Source: Ilex aquifolium
Lineage: Eukaryota > Streptophyta > Magnoliopsida > Aquifoliales > Aquifoliaceae
DNA length: 64,000 bases
NCBI GenBank assembly: GCA_951799425.1
Contig: OX637402.1
Location: 8,336,001-8,400,000, forward strand
Direction of reading: 5' to 3'
Part shown: positions 1 to 64,000 of the stretch, in pieces
How positions within the stretch are numbered: the stretch's first letter is position 1
Layout of the letters: the number at the start of each line of letters is the position of its first letter
Notes under the pieces: generated by a model
Databases searched by the model: none
Told to the model about the DNA's origin: nothing
The model's input: only the letters and a program-made list of their open reading frames with translations
Translations under genes and position numbers: made by a program

Positions 1-121
1 CATCAACTGTGTCCCAATGGCCCGTTAGAAACTCTCCCAAAAATAGGCCATGAACCTGATATCCCGATCCGATACTATATATATGAGCACCCCATGCAAT
101 CAGACTATCTCTCGTATGTAC
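1..121 (-). pseudogene. Element C integrase, core fragment downstream of S1
   Basis: On the minus strand this reads as the integrase catalytic core around the second aspartate: VSDRDIRF is followed by FW, one stop, then the AIGTQL stretch typical of Ty3/gypsy integrases. It is the direct continuation of the zinc-finger and first-aspartate part that ends at 2004. Solo LTR S1 separates the two parts and TGTAC is duplicated at the break. The rest of the integrase lies outside the window. Confidence 0.8.
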
Positions 122-2003
122 TGCTTGACTTATTCCGTCGTTCCTAATTTTTGACCATGATTTCGGTAATGTGTATGTGGCTTATACGGTTAGGTGAGTG
201 TCATTCTCCCTCGGATATCATGCAAGAAATGGGAAAATGGGTGTGGGAATGAAATGTGTGTGTGTGTACAAAAGTGCTTCCCAAGCGCATAGAGACTTTC
301 GAGTGCCATGTTTTACTTGGAATTGGTATTCCAAGGTCGTCTCCTCAGGGAAGGAAGGTGATTTGTGTTGAAAGTGATTTTGCAAAAAAATGGAAAAGTG
401 TAAAATCTTGTGAGTTTGTGTTTTGGTGATTGGAGTTTTTGCTAAAAATATAATGAAAACAAGGTTGACTAATCCGAAAGGGTCATTCCAATGGGAATGC
501 CAAATCAACTCAAGACATTCTACCAATGGTGTCTAAACGTTCGATTGATTCGTAGGAAGCGAGGGATTAAAATGGAGGTGAGGATTCAAGCATATCCCGT
601 GATAAGTCTACGGTGTATCAATAACTCACAACCACGTCCACACTCAACCTAGTAAAACCAAACCGTCTTACACTACGAGGAGGAATGAATGAGAGTCGAT
701 TTCACATAACCAAGAGGAAATTTCCCTTGAATTAGCCAACTAAAAATCTAGCTACTCAGAGTTAAAAGCAAGAACAAACATAATGTAAGAAGACATGGTA
801 GTGAAATGGAACATAAAACTTGTATTAATGCAAGAAAAGAGTTAAACTACAAGAGAGAATGCATTCATAGTAAAAATATAATGGTTGGAAAAAAATACCC
901 AAATGTAAAACTTGAAATGCTAGAAAATGTAACTAAACTTGAAATACACTTGAATGAAAGAGTTTAAAGTGCAAGAAGTAAAGATTACAAGTGATTTAAA
1001 GCTTACTACAACTAAAATGGAGAAGAAAATGCAAAAATCTAACTTCTCTCTCTAGAACTTCATCTTCGTCATTGAAAACTTATCTCTCTAAAACTACTCC
1101 TAAGCTTAGGTAGCCTCCTCACCCTCAAAGCTTGTGTGAATGCTGAATATATGGTATAGAGCCCTTGCATTTTTGTCCATGAGGCTCCCCATAGCCTGTG
1201 TGTGTAGGCTTCCCATCAATGGGAGGTGAGATGATGGCTTGGAAAGGCTAGGACATGCTTAGCATGCACCCACCATGCCTTCATCCTTCTCTCTCCTCCT
1301 TTCCCATCCTACATCTTCCAAGGCTGACTTTAGGGTGTAGGAGGCATGTATGTATGTAGAATATGTCAGGGGACAAGTGGGAGAATCATAGGTGGGACCT
1401 CCAAGTGGCAGAGCTTGAGTTGCAGGGTGTTCTGGCGGTTCTGGGCCAAACCTTCCGGAAGGTCGAAGCAAACTTTCCGGAAGGTTTTTTCCAGTAGGCA
1501 AAACCTTTCGGAAGGTGTCAGCTCAAGACCAATTTTTTGTAAAATTGCCATAACTTTTTATCCAACCGTCCGATTGAGCTAACATTTTGACACAACATAT
1601 AGGACATACAGATCTACAACTTTCATGTTTTGATTGTTTTCATATTCGAAGTGGATCATGGTAAAAAATGAGAAAAAAAGAGGTAACAATACCAAATGGT
1701 GCGGGTGCCGGTACCAAAATTCAAGTAGGCTTAGATACCGGTGCCTATGATACCAAATACCACCACCTACTTGATTTTTTTCACTTTAAAGCCTCCCAAT
1801 CCTCATGTAATGTGTCCATCTCTTCACCACTCATCCATACTTAGTTGCAGGTTTCCGAAAGCTATCATTTACCCTATGATTACCTGCAACATCAAAATTT
1901 CCACATTATTCATAACTTAGACTAACTCTAAGTAATTAAATGTAAATTTAAGTTAAAATGCATGTAATGAGGCCATTAAATATGTAATATTACATGCTCA
2001 TCA
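122..2003 (-). mobile_element. Solo LTR S1 (Athila-type), TSD TGTAC
   Basis: A 1882-bp insertion with termini TGATGAGC... and ...TCAAGCA (minus orientation), flanked by the exact 5-bp duplication TGTAC at 117-121 and 2004-2008. It is homologous over its length to S2 and S4 and, in its 3' part, to the LTRs of A and E (the conserved stretch near 190-360 containing GCTTCCCAAGCGC and a hairpin at 316-335). It has no internal coding region or PBS/PPT pair, so it is a solo LTR. It carries a CCTTCCGGAAGG array, whereas its close relatives S2 and S4 carry GTACCGGTAC. Confidence 0.9.
1451..1515. repeat. Palindrome array CCTTCCGGAAGG (3 sites) in S1
   Basis: Sites: 1451-1462 perfect, 1473-1484 with one change (CTTTCCGGAAGG), 1504-1515 with one change (CCTTTCGGAAGG). 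The array is at the same place in the LTR as the GTACCGGTAC arrays of S2 and S4, next to a conserved stretch containing AAAGTTATGAC-like sequence. Confidence 0.85.
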
Positions 2004-4319
2004 TGTACAACCTGCAGAATTCCTCCAATGTGAAGGTCATCTGCACTGCCAAAAAATGTGCCGACTTCGTAAGCCGGTCCACTATAACCCACACCGTGTC
2101 ATGCCCCCGCGATATTCGTGACAAGTTGGTCACAAATTCCATCGTGACGTGCTCCCATTTCCACTCAGCCACCTCCAAAGGCTGGAGCAACCCTGATGGT
2201 CTCTGGTGCTCAGCCTTGACCTGCTGACACGTGAGACATCGACTAACAAAGTCCCCAACGTGCCTCTTCATCCCACTCTAATAGTACTGGCGACGAAGAT
2301 CATGGTACATCTTCGTGCCATCTGGATGTACAGTAAAACAGGAGCAATGAAACTCCCTAAGAATCTCCTCTCTCAGATCCACAGACTGGGGAACTACAAC
2401 CCTTCCCCTAAACCAAAGACTACCATCTGCGTGAATGGCCCAGCCCTTGTCAGCTGTATTCACCTGTACTCAGTTCTTGATGGACAATATCTCCATGTCC
2501 TGCCCCTAGGACTTGATCACTCTGCTTAGTAGGGAAGGTGTAGCCACCAAACTCCCCAAAGTACCATGAGCCTCATCCCTGTAGTGCAACCCAAATTGTC
2601 CCAAAGTCTCGAGCATCTGTCACTCCTGGGAAGCCACACTAGCCAAGACTCCTCGTGACTTCTGGCTGAGTGCATCAGCCACCATGTTTGCCTTATCGGG
2701 ATGGTAATGTAAAGTGAAGTCATAGTCCTCCAAATACTCCATCCACATACGTTGCCTCATATTGAGGTCCCGCTACGTAAATATGTACTTCAGACTTTTG
2801 TGGTCCGAAAACACCTCAAATTGCTTACCATATAAATAGTGGCGCCAATCCTTCAAGGCAAAGACAATGGCCGCCAACTCCATGTCGTGCATGGGGTAGT
2901 TCTGCTCGTGGTTCTTTAAGCCACTACCCTCCCAAACTGCATCAACACACACCCAAGTCCATCCTTGGAGGCATTACAATACACTGTGTACCTCTGTCCC
3001 CTCTCCGAAACTATCAAAATCGAAGCTGAAGTAAGCCTTCTCTTCAACTCCTGGAATGCCTTCTCACACGTGTTATTCCACTAAAACTTGACCTCCTTCC
3101 GGGTCAATCTAGTCATAGGTGCAGCTAGTCGGGTGAAGTCCTCAATGAACCTTCTATAATACCTTGTCAATCCCAAGAAACTGCGTATCTCGAAGACTGA
3201 CTTCGGCCTCTCCCAACTCATAACCGCCTCAACCTTCTTCGGGTCAATTGACACACTCGAAGCCGACACCAAGTGTCCCAAAAATTTCACTTCTGTCAGC
3301 CAAAATTTACACTTGTTGAACTTGGCGTACAACTGATGGTCCCTTAAGGTCTGGAGAACAACCCTCAAGTGACCCTCATGCTCCTCCTCAGACTTGGAGT
3401 AAATCAAAATGTCGTCAACAAAGACCACGATAAACTGATCTAGGTAGGGTTGAAACACCCTATGCATGAGATCCATGAATACCACTGGGGTATTAGTCAA
3501 TCCAAAAGACATCATAGTGAACTCAAAATGCCCATACCGTGTCCTAAACGCCGTCTTAGGGATATCTACCTCCCTAATCCTCAACTGATGGTACTCCGTG
3601 CGTAGATCTATCTTGGAGTAGACCCGCACCTCTCTCAGTTGATCAAACAAGTCATCAATCCGCAATAAAGGGTACCTATTCTTGATAGTAACCCGATTCA
3701 ACTGTCGGTAGTCTATACATAATCAAAGGGTATTGTCCTTCTTCTTGGCAAACAATACCGGAGCGCCCCAAGGTGAGGTACTCGGTCAAATGAAGCCCTT
3801 GTCCAACAATTCTTGCAATTGGACCTTTAGTTCTTGTAACTTTGCAGGTGCCATTCTATGCAGAGTCATAGAAATGGGTGATGTATCGGGGTGCAACTCA
3901 ATGGTGAAGTCTACATCCCGATGTGGAGGTAATCCTAGTAGTTCATCTAGAAAAACGTCCTCATTCTCACAAACCACTCAAGGTAGATCCAATCCTGTCT
4001 CACCTCATCTTCCAGGGTAAGGCTCGCTAGCCAACCCATCAACTGCCCATGCCATTGAGAGTCATACACGGCTTGGGGTAAAACATCGTGCTTTTTCCCC
4101 TGAAACTTGAAACAACACCCTTCGGTGTACAAGCAGTGACCCTATTTCGATCACAATCAATGACAACTCAGTGTGCCACCAACCAATCCATCCCAAGGAT
4201 GACATCAAACTCTGACATGTCCATGACCCTAAGGTCCACGGTGAGTAGAATCCCCGAGATCTCTAGCTTACAACCCTGACATATCTGATTAATGCATACC
4301 CGAACTCCTAGGGGAGAAT
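2004..4319 (-). pseudogene. pol: Element C pol: protease C-terminus, RT, RNase H, integrase zinc finger
   Basis: From right to left: the C-terminal part of retropepsin (VILGMDWL near 4185), the RT N-terminus (about 3790-3980), the RT palm (3081-3701) with intact [13 protein letters not shown] and the catalytic FVDDILIYS, the RNase H region (about 2700-3080), then the integrase HHCC finger (CLTCQQVK) and the start of the core (1990-2271). Several stops and frame changes split the reading frame, for example between 3701 and 3786 and throughout the RNase H part. The missing first half of the protease lies beyond S2, at 6154 and upward. RT sequence is Ty3/gypsy chromovirus-like. Confidence 0.88.
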
Positions 4320-6153
4320 TGATGAGCGCAAAATATTGTATATTTGACGGCCTCATTTCATGCATTTTAACTTAACTTTGCATTTAATTACTTAGAGTTA
4401 GCCAAAGTTATGAATAATGTTGAATTTTTAATGTTGCAGGTAATTATAGCTTAAATGATGGATTTTAGAACCTTGCAACTAAGTGTGGATGTGTGGTGAA
4501 GGCATGGACACATTACTTGAGGATTTGGAGGCTTAAAAGTGAAAGAAATCAAGGAGGTATTGGTGTTTGGTAACAAAGGCACCAGCACCCACACCATTTG
4601 GTTTCAGTACCTCGGTTTTCCTCCTTTTTGACCATGATCCACTTCGAATCTGAAAAAGTGAAAAACATGAAAGTTGTAGATCTGGATGTCTTCTGTATTT
4701 TATCCAAATTTCAGCTCAATTGTACGGTTGGATCAAAAGTTATGACAATTTTACGAAAACTGGTCCGGAGCAGAAGCGTACCGGTATGCCGTACCGGTAC
4801 GATTTTCCTCCTGGAGTTTGACGTACCGGTACATCGTACCGGTACGCTCTTTTGAAACAGCCCAAAATGCCTGCAAGTCTTCTCCAACTTACTTGGGGGT
4901 CCCATCTACACTTCTCCCACTTGCCTCTGACATATTCTACACATAACCATGCCATCCTTACACAATTTCTTGACTTTGAAGACATTGACATTAATGGGGA
5001 TGAGAGAGAAGGGGGCTGCCATGGTGGGTTACAGGCTAGCCTGTCCAAGGCCATAACTCACCTCCCATTGATGGGAGGCCTGCACACAGCTAGGGGGACC
5101 CTCCATGGACGAAAATGCAGAGTTCTTCTCCATATATTCAGCATTCCACAAGCATTTCAAGTGGGTGGCTACCTAAGCTTAGGAGTAGTTCCAAGGAAGA
5201 AGATGATGAATAGTTAGATTTTTGCATTGTCTTCACCCATTTCACTTGTAATCTTTTATAAGGATCTTGTATGCTTCATTTATTGTCTTTAATGTCATTT
5301 ATTTCTAATGTTTTGCAAGTTTAGTTATGCATTTTAGATTCTACCATTGTTGTTTTGAGTTCTTCATTTTCAAGCTTTGAAATGGGTATTGAATATTTTT
5401 CTTCTTAGTTTAAGTTTCCTTGCTTTAAGTTGAGTTTCAATCTTCATTTCTTCATTATGTCTCTTTACATTATGTCTTTCTTGCTTAGCACAAGTAGCTA
5501 GATTTTTAAGTTGGCTAATCCAAGGGAGACCTCCTCTTGGGTGTGCCATTTCAACTCATTTTCTTTCCTCCTCTCAGAGTACGATGGTTCGGTTTGACTG
5601 GATTGAGAGTGGATGCGGTTGTGAGTCTTTGATATCCCGTAGGCCTGGTCACGGGTTATGCTTGGATCCTCACCTCCATTTCGTCCCTAGCTTCCCACGA
5701 ATCAATCGTTCATCTAAGCTCTATTCGAGGAAGACTTCGAGTTGATTTGGGATTCCCATTGGAATGAACCATTCGGATTAGCCAACACTTGTTTTATTTC
5801 ATTTTCATCACAAACTACAAAACACCAAAACCCAAACTTCAAAGATTTTTACACTTTTCTATTTTGACAAAATCACCTTCACACACTTGAACTTTCCTTC
5901 CCTGAGGAGACGACCTTGAAATACTTTTCCAAGTAAAACACGACATTCAAAAGACACCTTGCGCTTGGGGAGCACTTTTGTTCATTTCGCACATTCCATT
6001 TCATACATTTCATTCCATTTTCATTACCACCATTCCGTTGCCCTATTTCCCACATCATTCCGAGGGAGAATGACACTCCCTTCACACATACACCATATAC
6101 ACATTGAGGGATGATATTAGGAGGTTAGGAACTACAATGTTTTTGACCAAGCA
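4320..6153 (+). mobile_element. Solo LTR S2 (Athila-type) in the protease of C
   Basis: A 1834-bp insertion beginning TGATGAGCGC and ending GACCAAGCA. The flanks are AGAAT (4315-4319) and AGAAC (6154-6158), a 4/5 match that is read as a decayed TSD. It lies between two halves of the C protease that join in frame around it. It is homologous to S1 (opposite strand) and S4. It contains no coding region and no PBS. Confidence 0.85.
4778..4845. repeat. Palindrome array GTACCGGTAC (two 13-bp pairs) in S2
   Basis: Sites at 4778 (one change), 4791, 4823 and 4836. Starts within each pair are exactly 13 bp apart. The perfect sites extend to CGTACCGGTACG at 4790-4801. Confidence 0.9.
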
Positions 6154-7504
6154 AGAACTCACATGCAATGGCTCTTCCAAGGTCTCAACCTCTAACCCCA
6201 AATCCCTTACACATGATGTAGAAATAAATGAATGCGATGCACCAGAGTCAAATAATACCCTTGCCCTTAAGCGAGAGAGTAGAAATGTACCCTGAATAAC
6301 TGATTGATCCACTGGCTCAGTCTGAGGTGTGATGGCATAAGCTCGTCCCCAGGTCCCTGAAGTCTCGGCTTGTGAGCCCTGTCTTCGGCCTTGGCCCATG
6401 CCCTGGCCCATCTGGCCTGGTTGTGGAGTCCCCGCTCGTGAAGTAGTAGGGGTCTGTGTAGCCCTCTGGAACTGATACTGGCTTCCCTAGCCCATGGTGG
6501 GGTAGGGAGGAATGAAGTAAGTATGTGTATGCCCCACCAATGACTAGGACTGGGATGCACCATAGCTTTGGGATCCCTGCCTCTGAGGACAATCCTGCTT
6601 CATGTGACCTAGCTAGTGGCATATAAAACAAGTCCTCTGGCCCGCCTGATAGGAAGGCCTGAAGTTTCTCCCACCTTGGGAGGATTGAACTTGGCCTTGG
6701 CCATGATAGCCACGACCCTGTCCTTGAAACCCTTGTGGGTTAGAAGTTTTTTGCTTCTTCCCCGAACTAGAAGAAAAGGATTGGCCCTCCCTCTTCATGT
6801 CCTTAGCTCCCGCCTCCCAAATGCTCCTTGCGTCATCAAACTCTCTCTCAATGGCCATAGTTGTATCGAACATCGAATCCAAATCTTGTAGGCGGTGGCC
6901 CACATTCTTCCCCCGGATGGACAATTTCAAACCATCCTCGAACCTCCTGACTTTAGCCATGTTTGTGGCCACGTAATCATCGACGCAATGGGCTAACTCA
7001 GTGAACTTAGCCACGTCTTCCATCACCGTTATAGTCCCTTACTTCAAATCCAAGGATTCCCAAGCTTTCACGTGTTGAACAGCCGATGGGAAGTACTTGC
7101 CCATGAAGAGCTCCCGAAACTCTTCCCATGTCATTGCCTCGAGGTTCTTCGAGGCCTTTGCCCAATCCCACCATTAATGGGCTTCTCCTTCAAGCTGGAA
7201 TGCAACTAGCCTTATCTTAGTGGCATCAGAGGTGATCTCCATATCCTCTAAGATCTTGTCAACCTGCTGGAACCAATGGTCGGCCACCATCGGATCCGCC
7301 TCTCCCAAGAAAGTTAGTGGCTTGTGTGCCTTAAAATTTTGGAGGTTACTTGAGCCTCCTTGGCCTACACTGGAGCTAGCCTATGCAAAGGTAGCCGCCA
7401 TCGTGCCAATAGCATCCATAAAGGCTTGTTGGTCAAAGGCCGGTAGTGGTTGGTTGTTGTTCCTGCCACCCTCGACGCCCACTTCCTCTTTCTCTATTTG
7501 CCAT
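6154..7504 (-). pseudogene. gag: Element C gag and N-terminal protease
   Basis: Minus strand from an ATG at 7504. The matrix/capsid part has the gypsy gag pattern with AFQLEGEA and WEEFRELFMGKYFP near 7150-7300. A CCHC zinc knuckle follows near 6600-6640 (CFIC, then a stop where the next residue should be, then GHMKQDC), a Gln/Gly-rich linker, then retropepsin with the active site LFDSGASHSFIS near 6210-6250. Nonsense and frame changes occur, for example at about 7049 and in the knuckle. The protease continues at 4319 beyond S2. Gag packages element RNA in cytoplasmic particles; this copy is defective. Confidence 0.87.
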
Positions 7505-7842
7505 CTACACACAACTCAAATAGCAATAGAGCATTAATTTAGTATCCCAAGTTAGGGATCAAAGTTGAAACATTGAGATTTCTCTCCTTGTCTCAATAAT
7601 AGGGTATGTGCCGCCAACTAGTAGACGTTTATACCATGAACGTCTCGTTCATTCTCTTTACAACCCTTAAGGTTATGTTCTCTAACTCTAGTGTCTCTGT
7701 TCCATACACATTTAATCATGCATATTGTTCACATAACATATAACACATAAAATGTAGCATTTAAAGCACATAACATGTAATGCACAATGAATCAATGGCC
7801 TATACCCATACCCCGCAAGCCTTAGGTAAATCGAGAACCTAA
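7505..7842 (-). other. Untranslated leader of element C
   Basis: The stretch between the PBS and the gag start, about 340 bp. I see no further ORF, repeat or obvious structure in it. Confidence 0.6.
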
Positions 7843-7853
7843 GCTCTGATACA
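7843..7853 (-). other. Primer-binding site of element C (initiator-Met tRNA type)
   Basis: On the minus strand the LTR end GGGGCGTCACA is followed by ACTT and TGTATCAGAGC, which matches the 3' end complement of plant initiator-Met tRNA (TGGTATCAGAGC) with one change. It fixes the orientation of C and its LTR end at 7858. Confidence 0.85.
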
Positions 7854-7958
7854 AAGTTGTGACGCCCCAAAATCTAGGTGTCCGTAATTACCTTGTTGAT
7901 CACCCATCAACCCGCGGAATACCTGTGGATACTGTGTAACTTGATACCACGCCGTTAT

Positions 7959-9584
7959 TGATTGATAAAAAACAATCCTATTCCTAACCCTTTAACTACT
8001 ATCCTTCAAATGATGCAATGTATGAGCGGAAGGAAGGATTTCTCCCCCTTTGGGATAGTGTGAAAAGAAAGGGCAATAGGAAAGGGAAATGGGATGATGT
8101 AGATATGGAATGTGTATGCACAAAAATGCTCCCCAATCGCAAGGAGACTTTCGTGAGTTGTGTTTTACTTGGAAAGTATTCCAAGGTCGATTCCACAGGG
8201 AATGAAGTGAGCAAATGTGAAAGTGATTTAGTGCAAAAGAAAGTGTAAAATTCTTGTTGTTGGAAATTGTTTGGTGAAGTGTGTGTTGGTGAAATTAGAA
8301 TGAGAAAACAAGTGTTGGCAATTCCAAGAGATCCCTCTAATGGGTATACTATCTCAACTCAAAACACTCCTCCGATTGAGCAAGAATGAACGGTTGATTC
8401 ACGGGAAGCCGAGGATGATGATGGTGAGTGCCTAAGCATAAACCGTGACTAGGCCTACGGGTTATCAAAGACTCACCAAATCATCCACCTTCAATCCGGT
8501 CAAACCGAACCATGGGACTCTAAAGGGAGGGTGTAGAAAGAGTTGAAATGGTATACCCCAATGAGGATTCCCCTTGGTCTTGCCAACAAAAAGTGCTTAG
8601 CTACTCATACTTGAACTAGACATGATAATGTAAAGGTAATGCATTCTAAGGCTATGGAGTTTTTAAGTAACTAAGTGCAAGAAATCCTAGACTAGAAGTG
8701 AATGAAATGAAAAGCTATTTTATATCTATGAACAAGAATAATCTTGAAAGCATTAATGGTAGAACATAAATGGGAGCATTCAACTAACCAAACATGAAGG
8801 GAAAACAACATTTATGGCATTCAATGAACTACTGAGATTCTTACTCAAGATTACAAGACAAATGCAGTAGGAGAAATGGTAAAATCGTCACTTTCTCTCT
8901 CTAAAAACCACTATTCATCCTCTTCCTCGCCAGAGCTTCTCTCTCCCGAACTATATCTAATGTAATACATATCTCCATGAATACCCCCCCAAGGAGACTC
9001 TTGCTTTCCCCCCAAAACGTGCCTGGAGAGAGAAGTGGGTCTACAGATGTGATTTTCCTTTCATAGGGATGCAGCAGCCAGGGAAAGACAGGGGGTGGCA
9101 GAGCATGTCTGCACACCCAGCACATCCCATCCTCACTCTCTTCATTCAATGCCTTAACTCCACAAGTCTAGAAGGGAGTGTGAATCATGATGAACAGTAA
9201 GGTGGGCGTGTCAGAGAAAAGCATGGAGGGGTCCACAAGACAGCTGAGCAGATCTGCAGAATTTGAGCACTTCAGGAAATCAGTACCGGTACTGCGATTC
9301 CAGTAGGTTTTCAGTACCGGTACTGGGTATCGGTACTGTTATGCATCATTTTCTGAATTTCTTGATTTCTTTGCTCCCGATCTATCCTCAAACTATCATT
9401 TCAACTCCTTTCATCCCAAGTGGTATGGGAGGGTCTTTAAAGGCCATATTTAGCTTCATTCAACTACAAAACAACAAATTGATGTTAAGACTTCAATCAT
9501 CATAACTTAGATTATTTAAAGCTCAAAAGCAAGTGAAATGAGTTGATTAGCATCTTAAAAATATACAAAGTTGTGTGCTAATCA
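7959..9584 (-). mobile_element. Solo LTR S3 (Athila-type), TSD GTTAT
   Basis: A 1626-bp insertion with plus-strand ends TGATTGATAAAA... and ...GTGCTAATCA, flanked by exact GTTAT duplications at 7954-7958 and 9585-9589. The empty site can be read from the related LTR at 17360-17400. It belongs to the same LTR group as A, S5 and E: the TGATTAGCAC start, the conserved 3' hairpin (8168-8185) and a GTACCGGTAC array. It has no coding interior. Confidence 0.92.
9283..9336. repeat. Palindrome array GTACCGGTAC (3 sites) in S3
   Basis: Sites at 9283 and 9314 are perfect and extend to AGTACCGGTACT. The site at 9327 has one change (GTATCGGTAC) and lies exactly 13 bp from 9314. Confidence 0.88.
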
Positions 9585-11210
9585 GTTATGCCCCATTGAC
9601 CGGGATCCATAACTTAACAAAATTCAGGCAGAGTCTCCTTTGTACGGGGAGCTTTACTCAAAACGCAACCTATGCAATCATATAACACTGACCACACCAG
9701 GTCCATTTATCCATACTCATATAACAAAAATCCAAACTCATATAACATACAATTTTACACAAAATACAGTTCATATGAATTTGTTTTGCAATACCTTGCG
9801 CGATATTGAATGTCCAAAAATATTTACACGTGTTTTACAAAAACGCAATTTAAGCCACATCTCGGCTTTTTTTCATCAATAAGGGTCAAGTGAGAGCCAT
9901 CCACTAGCACATGTCCCGCACCTGAAATATTGTCCCCATAAAGGGTGAGCCGCGCTCAATAGGGTATCTCCTAAAGAGGCTACTCCCCAACCTAGATGCA
10001 TATGAAATGCTCACATGCGAGTCAACAATCAACAAACAATTCATTCAAGAATGTGTAATTCATAATTGAATTTTCTATGCCATTCCATATCATGAGATGA
10101 GACTCACACATGCAACTCAATCTGAGCCTTCAGTGGCTCCCATAACACATGCAATGCCATGCGTATGAATATAGGCATTCCAAGCCCCCGGCATTGATAT
10201 TACACATCCAATGACCATTTTATAAAATAAACCATGTGTCTTTATTGGGTATTCGAATTTTGGAATCTCACTGTCGGTTTCGTACACCGTTACACTTTTT
10301 TGGACTTGCACCGTCGGAAGTGTATAAACCAGTAACGGGGTCTTGCACCTGAGGGAGTATCTAGCCCTTCTTGCTATACCTGACAATTTTTTTTTTTCAT
10401 GCAACCGTGCAACTCAGCCGGATCTAGGTCCAACCTTCCCGAGTCCATGCCTCAACCACCAAGAATGGTGTTTAATTCAAAAACATGCACACACATCCAC
10501 ACTCATGTCAAATGCCCACGAATGTGATGTTACCTGTGCATATGCAATGTAAATGTACAATTGCAATTCTCAACCAAGTTCAATATGTCATGAGCACATT
10601 ATGAACAATTCAATATCCAATAACCTTTTCCATGGTAAATTACATCATAAACATATAACCACCATAAACAACCTCAATGTCAAATATATCATATGCATAT
10701 ACCAACACCAACTTCCAAGCATGTTATAACACAATCGATGCAAATAACGCACTTAATCCACATAGGTATTTCATCAAACACCTTCAAGGCATAAATGTAA
10801 ACACATAACATGCCCAATCAATATATTTCTCAAGAAAACATAAACAAGTAATTTCTAAGTACCCAATTCATGCTAGAATTGATTTTAACTATTCTCAATA
10901 CCCAAGCATGTTATAACATTTTCAATGAAACCAACATGCTACATCAACATAGGCATTTTATCAAACACCTTCAAGGCACCAAATCATGTAACACACAATT
11001 ATGCTTAGTTATCACATTTTTCATGAATTTACCAAACAAGTAAATTCTACAAATCCAATTCATGCAAGATTGGTTTAGCATATTTCTATACTCATTTCCC
11101 ACAATCTAGTTACACTAGGTGTATATCAAACAAGAGAATTCATCTCAAGTCATGCTACTCATATCTTATGGAACCCTATGTTAAAAATAAACATAATTAG
11201 GAAAAGAACC

Positions 11211-11492
11211 CTACCTCTTGAAGCATAAAATAACGGTAGAAAACTCCCGAGACTTGAAACAATCTCTAATCCTTGCTTCCTCCAAAATCCCATTTTTTTG
11301 TTCTTCATCAAAACCTTCGATTTTTGGTACGTAGGCATAGCCCTCGTCGTGTAGATGAACTTTGGTTCTTGGTCTGAAGAATTCCGACCAACGTAGAGCA
11401 GTAGATCGTAGAGAGAAGTTGGAGAATCCTCTCTTTTCCCTCTCTTCCTCTATAATTTTGAAAATATGATGGGTATGGGGAGAAAATCTCAT
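11211..11492 (-). CDS. Open frame in the transcribed leader of the C LTR
   Basis: A 93-codon frame beginning just downstream of the LTR TATA box on the minus strand. Its middle (FFRP, KV, DEG, PK at regular spacing) lines up with frames in the plus-strand LTR at 14988-15368 and 16168-16548. Unrecognised product. It may be a small upstream ORF of the retroelement RNA or a chance frame in conserved leader sequence; the shared residues are the only support. Confidence 0.3.
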   Translation of the reverse strand: MRFSPHTHHIFKIIEEEREKRGFSNFSLRSTALRWSEFFRPRTKVHLHDEGYAYVPKIEGFDEEQKNGILEEARIRDCFKSREFSTVILCFKR

Positions 11493-11500
11493 TTTATTCC

Positions 11501-11509
11501 CTATTTATA
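11501..11509 (-). promoter_or_regulatory. TATA box of the C 5' LTR
   Basis: TATAAATAG on the minus strand, in the LTR position homologous to TATAAATAG at 13829 and 16197 in the inverted copy. Confidence 0.75.
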
Positions 11510-11809
11510 CCCCTTATAGATGCTTGGCCCTCATTGTGCCACACGTCCTCCATTCCAAGGTCCGGTTTCGTCCTGAAACAATTAAATTTCGTCTCAGTTC
11601 AAGTTAAAAATATTTTTATTTGAACTACCTTTAAATTATTTTTCAATTTTTGAAATTTAATTCCACGTCTTGTTTTTAGGTCACGTGACACCCAATTGCC
11701 TTGTAAAACGCGATCCAATCCATAAGGGAGTTGAACTAGCTCTCAATACCCATGGTCCAATCCACAAGCAATCCAACACAAAAATAAAAGACAGACACCA
11801 CAAAACATC

Positions 11810-12693
11810 CTACTCCTCATCCCCATCTCCATCATCATCGTTGTCATCATCCTTATCAGAATCACTCTCACCCTCCACATCCTCATCAGCATCTTCATCA
11901 TCATCATCCACCTAAACCACTGTGGAGGCAAAGGGGATAGATGCAGAGGGGCCAGTAACTGGAGATGTGGGTCCTCCCGGGATGGGTCTTCCTGGAAATG
12001 TGTGCATGAACAGCTCCTTGACCATTAACGAAATACCATGCACATACACCTCTAACCCATGCACTGTTGTCTCTAAAGCATCCAGGCGCTGAGGTATCGA
12101 GCGTGCAGGTGCAGCTGTGGATGGCCCAGCAGATGAGGATGGTCCCAGAGCCTCAGAATCAGAGCCCAAAGTCCTAGCTCGCTCCCCTAGACTCATTGCC
12201 CTTCTCTTCTTACTACTGGCCTTGCCAATAGCCCCAGTCTCGGGGAAAGTGAACTTATCAAAGGCATAGACCTTCACCTTGAAGTGCTGGCACATCCGGG
12301 TCACCAAGCTCCCGTATGGCAAATTGGTCTTGGGCTTCTGTGTCTCAGCAAAGTCTTTCATTACCTCCCAAATGATAAGAGCAAAGTCAACTATCATCCC
12401 AGACATGATAGCGTCCAAAAGACCTAGCTTTTCAAGATTCGGTGTCTTTTCTGCGCCCCTCGGTAGAAGATTGTAATGGAGAAGTTTATTCAACAGCCCA
12501 TAGGAATGCTTTAATCCCCTAACTTGGACTGTCCCCTTGAATTGACTAGGATCCTCATACATCAACTCTACACACTCAGAAATGGTCTTGGCTCGGGTGA
12601 TGTTATGAGGATATACTGGCGGGAAAGAAGGTGGTCTCTCATACTTCGCTAGGAGAGTGGCAATGACATCAGGGGTCACTTCGAACATCTTAC
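11810..12693 (-). pseudogene. Element H: Athila-type ORF1 remnant
   Basis: Minus strand. The domain resembles the family labelled putative plant transposon protein (ATHILA ORF-1 type): FEVTPDVIA, ERPPSFPPVYPHN, YEDPSQFKG, NKLLHYNLLPRG, NLPYGSLVTRMC and PETGAIGKASSKKRR, then RSIPQRLDALE, MHTFPGRPIPGG and a Asp/Glu-rich tail to a stop at 11810. The N-terminal part is missing because G begins at 12694. An in-frame stop at 11912 separates the acidic tail. Athila ORF1 is often called env-like, but the basic stretch near the middle and the acidic tail would also suit a nuclear protein. To its left, 11691-11809 is H 3' sequence cut by C. Confidence 0.85.
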
Positions 12694-13828
12694 TGTTGTC
12701 CAAATTTGGTATTGACAATTTACGTGCAAGTATACACGATCAACAAGTAATAAAGTGATAAGTAGAGTATCGTTCCCACGGAGAATTATTACTAATAACT
12801 TCCAAGTACTAACTTTATATCAATTCAATTTTATTTAAACAATTGGAATTGAACTATCGATATACTAATTTAAAACTAAATCTAAACTTAATAACTAAGG
12901 GTTGAATTTACCGGATAAAAGAAGTTAAGATTACAACTTCCCCTAATGCTTCGTATAAATCTTTCCACTCTCTTTCCAGTTAATTGATCAAATTAAGTTG
13001 TTAACTGAGACTTCAAAATTATTTATCAAACCTCTTCCGATAGTAAGATAAACATATATTTCCCAATTAAATTGCTATATTCCTTTGCAAAATAAGTTGG
13101 AATAGATTCATTAAGTTCAAACTCTCATAAAAGTTACATACGGCATATAGGTATATATGTGACTACATGATTTATGTTATAAATTTGGGCATTTTATGTG
13201 ACTACATGATTTGATGCCTTGAAGGTGTTTGATAAAATGCCTACGTGAAATAAAGTGTGTTAATTGTATGAGATTATGTGATAACATGCTTGAATGATGT
13301 AGTATAGTGAGATCGTATGCTTATGATATGAATTACAATTGAAAATACAAATGTTGATGTTGTTATGATATTTTGGCATTGGGGTGAATTATGGACATTC
13401 TTTGTTTAGAATGTAATTATCCATGGGTAAATTTGAAGAATGTAAAACTCGAGTAAATTTGAACTTTTTTTGAAAAATGGTAAAATGGTAATTTGTCACT
13501 ATAATTTGGATTTAAAATACGTATTTCTCTAGAGCTCGGATGATGAAACAGACCTCTCCGTTGGATTCTTCTCGCGAAATGTAGTTACCCAGACAAATTT
13601 CGTCAAATTTTGAGATAGTCAGATTTTTCGCGTTTTACGAGGTGGTCAGATCTCTGGTGACCCAAAAAAGAAATTTTTATTAAAAATTTGAAATTTGGAA
13701 AATAATTTAAATAAAGTTCATATAAAATATTTTGAGCTTAAACCGGTACGAAATTTAATCGTTTCAAGGCGAAAACGGACCCGGGAAAAGGGGTAGCGTG
13801 TGGCGCGACGTGAGCCAAGTTTTAAAAT

Positions 13829-13837
13829 TATAAATAG
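13829..13837 (+). promoter_or_regulatory. TATA box, promoter unit 1
   Basis: TATAAATAG preceded by the unit-conserved GGGAAAAGGGGTAGCGTG block. Confidence 0.7.
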
Positions 13838-14987
13838 GGGCAAAAGATCTGATTTTTGGGACATAAATTCTGCTGGGTTTTCTGTGTTCTCACGTTGGAG
13901 AGGAAGAGAGGAACAAAGAGAAAACTCCTACCTTCTAGCTACGATCTACGGAGTTCCGTCGGTCGGAATTCTTCGAGCCAAGTATTTAAGTCGATCTACG
14001 TGACGAGGGCTACGCAACCATACCAAAAAGGAAGGATTTCACCGAAGATTCAAAGGTGGAATTTTGGGTAAAGTTTGGTTTTGGGCAAAGTTTGGGTTCT
14101 TGGAGCTTCCTAGTATTTTTTTACGCTTCAAGAGATAGGGTTTTCATCCTAACTAGGTTTATTTCCAACCTAGGATTAACATATGAAATGGGTGGGCTGT
14201 TTTGGGTATTTTAACATTTGCCTATTCTAGCTGGTTTAATGGAAATGGATAGACTCAATTCTAGTGTGAATTGGTAATTAGAAATTGCTAGTTTTTGATT
14301 TCTTGGAGGTTTTGATAATTAGGTATGTGAAAATCACTTAATCTGATTTTTTTTTGAGTTATATGATAAATTTGGGCATTTTATGTGATTACATGATTTG
14401 GTGCTTTGAAGGTGTTTGATAAAATGCTTATGTGAAATAAAGTGTGTTAATTGCATGAGATTATGTGATAACATGCTTAGATGATGTGGTAAAGTGAGAT
14501 CATATGCTTATGATATGAATTACAATTGGAAATGCAAATGTTGATGTTGTTATGATATTTTAGCATTGGGGTGAATTATGAAAATTCTTTGCTTAGGATG
14601 TAATTATCCATGGGTAAATTTGAAGAATGTAAAACCCAGGTAAATTTGAACTTTTTCTGAAAAAGGGCAAAATGGTAATTTGTCACTATAATGTGGATTT
14701 AAAATAGGTATTTCTCTGGAGCTGGGATGATGAAACGGACCTCACCGTTGGATTCGTCTCGCGAAATCTTGTTACCCACACAAATTTCGTCAAATTCTGA
14801 GATAGTCATATTTTTCACGTTTTACGAGGTGGTCGGGTCTCGGGTGACCCAAAAAATGAAATTTTTATTAAAAATTTTAAATTTAGAAAATAATTTAAAT
14901 AAAGTTCATATAAAATATTTTGCGCTTAAACCGGTACAAAATTTAATCGTTTCGGGGCGAAAACGGACCTGGGAAAAGGGGTAGCGT

Positions 14988-15368
14988 GTGGCGCGACGTG
15001 GGCCAAGCTTTAAAATTATGAATAGTGGCAAAAGATCTGATTTTTGGGACAGAAATTCTGCTAGGTCTGCTGTGTTCTCACGTTGGAGAGGAAGAGAGGA
15101 AAAAAGAGAAAACTCCTACATTCTCGCTACGATCTACGGAGTTCCGTCGGTCGAAATTTTCTTCGAGCCAAGTATTAAAGTCGGTCTACGCGACGAGGGC
15201 TTCGCAACTATACCAAAAAGGAAGGATTTCACCGACGATTCAAAGATGGAATTTTGGGGAAAGTTTGGTTTTGGGCAAAGTTTGGGTTCTTGGAGCTTCC
15301 TAGTATTGTTTTACGCTTCAAGAGGTAGGGTTTTCATCCTAACTAGGTTTATTTCCAATTTAGGATGA
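14988..15368 (+). CDS. Leader open frame, promoter unit 2
   Basis: A 126-codon frame of unknown function. It is closely matched by the frame at 16168-16548, with the same length and the same stop. Unit 1 carries the homologous sequence with a frameshift (frames at 13800 and 13856). The FFEP, KV, LRDEG and PK residues also appear in the inverted C LTR. The conservation between units may simply reflect recent duplication; the C LTR comparison is the more informative one. Confidence 0.3.
   Translation: MARRGPSFKIMNSGKRSDFWDRNSARSAVFSRWRGREEKRENSYILATIYGVPSVEIFFEPSIKVGLRDEGFATIPKRKDFTDDSKMEFWGKFGFGQSLGSWSFLVLFYASRGRVFILTRFISNLG
15017..15025 (+). promoter_or_regulatory. Degraded TATA box, promoter unit 2
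   Basis: TATGAATAG stands where units 1 and 3 have TATAAATAG. Confidence 0.5.
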
Positions 15369-16167
15369 ATATATGAAATGGGTGGGCTGTTTTGGGTATT
15401 TTAACACTTGCCTATTGTAGTTGGTTTAAGACTCAATTCCAGTGTGGATTCGTAATTAGAAATTGCTAGTTTGTGATTTCTTGGAGGTTTTGATAATTAG
15501 GTATGTGGAAATCACTTAATCTGAATTTTTTTTTTAAGTTATGTGATAAATTTGAGCATTTTATGTGATTACATGATTTGGTGCTTTGAAGGTGTTTGAT
15601 AAAATGCCTATGTGAAATAAAATGTGTTAATTGCATGAGATTATGTGATAACATACTTTGATGATGTGGTAAAGTGAGATCATATGCTTATGATATGAAT
15701 TACAATTGAAAATACAAATGTTGATGTTGTTATGATATTTTGGCATTGGGGTGAATTACAGAAAATATTTTCTTAGGATGTAATTATCCATGGGTAAATT
15801 TGAAGAATGTAAAACCCGGGTAAATTTGAATTTTTTCTGAAAATGGGCAAAATGGTAATTTGTCACTATAATACGGATTTAAAATAGGTATTTCTCTAGA
15901 GCTCGGATGATGAAACGGACCTCACCGTTGGATTCGTCTCGCGAAATCTAGTTACTCAGATAAATTTCGTCAAATTCTAAGATAGTTAGATTTTTCGTGT
16001 TTTATGAGGTGGTCGGGTCTCGGGTGACCACAAAAACGAAATATTTATTAAAATTTTGAAATTTGGAAAATAATTTAAATAAAGTTCATATAAAATATTT
16101 TGAGCTTAAACCGGTAGGAAATTTAATCGTTTCGGGGCGAAAACAGACCCGGGAAAAGGGGTAGCGT

Positions 16168-16548
16168 GTGGCCCAACGTGGGCCAAGCTTTAAAATTATA
16201 AATAGGGGCAAAAGATCTAATTTTTGGGACAGAAATTTTGCTGGGTCTGCTGTGTTCTCACGTTGGAGAGGAAGAGAGGAAAAAAGAGAAAACTCCTACC
16301 TTCTAGCTACGATCTACGGAGTTCCGTCGGTCGAAATTTTCTTCGAGCCAAGTATTAAAGTCGATCTACGCGACAAGAGCTACGTAACCATACCAAAAAG
16401 GAAGGATTTCACCGAAGATTCAAAGATGGAATTTTGGGGAAAGTTTGGTTTTGGGCAAAGTTTGGGTTCTTGGAGCTTCCTAGTATTGTTTTATGCTTCA
16501 AGAGGTAGGGTTTTCATCCTAACTAGGTTTATTTCCAACCTAGGATGA
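16168..16548 (+). CDS. Leader open frame, promoter unit 3
   Basis: A 126-codon frame matching the unit 2 frame almost throughout, with scattered substitutions and no indel. No recognised domain. It could be an upstream ORF of the LTR transcript or a chance open frame. Confidence 0.3.
   Translation: MAQRGPSFKIINRGKRSNFWDRNFAGSAVFSRWRGREEKRENSYLLATIYGVPSVEIFFEPSIKVDLRDKSYVTIPKRKDFTEDSKMEFWGKFGFGQSLGSWSFLVLFYASRGRVFILTRFISNLG
16197..16205 (+). promoter_or_regulatory. TATA box, promoter unit 3
   Basis: TATAAATAG, 1180 bp after the unit 2 position. This is the copy nearest the LTR 3' end. Confidence 0.7.
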
Positions 16549-17481
16549 ATATATGAAATAGGTGGGTTGTTTTGGGTATTTTAACACTTGCCTATTGTAG
16601 TTGGTTTAATGGAAATGGGTAGACTCAATTCTAGTGTGAATTGGTAATTAGAAATTGCTAGTTTGTGATTTCTTGGAAGTTTTAATATTTAGGTATGTGG
16701 AAATCACTTAATCTGATTTTTTTTTTTTTTGAGTTATGTGATAAATTTGGGCATTTTATGTGATTACATGATTTGGTGCCTTGAATGTGTTTATACACAT
16801 TGGCATTGCATTGTGTTATGGGAGCCAAGTGGGCTTGCGTTAAAGTGCATGAGGGAGTCTCATCTCATCTCATTTCATGGCATGACATGGTAATTTCCAA
16901 CATTGAATTTCATATTCTTGTTTGGAAGATATGGTGCTTGTTGAAATTGCATGTGACATTTCGTATGCATCTAGGTTGGGGAGTAGCCTCTTTAGGAGAT
17001 ACCCTGTTGAGCGTGGCTCACCCTATATTAGAAAACATTTCAGGTGCGGGGTTCACGCAGGTGGTAGGCTCTCAATCGGAGCCTAAATGTTGAAGAAAAA
17101 CCGAAATGTGGCTTTAAATGATGTTTTTGTAAAACTAGACTTGTAATTTACTTTTTGGCATGTAATGTATGTAAAAGAATTGTAATCGAAGTCATATGGA
17201 CTATTTTAATGTAACATTGCATGTTGTTATATTAGTATGGATAAATGGACCTAGTGTGGTCAATATTGTATAATTGCACATGTTGTGTTTTGGGTAGAGC
17301 TCCCTGTACAAAGGAGACTCTGCCCAAATTTTGTTAAATTATCGATCCTTGTAAATGGGGCATAATGGCGTGATATCGAGTTACACGGTATCCACGGGTA
17401 TTCCGCGGGTTGATGGTGATCAACGAGTTGACAAAGGACTCCAGGTTTTTGGGGCATCACAGGTATTTTCCAGTAAGCTTT

Positions 17482-17614
17482 TCTACTAGTAAGTTCTTGT
17501 AATGGCAGAGGTAGAAGATTTCCAGTGGCTTTTTCTACCGGTAGGTCTTGAGTCTTCTACCAGTAGGTCTTGAATGACTTCTACCGGTAGATTTTAAATA
17601 ACTTCTACCGGTAG
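17482..17614. repeat. Palindrome array CTACCGGTAG in the G 3' LTR
   Basis: Perfect sites at 17535, 17581 and 17605; one-change site at 17557 (CTACCAGTAG); a weaker one at 17482 (CTACTAGTAA). Spacings are 22-24 bp. Confidence 0.9.
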
Positions 17615-17854
17615 ATGTTGTCCTGTCTTGGAATTTTCTTGGTTCTTTGTGGTCCCGAGCCATTTTTCAAGTAGTCCCTTCTTCCCCCTTGACCTTGAGC
17701 ACTTGATGGGGTGCTTTTTGCATGCCCATTACCTACAATCAAACAACTCTTCGTTAATTATCAATTTGAAACCATTTTCCCACATTTCGACCACAAAAAC
17801 AAGTTAAAATAGGTGCAATAGAGATGCATATTATGCACTATTCTAGACTCATCA

Positions 17855-17890
17855 TACCCCCCAACTTGAGTTTTACTAGTCCCTAGCAAA
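17855..17890 (-). other. PPT and adjoining hairpin of G
   Basis: On the minus strand AAGTTGGGGGGTA directly precedes the LTR start TGATGAGTC. Upstream lies an inverted repeat (17872-17890; 7-bp arms with one mismatch, loop GGGAC) that recurs before the PPTs of A and E. Confidence 0.85.
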
Positions 17891-18175
17891 CCTTATTTTC
17901 AACTATACTACATATACAACAATTCCATTCATGTTAAACAATTCACAGATCAACAAGATAATCAAATCACAATGCAATTATGTAAATGAACTTGGGGCAA
18001 AATGAAATAAAAAGCATGGTTCTTTCATTCATAAATGTATGAGATTCAGTACAAAGAACTTAAGACAAAACGGCATGTGATCCTAGGGATTCTTCTATTT
18101 GGCCGACTACAACTACACCATTGTCCTTCACTATATACAACAAACAAAAACAACAGAAACAAGCTTGGACTCTCC
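17891..18175 (-). other. 3' untranslated stretch of G
   Basis: About 285 bp between ORF1 and the PPT. AT-rich, homologous to the same interval of A and E. No ORF or repeat seen. Confidence 0.6.
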
Positions 18176-19465
18176 CTAATCCTCCTCCTCTTCCTCAGAC
18201 TCAGCATCCTCGTCCTCATCGTCAAACTCATCATCCTCCTCCTCAAACTCACCCACCTCTACAACAGTCGAGCTAGTGGGGGCAGTCGCCTGGAGGCCAT
18301 CACTAGTCCCCGGAACTGATGATGGGAACTCTGGTGCGGTAGGCGGTGGTGGCACCTCGGAGAGAGGCTCTCCTGGGAACATCCTCTCAAAGATCTTGGT
18401 GACCATCAACTTCAATAGATGTATAGTCCCCCTGAGGTCATGCATCCTCCCCTCGATAGCATCAAGGCATTGAGAGACTATCCGAGGCAGGGCAACAGTG
18501 GATGGCCCGGCTATAGACGATCCAATTGTAGGTGACTCAGCCCTAGATGGCCTAACCCTTTCTTCTCTCTATGTGGACCTTCCTATCATTGTCATCCTCT
18601 TCATGCTGCTCTGCATGCCCATGGGGCCGAACTCTGGTGGAACTGTCACATTAGTGGGGATCCCCTTAAACTTGTTGTGGCGGCAAATCTTGGCGATGAG
18701 GTGGGTGTAAGGAAGGTTTGCCTTCGGCTTCGAAGCCTGGGCATAGTCCTTTATCACCTCCCAGATCACGAAAGCAATGTCCATATGGGTGTCGGTCAAT
18801 AAAGCATAAAGGAGGGCCAGTTTCTCCTCCCCCGGTGTCTTCTCCGCACCCCGAGGTAAAAGTTTGTAATGGAGAATTTTATTCATTACCCCATAGAAAT
18901 GCTTGAGTGCCCCAACTTGAATTTTTCCATTAAACTGTGTCGGGTCCTCATACATGAGACTCGCATACTCCTTGAGTGATTTCCGCCCAGGGGTGTTGTA
19001 AGGATAAACAGGGGTGTTGGCAATAGACCTTTAATAATGTAATGCCTCAGCAATAACTACTGGGGTGACCTCAATCACCTTCCCCCTCACATTTGTCTTC
19101 AACAAAAACAAATCCTCATCCACCACCCCTAACTTATGATAAAAATCCCAACAAATGGGAAACACATACCCCTCCACTGGCTAGAACCAAAAGTCAATGA
19201 CATAGCCCTCGATCACTTGGACCACGTCATTGAGTGGCCTGAGGGTGGGCTTGTCAACTTGCCGCTCGCACGTCACATTCTTGGTCTTAATGCTCTTCGT
19301 GCGAGGGTCATTCTTCCTATGGGAGGTGGTGAGCCAAGGCCCGTTTGCTTAGTACGGGCCATCACAATAAAAAATGCCCCTAGGGTAACAAATGGCAACA
19401 ACCATCCCCAAAATAAATAAAAAAATCCCGAAAGACGAAGGTGGAGTCTTACCTAGTCGAGCCAT
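18176..19465 (-). pseudogene. Element G ORF1 (Athila-type)
   Basis: Minus strand. The first ATG downstream of the upstream array is at 19465 and is followed by a short hydrophobic segment (FGIFLFILGMVV), as in A. A frameshift near 19355 moves into the frame starting MARTKQ at 19362. Recognisable ORF1 blocks follow: YEDPTQFNG, NKILHYKLLPRGAEKTP, KANLPYTHL, a Lys/Arg stretch, MFPGEPL, and a long Glu/Asp tail ending at 18176. Stops occur near 18566 and 18446. The block at about 18960-19130 is poorly preserved. Confidence 0.82.
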
Positions 19466-19709
19466 TGTTTCCAAAATTCCAAGCCTTGAGTGGATTTGAT
19501 GATGATTTAGGGAGGAAGGAGGGTTTTTGGGGGAGTAGAGGTCAAGGAAATGAAGAAGAATCACAGCGAACCACAAACTTTGAGGAAGAGACTTGATGAA
19601 TTGGGAAGATGCTTAGGGATTCTTTGACTATTTGGGAGGTTTTGAGAGAGCAGAGAGTGTTTTTTAGAGGGAGATGTATGAGGGAGATGAAGAGTTTCAC
19701 CGAAAATTT

Positions 19710-19722
19710 GGGTTTAAAACCC
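19710..19722 (-). promoter_or_regulatory. TATA-like palindrome upstream of G ORF1
   Basis: GGGTTTTAAACCC (minus strand), 29 bp from the degenerate palindrome array. The equivalents are GGGTTTTAAGT in E, GGGCTTTTAAGT in A and GGCTATAAAAGCC in F. I infer an internal promoter. Confidence 0.45.
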
Positions 19723-19750
19723 TCGTTTTTTGGGATTCTGGGCAAAACTT

Positions 19751-19814
19751 ATTGGTAGATCATCAGTCTTCTACGGTAGAAAACCCTTATGGAAAACTTT
19801 TACTGGTAGATTTC
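19751..19814. repeat. Degenerate CTACCGGTAG array upstream of G ORF1
   Basis: Three decayed sites: ATTGGTAGAT (19751), CTACGGTAG (19771, one base short) and TTACTGGTAG (about 19800). The type matches the array in the G LTR. Confidence 0.6.
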
Positions 19815-19991
19815 AACTTTTTTACAAAAATTCCCTATGTTCTCATCCTCACTCCCACTCCAAGTTTAGTCGATTACAAAGCATTCTAATGACCTATTTC
19901 CTCACTCAACTACCCAAAAACATGATCCATGCTAGTGAATCACGATGTATGACTATGCCCAAATTGATTTACGAAATTGCAAAGCGATTAA

Positions 19992-21133
19992 AGAAGCAAA
20001 TGGTCTATTGCAAAAATGTGAGCCACCATCGCTTATCATTGAACAAGGTATCCCAAATCTAGAAAAGATGTTTTCTTTTAAAAACTTGAACACGACTCGG
20101 TGGTCATTGGTCTTGGTTGGGATTGCCTCTACCCACTTGGACACGTAGTCCACTGCCAACAAGATATAAAGGTACCCAAAAGACATATGGAATGAACCTA
20201 TAAAATCGATGCCCCAACAATCAAAAATTTCAATAACAAGCACGAGGGAGAGGGGCATCATGTTTCTACAGGTCACACTTCTCAACCTTTGACACCTAAT
20301 ACATTGCTTACAAAATGAGACACAATCCTTAATCAATGTAGGCTAATAAAAACCACTTTGTAAAATCTTAGCTGAAGTTTTCTTGGAAGAGAAGTGCCCA
20401 CCACATGCTTCTGAATGACAGAAAGAGAGGACATCCCTTCATTTTTTGGTACACATCTCCTCATGATTTGATCAGGGCAATATTTGAACAGGTACGGGTT
20501 TTCGAAATAGAAGTACTTCACATCCGCCATGAATCTTCTCTTATCTTCCGGGCTCTAATGTGGGGGTATTTGTCCTGTGGCAAGAAAATTGCAAATGTCA
20601 GCACACCACGTACAAACTGAATGGATAGAAAATAGATGCTCATCAAGGAAAGACTCGTGGATAGGGATGTGCTCTTCGACGTCTTGGACAATAAGTCGTG
20701 ACAAATGGTCCGCCACCACATTCTCGACTCCCTTCTTGTCCTTGATGATTATATTGAATTCTTGAAGGAGGAGGATCCCCCTAATGAGTCTTGTTTTAGC
20801 ATTCTACTTAGACAACAAATACTTCAAAGTAAAGTGATCAGTGTAGACTAAAATAGGTGAACCAATGTTGTACGACTTAAATTTATCCAATGCAAACAAT
20901 ACGGCTAACAACTCTTTTTTAGTGGTGGTGTAATTCATTTGTGCTTCAATTAAAGTTTTGTTAGCATAGTATATTAGATACGACCTTTTATCTTCCCTTT
21001 GATCTAGCACTGCACCGACCGCGTAATCACTCGCATCGCACATGAGCTCAAATGGGAGTTCCCACTTAGGCAGTTGCATGATTGAAGGTGAGGTAAGCAT
21101 TCTTTTAAGTTTTTTGAAAGATGCCTCACAACC
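19992..21133 (-). pseudogene. pol: Element G pol: RNase H to integrase, with a deletion at the left
   Basis: Minus strand: end of RT and RNase H (20804-21133; FELMCDASDYAVGAVL, LLAVLFALDKF, VYTDHFTLKYLLSK), the integrase finger (CIRCQRL) and core with CWGIDFIGSFH and MISDGGSHF (19953-20530). The sequence then jumps near 19992 to noncoding sequence that in A lies about 2.6 kb farther on, so the integrase C-terminus and central PPT are deleted. Several stops are present. The right end is cut by D at 21134. Confidence 0.85.
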
Positions 21134-21512
21134 TGTAAACCCCCACATTCGTATCGTTATATAGTAATATAACTATGTTTTGAAATACTAATATATGTGA
21201 TGATGTATGCATGAACTATGTAGATTGTAAGAGTAGAAATAAAAATGTTAGCCGAGGTAATAGGGTATGTATTGGAAGCTAGGAAGTATTCCGGAGTGAA
21301 AGCACACTTTAGAGAAAATTTGGGTAGAAGAATTTTAGACACTACCTTAGTGTTTGGATCATACCTTTTTATCCCCATGTCCATTTGATCTGAAATTTTG
21401 ACAATAGATAGTAGACTTCCAGGGCTACAAAAGTGTATTTCACGAAAAATTTCCAAATCAATCTCTAAATAGGCCAAAACTTCATTGGGAGTTACAGCAA
21501 AAACAGGAATTC

Positions 21513-21642
21513 TGTTCGAATGTGAATCGACGTTCGAACGTGAATAAACGTTTGAACGTAAGTGCGTTCCAGTACTCTTGTCTGATGGAAAAAAAAAAGT
21601 ACTGGAAGCAACGACTGTTCGAACGCCAATGATGTTCGAACG
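21513..21642. repeat. CGTTCGAACG array (5 sites, four decayed) in D 5' LTR
   Basis: Starts at about 21513, 21531 (perfect), 21549, 21616 and 21633. The others read TGTTCGAATG, CGTTTGAACG, TGTTCGAACG and TGTTCGAACG. The last site ends 54 bp before the TATA box. Confidence 0.88.
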
Positions 21643-21695
21643 TGAGTTACGAATCTGGGTTTCAGAAATCGCGCACAAGAGACCATTTCTCACCC

Positions 21696-21703
21696 TATAA
21701 ATA
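21696..21703 (+). promoter_or_regulatory. TATA box of D 5' LTR
   Basis: TATAAATA, 54 bp from the end of the last palindrome. The same distance holds in the 3' LTR and in the 46247 solo LTR. Confidence 0.8.
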
Positions 21704-22684
21704 CATAAGGACGCCTCTCTTTGCATCATTTCAACATTTCTAACCCTAGGAAGACTTAGAGAGGAGGAAAGAAGGGGAAAACACAAGAATCAAGGGAGGA
21801 TTTACACATTGAAGAGGATCAAAACTTCAAGTTTTTCAAGAACACTACGGAAGAAGAATGTAGGCGTTTTCTTCCATTCTATTGCATTGAGGCTAGGGCA
21901 TACATATATATACATTCTTTTGACTCTAAGTCTTATATACTTGCTATGAAATTTTTGATTCTTGATATTTATGCAAATGTGGTCATGTTTTTAAACAATG
22001 CTATGGTGGAATCACCATTAAAACTCTTTTCTTGGTCTAAAACCCTAGTTCTCAAGGAAAATGGGTTTTTCTCTTGATTTTTCCTTGATTCTTGAATTCA
22101 AAAACTTTAGTGCTTGAAATTGAACCACAAAATGATATTTATGAGGATCTCTTGTATATTTTCTCACATTATCTCTATTGTGCTACTTTATGAGAAATTT
22201 GGGGATTTTTTGGAATGACTTGATGTTTTTGAGAAATTGTGGATATTGTAATTCTTGTATGATTGTTTTGATGAACATGAGTGAGAGGTTTCTTGTAAGG
22301 ATGCTTGAGAAACCAAATCTTGAGGGTGAGAGGTTCCTTGTAAGGATGCTCATGCCAAAGAAACAAGACCTTGAGGGTGAGAGGTTCCTTGTAAGGATGA
22401 TCATGCCAAATAGAACAATATTATATCATGTTTGGGTTATTGGTTTACTTTTGGGAAATTGTATGGCTCCATGTTGGTAATTGGTTTCACCTCTCCATTT
22501 AACTTTATTGTTGTTCGTAAACTAGAGATCTATTAAAATGTCACGTTTTTCCTTCAAAAGTTATATATATGATATTTGTGAAACGAGACCGACTTGTTTT
22601 ATATGTTTCTAAACCTTGTTTGAGTTTGGAAGGATTTTCCTACAGAGCTTAGTGCTCACCCCCTACAAACAATATCCCTTTTCA

Positions 22685-22777
22685 GATTATGGCCTAGAGG
22701 AGGAGCTTAGAGTTGATGAGCCGGCACAATGGGAAGCTCCAATAGACGGGAACGTGGATCCCGAGATTGATGCCTAG
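22685..22777 (+). other. 31-codon coding-like stretch in D 5' LTR
   Basis: It starts right after CCCTTTTCAG, a good plant splice-acceptor pattern, and ends with TAG. Against the homologous 48013-48105 it has no indel, ten codons differ only at the third base, and most replacements are conservative (E/D, I/V, L/I). Shared residues include DY, EE, LRV, EPA, WE, DG and VDPE. Function unknown. The D 3' LTR copy is 29291-29383. Confidence 0.5.
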
Positions 22778-23041
22778 AGCTACATACTCTTAGGTTCTAC
22801 CCTAGGAAGTTTATTTTGAGACAATGTAATGTCTAATCTTTTTGGTTATTCCGCTGCAAGATCAAGTTTGATTTTTGGTTGTAATTGCCATGGTGTGGCA
22901 TATTCTTTTGGATGATGTTGTAAATATTATGTATGATGAATGAAATTCTATTTATCTATGGGTTTTATTAGTTGCTCTCATGATGTGAATGGTTTGAGAT
23001 AGTAATGCTGTCCAAGGTGGATTTTGGGGCGTTACAAATTT

Positions 23042-23053
23042 TGGTATCAGAGC
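23042..23053 (+). other. PBS of D (initiator-Met tRNA)
   Basis: TGGTATCAGAGC, a perfect match to the usual plant initiator-Met PBS, five bases after the LTR end. Confidence 0.95.
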
Positions 23054-23227
23054 CTAGGCTTTAGGTCTTACATGGGAGTTGTAGGTTATGGATTACCATT
23101 AGAGACGTAGAACTAGGTTGAATGAATTTGTTGATTTAAATCTTGTACAAGCCTTATGGTTTAGATTAAAGTGATAGTTAGGATGTCTTGCACATCAAGG
23201 AAACTAAATTGTAAATTGATGTGCAGG

Positions 23228-24219
23228 ATGGACGATGAACGTGGACGTGGACCTGGACGTGGGCGTGGTCATGGAGGTCAAGCAAACCCACCACCACCAC
23301 CACCTCCAGATGCCATGAATGGCATTTATCAATGCCTAAGGGAGCTAACCACTTTGTACAACACCAAAATGTGAACAACAACCACAACGGTGTGGTTCAT
23401 CCCTTAGCTCAGGAGCTGGGCAACGGGGACGGCAATCGAAGGATGGTAGTTCTTCAGGAATTTCTGAGGCAACACCTGTCTACCTTCCAAGGGAGCTCTA
23501 ACCCCTTGGATGCGGATAAATGGATCCGCCGGGTGAAGAAGATATGTGATGGCATGGGGATAGCTGAGGATCTTAGGGTCGGCTTGGCTACTTACCTATT
23601 AGAGGGGGAGGCCGACCATTGGTGGGACTCAGTGAAAAGAAGTAGGACCACAGATGCACTCACTTGGGAGGAGTTTGACCAAATCTTCTAAGACAAGTAC
23701 TTTCCTGAATCAGTCAGGGACAAGATGAGCGTCAATTTTCTTGCTTTACGACAGGGGAGCATGACCGTGACGGAATACGAGAGGAAGTTCGACGAGTTAT
23801 CCCGCTACGCCACATAGTTTATATCTACTGAGGCCAAGAGGGCCAAACGCTTTGAGCAGGGCTTGAGGCTTGCTATCCGGGAGAAGCTGGTGGCTCTCAA
23901 GATCCGGGAGTATGGGGATCTTGTCGACAGAGCTACACTAGTGGAGAGGGACACGGAGGACACCCAGTAACGACAGAGCTTTGCGAGGGGAGGTCCGATC
24001 CGGACTGGTGCTGGCAGCAGTGGAGTTCAGAGAACGACACCTTATCGTCGCCCAGACCAGGCAGTGGGACCTAGACCTCAGATAGCCCCAGGGACCGGAG
24101 GTGTACCAGAGGGAGCAGGCACTAACCCACGATCATGTTTTGCATGTGGAGGTATGGGACATATTCGGATGCATTATCCGATTTTTTCACCTCAGAGGAC
24201 TATCCAGACAGTAGGATAG
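23228..24219 (+). pseudogene. gag: D gag
   Basis: It starts at the ATG at 23228 with a Gly/Arg-rich and poly-Pro N-terminus. A frameshift near 23345-23370 leads into the capsid frame (23332-23691; FLRQHLSTFQGSSNPLDADK, YLLEGEADHWWDSV). Stops follow at about 23689, 23815 and 23967. A CCHC knuckle (CFACGGMGHIRMHYP, last Cys replaced by Tyr) is near 24140-24180. Gag forms the virus-like particle; this copy is broken. Confidence 0.88.
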
Positions 24220-25450
24220 GTACAAGCAGACAAGCCACCACCACCGAGGCCACTACTACAGCAGGGACCGTTAGGAGCTCTAGCCCCCGGGGTGCCACTC
24301 AAGGGAGAGTATTTGCTCTGACTCAACCGGAGGAAGATGCCTCCAATGCAGTTGTGGAAGGTATTGTTCTTCTCTACAATTCCTGGGCTCGAATTTTATT
24401 TGATCCTGGTGCTACTTATTCATTCATACGTACGAGATATGCACTTATTCTGGGTTTGGATTTTGGGAAACTTGAACATGCTTTGAGTATTGATATGCCG
24501 ACGGGAGAACGGTTGGATACAACAAGAGTGTGTAGAGGATGTGTGCTTCGCATTGGGGAGCAAGAGTTGATTGTAGATTTGGTTGTGTTAGACATGAAGG
24601 GGTACGACATTATATTTGGGATGAATTTTTTGTTCGCTTTCCGTGCGGTGATGGATTGTTTTCGCAAGCGGATCTCATTCCAATTACCGGGAGGGGTAGT
24701 CTTTACTTTCATGAATGATCGCAATTCTTCCCATCCATTTCCTACTACGGGTAGTAGATTCTTGAAAGCTAAGGCGGGGAGCCACTTGAGTTTCTTAGCT
24801 AGCTTGATGGGAGATGATCGAGATAGATCCCAACCGGATGTGATGTTGATAGTATCAGATTTTTCAGATGTTTTTCCCGATGAACTACCCGGGTTACCCC
24901 CACAAAGAGAGATCGAGTTCAAGATTGATCTTTATCCAGGAACCAAACCCATATCCATTGCTCCCTATAGAATGGCACATTTGGAGTTAAAGGAGCTAAG
25001 GAAGCAGTTAGACAATCTGTTGGCTATTGGATTTATTCGTTTGAGTACTTCACCTTGGGGAGCCCCCGGTTCTCTTTGTGAAGAAGCATGACGAAACGCT
25101 TCGGTTATGCACGGACTACCGAAGGTTGAATCGGGTGACAGTGAAGAATAAATACCCATTGCCACGAATAAACGACTTATTTGATCAGTTGAGGGGTTCT
25201 AAGTATTACTCCAAGATTGATCTTCGCACTGGGTACCATCAACTGCGGATTAAGGAGGAGGATATTCCTAAGACAGCTTTCTGTACCCGATATGGTCATT
25301 TTGAATATACGGTGATGCCGTTTGGACTGACTAATACACCAGTAGCCTTCATGGATTTGATGCACAGGATATTTCGGCCATACCTATTCACAGACCCAAG
25401 AGGAACATGCACGCCATCTCTCGATTATGCTACAGACGCTGAGAAAGCAT
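24220..25450 (+). pseudogene. pol: D protease and RT, lacking the catalytic DD motif
   Basis: Retropepsin with LFDPGATYSFI (Pro in place of Ser/Thr after the catalytic Asp) near 24397, then VFPDELPGLPP and the RT fingers. A frameshift near 25075 leads to the palm ([20 protein letters not shown]). After FRPYL (about 25385) the sequence jumps straight to the stretch that normally follows the YVDD/FVDD block, so about 20 codons including both catalytic aspartates are missing. Confidence 0.88.
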
Positions 25451-26162
25451 AAGTTGTATGCGAAGATGAGTAAATGCGAGTTTTGGATGAAGGAAGTGAA
25501 ATTCCTTGGGCATATTGTGTCCGAGCAGGGAGTAGCTGTTGATCCTGCAAAGATTGAAGCCGTGATGAAATGGGAACCACCGAAGAATGTGACCGAAGTA
25601 CGTAATTTCTTGGGTTTGGCAGGCTATTATCGGAGGTTTGTAGAAGGGTTCTCAAAGCTTGCGATGCCGATGACTCGCCTTACAAAGAAGGGGGAGAAAT
25701 TCTTGTGGACTCAAGAGTGTGAACTTGCTTTTCGCACTTTGAAGGAGAAGTTGACAACAGCTCCTGTTCTCATTATTCCGAGCAGTGGGGAAGGATACGA
25801 TGTTTACACCGATGCTTCGCTACGAGGCTTGGGATGTGTGTTGATGCAAGGAGGCAAGGTAGTTGCTTATGGCTCGAGGCAACTCAAGACTCATGAGCAG
25901 AACTATCCCACTCACGACTTGGAGTTAGCCGCTGTGGTTTTTGCTCTTAAGTTGTGGAGGTGCTACTTGTATGGAGAGAAATTTCAAGTGTTCTCGGATC
26001 ATAAAAGCCTCAAGTATTGTTAACACAGAAGGACTTGAATCTTCGGCAGAGAAGGTGGGTTGAGTATCTAGAAGATTATGATTTCACATTCACCTACCAT
26101 CCGGGGAAGGCTAATGTAGTCGCAGATGCACTTAGCAGGAAGTCTCGGGGTGAACTCAATGC
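25427..26162 (+). pseudogene. pol: D RT thumb and RNase H
   Basis: RT connection ([29 protein letters not shown]) followed by RNase H with the acidic residues in [23 protein letters not shown] and [10 protein letters not shown] stop near 26022 breaks the frame, which resumes with the [14 protein letters not shown] and [15 protein letters not shown] blocks. It removes RNA from the hybrid in intact elements. Confidence 0.9.
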
Positions 26163-27698
26163 TCTTGCAAGTAAATGGAAGATGAGGGATGCCCTTGGAG
26201 ACTATGATTTATGGGTTGGAGAAGATAGATCTAGGCCATGCCTATTCAACCTTGTAGCCCAACCTACTCTCCAACGTAGGGTTGTGGAGTTGCAATGCTT
26301 GGATCCCGACTTAGAGTCAATTCGAGCTAAATTGAAAAATGGGGAAACGATGGAAGGCTGGTCTTTGAGGAATGGAGAACTGAGATACGGGGAGAAACTA
26401 TGTGTCCCAGATGATTTGTCTCTAAAGGAGGAGATACTTGGAGAATGTCATCGCTCTAAGTTTGCTATCCACCTGGTAGCACAAAAATGTATAGGGACAT
26501 GAAGCGTCAATTTTGGTGGAAGGGAATGAAGAAGGATGTGGCAAGGTTCATAGCACGATGTGCTGTGTGCCAGCAGGTGAAGATCGAACATCAAAAGCCA
26601 GGAGGATTACTACAGTCTTTGCCTATTCCAGAGTGGAAGTGAGATTACATCACTATAGATTTCGTGTCGGGTTTACCACGGACGTCGCGCGGGCATAATG
26701 CAGCATGGGTTATTGTGGATAGACTCACCAAGTCTGCTCATTTCTTGGGTATGAAGACCACAAACACATTCGAGACTTTGAGCAAGCTCTATATCCGTGA
26801 AATTGTTAGGTTGCACGGAGTTCCGCTCTCTATTGTGTCAGATCGTGATTCTCGGTTTGTGGCGCGGTTCTGGCAAAGTCTACAACAAGCTATGGGGACA
26901 GAGTTACATTTCAGCACAACTTTTCATCCCCAAACGGATGGCCAATCCGAGAGGGTGATACAGATTGTGGAAGACATGTTACGTGCTTACGTGTTGGATT
27001 TCAAGGGAAGCTGGAGTGAGCATTTTCCATTGGTGGAATTTGCATATAACAACAGCTATCAGGCAAGTATTGGAATGGCTCCGTATGAGGCACTGTATGG
27101 AAGGCTATGTAGGTCCCCGACCTGTTGGCTTGAAGCAGGGGAGAGTAGCTTATTTGGGTCGGAGATCGTGCGGGAGACTATGGAGAAGATTCAGCTTATC
27201 CGGGAGAGGTTACGCACGTCACAAAGTAGACAGAAAAGCTATGCGGATAGAAGAAGAAGACCATTGGAATTCCAAGAGGGGGACTATGTGTTCCTCAAGG
27301 TGTCACCCAAGAAGGGAGTGTTTAGATTTGGCAAGAAAGGAAAATTAGCTCCAAGGTACATCAGACCATTTGAAGTGATCAAAGCGGTGGGCAAAATGGC
27401 GTACCAACTTCGGTTACCAGCCTAGTTGTCAGGTGTACACGACGTGTTCCATGTTTCAATGTTAAGAAAGTGTCAATCGGATACAACGCATGTCGTGGAT
27501 TTGGAGGACATTGAAGTTCAAGATGAAGCAACATATGAAGAACAACCGGTGAAGATTCTTGATACCAAGGAGAAGGTGTTTCGCAATAAAGTCATCCAAC
27601 TGGTGAAAGTCTTGTGGCAACATCATGGGGTGGAGGAAGCTACCTGGGAACCAGAGCTGGAGATGCGAGAGAAGTACCCTCAATTGTTCTCTACTTAA
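26163..27698 (+). pseudogene. pol: D integrase with chromodomain-like tail
   Basis: HHCC finger (CAVCQQVK near 26560), core with ITIDFVSGLP, IVSDRDSRF and a SERV glutamate (26670-27000), GPY/F-like region (PRYIRPFEVIKAVG near 27355), then a chromodomain-like end (about 27540-27690; YEEQPVKILD, WQHHGVEEATWEPE) that in this lineage targets insertion to heterochromatin. Breaks: a frame change near 26500, TGA in place of a Trp codon near 26642, and TAG at 27423. Confidence 0.9.
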
Positions 27699-27724
27699 GG
27701 TAAGTTTCGAGGACGAAACTTTCT

Positions 27725-27740
27725 TTAAGGGGGGGTGGAT
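27725..27740 (+). other. PPT of D
   Basis: TAAGGGGGGGTGGAT directly before the 3' LTR. Upstream lies GAGGACGAAAC, characteristic of Tekay/Del elements. Confidence 0.92.
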
Positions 27741-28119
27741 TGTAAACCCCCACATTCGTATCGTTATATAGTAATATAATTATGTTTTGAAATACTAATA
27801 TATGTGATGATGTATGCATGAACTATGTAGATTGTAAGAGTAGAAATAAAAATGTTAGGCGAGGTAATAGGGTATGTATTGGAAGCTAGGAAGTATTCCG
27901 GAGTGAAAGCACACTTTAGAGAAAATTTGGGTAGAAGAATTTTAGACACTTCCTTAGTGTTTGGATCATAACTTTTTATCCTCATGTCCATTTGATCTTA
28001 ACTTTTTACAGTAGATAGTATACTTCCAGGGCTACAAAAGTGTATTTCACGAAAAATTTCCAAATCAATCTCTAAATAGGCCAAAACTTCACTGGAAGTT
28101 ACAGAAAAAACAGGAATTC

Positions 28120-28249
28120 CGTTCGAACGTGAATCGGCGTTCGAACGTGAATAAACGTTCGAACGTAAGTCCGTTCCAGTACTCTTGTCTGATAGAAAAA
28201 CAAAAGTACTGGGAGCAACGACCGTTCGAACGCCAATGACGTTCGAACG
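28120..28249. repeat. CGTTCGAACG array (5 perfect sites) in D 3' LTR
   Basis: Starts 28120, 28138, 28156, 28223 and 28240. Spacings are 18, 18, 67 and 17 bp. Confidence 0.95.
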
Positions 28250-28302
28250 TGAGTTACGAATCTGGGTTTCAGAAATCGCGCACAAGAGACCATTTCTCAT
28301 CC

Positions 28303-28310
28303 TATAAATA
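28303..28310 (+). promoter_or_regulatory. TATA box of D 3' LTR
   Basis: TATAAATA, 54 bp after the last palindrome. Confidence 0.75.
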
Positions 28311-29647
28311 CATAAGGACGCCTCTCTTTGCATCATTTCAACATTTCTAACCCTAGGAAGACTTAGAGAGGAGGAAAGAAGGGGAAAACACAAGAATCAA
28401 GGGAGGATTTACACATTGAAGAGGATCAAAACTTCAAGTTTTTCAAGAACACTACGGAAGAAGAATGTAGGGGTTTTCTTCCATTCTCTTGCATTGAGGT
28501 TAGGGCATACATATATATACATTCTTTTGACTCTAAATCTTATATACTTCCTATGAAATTGTTGATTCTTGATATTTATGCAAATGTGGTCATGTTTTTA
28601 AACAATGCTATGGTGGAATCACCATTAAAACTCTTTTCTTGGTCTAAAACCCTAGTTCTCAAGGAAAAATAGTTTTTCTCTTGATTTTTCCTTGATTCTT
28701 GAATTCAAAAACTTTAGTGCTTGAAATTGAACCAAAAAATGATATTATGAGGATCACTTGTATATTTTCTCACATTGTCTCTATTGTGCTACTTTATGAG
28801 AAATTTGGGGATTTTTGGGAATGGCTTGATGTTTTTGAGAAATTGTGGATATTGTAATTCTTGTATGGTTGTTTTGATGAACATGAGTGAGAGGTTCCTT
28901 GTAAGGATGCTTGAGAAACCAAATCTTGAGGGTGAAAGGTTCCTTGTAAGGATGCTCATGCCAAAGAAACAAGACCTTGGGGGTGAGAGGTTCCTTGTAA
29001 GGATGCTTATGCCAAATAGAACAATATTATATCATGTTTGGGTTATTGGTTTACTTTTGGGAAATTGTATGGCTCCATGTTGGTAATTGGTTTCACCTCT
29101 CCGTTTAACTTTATTGTTGTTCGTAAACTAGAGATCTATTAAAATGTCACGTTTTTCCTTCAAAAGTTATATATATGATATTTGTGAAACGAGACCGACT
29201 TGTTTTATATGTTTCTAAACCTTGTTTGAGTTTGAAAGGATTTTCCTACAGAGCTTAGTGCTCACCCCCTACAAACAATATCCCTTTTCAGATTATGGCC
29301 TAAAGGAGGAGCTTAGAGTTGATGAGCCGGCACAATGGGAAGCTCCAATAGACGGGAACGTGGATCCCGAGATTGATGCCTAGAGCTACATACTCTTAGG
29401 TTCTACATTGGGAAGTTTATTTTGAGACAATGTAATGTCTAATATTTTTGGTTATTCCGTTGCAAGATCAAGTTTGATTTTTGGTTGTAATTGTCATGGT
29501 GTGGCATATTCTTTTGGATGATGTTGTAAATATTATGTATGATGAATGAAATTCTCTTTATCTATGGGTTTTATTAGTTGCTCTCATGATGTGAATGGTT
29601 TGAGATAGTAATGCCGTCCAAGGTGGATTTTGGGGCGTTACACAACC

Positions 29648-30120
29648 ATCCGACCACTCGAATGGGACATCCTTTGCTAAAAGATTCGTCAAAGGTCTTG
29701 CTAATGCACTAAAATCCTTAATGAAACAGCAATAAAAACCTACATGGCCAAGAAACGACCTGATGTTATTGACTACCCTTGGAGTGGGTAGGTTAAAAAT
29801 CGCTTCCACTTTAGACTTGTCCACTTCGATTCCCTTTGCAGACACAATGTGTCCGAGCACAATCCCTTGCGTTACCATGAAGTGTCATTTCTTCCAGTTA
29901 AGTATCAAATTCTTATCCTCACATCACTCTAAAACTCTCTCCAAATTCCCCAAGCATCCTTCAAACGAGTCCCCAAACATTGACAAGTCATCTATGAAGA
30001 TCTCCACAATCTTTTCCACCATATCTCTGAATATCCTCATCATATATCTTTGAAAATTTCCAGGGGCATTGCAGAAACCAAACGGCATTCGGCAATAAGC
30101 TTATGTTTTGAAGGGGCATG
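29648..30120 (-). pseudogene. pol: Element G RT, middle block
   Basis: Minus strand: RT palm from MPFGFCNAP through the catalytic FIDDLSMFGDSFE (near 29985) to the thumb (GIVLGHIVSAKGIEVDKSKVE). A TAA lies in the PFK-T stretch close to 30108. It is bounded on the left by D and on the right by the S5/A composite, and continues at 45700 and at 21133. Confidence 0.87.
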
Positions 30121-30122
30121 TG

Positions 30123-31771
30123 TGATTGAGCAAAAACGGTGTTATTCCTAACCCCTTAAATACTATCCCTTAGAAGCCAAAGTGTATGAACGAAAGGGAG
30201 TGTCACTCTCCCTTGGGATAGTGTCAAAAGAAAAGGGCAAGGGGAAAGGAAATAGGTTGGTGGAAATGTGATATGTGAATGCACAAAAATGCTCCCCAAT
30301 CGCAAGGAGACTTTCGTGGGTCGTATTTTACTTGGTGGTATTCCAAGGTCGTTTCCACGGGGAAGGAAGTAAACCAATTTTAAAGTGATTTTGGGAAAAG
30401 AAAGTGTAAAAATTCTTGTGGTGGAAAGTTGTTTGGTGAAATGTGTTTTGGTGAAAATGAAATGAGAAAGCAAGTGTTGGCAATTCCAAGAGGTCACTCC
30501 AATGGGTATACCATCTCAACTCAAATCACTCCTCCGATTGAGCATGAATGAACGATTGATTCATGGAAAGCCGAGGATGATGTCGGTGAGTATCTAAGCA
30601 TAAACCGTGACTAGGCCTACGGATTATCAAAGACTCACCGAATCATCCACCTTCAATCCAGTCAAACCGAACCACTGGACTCTAAAGGGAGGGAGGAGAA
30701 GGAGTTGAAATGGTATACCCAAAGGGAGATTCCCCTTGGTCTTGCCAACTAAAGGATTTAGCTACTCATACTTGAAATGAAAGTGACAATGTAAAGAGAG
30801 TGCATTGCAAAAATATGAAGTTCTAGAGTCACTAAATGCAATAAAACACAAGCTAAAAGTGAAGGCATTTCAATCCCACTTTTTTACAGCTAAGACAATG
30901 AAAGACTTGAAGCATTAATGGTAGAAACTTTAGAAGAGCATTAAACTAGCCAAGAACATGAAGGTAAATAGCATTAATGACATTCAATGAAATTCTAAAA
31001 GTTCATACCATTGATTACAAGACAATGCAGTAGAAGAAATGCAAAAATCACAACTTTCTCTCTCTAAAACTACTATTTATCTTCTTCTACGCCTGGAGCT
31101 TCTCTCTCTATATCCCTATATTCATATCTATTCCATCCCATAGAATGCTGAACATTGGAGAGCTTGGCCTCCCCACAAACGTGCCTGGAGTGGTCCTGTA
31201 GCTCCCTGAAGTGACCCCCATCAGTAGGGTGCAGCAGGGATGGCCTGGACAGGGGAGTGCAGAGCTTGTCTGCACACCCAGCTCCTTCTCTCTTCTCTCT
31301 CTTCATTCATCACCCAAGCCTCCAACATCCAATCAAAAGTGTAAAAGTGGTGAATAGTATTGTGGGCGTGTCAAGGAGAGCTGATGGTGGGACCCTCAGA
31401 GTAGCAGATCTTGAAATGCAGAGATTCGGGGCAGACTCAGCAGACAGTACCGGTACTTTGAACACCAGTAGCTTCGGCGTACCGATACTGCGTACCGGTA
31501 TGGTACAGTACCGATACTGCATACCAGTACGGTTTCTCTGTTTCTTTCTGATTTTTTTCAACTTCTGAGCTTTACTTTAACCTTTCCTTCGCCCCCAAAC
31601 ATCCCAATGCATTTGGGAAGGCCTTAAGAAGCCTTATTTAGGGCCTTGCAACTGCAAACAGCAAAAGCATCGTTAATACTTCAACTAACACAATTCGCAT
31701 CATTTAAACTGCAAAAGCAAATGAAGTGAGATGATTAGCACACAAGAATATACACTATTTTGTGCTAATCA
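30123..31771 (-). mobile_element. Solo LTR S5 (Athila-type), TSD ATGTG
   Basis: A 1649-bp LTR with plus-strand ends TGATTGAGC and GTGCTAATCA, flanked by ATGTG at 30118-30122 and 31772-31776. Those five bases are the last three of A's own TSD plus the first two of A, so S5 inserted after A. No coding interior. Related to, but clearly diverged from, the LTRs of A. Confidence 0.92.
31447..31530. repeat. GTACCGGTAC array (5 sites) in S5
   Basis: Starts 31447 (perfect), 31479 and 31492 (13-bp pair), 31508 and 31521 (13-bp pair). The last four each have one or two changes. Confidence 0.85.
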
Positions 31772-31774
31772 ATG

Positions 31775-33439
31775 TGCTTGGTGTTTTTCCTTGTTATCCC
31801 TAACCCCTAAATATCCTCCCTAAAAATGTAATGTATAGGGATGGATGGGAGTGTCACACTCCCATTGAGTAGTGTCAAAAGAAAGGGCAAGGAGATGGGA
31901 AAATGGAATGGTGGAAATGTGTTGTGTATGAACAAAAATGCTCCCCAAGCGCAAGGAGACTTTTGTGGATCGTGTTTTACTTGGAAGTATTCCAAGGTCA
32001 TTTCCACGGGGAAGAATGTAAACCAATAGAAAGTGATTTTGGGTAAAAGAAAGTGTAAAATTCTTTGTTGTTAAAAGTTGTTTGGTGAAGTGTGTTTTGG
32101 TGAAAATGAAATGAGAAACAAACGTTGGCAAACCCAAGGGGTCACTCCAATATGAATACCATCTCAACTCAAATCCTTCCTCCAATAGAGCATGAATGAA
32201 CGATTGATTCATGAGAAGCTAGGGATAAGATGGGTCACTATCTAAGCATAAACCGTGACTAGGCCTACGGAATATCAAAGACTCACCAACTTATCCACCC
32301 TCAACCCAGTCAAACCGAACCATTGAACTCTGAAAGAAGGGAGGAGAGAGAGTTGAAATGGTATACCCAAGTGGAGGTTCCCCTTGGTTTGCCAACTAAG
32401 GGATTTTAGCTACTCATGCTTGAAATGAAATTAACAACGTAATGAGAGTGCATTGCAAGGGAATGAAGTTCTTGAGTAACTAAATGCACACAAACATAAG
32501 CTATAAATGAAAGCAATGAATACCCATTTTATAAGTAAGAAAATGAAGAAATTTGATGCATTAATGGTAAAAGCTTTGAAAGATAATTAAACTTGCAATC
32601 AACTTCTAGGAACTAGCATTAATAACATTAAATGAAGCTTTAAAGGTTCTTACAGGAGATTACAAGACAATGTAATGAAGAAAATGTGAAAATCTCAATT
32701 TTATCTCTCTAGAACACTATTCATCATCTTCTCCCAGACTCTCTCTCTATATATGTATATATCTCTCTAACTCCTCCTGAATATCCAATCCTGAAGTCTC
32801 TTTCCCTCCAAAAACGTCCATGGAGTCCTCTCCCAGCTCAGTGATGTGATCCCCATCCATAGGTTGTCAAGAGGGACAAGCTGGACAGGGTGGTGCAGAG
32901 CTAGCCTACACACCCAGCTTCCTTCTTCTTCTTTTTCTTCACTTAACATTCTAGCTCCCAAAGTCAAATGGAGGGTGCTGAGAGGTTGTACAATGTGATG
33001 GAGGAGTCAGAGATATATGGGAGAATGATTGATGGGTCCCTAAAAAACGGTGGACTTGAGTTGTAGAGAATGGGGAAGGAACAACAGACCGTACCGGTAC
33101 GCAATACCGGTACCTCGAACTCTAGTGTCAGAACCTTACCGGTACACTTTGTTCTAGTGGCCAAACTGTATCAGTACTGCGTACCGGTACGCTTTTGCTA
33201 TCTTGACTGATTTTTCTGATTTCTTCACTCCTGAGCCATTCTTTAGCCACTCTTTCATCCTCATTCACCTCAATTCATTTGGGAAGGCTTTGAGAAGCCT
33301 CATTTAGCACCTTTGTTTCTGCAAACACCAAAATTCTCCGTTAAGAACTCTAATAATGCAACTCCAATCATTTAACCCCCAAAAGCAATTGAACATGGGA
33401 TGATTAGCACTTAAAATATGCAAAGTTTTGTGCTAATCA
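31775..33439 (-). repeat. 3' LTR of A
   Basis: 1665 bp, starting TGATTAGCAC and ending CACCAAGCA (minus strand). Highly similar to the 5' LTR, which is 27 bp longer. Hairpin at 31980-31996 and a GTACCGGTAC array. Confidence 0.95.
33091..33190. repeat. GTACCGGTAC array in A 3' LTR
   Basis: Starts 33091, 33104, 33136, 33168 and 33181. Two pairs at exactly 13 bp. The two outermost sites are perfect. Confidence 0.9.
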
Positions 33440-33487
33440 CACCCTCCAACTTGGTTTTTGCTAGTCCCTTAGCAAAATTTATTTTCC
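33440..33487 (-). other. PPT and hairpin of A
   Basis: Minus strand AAGTTGGAGGGTG adjoins the 3' LTR. Just upstream, TTTTGCTA and TAGCAAAA form an 8-bp-arm inverted repeat (33466-33487) with a 6-base loop. Confidence 0.88.
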
Positions 33488-33742
33488 AGACAAGGTAATG
33501 CGCATAACATACAATAATCCATTTAAACAAACAATTCACTCAATCAATCAAAAACAAAAATCATAATGCAATTAACAAAATAACATAGACAAGATTGAAT
33601 CCGAAACTATGGTTTTCCATTAATGTGTTATAAAGATGGAGTACATGGAGTAGGACATCAAAAAGAAACCAAAAAGGCCTACAACCCCATTCTACTATAT
33701 ATAATCCAACACCAAAAGAAAAAAAACACAACTACAACAACC

Positions 33743-35052
33743 CTACTCATCACTCTCTCCATCACTCCCATCATCAGCCTCATCTTCCTCAGACCCTTTT
33801 TCCTCCCCAGACTCTTCAGTATCTTCATTGTCATCATCCTCTCACCATCATCAGCCTCAACTGCTGTGGAAGTAGAGGGGGCTGGTGCATAATGGACAAT
33901 AACTTCTGGGATGGGCCTCCCTGGGAAGGTATGCATGAAAATCTCTCTAAGCATGGCCGTCTTCCCCTGCATTGATGCTTCGAGTGCATCCAGACGCTGG
34001 GGGATTGAGCGTGCTGGTGCAGCTGTGGATGGCCCAGAGGATGAAGACGGCCTGGGAGCCTCAGCATCAGAACCCATGGTCCTGGCCCGCTCTCCCTTAC
34101 TCATTGCTTTTCTTTTCTTACTACTGGCCTTGCCAATAGCCCCGGTCTCGGGAGGAGTGAGCTTGTCAAACACGTAGCCCTTTACCTTGAAATGCGTGCA
34201 CATCCGGGTTACCAAATTCCCGTACGGTAAATTAGTCATCAGCTTCGTTGTTTCAGCAAAGTCTTTCATTACTTCCCACATGAAGAGTGCAAAGTCGACC
34301 GTTTTACCTGACACGACGGCATCCAACATGGCTAACTTCTCCATATTTGGCTTCTTCTTCGAAGCCCTAGGAAGCAGATTGTAATGAAGGAGTTTGTTCA
34401 GAAGTTCGTACACGTGCTTCAACTATCCACTTTGAAAATTTCCCTTGAATTGTGTGGGATCCTCATACATTAGAGCCACGAACTCCTCTCTAGTTTTGGC
34501 TCTAGCGACATTGTGAGGATACACAGGCGGGAAAGGTGGTGGTCTCTCGTATTCCCCAAGAAGAGAAGCAATGACATCGGGGGTCACCTCGAACTTCTTA
34601 CCCCGCACATTTGCTCTCAACACTTCCGCACCGTCCACCACAACCACCCTAAGCGTTTGGTAGAATTCTCTACACATTGAAAAATTGTACCCATCAACGG
34701 GCTTGAACCAAAATTTCATGCCATGCCTCTCAATGATCCTCACAACCTCATGCATTGGGGTCAGTGAGAAGTGATCAAGGTGCCGCTCACAAGTCACACT
34801 CTTCCCTTGAATCCACCGAAGTCGTGCCTCGTGTCTGGCCTTCTTCCTTTGCACATTTGGGTCTGTGCTCGACCCTTCACCGCTTCTCTTACGACTAGTG
34901 GGATCCTCGGGTGGAGAGGAACTAGGTCCAGGTCTTTTGGTTCCGGCCATGCAATGCAACAGTGCCCCCATTGAGAGAATCACAAAGAGAATCAAGAAAA
35001 GACCCTCAATCGGGTCTATGGCCTCAGGAACAACCTCCAAGTGACGAGCCAT
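33743..35052 (-). pseudogene. Element A ORF1 (Athila-type), the most complete copy
   Basis: Minus strand from ATG 35052, the first AUG downstream of the internal array. The N-terminal hydrophobic run LFLILFVILSMGALL is followed by a basic, Ser/Pro-rich stretch (SRKRSGEGS; QRKKARHEARL), then the ORF1 core (FEVTPDVIASLLGEYERPPP; YEDPTQFKG), one in-frame stop at 34425, NKLLHYNLLPRA, PETGAIGKASSKKRK, RSIPQRLDALE, MHTFPGRPIPE and an acidic tail entered by a frameshift near 33840. Family known from Athila elements; role uncertain. The basic motifs and acidic tail are compatible with a nuclear DNA-binding or regulatory protein, which is my inference. Confidence 0.87.
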
Positions 35053-35280
35053 GTAGAGTTCCTTAAAGAGATAAGAGAGAATTTAGGGAGAATGGGGCTT
35101 ATAGAAATTCGGCACCTAGGGTTTCACAGGTGTGGATTGCACACAATCAAGGCTTAGGAAGGGATGAGTTTGGATTTGAAATAGAGATGAGGTGATTTGG
35201 AGGCTTGGGAGGTTTTCGAGTGAGGGAGGTTGGTTTAGGGTGGTAATTAGAGGTAGGAAATGAAGGGTTCTCCGAAGAAG

Positions 35281-35293
35281 TTAACTTAAAAGC
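35281..35293 (-). promoter_or_regulatory. TATA-like box upstream of A ORF1
   Basis: GGGCTTTTAAGTTAA on the minus strand, 28 bp after the array and about 230 bp before the first AUG. No AUG lies between. Confidence 0.4.
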
Positions 35294-35320
35294 CCTAAAT
35301 TTTTTTCGGTTCAGCAGACT

Positions 35321-35407
35321 ATACCGGTACGCAGTACCGGTATCCCGAACTCCAGAGACAAAACCGTACCGGTACGCTATGCTCCAGAAGCCAAACCGTA
35401 CCGGTAC
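35321..35407. repeat. GTACCGGTAC array upstream of A ORF1
   Basis: Starts 35321 and 35334 (13-bp pair, each one change), 35366 and 35398 (perfect). The spacers (CAGCAGAC, CCCGAACTCCAG, CCAGA.GCCAAAC) match the LTR array spacers, so the two arrays are copies of one segment. Confidence 0.92.
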
Positions 35408-37285
35408 GCTTCTGCTTTGTTTGCCATTTTAATCCTACTAAGCACACCTCTCCACTCCACTCCAACTCAGGACCTCCCTAGACATTTTACCACACTACTC
35501 ATGACCTCTACTCCATCCCAAAAATGTACTCCACTTATAAACCACAATCCGAACCATCATGCCCAAATTATTACTGAAATTGCACAGTGATTTAAAATTT
35601 TGATGCATTCAATGTACAAGGAAGGGATTTCTATTCTTAACTATAAAAATGAACATTCAAAATTAAAATCATAATATTAATAATATAGACATTCCTAATT
35701 CATTTCAAATATCAAAAACTTGAGCCATATTCCCCTACTCTGCAAGTATGGAAGTCAATAATAAACTGTTCAGATGTCTGAACTAAGCACACATGAGCAG
35801 TACCATAGTCCTAAATACTAGTCTACAATATGCACCTACACATTTATTTTCGAACTCGTGTGTGTGTGAATTGGACAAGTAATTTGAACACTTACGCAAC
35901 AGAATTCACATCCGAATGGCTAGAAAAATTCAGTTTCAATGCAAAACTCACCAAAAGTCACTCTCACAATGAAATACACTCTAGTTATCCTGGCATGCAC
36001 TCCATGTGTACATGTGAGATAGAATCTTGTGCTCAAAACAACGTATGCTCACACATAATCCAAAAATGAAGTTCATGTTATGAAAATGAAGCGACTTTGG
36101 CATAATCTCATGAAAGGAAAACTAGGGCATTGGGTGGTAGGACTAACTCATCATTTTCTTTGAAATTATGCATCTCCCATGCTTCACTAGATCACTTAAA
36201 ACTTTAAAGGTTATAATGGGGCCTTGGGGTGATATTTGAGGTAAAAGAAACGGAGGACATAGGATACAAATAGAGTTGTTCCAAGTGAAAGCCTTTTTTA
36301 TTTCAAGACACTTCCCTTTTTATGGGATTTTTCATTCCATTCTTACACCTTCACCTCACTCTTTGTTTCTTTTCTTTATTTTCCTTAACATTTCTTTTTC
36401 TTTTGATCATTCTTTCTTCTTCTCACCCCTTTCCTTCCTTTTCTTGAATTTTTCATTCTTTTTCTAATGAACTTCTTGAGTTTCACTTCCATTCATCCCT
36501 TGCTCGAATTTCCACACCACACTTCCTTTACTTTTGCAATCACTCATTTTCAGCTTTTAGGAACAACCAACGTAAGGTAGGTATTTCTCTTTATTTTTTT
36601 TTTTTTCGTCGGCTTGGTCAAATTTATGGCATAGAAATGAATTTTAATTAGGCTCAATCACGGCACTAGGGATAATATTTCACAAGAATAAGGCAAAGGC
36701 TCGAAAATATTCAAAAATGGCCTAAGATCACTTCCAGATACGCATGAGAGGGCATTGCATATACAAGACAACATTAGTCTACTACCCAAATGCGCCTAGC
36801 CAAGACAAACATAATGAGATTATTGAACAAATTTGGCATTGAAAAATTGTTCTTTGAGTAATTGTAAGTTCCCTCCAATAAGGATTGACACTAAAGCTCT
36901 CACAGGTCCTTACTCATCTCCACTACTTATGTCAAGCCTAAAACATGAATCCAATCCGTAAATTGCTGAAATTACACATTCAAAGATCACATACAGTTGA
37001 ATTCAAAAATCAATACATATGTGATACTCACGCATGGGATCAATTTCCATAGTATGCTCATGTGCACAAAGTTCACAACAAAGAACAATATATCATCTAA
37101 TCCACACACTCTTCATAAAGGAATACAGATCAACATTCATATACTTTTCATCAAAAATTTTCAAAATTTTCACATAATTTGCACTAATGTAAGCCAAAAA
37201 TCTATAAAAATGTGAAAGGTGAGTTTCCACCCCAAAAATTGGTATTATCCACAAAAATTTCCCCAAACATTGGTGTAGCATGCAC
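35408..37285 (-). other. Long noncoding stretch of A between pol and ORF1
   Basis: About 1.9 kb, AT-rich, with a pyrimidine-rich run (36290-36480) and a poly-T run at 36594-36606. Its ORF1-proximal part matches E 53880-54380. No convincing ORF. Small frames here are low-complexity or chance. Confidence 0.65.
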
Positions 37286-37302
37286 GTCACCCCCCAACTT
37301 GA
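37286..37302 (-). other. Central PPT-like tract of A
   Basis: Minus strand AAGTTGGGGGGTGACG, about 220 bp past the pol stop. A homologous tract with similar flanks (GACAATG before it) is at 62369 in F. Confidence 0.65.
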
Positions 37303-37524
37303 TTCATGCATTGTCGCCAATGCAACAAAAAGATATGAAATGCACTGAAGGACAGTAAAAAGATAGGTAGGGTTAGAGACCACCTCGCAATTGAGCTTCG
37401 ACAAAAACACCAATATCTGAAACTAAGAAGATCAATACTATACAACCAAAGAAAGTAAGTGACATGGAATAAAAATAACATAAGTAAATAAAAACAACTG
37501 TACACTAAAAAGCATAAACTTTAG

Positions 37525-39464
37525 CTACTCCTCCACCAAATCCGGATACACGGGATCCGTCAATTCCTCCTCAACTTCTTGCCCTTCCGACCCCTCGAAG
37601 AATGGCTTAAGTCTTTGGCCATTGACCTTGAATGTCTGGCCATTCTCGGGGTTCATCAACTCAACAGTTCCATTGGGGTAGGCCACTTTGACAAGATAGG
37701 AGCCATCCCAACTGGATCAGAGTTTTCCATAGAAAATTGAGAGGCGAGAATTGTATAAGAGCACTTTTTGCCCGGGCTCAAATGATTTCCGTATGATGGA
37801 ATTATCATGAAAGATTTTAGCCCATTCCTTTGAGATTTTGGAGCTCTCATACGCATCTCGTCGAATCTCTTTCAATTCATTCAGCTCTAACTTCCTATGA
37901 TCACCGACCATTTTCAAATTAAAATTTAAAGTCTTGATGGCCCAATAGGCCTTGTGTTCCATTTCGATTGGCAGGTGACAAGCCTTTCCATAAACAAGCC
38001 AGTAGGGAGACATACCCAAAACAATTTTGAAGGCAGTGCAGTATGCCCATAGGGCATCGGTCAATCTATCGGACCAATCCTTCCTATTTGGGTTAACCAT
38101 TTTTTTTAGATTGTTCTTGATCTCCCTATTGGCTAGCTCGACTTGGCCATTTTTTTGTGGGTGATAGGCAGTGGATACTTTGTGAGTGACACCATATTTG
38201 AACATTAGAGATGCAAATGGCCTATTAGAGAAATGTGATCCACCATCACTTATGATTGCACGAGGCATCCCAAACCTCGAAAAGATGTTCTCCTTAAGAA
38301 ACTTGACTACGACCCGGTGGTCATTAGTCTTGGTTGGGATAGCCTCCACCTAGGGGTGTCAAACGTGTCGTGTTAAACGGTTACGTGTCGTGTTAAACGG
38401 GTGACGGGTGAAAAATACGTAAACCCATACCCGACACGTTTAATAAACGGGTGAAAAATCTCAACCCAAACACGACCCGTTTAATAAACGGGTAACACGA
38501 CACGACTCGTTTAACCCGTTTAATTTTAAAAAATTTAATAATCCACTTTTTTTTTATTGCCAATTATACTTACCTCAAAAAAGAGGAATTTTTAGCCAAA
38601 TCTCATAAAAATCATACTTGAAGGCTTAAAAAAAAAATGAAAGAGGCAATTGCCTTTTATAAGCAACTCAATCCTCCCCCTCTCCCCTCATTTTTCAATG
38701 TGGGACAAAAACAAAAGGCATTAGTTTGCCTTTGTCTTTGAAGTGCTCCCCATCTCCCCTCCTTTGTCTTTAAACTACTATTTTACTTCTTTTTTTTGTA
38801 TTAATTTATTTACTTCTTGTTTTTTTGCTAATTTTTTAAAATAATTATTAATTTATTATTATATTAATTTTATTTAAACGGGTAAACGTGTGATAAACGG
38901 TTTGACAGGTCTCACCCAAACACGACCCGTTTATTAAACGTGTTGGACGTGTCAACCCGTTTATCACCCAAACCCGTTAAGATCTCACCCAAACCCGTTT
39001 AATCCGTGTCGATTCGTGTCGGTTAATCGTGTCGTGTCAAATTTTGACAGCCCTACCTCCACCCACTTGGACACATAGTCCACTGCCAGGAGGATGTACA
39101 AATAACCAAATGACATAGGGAAAGGACCCATGAAGTCGATGCCCCAACAATCGAATATTTCTATGACTAGCACAGGGGAAAGGGGCATCATGTTTCTTCG
39201 GGTCACACAACCCAAATGTTGGCATCTGTCGCATCCCTTACAAAACGAAACACAATCTTTGATAAGAGAGGGCCAGTAAAAACCTGATTGAAGAATTTTA
39301 GCCGAAGTCTTTTTCGCTGAAAAATGTCCACCGCACGCTTGTGAATGGCAGAATGCAAGTACGTCCCATTGTTCATTCTCAGGTACACATCTTCTCATGA
39401 CTTGGTCGGGACAATACTTGAACAGGTACGGGTTGTCGAAGTAGAAGTACTTCACATCCGCCAT
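37525..39464 (-). pseudogene. pol: Element A integrase, split by a MITE
   Basis: Minus strand: finger (H..H, CDRCQHLG near 39220), core with CWGIDFMGPFP and, past the MITE, AIISDGGSHFSN and the ELANREIKN glutamate, then LVYGKACHLP and a C-terminal end ending at a stop at 37525. The MITE (38351-39055) interrupts between YVSKWVE and AIPTKT. The integrase side of the frame is otherwise fairly well kept. Confidence 0.9.
38351..39055. mobile_element. hAT-type MITE, 705 bp, TSD CCTCCACC
   Basis: Exact 8-bp duplications CCTCCACC at 38343-38350 and 39056-39063. Terminal inverted repeats TAGGGGTGTCAAA and, reversed at the other end, TAGGGCTGTCAAA. No coding capacity, AT-rich centre, and both subterminal regions full of ACCCGTTTA / TAAACGGGT and CGTGTCGTG motifs in both orientations. 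An 8-bp TSD and TAGGG termini point to the hAT superfamily. Confidence 0.95.
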
Positions 39465-41209
39465 AAATCGTCTTCGATCTTCTGGGCTCTAGTGCGGTGG
39501 TATCTGTCCTGTTGCAAGAAAGTTACATATATCAGCATACCAAAGACATACATAATGAATTGAAAGCAAATGCTCGTCAGGGATAGGAATGTGCTCGTCG
39601 GCCTCTTGCACCACATGCCGGGATAAATGATCCGCCAGCACGTTCTCAACTCATTTCTTATCCTTGATCGTCAAGTCAAATTCTTATAGGAGGAGTATCC
39701 ACCTAATGAGTCTCGGTTTTGCATCCTGCTTAGACAATAAATACTTCAAAGCAGAGTGATCAGTAAAGACAACAATAGGTGAACCAATGATGTAAGAACG
39801 AAATTTATCTAAGGCAAACACTACCGCTAGCAACTCTTTCTCGGTGGTAGTGTAATTCATCTGAACCTCATTCAGTGTTTTGCTAGCATAGTGTATCACA
39901 TACGGTCTATTTTCCTCCCTTTGACCGAGCACTGCACCGACCGCGTAATCACTCGCGTCGCACATGAGCTCAAAAGGTAGATCCCAACTGGGTGGTCGCA
40001 TGATCGGAGGTGTGACTAGCATGCTTTTAAGTTTTTTAAAGGATGCCTCACAATCATCCGACCACTCAAATGAGACCTCCTTAGACAGTAGGTTGGTCAA
40101 GGTTCGGGTCAATGCACTGAAATTCTTTATGAATCGACGATAAAACCCCGCATGGCCCAAAAATGACTGGATGCCTTTGATGGCTCTCGGCATGGGGAGG
40201 TTGGAGATGACCTCCACCTTGGATTTGTCAACTTCAATACCCCTTGCCGAAACTATATGGCCAAGCACAATTCCTTCCGTCACCATAAAGTGACACTTTT
40301 CCCAATTCAAGACTAGATTCTTCTCCTCACATCTTGTTAGAACTTTCTACAAGTTTACCAAACATCCCTCGAATGAATCCCCAAACACAGAAAAGTCGTC
40401 CATGAATACCTCCATTATCTTTTCCACCATATCACTGAAAATCCCCATCATACAACGTTGAAAAGTCCTCGGAGCACTGCACAGTCCAAATGGCATGCGG
40501 CGGTAGGCAAAGGTACCATAGGGGCACGTGAAGGTGGTCTTCTCTTGATCCTCCAAAGCAATCTCGATCTGATTGTAGCCGGAGTATCCATCTAAAAAAT
40601 AGTAGAATAGATGACCCGCTACTCTTTCTAGAACTTGATCGAGGAATGGCAATGGGAAGTGGTCTTTCTTGTGCAATCGTTCAGCTTTCGGTAATCAATG
40701 CACACCCTCCATCCGGTGATCACTCTTGTAGGTATAAGCTCATTCTCATCATTCTCGACCACCGTAACTCCGGATTTCTAAGGTACTACTTGTGTGGGGC
40801 TGAGCCACTTACTATCGGCGATTGGAAAAATGATCCCCACATCAAGTGGTTTCAGAACCTCATCCCTCACCACCTCCTTCATGATGGGATTCAATCGTCT
40901 TTGTGGTTGTTGGGAAGGTTTGGAATCCTCCTCAAGATATATGCGGTGGGTGCAAATGAGAGGGCTTATCCCCTTGATATCCGCAATGGTCCATCCAATT
41001 GCTCATTTATGCTTTCTCAATACCTCCAAGAGTTCTTTTTCTTGTTCCATGTTCAATGTAGAGCTAATGACCACTGAAAATGTTTCGCCTTCCCCAAGGT
41101 AGGCGTACTTCAAATGGGAGGGTAAGGGCTTCAACTCCAAGTTGGGCTTTTGTTCATCCGACGAAAACATTTTCTTTTCTCGATGGGGTAACTCCTCGAA
41201 TGTAGGGAT
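39465..41209 (-). pseudogene. pol: Element A RT and RNase H
   Basis: Minus strand: RT N-terminal part in broken frames (40680-41100), palm 40347-40676 (FYYFLDGYSGYNQIEIALEDQ; MPFGLCSAP; VFMDDFSVFGDSFEG with the catalytic DD), a stop at about 40351, thumb and RNase H 39684-40310 (FELMCDASDYAVGAVLGQR; FALDKFRSYIIG; FTDHSALKYLLSK). The interval 39465-39650 links to integrase with stops. Lineage: Athila-type Ty3/gypsy. Confidence 0.88.
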
Positions 41210-43850
41210 CTACCTTTCCATCCCTTTCAAATCTTCTACCTCCTCTTGCTCATCATAATTCTCAAGATCCACAATTCCTTCTTCCTTAAATCTCAACATC
41301 CCCTCCAGCTCCAAGTGTTCCACAATCAAAGTGTCGATTCTATTGACTTCACTTACTTCCTCGTCATCACCCGGTTGCTTTGCCAAGTTGAATACATTGA
41401 CCTCAATTTTCATATTTCCAAATGCCAACTTCATTAGATCGTTCCTGCAATTTATCAAGGCATTAGATGTAGCAAGGAAGGTTCTTCCAAGTATTACGGG
41501 AATTTGGGAGCTAAGGTTAGCAACAGGATGTGTATCAAGCACAATGAAATTGAAAGGGAAGTAAAATTTGTCAATTTGAACTAAGACATCCTCAACTACT
41601 CCCCTTGGTGTACGGATACTACGATCCGTCAATTGAAGCGTGATTGAGGTGGGCTTCAACTCCTCAAGCTGAAGTTGTTGATACACCGAGTAGGGGAGAA
41701 GATTCACACTTGCCCCCAAATCGAGGAGTGCTTGCTCCACTCGACAATTTCCAATGGTGATGGCTATGGTTGGACAACCGGGGTCTTTGAATTTAGGAGG
41801 AGTGTTGGTCCTCAATATTGAGCTCACTTGTTCTGTGAGGAACGCGTTCTTATGGACATTCAATCTCCTTTTCACCATGCATAGATCCTTCAAAATTTTA
41901 GCACAAGATGGGAATTGCTTGATGGCGTCGAGGAGTGGAATGTTAATCTTCACCTGCTTAAACATTTCCAAGATATCAGCATAATTAGCCACCTTGACAG
42001 GTGGCTTCAAACGACTCGGGAAAGGGGCAGGCATGGGAGGAATAAACACACAATCATCAATTAATTTTTCTTTCTCAATAACCTCTCTTTCTTTCTCTTT
42101 ACTCACCTCACCCTTGTCGGCGTCACCCAATATATCTTTTCCTTTTGGCAATGTGGTCTTGGGTGAGACCGTTGGCAAAATGGTTTTGTCAATTTCTTTG
42201 CCACTACGGAGGGTGGTGACAGCTTTGAGTTGCTCATTACTCTCTTTGGTGGGGTCAGATGACTCAATGACATGTTGCCCCTTAGGGTTCTCTTGGGGTT
42301 GAGCGGGGAATTTCCCCTTCTCTGGTTGTGACACCCCTATGGCATTGGTAATTTTTGTGAGTTGAGCCGAGATGTTGTTGTTAAAGGTGGTTTGACTTTG
42401 GATGAAGTTGTAAAGCACATCCTCCAAGTTCCTCTTATGGGGAGGTTGGTAGGTGGGAGGATTGGATGGTCCTTGTGTAGAAAAATTCTGTGATGGTGGG
42501 TTTGAAGAATACCCTTGCGGATTATTCCGGGGGTATTGGGAGCTAGACGCTTGGCTTTGGTATTGATTTTGGTATTGGCCTTGCTTAGGAGACACGTAAG
42601 GCATGTGTGCATTCGAACCATGAGGCGTGGGATTCTCATTTCTCCAACTAACATTAGGGTGATTTCTCCAACCCGGATTATACGTGTTTGAGTGAGGAGA
42701 GAATGATTGCCTTGGTTGGTTGAATGCATGGACTTGCTCGTGATATGCTTCCTTAAGCGCCGGAATATTGGGGCACTCCGATGTGGAATGCTCCACATTC
42801 TCACATATTGAGCAAAACTCCTTGGCCTTTGACACTTGTGACACCTCTTGCCTCCTATTGACCTCAAGACTCTCAACTTTCCTAGATAATTTGGCAATTT
42901 TTGAAAGTAAGTCCTCCCAGTCACTTAGGTCATAAATCCCTCCCCTATGAGTTTGGATACTCCCTTGAGGAGAAGATCTTGGTACATCGGTGGGATTAGT
43001 AATGTCCCATGACTGTGCATTTTCCGTCAATGCATCAAAATAATCTAAGGCCTCATCAGGGTCTTTGCTCAAAAACTCCCCATTGCACATCATATCAATG
43101 AACTGTCGATGGCCTGGTGTGATTCCTTCATAGAAGAAACTCACCATTTGCTATGGTTCAAAGCCATGGTGTGGAATGGATTGTAGCAAATCCTTATATC
43201 GTTCCCAGTAGTAATAGAATTGTTCATTGGGTAGCTTAGAAAAATTTTGAATTTGTTTCTTTAGGGTGGTGGTTTTATGCACCGGAAAAAAATTGTTAAA
43301 AAACACGGAAATCATTTGGCCCCAAGATGTCACGGTTCAGGGTCTCAAGGAATGAAGCCACGTTTTTGCTTTATCACTCAGGGAAAAAAGGGAACAATTT
43401 CATTCTTGCTATCTCTTCCATATTGTGATTGGGGAGAAAGGTTGCAACTATTTCCTCAAAGTCTCTTATATGAGAATAGGGGTTCTCATTCTCAATTCCA
43501 TGGAAAGTGGGAAGTAATTGCAACATCCTTGGTTTAACTATGAAGAGATGAGCCTGGACCGGAAGGTGGATGCATGAAGCTGTGGTGGTACGGGTTGGTT
43601 GAAGGAATTCCCGCATTGACCTCGCCGGAGGATCAATTGGGATATTGTTCCCTTCATTTCTAGGAGGGGGGAAATGCATTCGTGGATTGGGTACTCTATG
43701 TTCTGGTCCTCCCCCACCCCTTTGCATGTTCAGGTTGGCATCCACATTTTCAAAATTATCACCCACATCCTCGGGTGGGTCTTGGTCAAGATTCATGTTG
43801 GGGCTAAGGGGTTGCCTAACTAACCGATTTTGGTCATCCCTTCCCCACAT
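41210..43850 (-). pseudogene. gag: Element A gag and protease
   Basis: Minus strand, ATG at 43850. MREFLQPTRTTT, LLPTFHGIENENPY and HIRDFEEI are Athila gag signatures. A frame break near 43375 and a stop near 43150 split the capsid part. The long frame 41210-43147 holds a CCHC knuckle (CSICENVEHSTSEC), a Gln/Asn/Pro-rich linker, TLRSGKEID, NIPLLDAIKQ and a retropepsin-like domain with ALLDLGASVNLLPYSV (Leu in place of Ser/Thr after the Asp, as usual in Athila). Confidence 0.9.
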
Positions 43851-43985
43851 GCAACAAAATATCTACAAATGAAATTATACACAAACAAGAATATATACAC
43901 GAGACAATGAACCTAAGCCCGTGATGAAGATCACAGGACTTACCTCCGTCGTCCGGAAATCACCTTCTTGGTTTGACACTTGCCT
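43851..43985 (-). other. Leader of A between PBS and gag
   Basis: 135 bp, no further signal seen. Confidence 0.5.
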
Positions 43986-44003
43986 TCCCTAGCAACGGCG
44001 CCA
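43986..44003 (-). other. PBS of A (Asp tRNA type)
   Basis: TGGCGCCGTTGCTAGGGA on the minus strand, four T bases after the LTR end. It matches the complement of the 3' end of plant Asp tRNA (TGGCGCCGTTGCCGGGGA) with small changes. Confidence 0.9.
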
Positions 44004-44007
44004 AAAA

Positions 44008-45699
44008 TGCTTGGTGTTTTTCCTTGTTATCCCTAACCCCTAAATATCCTCCCTCAAAATGTAATGTATAGGAATGGATGGGAGTGTCACATTCCCTTTG
44101 AGTAGTGTCACACTCCCTTTGAGTAGTGTCAAAAGAAAGGGCAAGGAGATGGGAAAATGGAATGGTGGAAATGTGTTATGTGTATGAAAAAAAATGCTCC
44201 CCAAGCGCAAGGAGACTTTTGTGGATCGTGTTTTACTTGGAAGTATTCCAAAGTCGTTTCCACGGGGAAGGATGTAAACCAATAGAAAGTGATTTTGGGT
44301 AAAAGAAAGTGTAAAATTCTTTGTTGTTGAAAGTTGTTTGGTGAAGTGTGTTTTGGTGAAAATGAAATGAGAAACAAATGTTGGCAAACCCAAGGGGTCA
44401 CTCCAATAGGAAAACCATCTCAACTCGAATCCTTCCTCCAATCGAGCATGAATGAACGATTGATTCATGGGAAGCTAGGGATAAGATGGGTTACTATCTA
44501 AGCATAAACCGTGACTAGGCCTACGGAATATCAAAGAATCACCAACTTATCCACCCTCAACCCAGTCAAACTGAACCATTGAACTTTGAAAGAAGGGAGG
44601 AGAGAGAGTTGAAATGGTATAGCCAAGTGGAGGTTCCCCTTGGTCTGCCAACTAAGGGATTTTAGCTACTCATGCTTGAAATGAAATTAACAACGTAATG
44701 AGAGTGCATTGCATGGGAATGAAGTTCTTGAGTAACTAAATGCACACAAACATAAGCTATAAATGAAAGCAATGAATACCCATTTTATAAGTAAGAAAAT
44801 GAAGAACTTTGATGAATTAATGGTAAAAGCTTTGAAAGAGAATTAAACTTGCAATCAACTTCTAGGAACTAGCATTAATAACATTAAATGAAGCTTTAAA
44901 AGTTCTTACAGGAGATTACAAGACAATGTAATGAAGAAAATGTGAAAATCTCAATTTTATCTCTCTAGAACACTATTTATCATCTTCTCCCAGACTCTCT
45001 CTCTCTATATATATGTATATATCTCTCTAAATCCTCCTGAATATCCAATCCTGAAGTCTCTTTCCCTCCAAAAACATCCATGGAGTCCTCTCCCAGCTCA
45101 ATGATGTGATCCCCATCCATAGGTTGTCAAGAGGGACAAGCTGGACAGGGTGGTGCAGAGCTAGCCTACACACCCAACTTCCTTCTTCTTCTCTTTCTTC
45201 ATTTAACATTCTAGCTCCCAAAGTCAAATGGAGGGTGCTGAGAGGTTGTACAATGTGATGGAGGAGTCAGAGATATGTGGGAGAATGATTGGTGGGTCCC
45301 TTAAAAACGGGGGACTTGAGTTGTAGAGAATGGGGAAGGAACAGCAGACCGTACCGGTACGCAGTACCGGTACCCCGAACTCCAGTGCCAGAACCGTACC
45401 AGTACGATTTGTTCCAGAGGCCAAACTGTATCGGTACTGCGTACCGGTACGCCTTTGCTGTCTTGACTGATTTTTCTGATTTCTTCACTCTTGAGCCATT
45501 CTTTAGCCACTCTTTCATCCTCATTCACCTCAATTCATTTGGGAAGGCTTTGAGAAGCCTCATTTAGCACCTTTGTTTCTGCAAACACCAAAATTCTCCG
45601 TTAAGAACTCTAATAATGCAACTCCAATCATTTAACCCCCAAAAGCAATTGAACATGGGTTGATTAGCACTTAAAATATGCAAAGTTTTGTGCTAATCA
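44008..45699 (-). repeat. 5' LTR of A
   Basis: 1692 bp. Compared with the 3' LTR it has a 21-bp tandem duplication near 44087-44131 (GTGTCAC..CCCTTTGAGTA). Hairpin at 44236-44253. Confidence 0.95.
45351..45450. repeat. GTACCGGTAC array in A 5' LTR
   Basis: Starts 45351, 45364, 45396, 45428 and 45441. Two 13-bp pairs. Three sites are perfect and two have one change. Confidence 0.92.
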
Positions 45700-46246
45700 G
45701 CATGTGAATGTGGTCTTCTCTTGATCTTCCAAGACGATCTCAATCTGATTGTAGCCGGAGTAGCCATCTAAGAAACAATAAAAAAGATGTCTGGCTACCC
45801 TTTCTAGCACTTGATCAAGGAATGGTAAGGGAAAATGATCATTTCGAGTGCATGAGTTAAGCTTCCGGTAGTCGATGCAAAATCTCCAACCAGTGATCAC
45901 CCTTGTCGGAATCAACTCATTCTCCTCATTAACTAACACCGTTACCCCAGACTTCTTTGGTACTACTTGCATGGGGCTAACCCATTTACTGTCAGCAATT
46001 GCAAAGATAATGCCAATGTCAAGTAGCTTGAGTACTTCATCTCTAACCACATCCTTCATGAAGAGATTGAGCCTTCTTTGTGGTTGTCGAGATGGCTTGG
46101 TGTCTTCTTCGAGGTAGGTTCTATGAGTGCAAATGAGAGGGCTAATTCTCTTGATGTTGGCTATGGTCCAACTGATGGCTCCTTTATGCTTTCTCAAGAC
46201 TCGCAACACTACCTCCTCTTGCTTTGACTCCAATGACGAGCTTATC
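45700..46246 (-). pseudogene. pol: Element G RT, N-terminal block
   Basis: Minus strand, one open frame (45697-46254 includes LTR bases at both ends): KGAISWTIANIKRISPLICTH, KWVSPMQVVPKKSGVTV, FCIDYRKLNSCTRNDHFPLP and FCFLDGYSGYNQIEI. It continues at 30120 after removal of A and S5, and at 48373 on the other side after removal of the solo LTR. This block has no stop. Confidence 0.9.
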
Positions 46247-46508
46247 TGTAACACCCCGCATTTTCGTTTATATATGTATATAGATATATACTAAATAATA
46301 GTTGTAAAAATGTTGATATAGTATAACTCGAGGAAATAATATTTGAAATTTAGTTTTAGTATGTGAAAATATGAAATTTTATGTCCTAGAACTTGTACTA
46401 AATAGGTTTGAGGTAGAAATATATGTTGGAGAGGTTTGGGATGGTTTTGTAAGAGATTGGAATGGATTAGAAATGAAAAATAAAGGAAGTAGGCAAATCT
46501 GGGATCAA

Positions 46509-46670
46509 CTACCGGTAGTAACTACCGGTAGTCAAGTGCCCAGTGTACTCGGACTACCGGTAGTCAACAGGTAGTCAAGTGCCCAGTGTACTCGGACTAC
46601 CGGTAGTCAACAGGTAGTCGAGTGCCCAGAATAGTCGAACTACCGGTAGTCATAGTTTAACTACCGGTAG
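46509..46670. repeat. CTACCGGTAG array (6 perfect sites) in the Tekay-type solo LTR
   Basis: Starts 46509, 46522, 46554, 46597, 46640 and 46661. Most extend to ACTACCGGTAGT. A 43-bp unit repeats between 46554 and 46640. Confidence 0.95.
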
Positions 46671-46723
46671 TCACTGTAAAAATCAGACAATTTTAGTTCG
46701 CGAACAGCCGATTTTTCCCCCAC

Positions 46724-46731
46724 TATAAATA
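46724..46731 (+). promoter_or_regulatory. TATA box of the Tekay-type solo LTR
   Basis: TATAAATA, 54 bp after the last palindrome, as in both D LTRs. Confidence 0.8.
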
Positions 46732-47316
46732 CTTCTTGCCATCCCCTTAGCCTTCATTACACACCTTAAAACCCTAGAAAACATTAGAGAGAAAGAGGGG
46801 AAGAGAAAAACACAAGATCAAAGGTGAAAAACAAGGAATTTAAGGGTGATTCAAGATCCAAGCCCTAGATTTCCAAGAACATCAAGGTAGGGGTTTTCTC
46901 TCACTCACTTACATTGATGGCTAGTGTATTTATATATGTATGTTTTGGCTATCAATGGTATATATATATGTTATGGAATCATCCTCTCTTAGGCTTTTTT
47001 GGCAAAGATTACATGTTTTGAACAAAGTTAGGGTTTAATACCCATGAAATCTCTTTTCTAGTTTTAAAACCCTAGTTTTTGGGAGAGTGATGTATTTCTT
47101 CTTAAATGCTTCTTTATTATGAACTTCAAAAACCGTAGTTGTTTGTGTTGGGTAGAAAAATGATGTTATTGTGATCTCATGTATTTTCTTTGTTGGTTGG
47201 GGAATTGTTACATAATATATATCTTGGGGATTTTGGAGAGATGCTTGTAAAATGATATAAATATTGGAATGGTATGCTTGGTTGGGTTGTTTGTGATGCC
47301 TTGAGGGTGAGAGGTT

Positions 47317-47732
47317 CCTTATAAGGATGCTCATGCCAATAGAGGAGAGTATGTGATTTCCCTCAAGAGGTTCCTTATAAGGATGCTTGAGTTTGTGATG
47401 CCTTGAGGGTGAGAGGTTCCTTATAAGGATGCTCATGCCAAGAGAGGAGAGTATGTGATTTCCCTCAAGAGGTTCCTTATAAGGATGCTTGAGTTTGTGA
47501 TGCCTTGAGGGTGAGAGGTTCCTTATAAGGATGCTCATGCCAAGAGAGGAGAGTATGTGATTTTCCTTAAGAGGTTCCTTATAAGGATGCTTAAGAAACT
47601 AAGCCTTGAGGGTGAGAGGTTCCTTATAAGGATGCTCATGCCAAAAGAGGACAGTATGCGATTTTCCTCAAGAGGTTCCTTATAAGGATGCTTGAGTAAC
47701 CAAGCCTTGAGGGTGAGAGATTCCTTATAAGG
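47317..47732 (+). repeat. Nine-copy CCTTATAAGG repeat array
   Basis: Starts 47317, 47373, 47419, 47475, 47521, 47577, 47622, 47678 and 47723, with spacing alternating 56 and 45-46 bp (a ~102-bp higher-order unit of two variants). Each copy is AGG(T/A)TTCCTTATAAGGATGC-like, except the last, which has GAGATTCC. The core fits the CArg-box consensus CC(A/T)6GG. D LTRs have three copies with CCTTGTAAGG. Confidence 0.93.
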
Positions 47733-48012
47733 ATGCTCATGCCAAAAGAGGACAATATTATATAATGTGTGGGAAATGGTTTATATTTTGAAAATGGATG
47801 TTTATTAGAATTGGTTATTATTGTTCATTTCTAGTACTATTGCTACTTAAACTTGAGATCCGTTGTAAAATGTCATTGTTTTACTTCAAAGATTATATAT
47901 GCTATTTGTGAAATGAGACCGGCCGTTTTAAATGTTTTTCTAAACCTTGTATGGTTTTGAGAGAATTTTTCTACAGAGCTTCGTGCTCACCCCCTACCGC
48001 TAACATTTTTCA

Positions 48013-48105
48013 GATTACCCGATTGAGGAGGACTTAAGGGTCGAGGAGCCCGCTACTTGGGAGACTCCACTTGACGGGAGTGTGGATCCCGAGGTGGACG
48101 CATAG
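48013..48105 (+). other. 31-codon coding-like stretch in the Tekay-type solo LTR
   Basis: Begins right after ACATTTTTCAG, ends TAG. Aligned without gaps to D 22685-22777; the differences are mostly at third positions or conservative. In-frame sequence upstream of the acceptor is closed by TAA here but open in D. A possible upstream donor is AAG/GTAGGGG near 46886. Product unknown. Confidence 0.5.
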
Positions 48106-48372
48106 AGCGACCTCTTTTCCTTTTGTACTAGGCTAGGACATTCATTTTGAACCTTGTAAGGTCTAGTTTCTTTTGCTATTCCGCTGTGCTACTTTAATTA
48201 ATTTTTGAGATGTAAATGCCATAGTTGGGCATATTCTTTTGGATAATGATGTAAATATTTTATGGATGATGAATGAAGTTTAATTTATTTATGGATGATA
48301 TTAGTGCTCTCATGATATGAATGTTTTAGAATGTAATGCCGTCCAGGGTGTGTTTTGGGGTGTTACATTATC

Positions 48373-48605
48373 ACTATTGGAAATGTTTGATGTTCCCCCA
48401 AGAATGCATATTTCAATGTGGACGACAACGACTTCAACTCCAAAGTGGGTGGTTGCACTGTTGATGGAAAAATCTTCTTTTCTTGTGGCGGTAGCTTTTC
48501 AAATGTTGGGATCCAAGTCCCCACCCCTTGTACACTCTCCGACTCCTCATCATCAATAAAAATTTACTCCTCTAACTTGGTATTGCACAGTAAATCCATG
48601 TGATG
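48373..48605 (-). pseudogene. pol: Element G, segment upstream of RT
   Basis: Minus-strand sequence homologous to A 41068-41210 (the linker between protease and RT, with GGAACATCAAACATTTCC-like coding). It is bounded by the solo LTR at 48372 and by E at 48611. Frame is not continuous. Confidence 0.6.
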
Positions 48606-48610
48606 CTCCA

Positions 48611-50399
48611 TGCTTGATTGTTTTCCCGTTGTATTCCCTAATCTTCGGACATCATCACTCAATGTGTGTATAGCTTATAAGGATAGGGGAGTGTCACTCT
48701 CCCTCGGAATGATGCAAGAATGGGGAAACAAAATAATGGTGGGTGAATGAAAATGTGTGTGTGTGTGTAAACAAAAGTGCTCCCCAAGCGCAGGGAGACT
48801 TTCGAGTGTCGTGTTTTACTTGGAAATCGTATTCCAAGGTCGTCTCCTCAGGGAAGGAGGTGAATCGTGTTGAAGGTGATTTTGGTGAACAAAAAGAAAA
48901 GTGTAAAATCTTTTGATGTTTGAGTTTGGTTTTGGATTGTGTTTTGATGAAATTGAAATGGGAACAAGTGTTGGCTAATCCTAAGGGGTCATTCCAATGG
49001 GAATGCCAACTCAACTCGAGACCTTCCTCCAATGGTGCCTAGATGTTCGATTGATTCGTAGGAAGCGCAGGACCAAAATGGAGGTGAGGATTCAAGCATA
49101 CCCCATGACAAGTCTATGGTGTATCAAGAACTCCCAACCACGTCCACATTCAACCTAGTCAAACCGATTCATTGTACACTACGTGGATGAATGAAAATGA
49201 GTTGAAATGGCATACCCAAGAGGAGTTCTACCTTGGATTAGCCAACTTAAAGTTTAGCTACTCATATTTGAAGGAAGAACATACATGTAATAAAGAGACA
49301 TTGTAAAGAAATTAAGATTGGAATGTAGTTGAATGCAAGAAAACTTAAACTAGGACTAGCAACATTCAATACCCATTTTAAAACTTGAAAAGGAAGAACT
49401 TGAATGCATTAATGGTGAAATCCAAAATGTAAGACTAAACTTGAAATTTGCTTGTAGTAAATGACATTAAAGACAATAAATGAAGTTTACCTAAGTCTTT
49501 CAGGAACTACAAGTGAAATGGATGGAAGAACATGTAAAAATCCAAGCTTTATCTCTCTAACTATGTCTTCTCCCTAGAGCTCCTCTCTCTATAATGTACT
49601 GTATATCTCAATAATACATAATGAATCATTAAAAACGTCCATGGAGACCCCCATAGCCTATATGGCAGACCTCCCATCCATAGGAGTCTGATTGGATGCA
49701 TTGTTGCAGGCTATGACAAGCATAGCCTTCCTCTCTCTTGCCTTGCTCTTCTCTCTCCTTCTCATTAATGCTCAAGCCTTCAAACTCCAAGCTATGGTGA
49801 TAAGAGGCATGTAGGTGTGTAAGGGATGTCAGGGGACTTGTTGGAGAAGTGTAGGTGGGACCCCCAAATGGCAGAGCTTGAGTTGTAGGCTATCTGGGCA
49901 ATCTGGGCAAAACCTTCCGGAAGGTTTGTGCAGGAACAGTTAAATGAGGAAACCAGTAGGCAAAACCTTCCGGAAGGTTCATTCCAGTAGACAAAACCTT
50001 CCAGAAGGTTTTGGCAGTGAATAGGCAGACCAAGGCAAAACCTTCCGGAAGGTTCATTCCAGTAGACAAAACCTTCCAACAGGTTTTGGCAGTGAATAGG
50101 CAGACCAAGGCAAAACCTTCCGGAAGGTTTTTAGCCAAACCATCCGGAAGGTTTTCATCCAAACTGTATTTTTCTTGGTTTCATCACCCTCCAAACCTTC
50201 CTTTTAGCTACCCCCTCATCTTAATTGAATTCAAAAACTTCAATGGGGGCTTAACTCAAAACATTTACATCTTTTACCTACATTTACACAAAATTCCATC
50301 AAAGAGACGATTAAACGATTTTCTCCTCAAATTCACGACAAAAGCAAGTATAAAAGGGCATATTAGCATACAATATATGTCATATTTTTGTGCTAATCA
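48611..50399 (-). repeat. 3' LTR of E
   Basis: 1789 bp. Minus-strand TGATTAGCAC...CAATCAAGCA. It includes the conserved hairpin (48819-48838) and a CCTTCCGGAAGG array with a ~75-bp tandem duplication. Confidence 0.92.
49913..50151. repeat. CCTTCCGGAAGG array (7 sites) in E 3' LTR
   Basis: Perfect at 49913, 49966, 50041 and 50116; variants at 49997 (CCTTCCAGAAGG), 50072 (CCTTCCAACAGG) and 50140 (CCATCCGGAAGG). The units near 49963-50037 and 50038-50112 are tandem ~75-bp copies. Confidence 0.93.
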
Positions 50400-50435
50400 C
50401 ACCCCCCAACTTGAGCTTTGCTAGTCCCTAGCAAA
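50400..50435 (-). other. PPT and hairpin of E
   Basis: Minus-strand AAGTTGGGGGGT immediately before the LTR. The inverted repeat TTTGCTA / TAGCAAA (50417-50435) has a 5-base loop. Confidence 0.9.
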
Positions 50436-50717
50436 CATCTACTTTAAACCACAAGCTAGAAATTAAAACAAAAATCCATACATTCATACAAGTGAACATT
50501 CAAACACCTAAAATGCGTAAATCATCTTGCAATTAAATAAATGGCTTTGGACAATGATAAATAAGACAAATGTGGTATTTCATTGATCATTTCAAAAATT
50601 TCTTTACAATAGGTTCAAGTTCCAAAAAAAAAGGGCCAAAACCTAAAGATACTTCTACTGGCCGACAAGAGTAACCTGCTATGTACAACCAAAAATCAAA
50701 AGAAACTACAAAAGTCC
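50436..50717 (-). other. 3' untranslated stretch of E
   Basis: About 280 bp between the ORF1 stop and PPT, homologous to G 17891-18175. No ORF seen. Confidence 0.6.
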
Positions 50718-50752
50718 TCAATCATCCTCCTCGTCAAAAGCATCCTCATCCT

Positions 50753-52627
50753 TGATGAGCACATAATATTGCATATTTGAAGGGCTCATTACATGCATTT
50801 TAACTCAACTTTTGCATTTAAGTGCTTAGAAGTTAGCCGTTTTGAACTATAATGTTGATATTTTGATGTTGCAACCTTTTATAGCTTAAGTGATTGATTT
50901 TAGGACATTGCAACCTTGATGGATGTGTGGTGAAGGCATGGACACAATACATGAAGAATTGGAGGCTAAAAAGTGAAGAAATCAAGAAGGCATTGGTGCT
51001 TGGGAACAAGGGCACCAGCTGCAGCAACAATTGGAAGCACTGCCTCTGAATTCCTCCATTTTGACCATGATCTACTCAGAATTTGGAAAATTTTAAAACA
51101 TGAAAGTTGTAGATATGGGTGTCTTCTGTTTGGTGTCAAAATTTAAGCCCAATCCAACGGTTAGATCAAGAGTTATGACGATTCTACCGAAGGTGGTCCA
51201 GTGCAGAAAAGCAGTACCGGTACTCGGTACCGGTACCAAATGGTACCGGTACCTAGTACCGGTACTCCGGACCTTCTGGTCGCGAAAACAGCCTGTAACT
51301 CAACTTTGAGGCTTGGGGGTCCCACCTACACTTCTCCCACGCCTATCCCAACATTTCCTTACACATTTGCAGGTCTCTTACACATTTTGGAAGACTTTTG
51401 AGGCTTGGCATTCAAGGAGGAAGAGAGAGAAATGGGCTGCCATGTGGGTTGCAGGCTAGCCTGTCCAAGGCTTCAACTCAGCCCCTCTTTGGTGTAAGAC
51501 CTGCACACACCTAGGGGGACCCTCCATGGACGAAATTCAAGGCTCTCACTCTCCATTATACATTCAACATTCAACACACAAGAAAAGGAGTTGGCTACCT
51601 AAGCTTAGGAGTAGAGATAGAGAGCTCCAAGGAGGAAGAAGATGAATAGTGTAATGTAATTTCGTTTTTGCACTTCTTCCATCCTTTTCCATGTAATCTA
51701 TTGTAAGACTTGTTTAAAGTTTTGTTTATTGTCTTTAATCTCATTTATTTCAAGAACTTTGCAAGTTTCAATACACCATTTTACATTTCACCATTGTTGC
51801 TCAAGTTCTTCATTTTCAAGCTTAAAATGGGTATTGAATATTTTTCTCCTTAGTTTACGATTTCTTGCTTTAAGATAAGTTTCATGCTTCATGCTTCATG
51901 TCTTCATTATATCCATTTACATTATTATGCTTGTCTTTCATTTTACCATGAGTAGTTAGATTTAAGTTGGTAAATCCAAAGGAAAATTTCTCTTGGGGAT
52001 TCTATTTCAACTCATTCTCCTCCCTCCCTTAAGAGTCCAATGGTTCGGTTTGACGGGGTTGAGAGTGGATGAATTGGTGCCTTTGATATTCCGTAGACTT
52101 GTCACGGTTTATTCTTAGATCATCACCAACCTCATCCCTTGCTTCCCCCGAATCAATTGTTCATTCATGCTCTATCGGAGTTAAGGAGGGATTGGAGTTG
52201 AAATGGTAGTCCTATTGGAGTGACTTCCTTTGGATTAGCCAACATTGTTTTCTTGCATTTTCCATACATAAACACAACCACAAAACACAAATACAAGATT
52301 TTACACTTTCTTTTCTCTTTTGCAAAATCACCTTTCACAAAACTCCCTTTCCTTCCTTGAGGAGACGACCTTGGAATACTTTCCAAGTAAAACACACGAC
52401 CACAAAAGACTCCTTTCGATTGGGGAGCATTTTTGTGCACACCGCATCTCATTCCACATATTTTGTTCATTCCACAATTCCATCCACCACCATTCCGTTG
52501 TTGCCTAATCTTTTGCATCATTCCGAGTGAGAGTGACACTCCCCCATCACTATAAGCCACATACACACATTGAGGGTGAGGGTGATGTTTAGAGGTTAGG
52601 AATAACGACGTAGTTTCCAATCAATCA
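50753..52627 (+). mobile_element. Solo LTR S4 (Athila-type), TSD ATCCT
   Basis: 1875 bp, TGATGAGCAC...CAATCAATCA, with exact ATCCT at 50748-50752 and 52628-52632. Closest to S2 and S1. It carries the conserved hairpin at 52370-52387. No coding interior. Confidence 0.94.
51214..51265. repeat. GTACCGGTAC array (two perfect 13-bp pairs) in S4
   Basis: Starts 51214, 51227, 51243 and 51256, all perfect. Spacing 13, 16, 13 bp. Confidence 0.95.
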
Positions 52628-53694
52628 ATCCTCTATCTCGGACTCCTCCTCCTCCTCGTCCACCTCGACAGTAATGGAAGGCACAGGAGCAGTGGTCGAC
52701 GGTCCAACTGGAGGCTGTGGGGGTCCACCGGGGATGGGCTCACCCGGGAATGTATGATGGAAAAGTCTCATCACCATCAATGAGAGCCCATGCATAGTGG
52801 ACTCCAGAGCATCTAGACGTTGGGGTATGGTGCGAGTCGGGGCAGGTGTAGGTGGTGGAGGTGCTAACGCAGATGGCCCGGCCACTGACGGCTCTGGCCC
52901 CCTAGCCCTAGATCTCTCCCCCCCAGTCCTGGCAACCCTCTTTTGAATGTTGGACTTCCCTATGGCTCCAGTCTCTGGGGGGAGTAGTGTATCATGGGCA
53001 TAGTACTTCACCTTAGCCAGGTCGCAGAGATGGGTGACGAGGCTGCCAAAAGGGAGATTTGCCTTTGGCTTTGCAGCCATGGCAAACTCCCGCATCTCCT
53101 CAAAAATCAAAAGTGCCACCCCATCATGAAAGCGTGGAGCAAGGCCAGCTTCTCGATGTTTGGCTTCTTCTCCGAACCCTGGGGCATCAAGTTGTAATGC
53201 AGCACCTTATTCATAACCCCGTAAGAATGCTTGAGGCCCCTGACCAATGTTGTTCCCTTGAACGTGGTCAGGTCCTCATAGGTGAGGGCCACATAGTCGC
53301 TGAGCGTCCTACCCCCATCCACATTGTGTGGATAGACTGGGGTAGTCGGGGGAGGCCTCTCGTATCCCATTACTGTAGCAATTGTGTTGGGGGTCACCTC
53401 AAAGGTCTTCCCCCGCACATTCGTCCGTAGCCTTCCCCTGTCTTCACCAAACACTGAAAACTTTTGATAAAATTCCTGACACATCCCCAAGTAGTACCCC
53501 TTCACCTCCTCCAACCACAATCACAAACCCCGTGCTTCGATTATTCTCACAACCTCATTGGTAGGTCCAAGAGAAAGTGAGAAATTTCAAGTTTGGGAGA
53601 AGTGTTTTGAAGATTGGAAGAGGTTTGAGGGAGAGGAGAGAGCTTGGGAGTTTGAGATGGATGGGAAATGTGAAGGGTTTTTCAAAAATTTCGA

Positions 53695-53707
53695 ACTTAA
53701 AACCCTC
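53695..53707 (-). promoter_or_regulatory. TATA-like box upstream of E ORF1
   Basis: GAGGGTTTTAAGT on the minus strand, 23 bp from the array. Confidence 0.4.
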
Positions 53708-53729
53708 GTTTTTAGGTTTTTGGGCAAAA

Positions 53730-53870
53730 CCTTCCTGAAGGTTTTGTTTACTACCTGAGGCAAAAATTCCAATAGGCAAAATCTTTCGGAAGGTCGATCA
53801 AAACCTTCTAGAAAGTTTTGCTCACTGGACAGAACCTTCCGGAAGATTTATACACAAACCTTCCGGAAGG
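53730..53870. repeat. CCTTCCGGAAGG array upstream of E ORF1
   Basis: Sites at 53730 (CCTTCCTGAAGG), 53782 (TCTTTCGGAAGG), 53804 (CCTTCTAGAAAG), 53835 (last base changed) and 53859 (perfect). Spacers such as GGCAAAA and CCAGTAG/CCAATAGG resemble those of the E LTR array. Confidence 0.88.
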
Positions 53871-54379
53871 TTTTTCCTTTGCTGTAAAACCATTCCTTTG
53901 TTCAATAATTCACATCCAATCCATCTTTTCCCAACTCCAACACATCTTAATACCCTACCTAAGATATCTAACCTACCAAAAACTTGAACCACACATATGA
54001 ACCACAATTGAATGATCATGCCCAAGGTCATTTCCGAAATTACAACATGATTTAAGATTTTGATGTTTTCAAAGTATAAGACATGGATTTCTAATTTAAA
54101 CTACCAAAATGAATACCCAAAATGTAAAACATGAATTCAAATAACAAGAGCATTCCTAAATCTTATCAAATATCGAAAGTTGACCAATATTCCCTCATCC
54201 TTTAAGCATAGGGCTACCTAACACATCGTTCAACAGCCCGAACCAAGCACACATGAGCAACACCATAGCTTTAAATGTTATTCTAGAGTATGCACCTACA
54301 CATTCATTTTCAAACTTGTGTGTGCGTGCAATGGACATGTAATTTAGGCATTTACACAATGGAATTCACATTCACTTGG
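53871..54379 (-). other. Noncoding stretch of E
   Basis: About 510 bp homologous to A 35430-35940. No ORF or structured repeat seen. F interrupts it at 54385. Confidence 0.6.
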
Positions 54380-54569
54380 CTATCTGATTAGCACTTAAAA
54401 TTAGCATATTACTATGTCGTTTTAAGACTAATTGTACTTTGATGGAGTTTAAGTGATGTCATTTCAGGCCCTAAACTGAACAAGGACTCAAGAACAACAA
54501 GTACCACACTTGAAGGCAACACCAGCACATTAGAGCACAAAATTGGAAAATCATGGAGCACAGCCAGAA

Positions 54570-54915
54570 CGTTCGAACGCCAACTCACGTTCGAACGACC
54601 ACATTGAACTGTAGCAGACTCAACTGCTAAGAGAAGGTGTGTTGCAGTTAGGAAAGAAGACTGTGGAGCTCTGAGGCACTTGAGTGCCACGTTCGAACAT
54701 GCACTTGAGTTGATTGAAGACCAGACTACTGCATAGAGTTGGAACTGAACTTCACAGAAGACCAACAGATCACTCGAGTGAGAGGGTCAGAAAACATCTG
54801 GCGTTCGAATGCCCTTAGTGAAAAAACAGAAGAAACGTTCAAACGACAGTCAACGTTCGAATGACCATAAAGCAAAAACAGAAACAACGTTCGAACGTCA
54901 ACTCACGTTCGAACG
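54570..54915. repeat. CGTTCGAACG array (8 sites) in F 5' LTR
   Basis: Perfect at 54570, 54588, 54888 and 54906; variants at 54690, 54802, 54836 and 54854. Three pairs are spaced exactly 18 bp (54570/54588, 54836/54854, 54888/54906). Confidence 0.93.
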
Positions 54916-54996
54916 TTATCCACAAACTGGAAGCAGAGTGGTTGGTTTTTCACTTGGACTTGGGCGGCATACACTATTCTTTCACCTCCTCTTGCC

Positions 54997-55004
54997 TATA
55001 AATA
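54997..55004 (+). promoter_or_regulatory. TATA box of F 5' LTR
   Basis: TATAAATA, 82 bp after the last palindrome. Confidence 0.75.
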
Positions 55005-56299
55005 CTCCCATTGTTGGAGAGCTAAAGGAGCCAAGTAGAAGGGTTGATGGAGGCTTAGACTCCCACTCACATTTTAGATTTAAGCTTATGTTTTCCTTGT
55101 ATGAAGTCTTTATTTTAGAGATTAGTTTGGCTTTAGTCCAACATCTCCTTGTTTGTTATAAGAGTAGTTTTATGTTTATCCTTTCATTTACATGCATAGA
55201 AGGGAGGTAGATCATCTTTTGGTTGAGGAATCAACCCTCCATTTCTTGGTTGAGGAAGCCACCCTCCAAATGTGACTAGTTTTCTTCTAATTTTATTGTT
55301 TATGTACTTCACTTCCATTGCTTGAGCTTCTTTCTTTCTTAGAGGAGTGAAACTCTTCCACTTTTCTAGAGCTTTACCAAAGCCGTGAAGGGTGGAACGT
55401 GATTCACTCAATCTTTGTTAAAGATTGGCTCCTTGTTCATTGTTATTTTATCTTTTAAGTCTTCTACTTGGAGGGATGAGCATCACCCACTTTTCTACCT
55501 TTACCAAAGCCATGAAGAGTGAGTAGTTTCTCATTCACTCTTTAGTAAGAGGAGAAGGGCATGTATAAGTTATCCGGGAATTATATTTGTGCTCTGTTCT
55601 AATGCTTAACGTTTATTTTTCCTTGTTTATTGGATGATTGATTACATCTAGCAAAGCTAAGGTACTTTGTATAATCGTGGGTTCTCTCTATGACACGAAT
55701 GACTCTTGCATAGAAAGACTCATCGGTTCAAGGCAAGTACCCCAGCTAGATCTTCAGGACTACCCTTCAATCTTCCCCCTTATTGTGCTTCATTTAAAGA
55801 ATGGAATATTAATGTCATGATTGGATGTCTTGTAGAAACACTTGCTTGTTTGTAGACGGGTTAAGTCTCGGCACAGACAATTCTTGTAAACTTCTAGAAA
55901 GACATCGGAATCATGTTCTTAATTCTCACAGTCCATCTTTATCTTTCGATTAACTTGTTGTTGACACGGGAGTCAATTGAGTTATCAAGCACAAGTATAA
56001 TAAACCGGATAATTAACTACATGTGCAGATCCTTGAACTAAAGAGTGACCCTTTTTCATTAGGATTTATCTTCTGTTTTGTTAAGAAAATTCTCTTGGAA
56101 AGAATCTTATATTCTGTCCAGGATATCTCACATCTCTCAACAAATCTCAAAGGTTACAAACAATAGGTCTCCACCACTGCTTATCTCAAAAATACCAACA
56201 TAAGTTCCCTGTGGATTCGACTCCGGACTCAAACCAGATTATTACTACAGCTTGACCGCCTGCACTTGGGTGTACATATTTCGTATCAAGTCAAGTTTT

Positions 56300-56317
56300 T
56301 GGCGCCATTGTCGGGGA
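56300..56317 (+). other. PBS of F (Asp tRNA type)
   Basis: TGGCGCCATTGTCGGGGA, six bases after the inferred LTR end. Differs from the canonical Asp PBS by two transitions. Confidence 0.9.
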
Positions 56318-56412
56318 ACCTTTGAAAGGTGTTTTAAGGTAAAAGGTAAAAAGACCCTCATCTTTGTATAAATTCTTTGGTTTACTGTAAATAACTTTGT
56401 TTTATTTTCTTT

Positions 56413-57708
56413 ATGACTGAGGACACTCCTCACTATCAAAATTTGCCGGCAGAATCTTGTGAGTTTGTGAATCAGCGTGAACCAAATTCACCTAGATCAG
56501 TAGCAGACTCTTGTGAGAGTAATATGAAAAATAATGAAAGAAATGGAGAAGTCCCTATGAGAGAGGAGGAAGTGCCTAACAATCGAACTTTACGGGATTA
56601 CTTAAATCCCACAAGAAACAGTGTCCCCTCTTGTTTTATATTTCCTGAAAATGCTCCCCCCTTTATTGTAAAGCCGGGGACAGTGCAGTTATTACCCGTG
56701 TTTCATGGATTAGATGCAGAAAATTCATATATGCATATAAAAGATTTTGAGGAAGTGTGTGGAACTTTTCAAGACAATTCTGAACTAGCCAAAATGAAAC
56801 TGTTTTCTTTCTCTTTAAGGGATAGAGCCAAACAATGGCTAAATTCTTTGAAAGCTTTTTCGATACCTAACTGGCAGGCATTGCAAAATGAATTTTTTAG
56901 AAAGTTTTTTCCTTTGCACCACACAAATGCATTAAAAAGGCAAATCATGAATTTTGTCGTTAAAGACGGAGAAACTTTTTATCAAAGTTGGGAGAGATTC
57001 AAAGATCTTCTCCAATCCTGCCCACATCATGCTTTTGAGAATTGGACTTTGGTAGGATTTTTCTATGACTCCTTACCCTCTAGACTACGTCAGTTAGTCG
57101 AAATGATGGCCCAAGGAGAATTTATGGGAAAAAGTCTGGAGGAGGCATTCAATTTCTTTGACACCATATCTGACAGTTCTCAGATGTGGGAGTCAGCCTC
57201 TCCTACCACTGTAGAAGTCAGACCATCTACTTCCCAAGGAGGTAAATATGTCTTGAGAGAGGATGATGACTTGAGAGCAAAAATGTCTACGTTGTCTCGA
57301 AAGCTTGAAGCCTTAGAGATGAAGAAAGTCCATCAAGTTAATGTTAGCTCTTCCAAAGAACAAGTGTGTGGAATCTGTGCACTAACAGGGCACCCTATTG
57401 GGGAGTGTCCCACCATCCCAACGTTCAAAGAGGTCTTGTTGGAACAGACACATGCAGTTTCCAACTTCAACAAACCTTACTCCAAACCATATTCTGAAAC
57501 ATACAATCCAGGGTGGCCAAACCACCCTAACTTCAGTTGGAAGAACACACAACCAATACCCATGAACCAACAACAAGGCTCATACCCACCACCTCAAGGA
57601 CCTCCCGCATATCAACCATACCAACCACCACAAAAGAGGAGTCTTGAGGACACCCTGAATCCCGCATATCAACCATACCAACCACCACAAAAGGCAAATG
57701 AACTATAA
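56413..57708 (+). CDS. gag: F gag (capsid to zinc knuckle), frame shifted at its end
   Basis: 431 codons from ATG 56413. TLRDYLNPTRNSVPSCF, LLPVFHGLDAENSYMHIKDFEE and RAKQWLNSLK are the Athila capsid signature. A CCHC knuckle (CGICALTGHPIGEC, about residue 318) and a Pro/Tyr/Gln-rich linker follow. A 57-bp tandem duplication (33-bp copies at 57604 and 57661) lies at the end, and the frame closes at 57708, while the homologous gag-pol frame continues in another phase. Gag builds the particle. This is the longest intact gag in the window. Confidence 0.87.
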   Translation: MTEDTPHYQNLPAESCEFVNQREPNSPRSVADSCESNMKNNERNGEVPMREEEVPNNRTLRDYLNPTRNSVPSCFIFPENAPPFIVKPGTVQLLPVFHGLDAENSYMHIKDFEEVCGTFQDNSELAKMKLFSFSLRDRAKQWLNSLKAFSIPNWQALQNEFFRKFFPLHHTNALKRQIMNFVVKDGETFYQSWERFKDLLQSCPHHAFENWTLVGFFYDSLPSRLRQLVEMMAQGEFMGKSLEEAFNFFDTISDSSQMWESASPTTVEVRPSTSQGGKYVLREDDDLRAKMSTLSRKLEALEMKKVHQVNVSSSKEQVCGICALTGHPIGECPTIPTFKEVLLEQTHAVSNFNKPYSKPYSETYNPGWPNHPNFSWKNTQPIPMNQQQGSYPPPQGPPAYQPYQPPQKRSLEDTLNPAYQPYQPPQKANEL

Positions 57709-58822
57709 CAATAATTCCACATAGGCTTTCACTGATTTTCAAAACACAGACCACTCAATCTTTTGAGGATCGTAAAAGCCACATCCAACAGTTGACCCAA
57801 TCCATGGTCACACACGAAAAGGGCAAGTTTCCTGCCCAACCAAAACAACCATAAGGCCAATTCCATGTAGGGAACCCTTCAACAACAGGAAACACACAAG
57901 ACCAAGCCCAAGTTGTCACTACACTCAGAAGTGGCAAGGTGATTGACAAGACCATCAGAGACATGCTCATTCCAAAGTCAAAGCCTGAGTCAATCCCAGT
58001 CAACCCATCATTTGAGCCTGAACCAATTGAGACTGAACTTGAAGAAGAACCTGGGCCTATGATTGAACAAGCGCCAGAACCTTTTGAGGAAAAAGAACCT
58101 TCGTGTTCCGTTCCCGCTCCTTTCCCTCATAGACTCAAAACCAAACAGAAGTTAAAAAATCAGCCTGAAATTTACGAGCTTTTTAAGCAAGTGAATATCA
58201 ACATCCCACTTCTGGATGCAATCAAACAAGTCCCGTCTTATGCCAAGTTTCTAAAAGACTTGTGCACAGTCAAGAGAGGTCAGAATGTTCAAAAAAGAGC
58301 CTTCCTAACAGAACAAGCCAGTGCCCTTCTTCAACATAAAACCCTTCCTAAATACAAAGACCCAGGGTGTCTGACTGTGTCATGTATCATTGGAAACTTC
58401 AAGATTGAACAAGCACTGTTAGACCTTGGAGCCAGTGTTAATTTGCTACCCTACTCTGTCTATCAGCAGTTGGGTCTGGGTGAACTCAAACCCACTTGTG
58501 TCACACTCCAGTTGGCCGACAGATCTGTCAAAACCCCTAGAGGCATTGTTGAAGGTGTGCTTGTCCAAGTGGACAATTTTGTCTTCCCTGTTAACTTCAT
58601 TGTTCTGGATACTCAGCCAGCAATACATTCGGAGAACCAAATTCCCGTCATTCTTGGTCGACCATTTCTAGCAACTTCCAATGCACTAATCAATTACAGG
58701 AATGGAGTCATGAAATTAACTTTTGGGAATATGACTCTCGAATTGAACATTTTCAATATTGCTAAGCATCCAGAAGAGGAAAAGGAAGAAAGGGAAATAA
58801 ACTCCATTAAATCTTTGATATA
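57709..58822 (+). pseudogene. pol: F gag-pol linker and protease
   Basis: The continuing frame has a stop near 57852, then is open 57939-58822: VTTLRSGK(V), NIPLLDAIKQVPSYAK, then the retropepsin ALLDLGASVNLLPYSVYQQLGL with TLQLADRS, FIVLDTQP and VILGRPFLATSNALIN. A TAG at 58820 ends it. Homologous to A 41210-42300. Confidence 0.87.
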
Positions 58823-60277
58823 GGAACATCTGAATGACACATTCTGTGAGGACCTTATTGAATCTTCTCTGTTAGAGCTCATCTCATCTGAAACAATAGA
58901 TGATGACCCAAATCCACCAAGTTGCCCTGCTCATGTTGTTGAGACATGGGCCCCCAAATTCGAAGAGATTTCACCAAGTGGCACAAAGCAACCAAAGCCT
59001 GAATTGAAACCTCTCCCATCTGACCTCAAATATGCATTCTTAGGAAAGGACGAATCATACCCAGTGGTAATTTCATCTAAGCTCACAGACTTGCAAGAGT
59101 CTAAATTGATTGAAGTTCTTCAAAGCCATAAAAGCACAATTGGATGGACCATCGCTGACTTGAAAGGTATAAGCCCGTTAATCTGCAATCATGCTATATA
59201 CCTTGAAGAGGATTCAAAACCCTCTTGTCAAATGCAGCGACGACTAAACCCTCACATGAAGGAAGTAGTGAGAACTGAGGTACTCAAGCTTTTAGATGCA
59301 GGGATAATCTTCCCCATCTCTGAGAGCAAGTGGGTTAGTCCAACCCAAGTTGTGCCAAAAAAGTCTGGGGTCACAGTGGTAAAAAATGATGCAAATGAAC
59401 TAGTACCAACTCGAGTCGTCACACGATGGCGAATGTGCATTGATTATCGAAAACTCAATTTGGTCACTAGAAAATATCATTTTCCTCTTCCATTTCTTGA
59501 CCAAGTCTTAGAAAGAATTGCAGGCCATGCATTTTACTGTTTCCTAGATGGGTATTCAGGGTATAACCAAATTGAGATAGCACTAGATGATCAGGAGAAA
59601 ACAACCTTCACATGCCCCTTTGGCACATTTGCATTCAAAAGGATGCCATTTGGACTTTGTAACGCTCCTGCAACATTCCAAAGATGTATGCTAAGCTTGT
59701 TCAGTGATATGGTTGAAAATTTTTTGGAAGTATTCATGGATGATTTCTCTGTATATGGTGATTCCTTTGATTTGTGTCTGACCAATCTGGAGAAAGTGCT
59801 AACCAGATGTAAGGAAGCCAATCTAGTGCTCAATTGGGAAAAATGCCATTTTATGGTAACACAAGGCATTGTCCTTGGTCACATTGTGTAGTCTGAAGGC
59901 ATGAAAGTTGACAAGGCAAAAATAGATCTGATTGGAAATTTGTCTGCCCCTAAGACTGTAAAGGATGTCTGATCATTCCTAGGGCATGCAGGTTTCTACA
60001 GGAGATTCATAAAAGATTTCAGCACCATAGCAAAACCCATGTGTCACCTTCTAAGTCAGGATGTAATCTTTGATTGGAATGAAGCATGCCAGAAAGTTTT
60101 TGACAACCTAAAAGACATGTTAATTTCTGCTTCAATAATGCAACCCCCTGACTGGAATCTACCCTTTGAACTAATGTGTAACGCAAGTGATTATGCTCTA
60201 GGTGCCGTATTGGGACAAAGAAAAGATAAGAGACCCCATGTGATTTACTATGCAAGCAAAACTTTGAATGATGCCTA
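58823..60277 (+). pseudogene. pol: F reverse transcriptase
   Basis: Open 59004-59891: GWTIADLKGISPLICNH, SKWVSPTQVVPKKSGVTV, MCIDYRKLN, FYCFLDGYSGYNQIEIALDD, MPFGLCNAPATFQRCM and the catalytic FMDDFSVYGDSF (about 59735-59770). TAG at 59889 and TGA at about 59970 break the thumb. The RNase H beginning (FELMCNASDYALGAVLGQR) follows in 60039-60277, ending at a TAA. Confidence 0.9.
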
Positions 60278-61971
60278 AATGAATTATTCAACAACTGAAA
60301 AGAATTGCTTGCTGTAGTTTTTGCACTGGAAAAATTACGTTCTTATCTTGTTGGTTCTTCTGTTACTATATTCACTGACCATGCAGCCCTAAAATTCTTG
60401 CTCACAAAGAAGGACGCTAAGCCAAGACTCTTACGATGGATACTCTTGCTCCAAGAGTTTGATCTTGTCATTAATGCCAAGAAAGGTATCAAGAATGTGG
60501 TGGCAGACCATCTGTCCAGACTAACATATGAATGTGAGGATGGATTGCCAATCAATGAGAAATTCTCCGATGAACAACTGTTCATGATTGATAAGACACC
60601 ATGGTACGCAGATATTGCTAACTATCTTGCTACTGGTACCTTCCCTCCTTCCTTTACCATGATGGACAAAAAGAAATTTCTGAGGGAGGTTCGTAACTTC
60701 TTTTGGGAAGATCCCTACGTATTCAAGTACTGTAAGGATCAAATCATAAGACGTTGCATCCCCGCTCATGAAAGCAGCCAGGTAATAACATTTTGTCATT
60801 CTGAAGCATGCGGTGGCCATTTTTCATCAAGAAAAATCGCTGCAAAAATATTGCAGTGTGGATTTTACTGGCCCTCACTTTTCAAAGATGTCCATGCCTT
60901 TTGTTTAACTTGTGATAGATGCCAAAGGTTGGGAAGCATTTCTAAGAGAAATATGATGCCCTTAAACCCCATTCTGGTAATTGAAAATTTTGACTATTGG
61001 GGCATCGATTTTATGGGACCATTTCCTCCTTCCTTTGGCTATCTATACATTTTAGTGGCTGTAGACTATGTATCCAAATGGGTTGAAGCAATTCCATGCT
61101 GAAACAATGATCACCAAAGAGTGATCAAGTTTTTGAAAGAAAATATTTTGTCCCGGTTTGGAATTTCGAAATCAATCATAAGTGATGGGGATGCTCATTT
61201 TTGCAATCGTTCTTTCTAGAATTTGATGAAAAAATACTTGATTTTTCACAAAATTGCAACCCCTTATCATCCACAGACCAGTGGACAAACTGAGTTAGCT
61301 AATCGGGAGATCAAATTAATTTTAGAAAAAACGGTGAATCCAGACCGCAAAGATTGGTCGTTAAGACTAACTGATGCACTCTGGGCGTACCGTACTGCTT
61401 TTAAAAAATTTTAGGCATGTCTCCTTATCGATTAGTCTATGGAAAACCATGTCACTTGCCTGTGGAATTGGAACATAGGGCATACTGGGCCATTAAGGCA
61501 ATGAATTTTGACTTGGAAAAAGTTGGGCTAGCAAGGAAACTTCAGATAAATGAATTGGAGGAATTGAGAAACGAAGCATATGAAAATGCTAAGATTGCTA
61601 AAACCAGGATGAAAATTTTTCATGACAAAAACATTCTGCGAAAATCTTTTGAGCTTTCTCAAAAATTCTTGTTATTTAATTCAAGACTCCGCCTTTTTCC
61701 TGGTAAATTGAAGTCAAGATGGACTGGGCCTTACATTGTCAAAAAGGTGTTTGGACATGGAGCAATTGAAGTGGAAAATCTATCAAACGGTAATATCTTT
61801 ACTATTAATGGTCAGCGGCTGAAACCATTTTTGGAGGATTTTGTTAAAAATGTGGAAACCATTCTTTTAATGGAACTAGAATACTCCTCCGAGAATCGTG
61901 CCTGCCGACACTTAAGTGGATCGGGTCAGGAAAAATCTAACCCAACCCGACCCACTAGGCTGCCTTTATAA
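60278..61971 (+). pseudogene. pol: F RNase H end and integrase
   Basis: A frame change near 60300, then open 60305-61102: FTDHAALKFLLTKKDAKPRL, the HHCC finger (HSEACGGH; CLTCDRCQRLG) and YWGIDFMGPFPPSFG. TGA at 61100, TAG at about 61218, and a one-base shift near 61412 interrupt. SIISDGDAHF and the ELANREIK glutamate remain, followed by [15 protein letters not shown] and [20 protein letters not shown]. Stop at 61969. Confidence 0.9.
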
Positions 61972-62368
61972 GGCACCCACTTTTTCTACCAACCGCCGAT
62001 GTTGCCCCCCCCCCCCCCATTTCTTCTTCTTCTTCTCTTCTTCTGTTTCTGTTCTTCTTCTTCTTCATTTTCTTCTTCGTTTTCTCTGTTTTTTTTTTTT
62101 ACACAACCCATGACCACACACTCCACAAACACAATCTTTTGCTTCATGTTTTACATTTTAATCTTATATTTGCTCATGGGTATCCTTCTCTTGTTCACAC
62201 TCACACACAAGGATTTTTAACCTACCCGAAACCCAGATCTGCGCACAGACGAGTAATTTGTGTATTTTTATTTGTAGGTCTCAGCAGATGAACAAATCTC
62301 TACCATTCAACCTCATCTCCAAGATCCGTGAATTGGTCAATTCGAAACATTGGGGACAATGTTCAGTT
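61972..62368 (+). other. Post-pol stretch of F with poly-C and pyrimidine tract
   Basis: A run of 14 C bases near 62004-62018 is followed by about 85 bp of TTC-rich pyrimidine sequence to 62100. No ORF is conserved. It could act as a splice-acceptor tract, but no clear acceptor could be assigned. Confidence 0.55.
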
Positions 62369-62382
62369 TAGGTTGGGGGGTC
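62369..62382 (+). other. Central PPT-like tract of F
   Basis: TAGGTTGGGGGGTCTG, 400 bp past the pol stop and preceded by GGGGACAATG. A has a homologous tract (37286-37302). It is not followed by an LTR here, unlike the terminal PPTs. Confidence 0.65.
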
Positions 62383-62560
62383 TGAGAATACAGTTCATAT
62401 TTGCCCGTAAATTTTTAAAATTTTTTGTTGTTGTTGTTCTGATCATTTTATGTACCTTATCTTGTATAAATTGATGATTATGTTTGTGAGTCAGCTTCAA
62501 TCGTCTTTGTGACTGGCAGACGTTAAAGAACCAGATAGTGAGTCTTAAAGCTTAGAAATC

Positions 62561-62970
62561 ATGGATGTTAAAATTTTTTGGTTTAGTCTAGGAGTTCTAC
62601 ACACTTTTCCATCTGATGTGCATACTGTAATCATGAGAAAAGCAAGACTAGTAAGGAAGGCTGAAATCCAAGAAAAACAAGCAAAACCCCTCTGTGGCAG
62701 AAGTAGCTTTGCCAAACGTCGTCGTGCCAAAAGACTTGGTGCTTGTAAACAGTGTGGCAGAGTCTTTCACGAGAAAAGATACAACTAGTGTTCTGAACCA
62801 ATCTCCGATCGCGCACTCGATCGATTAGACTGGATAGTGAATGGGCTGAATAAGGATTACCTTGATACGCCATGCTATTCCGGTACTTTGCTTAACCGGT
62901 TTGTGAGAGAGAAAGTTGGGATAGTCAATGGTTGTCCGTTCTACACAGACACAGAGGGAGACTCGGATTA
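62561..62970 (+). pseudogene. Extra Cys-rich ORF of F (ORF X), one internal amber codon
   Basis: Frame from ATG 62561. The first 75 codons end MRKARLVRKAE..., SFAKRRRAKRLGACKQCGRVFH, so there is a strongly basic stretch then CxxC and His. After the TAG at 62786 the frame stays open for another ~60 codons (CSEP, LDRLDWIVNGLN, RFVREKVGIV, FYTDTEGDSD) to a TAG at 62968. Cys-Cys-His-Cys spacing is C-x2-C-x4-H-x6-C when the stop counts as a residue, like a zinc knuckle but longer. A has no counterpart in the same interval. Not a family I recognise. Confidence 0.45.
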
Positions 62971-63224
62971 GGTAATTTTCTGTAGGAAATGTGTACTTTT
63001 GTTAGGGGGTGAAAGCCAAAGGTTCGAATTTGTGTAAAAATCTTTTTGTATAAACTCTTTTTGACTAGAATGAAAATATGAGTCGAGTAAGGAATGTCCC
63101 AAAATACCAACCTGAAGCGTGGGTAGGGGCTTATCCTGAGACGCCATAAGTTTTTGATTTAAAATTGTGTGTCTGACCCTCTTTAATTGTGTATAGTGTA
63201 GCAGAGAATTTTTTTTGATTTTAA
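62971..63224 (+). other. Noncoding stretch of F before the array
   Basis: About 250 bp; no feature seen. Confidence 0.5.
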
Positions 63225-63487
63225 CGTTCGAACGCCAGCTGCTTACAGTACTCAGCCTCTGATGAAGCTTCAGATGAAACTTCAAAGTACTGGGAGCTCA
63301 GTCTGTTCGAACGCCAATAGACCGTTCGAACGAGATTAACGTTCGAACGCCAATAGAACGTTCGAACGAAGAGAACCTACAATACTTTGGCCTCTGACAA
63401 AACTCAAAAGTACTGAGAGCTCACCACGTTCAAACGATCTGTTTAAAATCCTTCTACACACGTTCGAACGTTACCAACGTTCAAATG
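63225..63487. repeat. CGTTCGAACG array (8 sites) upstream of F ORF1
   Basis: Starts 63225, 63304, 63323, 63340, 63359, 63427, 63461 and 63478. Five are perfect. Adjacent spacings cluster at 17-19 bp. The palindrome is the same as in the F 5' LTR. Confidence 0.93.
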
Positions 63488-63500
63488 TCACGACTCAGGC

Positions 63501-63508
63501 TATAAAAG
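63501..63508 (+). promoter_or_regulatory. TATA box upstream of F ORF1
   Basis: TATAAAAG within the inverted repeat GGCTATAAAAGCC, 14 bp after the array. The next AUG downstream is 63810, in the ORF1 frame. I infer an internal promoter. Confidence 0.6.
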
Positions 63509-63551
63509 CCTGGTTCTTCTTCTTCATTTCAAAACCCTCCAAACCCCTTGA

Positions 63552-64000
63552 AAAACCGAAAAACCCTTGGTGACTCTTCACTACCCAGACCCCAAAACAC
63601 CTCCCATTCTCCATTTTTACCTAAAATCAACCCTCCCAAGGCCATTCCCATATCAAGAACCTCCATTTTCACAAAGAAATTCAAGATTTCAAAGCCCTCA
63701 AAACTCAAAAACCGAAACCACCAGACCAAGAGTCAAGCTTCCTGCCAGGCGCAACCCAAACACCCAGGAGCCCAACTTCGTCGAGGAGGTGGTGGAAGTA
63801 CGAGAAGGAATGCCACCACTCATGCGAAGATACGACAAAACTCGATTTCCCACAACTCTAAAAGCTGACAGGTATGAAAATTTCTACCAAAACAAAGCCA
63901 TTGTTTGTGAAAGAGATGTGATTTTGGCTGATTTTGCGGAGTTGGGGATCTTTGCGGAGATGGAGAGGAGGGGGTGGTTGTTTTATTTGAGGAACGGCGG
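63552..64000 (+). CDS. F ORF1 N-terminal part (Athila-type), runs off the window
   Basis: An open frame from 63552 with the first ATG at 63810 (likely start). After that, RRYDKTRFPTTLKADRYENF, then VCERDVILADFAELGIF and MERRGWLFYLRN correspond to the A ORF1 N-terminus (VTCERHLDHFSL and IIERHGMKFWF). The rest lies beyond the window. No stop is seen in the visible part. The 5' 250 bp upstream of 63810 is open but AUG-free and may be leader. Confidence 0.8.

Follow-up and report, generated by a model that had tools for sequence, protein, structure and literature searches.

Matching palindrome arrays at two sites of Athila retrotransposons in a 64,000-nucleotide stretch of Ilex aquifolium DNA

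Described systems with a comparable layout

Palindromic repeats at two sites of one retrotransposon are already known from the Sireviruses (Ty1/copia), in which the upper half of the 3' LTR holds most of them; nine ENV-bearing elements also carry linker repeats, 77 of whose 79 copies are situated upstream of ENV, the sequence of the repeats is element-specific and an internal promoter has been suggested (Bousios et al. 2010, PMC2829016). In the available sections of that report each element's copies are merged into a single consensus, and in-place replacement, spacing, copying and sharing between lineages are not tested. The LTR palindromes of maize Sireviruses are small-RNA hot spots (via PMC5311732); these LTRs resemble the arrays described here in being fast-evolving and palindrome-rich, the maize case concerning host small RNAs. 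In Arabidopsis Athila6A, of the same lineage by name, the author-defined transcriptional start sites include an ENV ORF promoter, at an internal site preceding the ENV-position ORF (PMC4977677); the excerpted account mentions no palindrome array and is set beside the present arrays by description only. The VANC/VANDAL system (Hosaka et al. 2017, PMC5735166) likewise involves clustered short non-coding motifs that differ between related elements and may occur in an unrelated family. However, VANDALs are DNA transposons, the quoted motifs are non-palindromic and protein binding has been demonstrated there, whereas here the binding factor is a proposed one.

The window, a stretch of 64,000 nucleotides of Ilex aquifolium (contig OX637402.1), holds four Athila elements (A, E, F and G), which share with the Sireviruses element-specific palindromes in the LTR U3 and upstream of an ENV-position ORF, that of F not being matched to a family. 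The core CGG-CCG occurs in 12 of 13 Sireviruses (PMC2829016), as against CCGG in three of the four palindrome classes found here. The present elements belong to the Ty3/gypsy superfamily and lie outside the Sirevirus genus, the integrase being encoded after RNase H in both F (60299-61102) and A (37717-38349 versus 39684-40346, minus strand) and not before RT. Since the Sirevirus layout is published, the Athila arrays are a new variant of a known layout and not a new kind. The original prediction knew of no described system of this sort in Athila, which agrees with the literature searched, where the accessible text reports no such arrays in Athila; the Sirevirus layout and the Athila6A promoter limit its novelty. 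Among the matches listed in an exact-motif literature search, none concerned retrotransposons by title.

Palindrome classes and their distribution in the window

CG-centred palindromes of at least 10 bp number 54 in the window versus a mean of 7.1 in 20 first-order Markov simulations, and their chance origin was therefore rejected. Four class decamers account for 48 of the 54; the count of 48/48 perfect decamers within arrays is partly circular, because the array regions were picked where motifs had already been seen. The placement of the 17 arrays, all in U3 parts of LTRs or before ORF1, is not circular. Sixteen of the 17 are single-class at <=1 mismatch, and the remaining one, the internal array of G, holds one site, at two mismatches, of the same class as the G LTR. 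Every identified Athila LTR (n=10) and pre-ORF1 site (n=4) carries single-class palindromes, with array-less Athila LTR pieces in the window sought non-exhaustively. The change is C>T or G>A in 23 of the 26 one-mismatch sites, so that the arrays were closer to perfect when inserted.

The claim that each element carries the same palindrome in its LTR and before ORF1 is borne out, coordinates included. The name ORF1 refers here to the accessory ORF that follows pol. Element A, on the minus strand, has an LTR pair (31775-33439 / 44008-45699) at 95% and carries GTACCGGTAC in the arrays of the 5' LTR (45339..45466; spacings 13,32,32,13) and the 3' LTR (33079..33205), with five sites per LTR (<=2 mismatches), and in the internal array before ORF1 (35310..35420; spacings 13,32,32), with four sites at 35321-35407 (<=1 mismatch). 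Between pol and the 3' LTR lies its ORF1 (33679..34950, minus strand), which is of the PF20167 / Athila ORF1 type and is split into two open pieces by a single in-frame stop.

Element E (LTR 48661-50399, minus strand) has an LTR array at 49900..50165 (originally given as 49913-50151; CCTTCCGGAAGG) and, from motif sites and array alignment, an internal array before ORF1 at 53715..53880 (minus strand, sites 53731-53869), with six and four sites for CTTCCGGAAG, respectively (<=1 mismatch); spacings of 24 and 52/53 are common to both, their order being partly kept. ORF1 remains were located by tblastn at 52748..53577 (minus strand), and no E pol was found inside the window. Element F (plus strand; LTR start 54385) carries CGTTCGAACG in its LTR at 54560..54925 (originally 54570-54915; spacings 18/34) and internally at 63215..63495 (originally 63225-63487; spacings 17-19/34/68), with eight sites in each (<=2 mismatches). 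The downstream ORF of F extends past the edge of the window, within which 149 residues of it lie; these match no Pfam family.

Element G (minus strand) matches less fully. Its LTR, which starts at about 17854 by alignment to E and which another insertion seems to have truncated near 17461, has four CTACCGGTAG sites (<=1 mismatch) at 17475..17620 (originally 17482-17614). The decayed internal array, placed by motif sites and array alignment at 19740..19825 (minus strand; originally 19751-19814), retains only the site at 19800 and three decayed TCTACC half-sites read by eye. The ORF1 remains (18362..19315, minus strand, by tblastn) are decayed, with stops. The ORF1-type accessory ORFs of both E and G are matched by tblastn with the proteins P0001/P0002. 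The pol pieces of G and F match A pol, in keeping with the Athila lineage, and the LTRs start with TGATTAG in A, E and F and TGATGAG in G.

Five further Athila LTR arrays and three chromovirus-like LTR arrays, on which the original prediction is silent, are also present. The Athila LTR 164-2003 carries an array of the CCTTCCGGAAGG class (1430..1510, minus), while the GTACCGGTAC class is found in the LTRs 4320-6137 (4755..4860, plus), 7959-9584 (9260..9345, minus; a solo LTR with GTTAT on either side), 30121-31771 (31430..31545, minus) and 50753-52602 (51195..51290, plus). The LTRs 164-2003 and 4320-6137 are alignable end to end at 72%, yet differ in palindrome class. Two chromovirus-like insertions (three LTRs) carry Athila palindromes: CGTTCGAACG is present in the LTRs 21134-23036 (21500..21660, plus) and 27741-29642 (28105..28270, plus; spacings 18,18,67,17), the pair of one element, and CTACCGGTAG in an array at 46490..46700 (plus), which its position places in a chromovirus-like LTR; the 46884-48367 part of this LTR matches 21857-23036. 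The spacings of this last array (13,32,43,43,21) differ from those of 22-24 in the G LTR with the same palindrome.

Comparison of the two sites within and between elements

In A, E and G the flanks are homologous between elements at both sites (z 9.5-19.7 for the U3 before the array, 10.5-61.1 upstream of the internal array and 8.7-13.4 for the downstream leader), whereas the arrays differ; thus, the palindrome was swapped in place, at two sites together. Mere overall similarity of the regions was accordingly rejected as the explanation of the match. Permuting the four pairs in the window gives agreement by chance in 1/24, and drawing the internal classes from those of the Athila LTR arrays (nine, with A entered once) gives about 0.0016, both figures being optimistic in view of the kinship of the elements and the copied origin of some arrays. 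That the palindromes differ between elements is true of four classes, but the A and G classes are only one symmetric base pair apart (2/10 positions).

The internal arrays of A, E and G are each most like their own LTR array, the likeness being clear in A and E but weak in G; transfer from one site to the other thus plays a part. In A the spacers also match, as had been claimed (spacers-only z 27.7 with the 5' LTR array), and copying or conversion between its two sites is clear. It is likely in E, where the alignment z is 29.2 unmasked and 5.1 for spacers only (8.0 on the other strand), and weakly indicated in G (10.1 unmasked, 0.8 spacers-only). The gene-conversion part of the original prediction does not extend to F, the LTR and internal spacers of which show no homology (spacers-only z 0.1), the palindrome nonetheless being the same. 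The F internal array is closest, spacers included, to the LTR array of the unrelated chromovirus-like element; none of 1492 background comparisons was as good as its match to the spacers of the 27741 copy, a match first noticed among 136 compared pairs. Exchange of the F array with other elements is thereby indicated.

Each internal array precedes a TATA or TATA-like sequence and then ORF1 (the downstream ORF of F not being matched to a family). A TATA box, CTATAAAAG, is located directly downstream of the F array (63500..63508, plus), and A, E and G each have TTTTAA, a weak TATA match, at mutually aligned positions that lie 23-29 bp into the leader. The pyrimidine content of the leader is 61-63% in A, E and G versus only 52% in F.

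Candidate explanations for the matched pairs

The recurrence of one palindrome, with spacings that recur within an element, at both places suggests that one DNA-binding factor runs both control sites. The explanation that we hold to be probable is a common enhancer on both promoters, recognized by a single dimeric factor that either the host or ORF1 would encode, with turnover of the paired sites. In each Athila element the genomic RNA would be transcribed from the LTR promoter and the accessory gene ORF1 from an internal one, with clustered CG-centred palindromes at set spacings as the enhancer of both; one dimeric sequence-specific factor would read both arrays, and ORF1 and gag-pol would thus be switched on together. 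The Tas protein of foamy viruses acts on both promoters of the element. The likeness to these viruses, with an LTR and an internal promoter in one retroelement (PMC7828637), is one of layout. The palindrome would turn over between elements, and both sites would change together because arrays are copied from site to site or, as indicated for F, exchanged with other elements, selection favouring a matched pair. From the arrays and their positions we infer the promoter activity, the factor, its dimeric binding and the selection.

As for the trans factor or gene conversion originally proposed, each is supported and neither explains everything. A common factor fits the four pairs and the promoter-like position, but the Athila palindromes in chromovirus-like LTRs argue against one that is private to each Athila. 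Moreover, the pairs are only four and related, the match in A and E could be obtained from copying alone, the F internal array is nearer to an LTR of another lineage than to its own, and the G internal array is nearly gone. Athila env-like genes also have predicted splice acceptors (cited in PMC2829016), which would offer another route to ORF1 expression. The function of this accessory "env-like" ORF is a long-standing question: a private DNA code common to the LTR and the ORF1 promoter would make it likely that the ORF acts as a regulator and not as an envelope, and a host reader of that code would reveal a route of plant control on which two retrotransposon lineages draw. Either way, the arrays provide a simple sequence test for which elements switch on together.

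That the factor belongs to a host family of related specificities is a possibility that we rate somewhat below even. Rather less likely is that the ORF1 protein is itself the factor, a transactivator or anti-silencer binding both the LTR and the ORF1 promoter of its own element and co-evolving with the palindrome like VANC/VANDAL, the chromovirus-like LTRs being free riders; this is a version of the two-promoter explanation with the factor named. The second array sits at ORF1, and the relatives P0001 and P0002 have basic-rich N-termini (13 K+R and 9 D+E, and 12 K+R and 8 D+E, respectively, in 50 residues) and acidic tails (17 D+E and 0 K+R in 46; 12 D+E and 2 K+R in 37). A nuclear signal is predicted in a sunflower Athila ORF that is partly similar to PF20167 (PMC11728184), A and G diverge more in ORF1 (149/349 identical) than in pol (395/537, best single-frame row of three pol pieces), and VANC6 de-represses some copies of an unrelated family in which its motifs are found (PMC5735166). 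However, a DNA-binding fold in ORF1 would be putative: no solved relative came to light (one match, E 0.79), and the AlphaFold model, at a mean pLDDT of 38, is unusable and too poor to base a fold search on. The chromovirus-like element 21134-29642, the only one with its body in the window, has arrays but no ORF1 relative by tblastn, the in-window ORF residues of F lack a Pfam match, accessory ORFs may be weakly constrained, and the G ORF1 is decayed. Searches for further elements yielded none with F's RT in the viral collection, three matched stretches but none confirmed with P0002 in the same collection, none in plasmids, and one archaeal bin locus (L001) in the genome contigs. The fuller proposal, that ORF1 proteins are dimeric sequence-specific transactivators or anti-silencers tuned to, and co-changing with, their own two-site palindrome, with arrays mobile among the LTR, the ORF1 promoter and other lineages and chromovirus-like elements exploiting the Athila factor, seems unlikely.

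Passive copying, in which template switching or gene conversion spreads arrays between sites and elements, no factor is needed and the match reflects recent common origin, would account for the spacers of A, the partly kept order and spacings of E and the spacers common to F and the chromovirus-like LTR. It is nevertheless improbable as the whole explanation, leaving unexplained the shared palindrome of F amid unrelated spacers, the placement of arrays in U3 or before ORF1 and the single CG-centred class per array. Least credible is pairing of self-complementary copies as RNA or single strands, with a match needed only for pairing between or within arrays: it allows free sequence choice with a within-element match, and all 12 folded stretches are more stable than shuffles (z -4.05 to -8.80), but the palindromes give this stability by construction, and the same palindromes in another lineage are not predicted. 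Spacer-only shuffles, with palindromes and 4-bp flanks held, gave a mean z of -1.2 over 12 arrays with free spacer (5/13 below -2, one being without free spacer), which is not clearly against pairing; a narrower hold gave -2.7 (9/13 below -2), with palindrome edges shuffled too.

As a side note only, because several arrays are homologous and an unbiased 5-7-mer spacer screen did not bring it out, the sense-strand spacer motif CTGGA occurs at 4.4 per kb in 15 arrays, the rate for the whole window being 0.64 per kb per strand.

Nested elements of the window

The window was found to be made up of nested plant LTR retrotransposons. Four of these, A, E, G and F, each with a palindrome array in the LTR and another (the internal array) just before ORF1, the accessory "env-like" ORF after pol, are classed from their sequences as Athila-like. 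Element A lies on the minus strand with LTRs at 31775-33439 and 44008-45699 (95% alike), E on the minus strand with its 3' LTR at 48661-50399, G on the minus strand with an LTR starting at about 17854 and apparently cut near 17461 by another insertion, and F on the plus strand with an LTR starting at 54385 and extending past the window end. In A, the ORF that follows pol and precedes the 3' LTR matches PF20167, a family related to Athila ORF1 according to PMC11728184, in two pieces that both score under Pfam's own cut-off. The relatives P0001 and P0002, found using a further ORF1 piece in the window (11912-12739), pass this cut-off. Corresponding ORF1 sequences in E and G were detected by tblastn, and the part of F's ORF inside the window, which cuts it, matched no Pfam family. 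The element at 21134-29642, with matches to RVP_2, RT, RNase H, integrase and SH3_Tf2-1, is termed chromovirus-like here, with Tekay as a tentative name.

An LTR at 30121-31771 adjoins element A. GCATG borders the pair (30121-45699) at each outer end and ATG separates the two, so that the arrangement may have arisen either by insertion of one into a target duplication of the other or as a recombinant with tandem LTRs. A 1.19-kb unit in three head-to-tail copies (13168-16792, about 92% alike) may belong to a possible insertion starting near 17461; a similar start is present at 7858. In L001, a contig assigned to an archaeal bin and possibly eukaryotic contamination, positions 8-598 encode a reverse transcriptase with 37% identity to that of F.

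Palindrome arrays and their replacement

The window holds 54 palindromes of 10 bp or more centred on CG, where 20 simulations gave a mean of 7.1. Of the 17 arrays, ten are in Athila LTRs (two in A, one each in E, G and F, and five in others), four at internal sites and three in chromovirus-like LTRs, two of which are the pair of one element. A single class of decamer palindrome was found in 16 of the 17 at no more than one mismatch; the G internal array has one site only, at two mismatches, where class calls overlap, the A and G classes and the G and E classes differing at only two positions. C>T or G>A accounts for 23 of the 26 one-mismatch sites, 12 of these at CG, which would fit decay as in methylated DNA.

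Sense-strand CTGGA is enriched in the array spacers, at 4.4 per kb versus a window-wide 0.64 per kb per strand, and may reflect either a second motif or former sites that have since decayed. In a chromovirus-like LTR, a 102-bp unit repeated 4.6 times in tandem (47289-47752) holds nine TCCTTATAAGGA palindromes; CCTTATAAGG conforms to a CArG box. The variant CCTTGTAAGG occurs in related LTRs at 22281-22418 and 28887-29024.

That palindromes differ between elements, as the original prediction held, was borne out by A, E and G, which carry three different palindromes between homologous flanks. Homology (z, alignment score against shuffles) extends over the U3 before the LTR array (A-G 9.5, E-G 10.4, A-E 19.7), the sequence preceding the internal array (10.5, 18.8 and 61.1, respectively) and the leader downstream of it (A-E 8.7, A-G 10.5, E-G 13.4); the flanks of F align with these weakly or not at all (z -1.2 to 6.3). 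The 164-2003 and 4320-6137 LTRs, too, can be aligned over their whole length (72%), yet carry CCTTCCGGAAGG and GTACCGGTAC, respectively. Different arrays between homologous flanks thus mean that the palindrome was replaced where it stood, at the LTR site and the internal site of an element alike.

Spacings between palindromes are 13, 32, 32, 13 in the 5' LTR of A and 13, 32, 32 in its internal array, 24 and 53 versus 52, 53, 24 in E, and 18 and 34 versus 17-19 and 34 in F. The spacing of 13 recurs in all four other GTACCGGTAC-class Athila LTRs, three of which also show 31 or 32. The chromovirus-like array at 46490 has the palindrome of G, yet spacings of 13 and 32, G's own being 22-24, which argues that palindrome and spacing need not move together.

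Likeness of the two arrays within an element

In unmasked comparison with 11 LTR arrays (60 shuffles), each internal array of A, E and G comes closest to the LTR array of its own element (z 34.6, 29.2 and 10.1), while that of F is closest to the chromovirus-like LTR 27741 (z 20.2), its own LTR array being second (z 7.9). With palindromes masked, the spacers of A still match, as had been noted at the outset (z 27.7 with the 5' LTR, 16.9 with the 3' LTR); E gives z 5.1 (other strand 8.0), G 0.8 and F 0.1. Copying of the array from the element's own LTR is therefore clear in A, likely in E and weak in G, and no sign of it was seen in the masked spacers of F, so that the gene conversion first proposed is upheld only in part. 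Against overlapping 166-base stretches of the window on both strands, none of the 1492 background comparisons equalled the match of the F internal spacers to the 27741 LTR by either scoring; with the sister LTR 21134, seven were as good by one scoring and none by the other. Spacings of 17-18 and 67/68 are common to the F internal array and these two LTRs. The within-element agreement covers four related pairs in one 64-kb window.

Precedents and a two-promoter reading

In 13 Sireviruses, palindromic repeats of element-specific sequence occur in the LTR, and the nine that have ENV carry them in the linker as well, with 77 of the 79 copies lying upstream of ENV, a layout like that of the Athila arrays here; an internal promoter has already been proposed for them (PMC2829016). 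For Athila, the literature covered, which includes few subscription journals, yielded no description of arrays of this kind, and the passages covered of PMC7264820, PMC11963269, PMC4977677, PMC10418216, PMC6911290, PMC3276544, PMC11728184 and PMC12844716 contain none; the earlier claim of no described system thus holds for Athila within that literature, with the Sirevirus layout as a known parallel. As far as searched, the Athila case, the in-place replacement at two sites and the shared spacings are new, as is the apparent exchange of arrays with another lineage.

One factor may read the same array at two promoters, in the LTR and internally, a favoured reading that is considered reasonably probable and is slightly strengthened by the ENV ORF promoter reported for Arabidopsis Athila6A in PMC4977677, where transcriptional start sites were defined; its rivals are passive copying of the arrays and RNA pairing of the palindromes. 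That chromovirus-like LTRs share the arrays suggests either a host factor family or LTRs that free-ride on Athila ORF1. In P0001 and P0002, PF20167 stands between a basic-rich start and an acidic tail; no ORF1 relative with a solved structure was found, and the predicted model was of too poor quality for use. ORF1 of A and G is identical at 149/349 positions versus 185/263, 112/155 and 98/119 for three pieces of pol (best single-frame row of each), a divergence that fast co-evolution and weak constraint would fit equally.

Among promoter signs, CTATAAAAG lies directly 3' of the F internal array, the leaders of A, E and G share TTTTAA at aligned positions 23-29 bp in, and the F LTR has TATAAA after its array, at LTR position 613. 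Pyrimidines make up 61-63% of the leader in A, E and G against 52% in that of F. Acceptor-like TTTGCAG, TGTAG or TTTCAG, read by eye in the U3 of A, E, F and G at LTR positions of about 80-125, may be due to chance.
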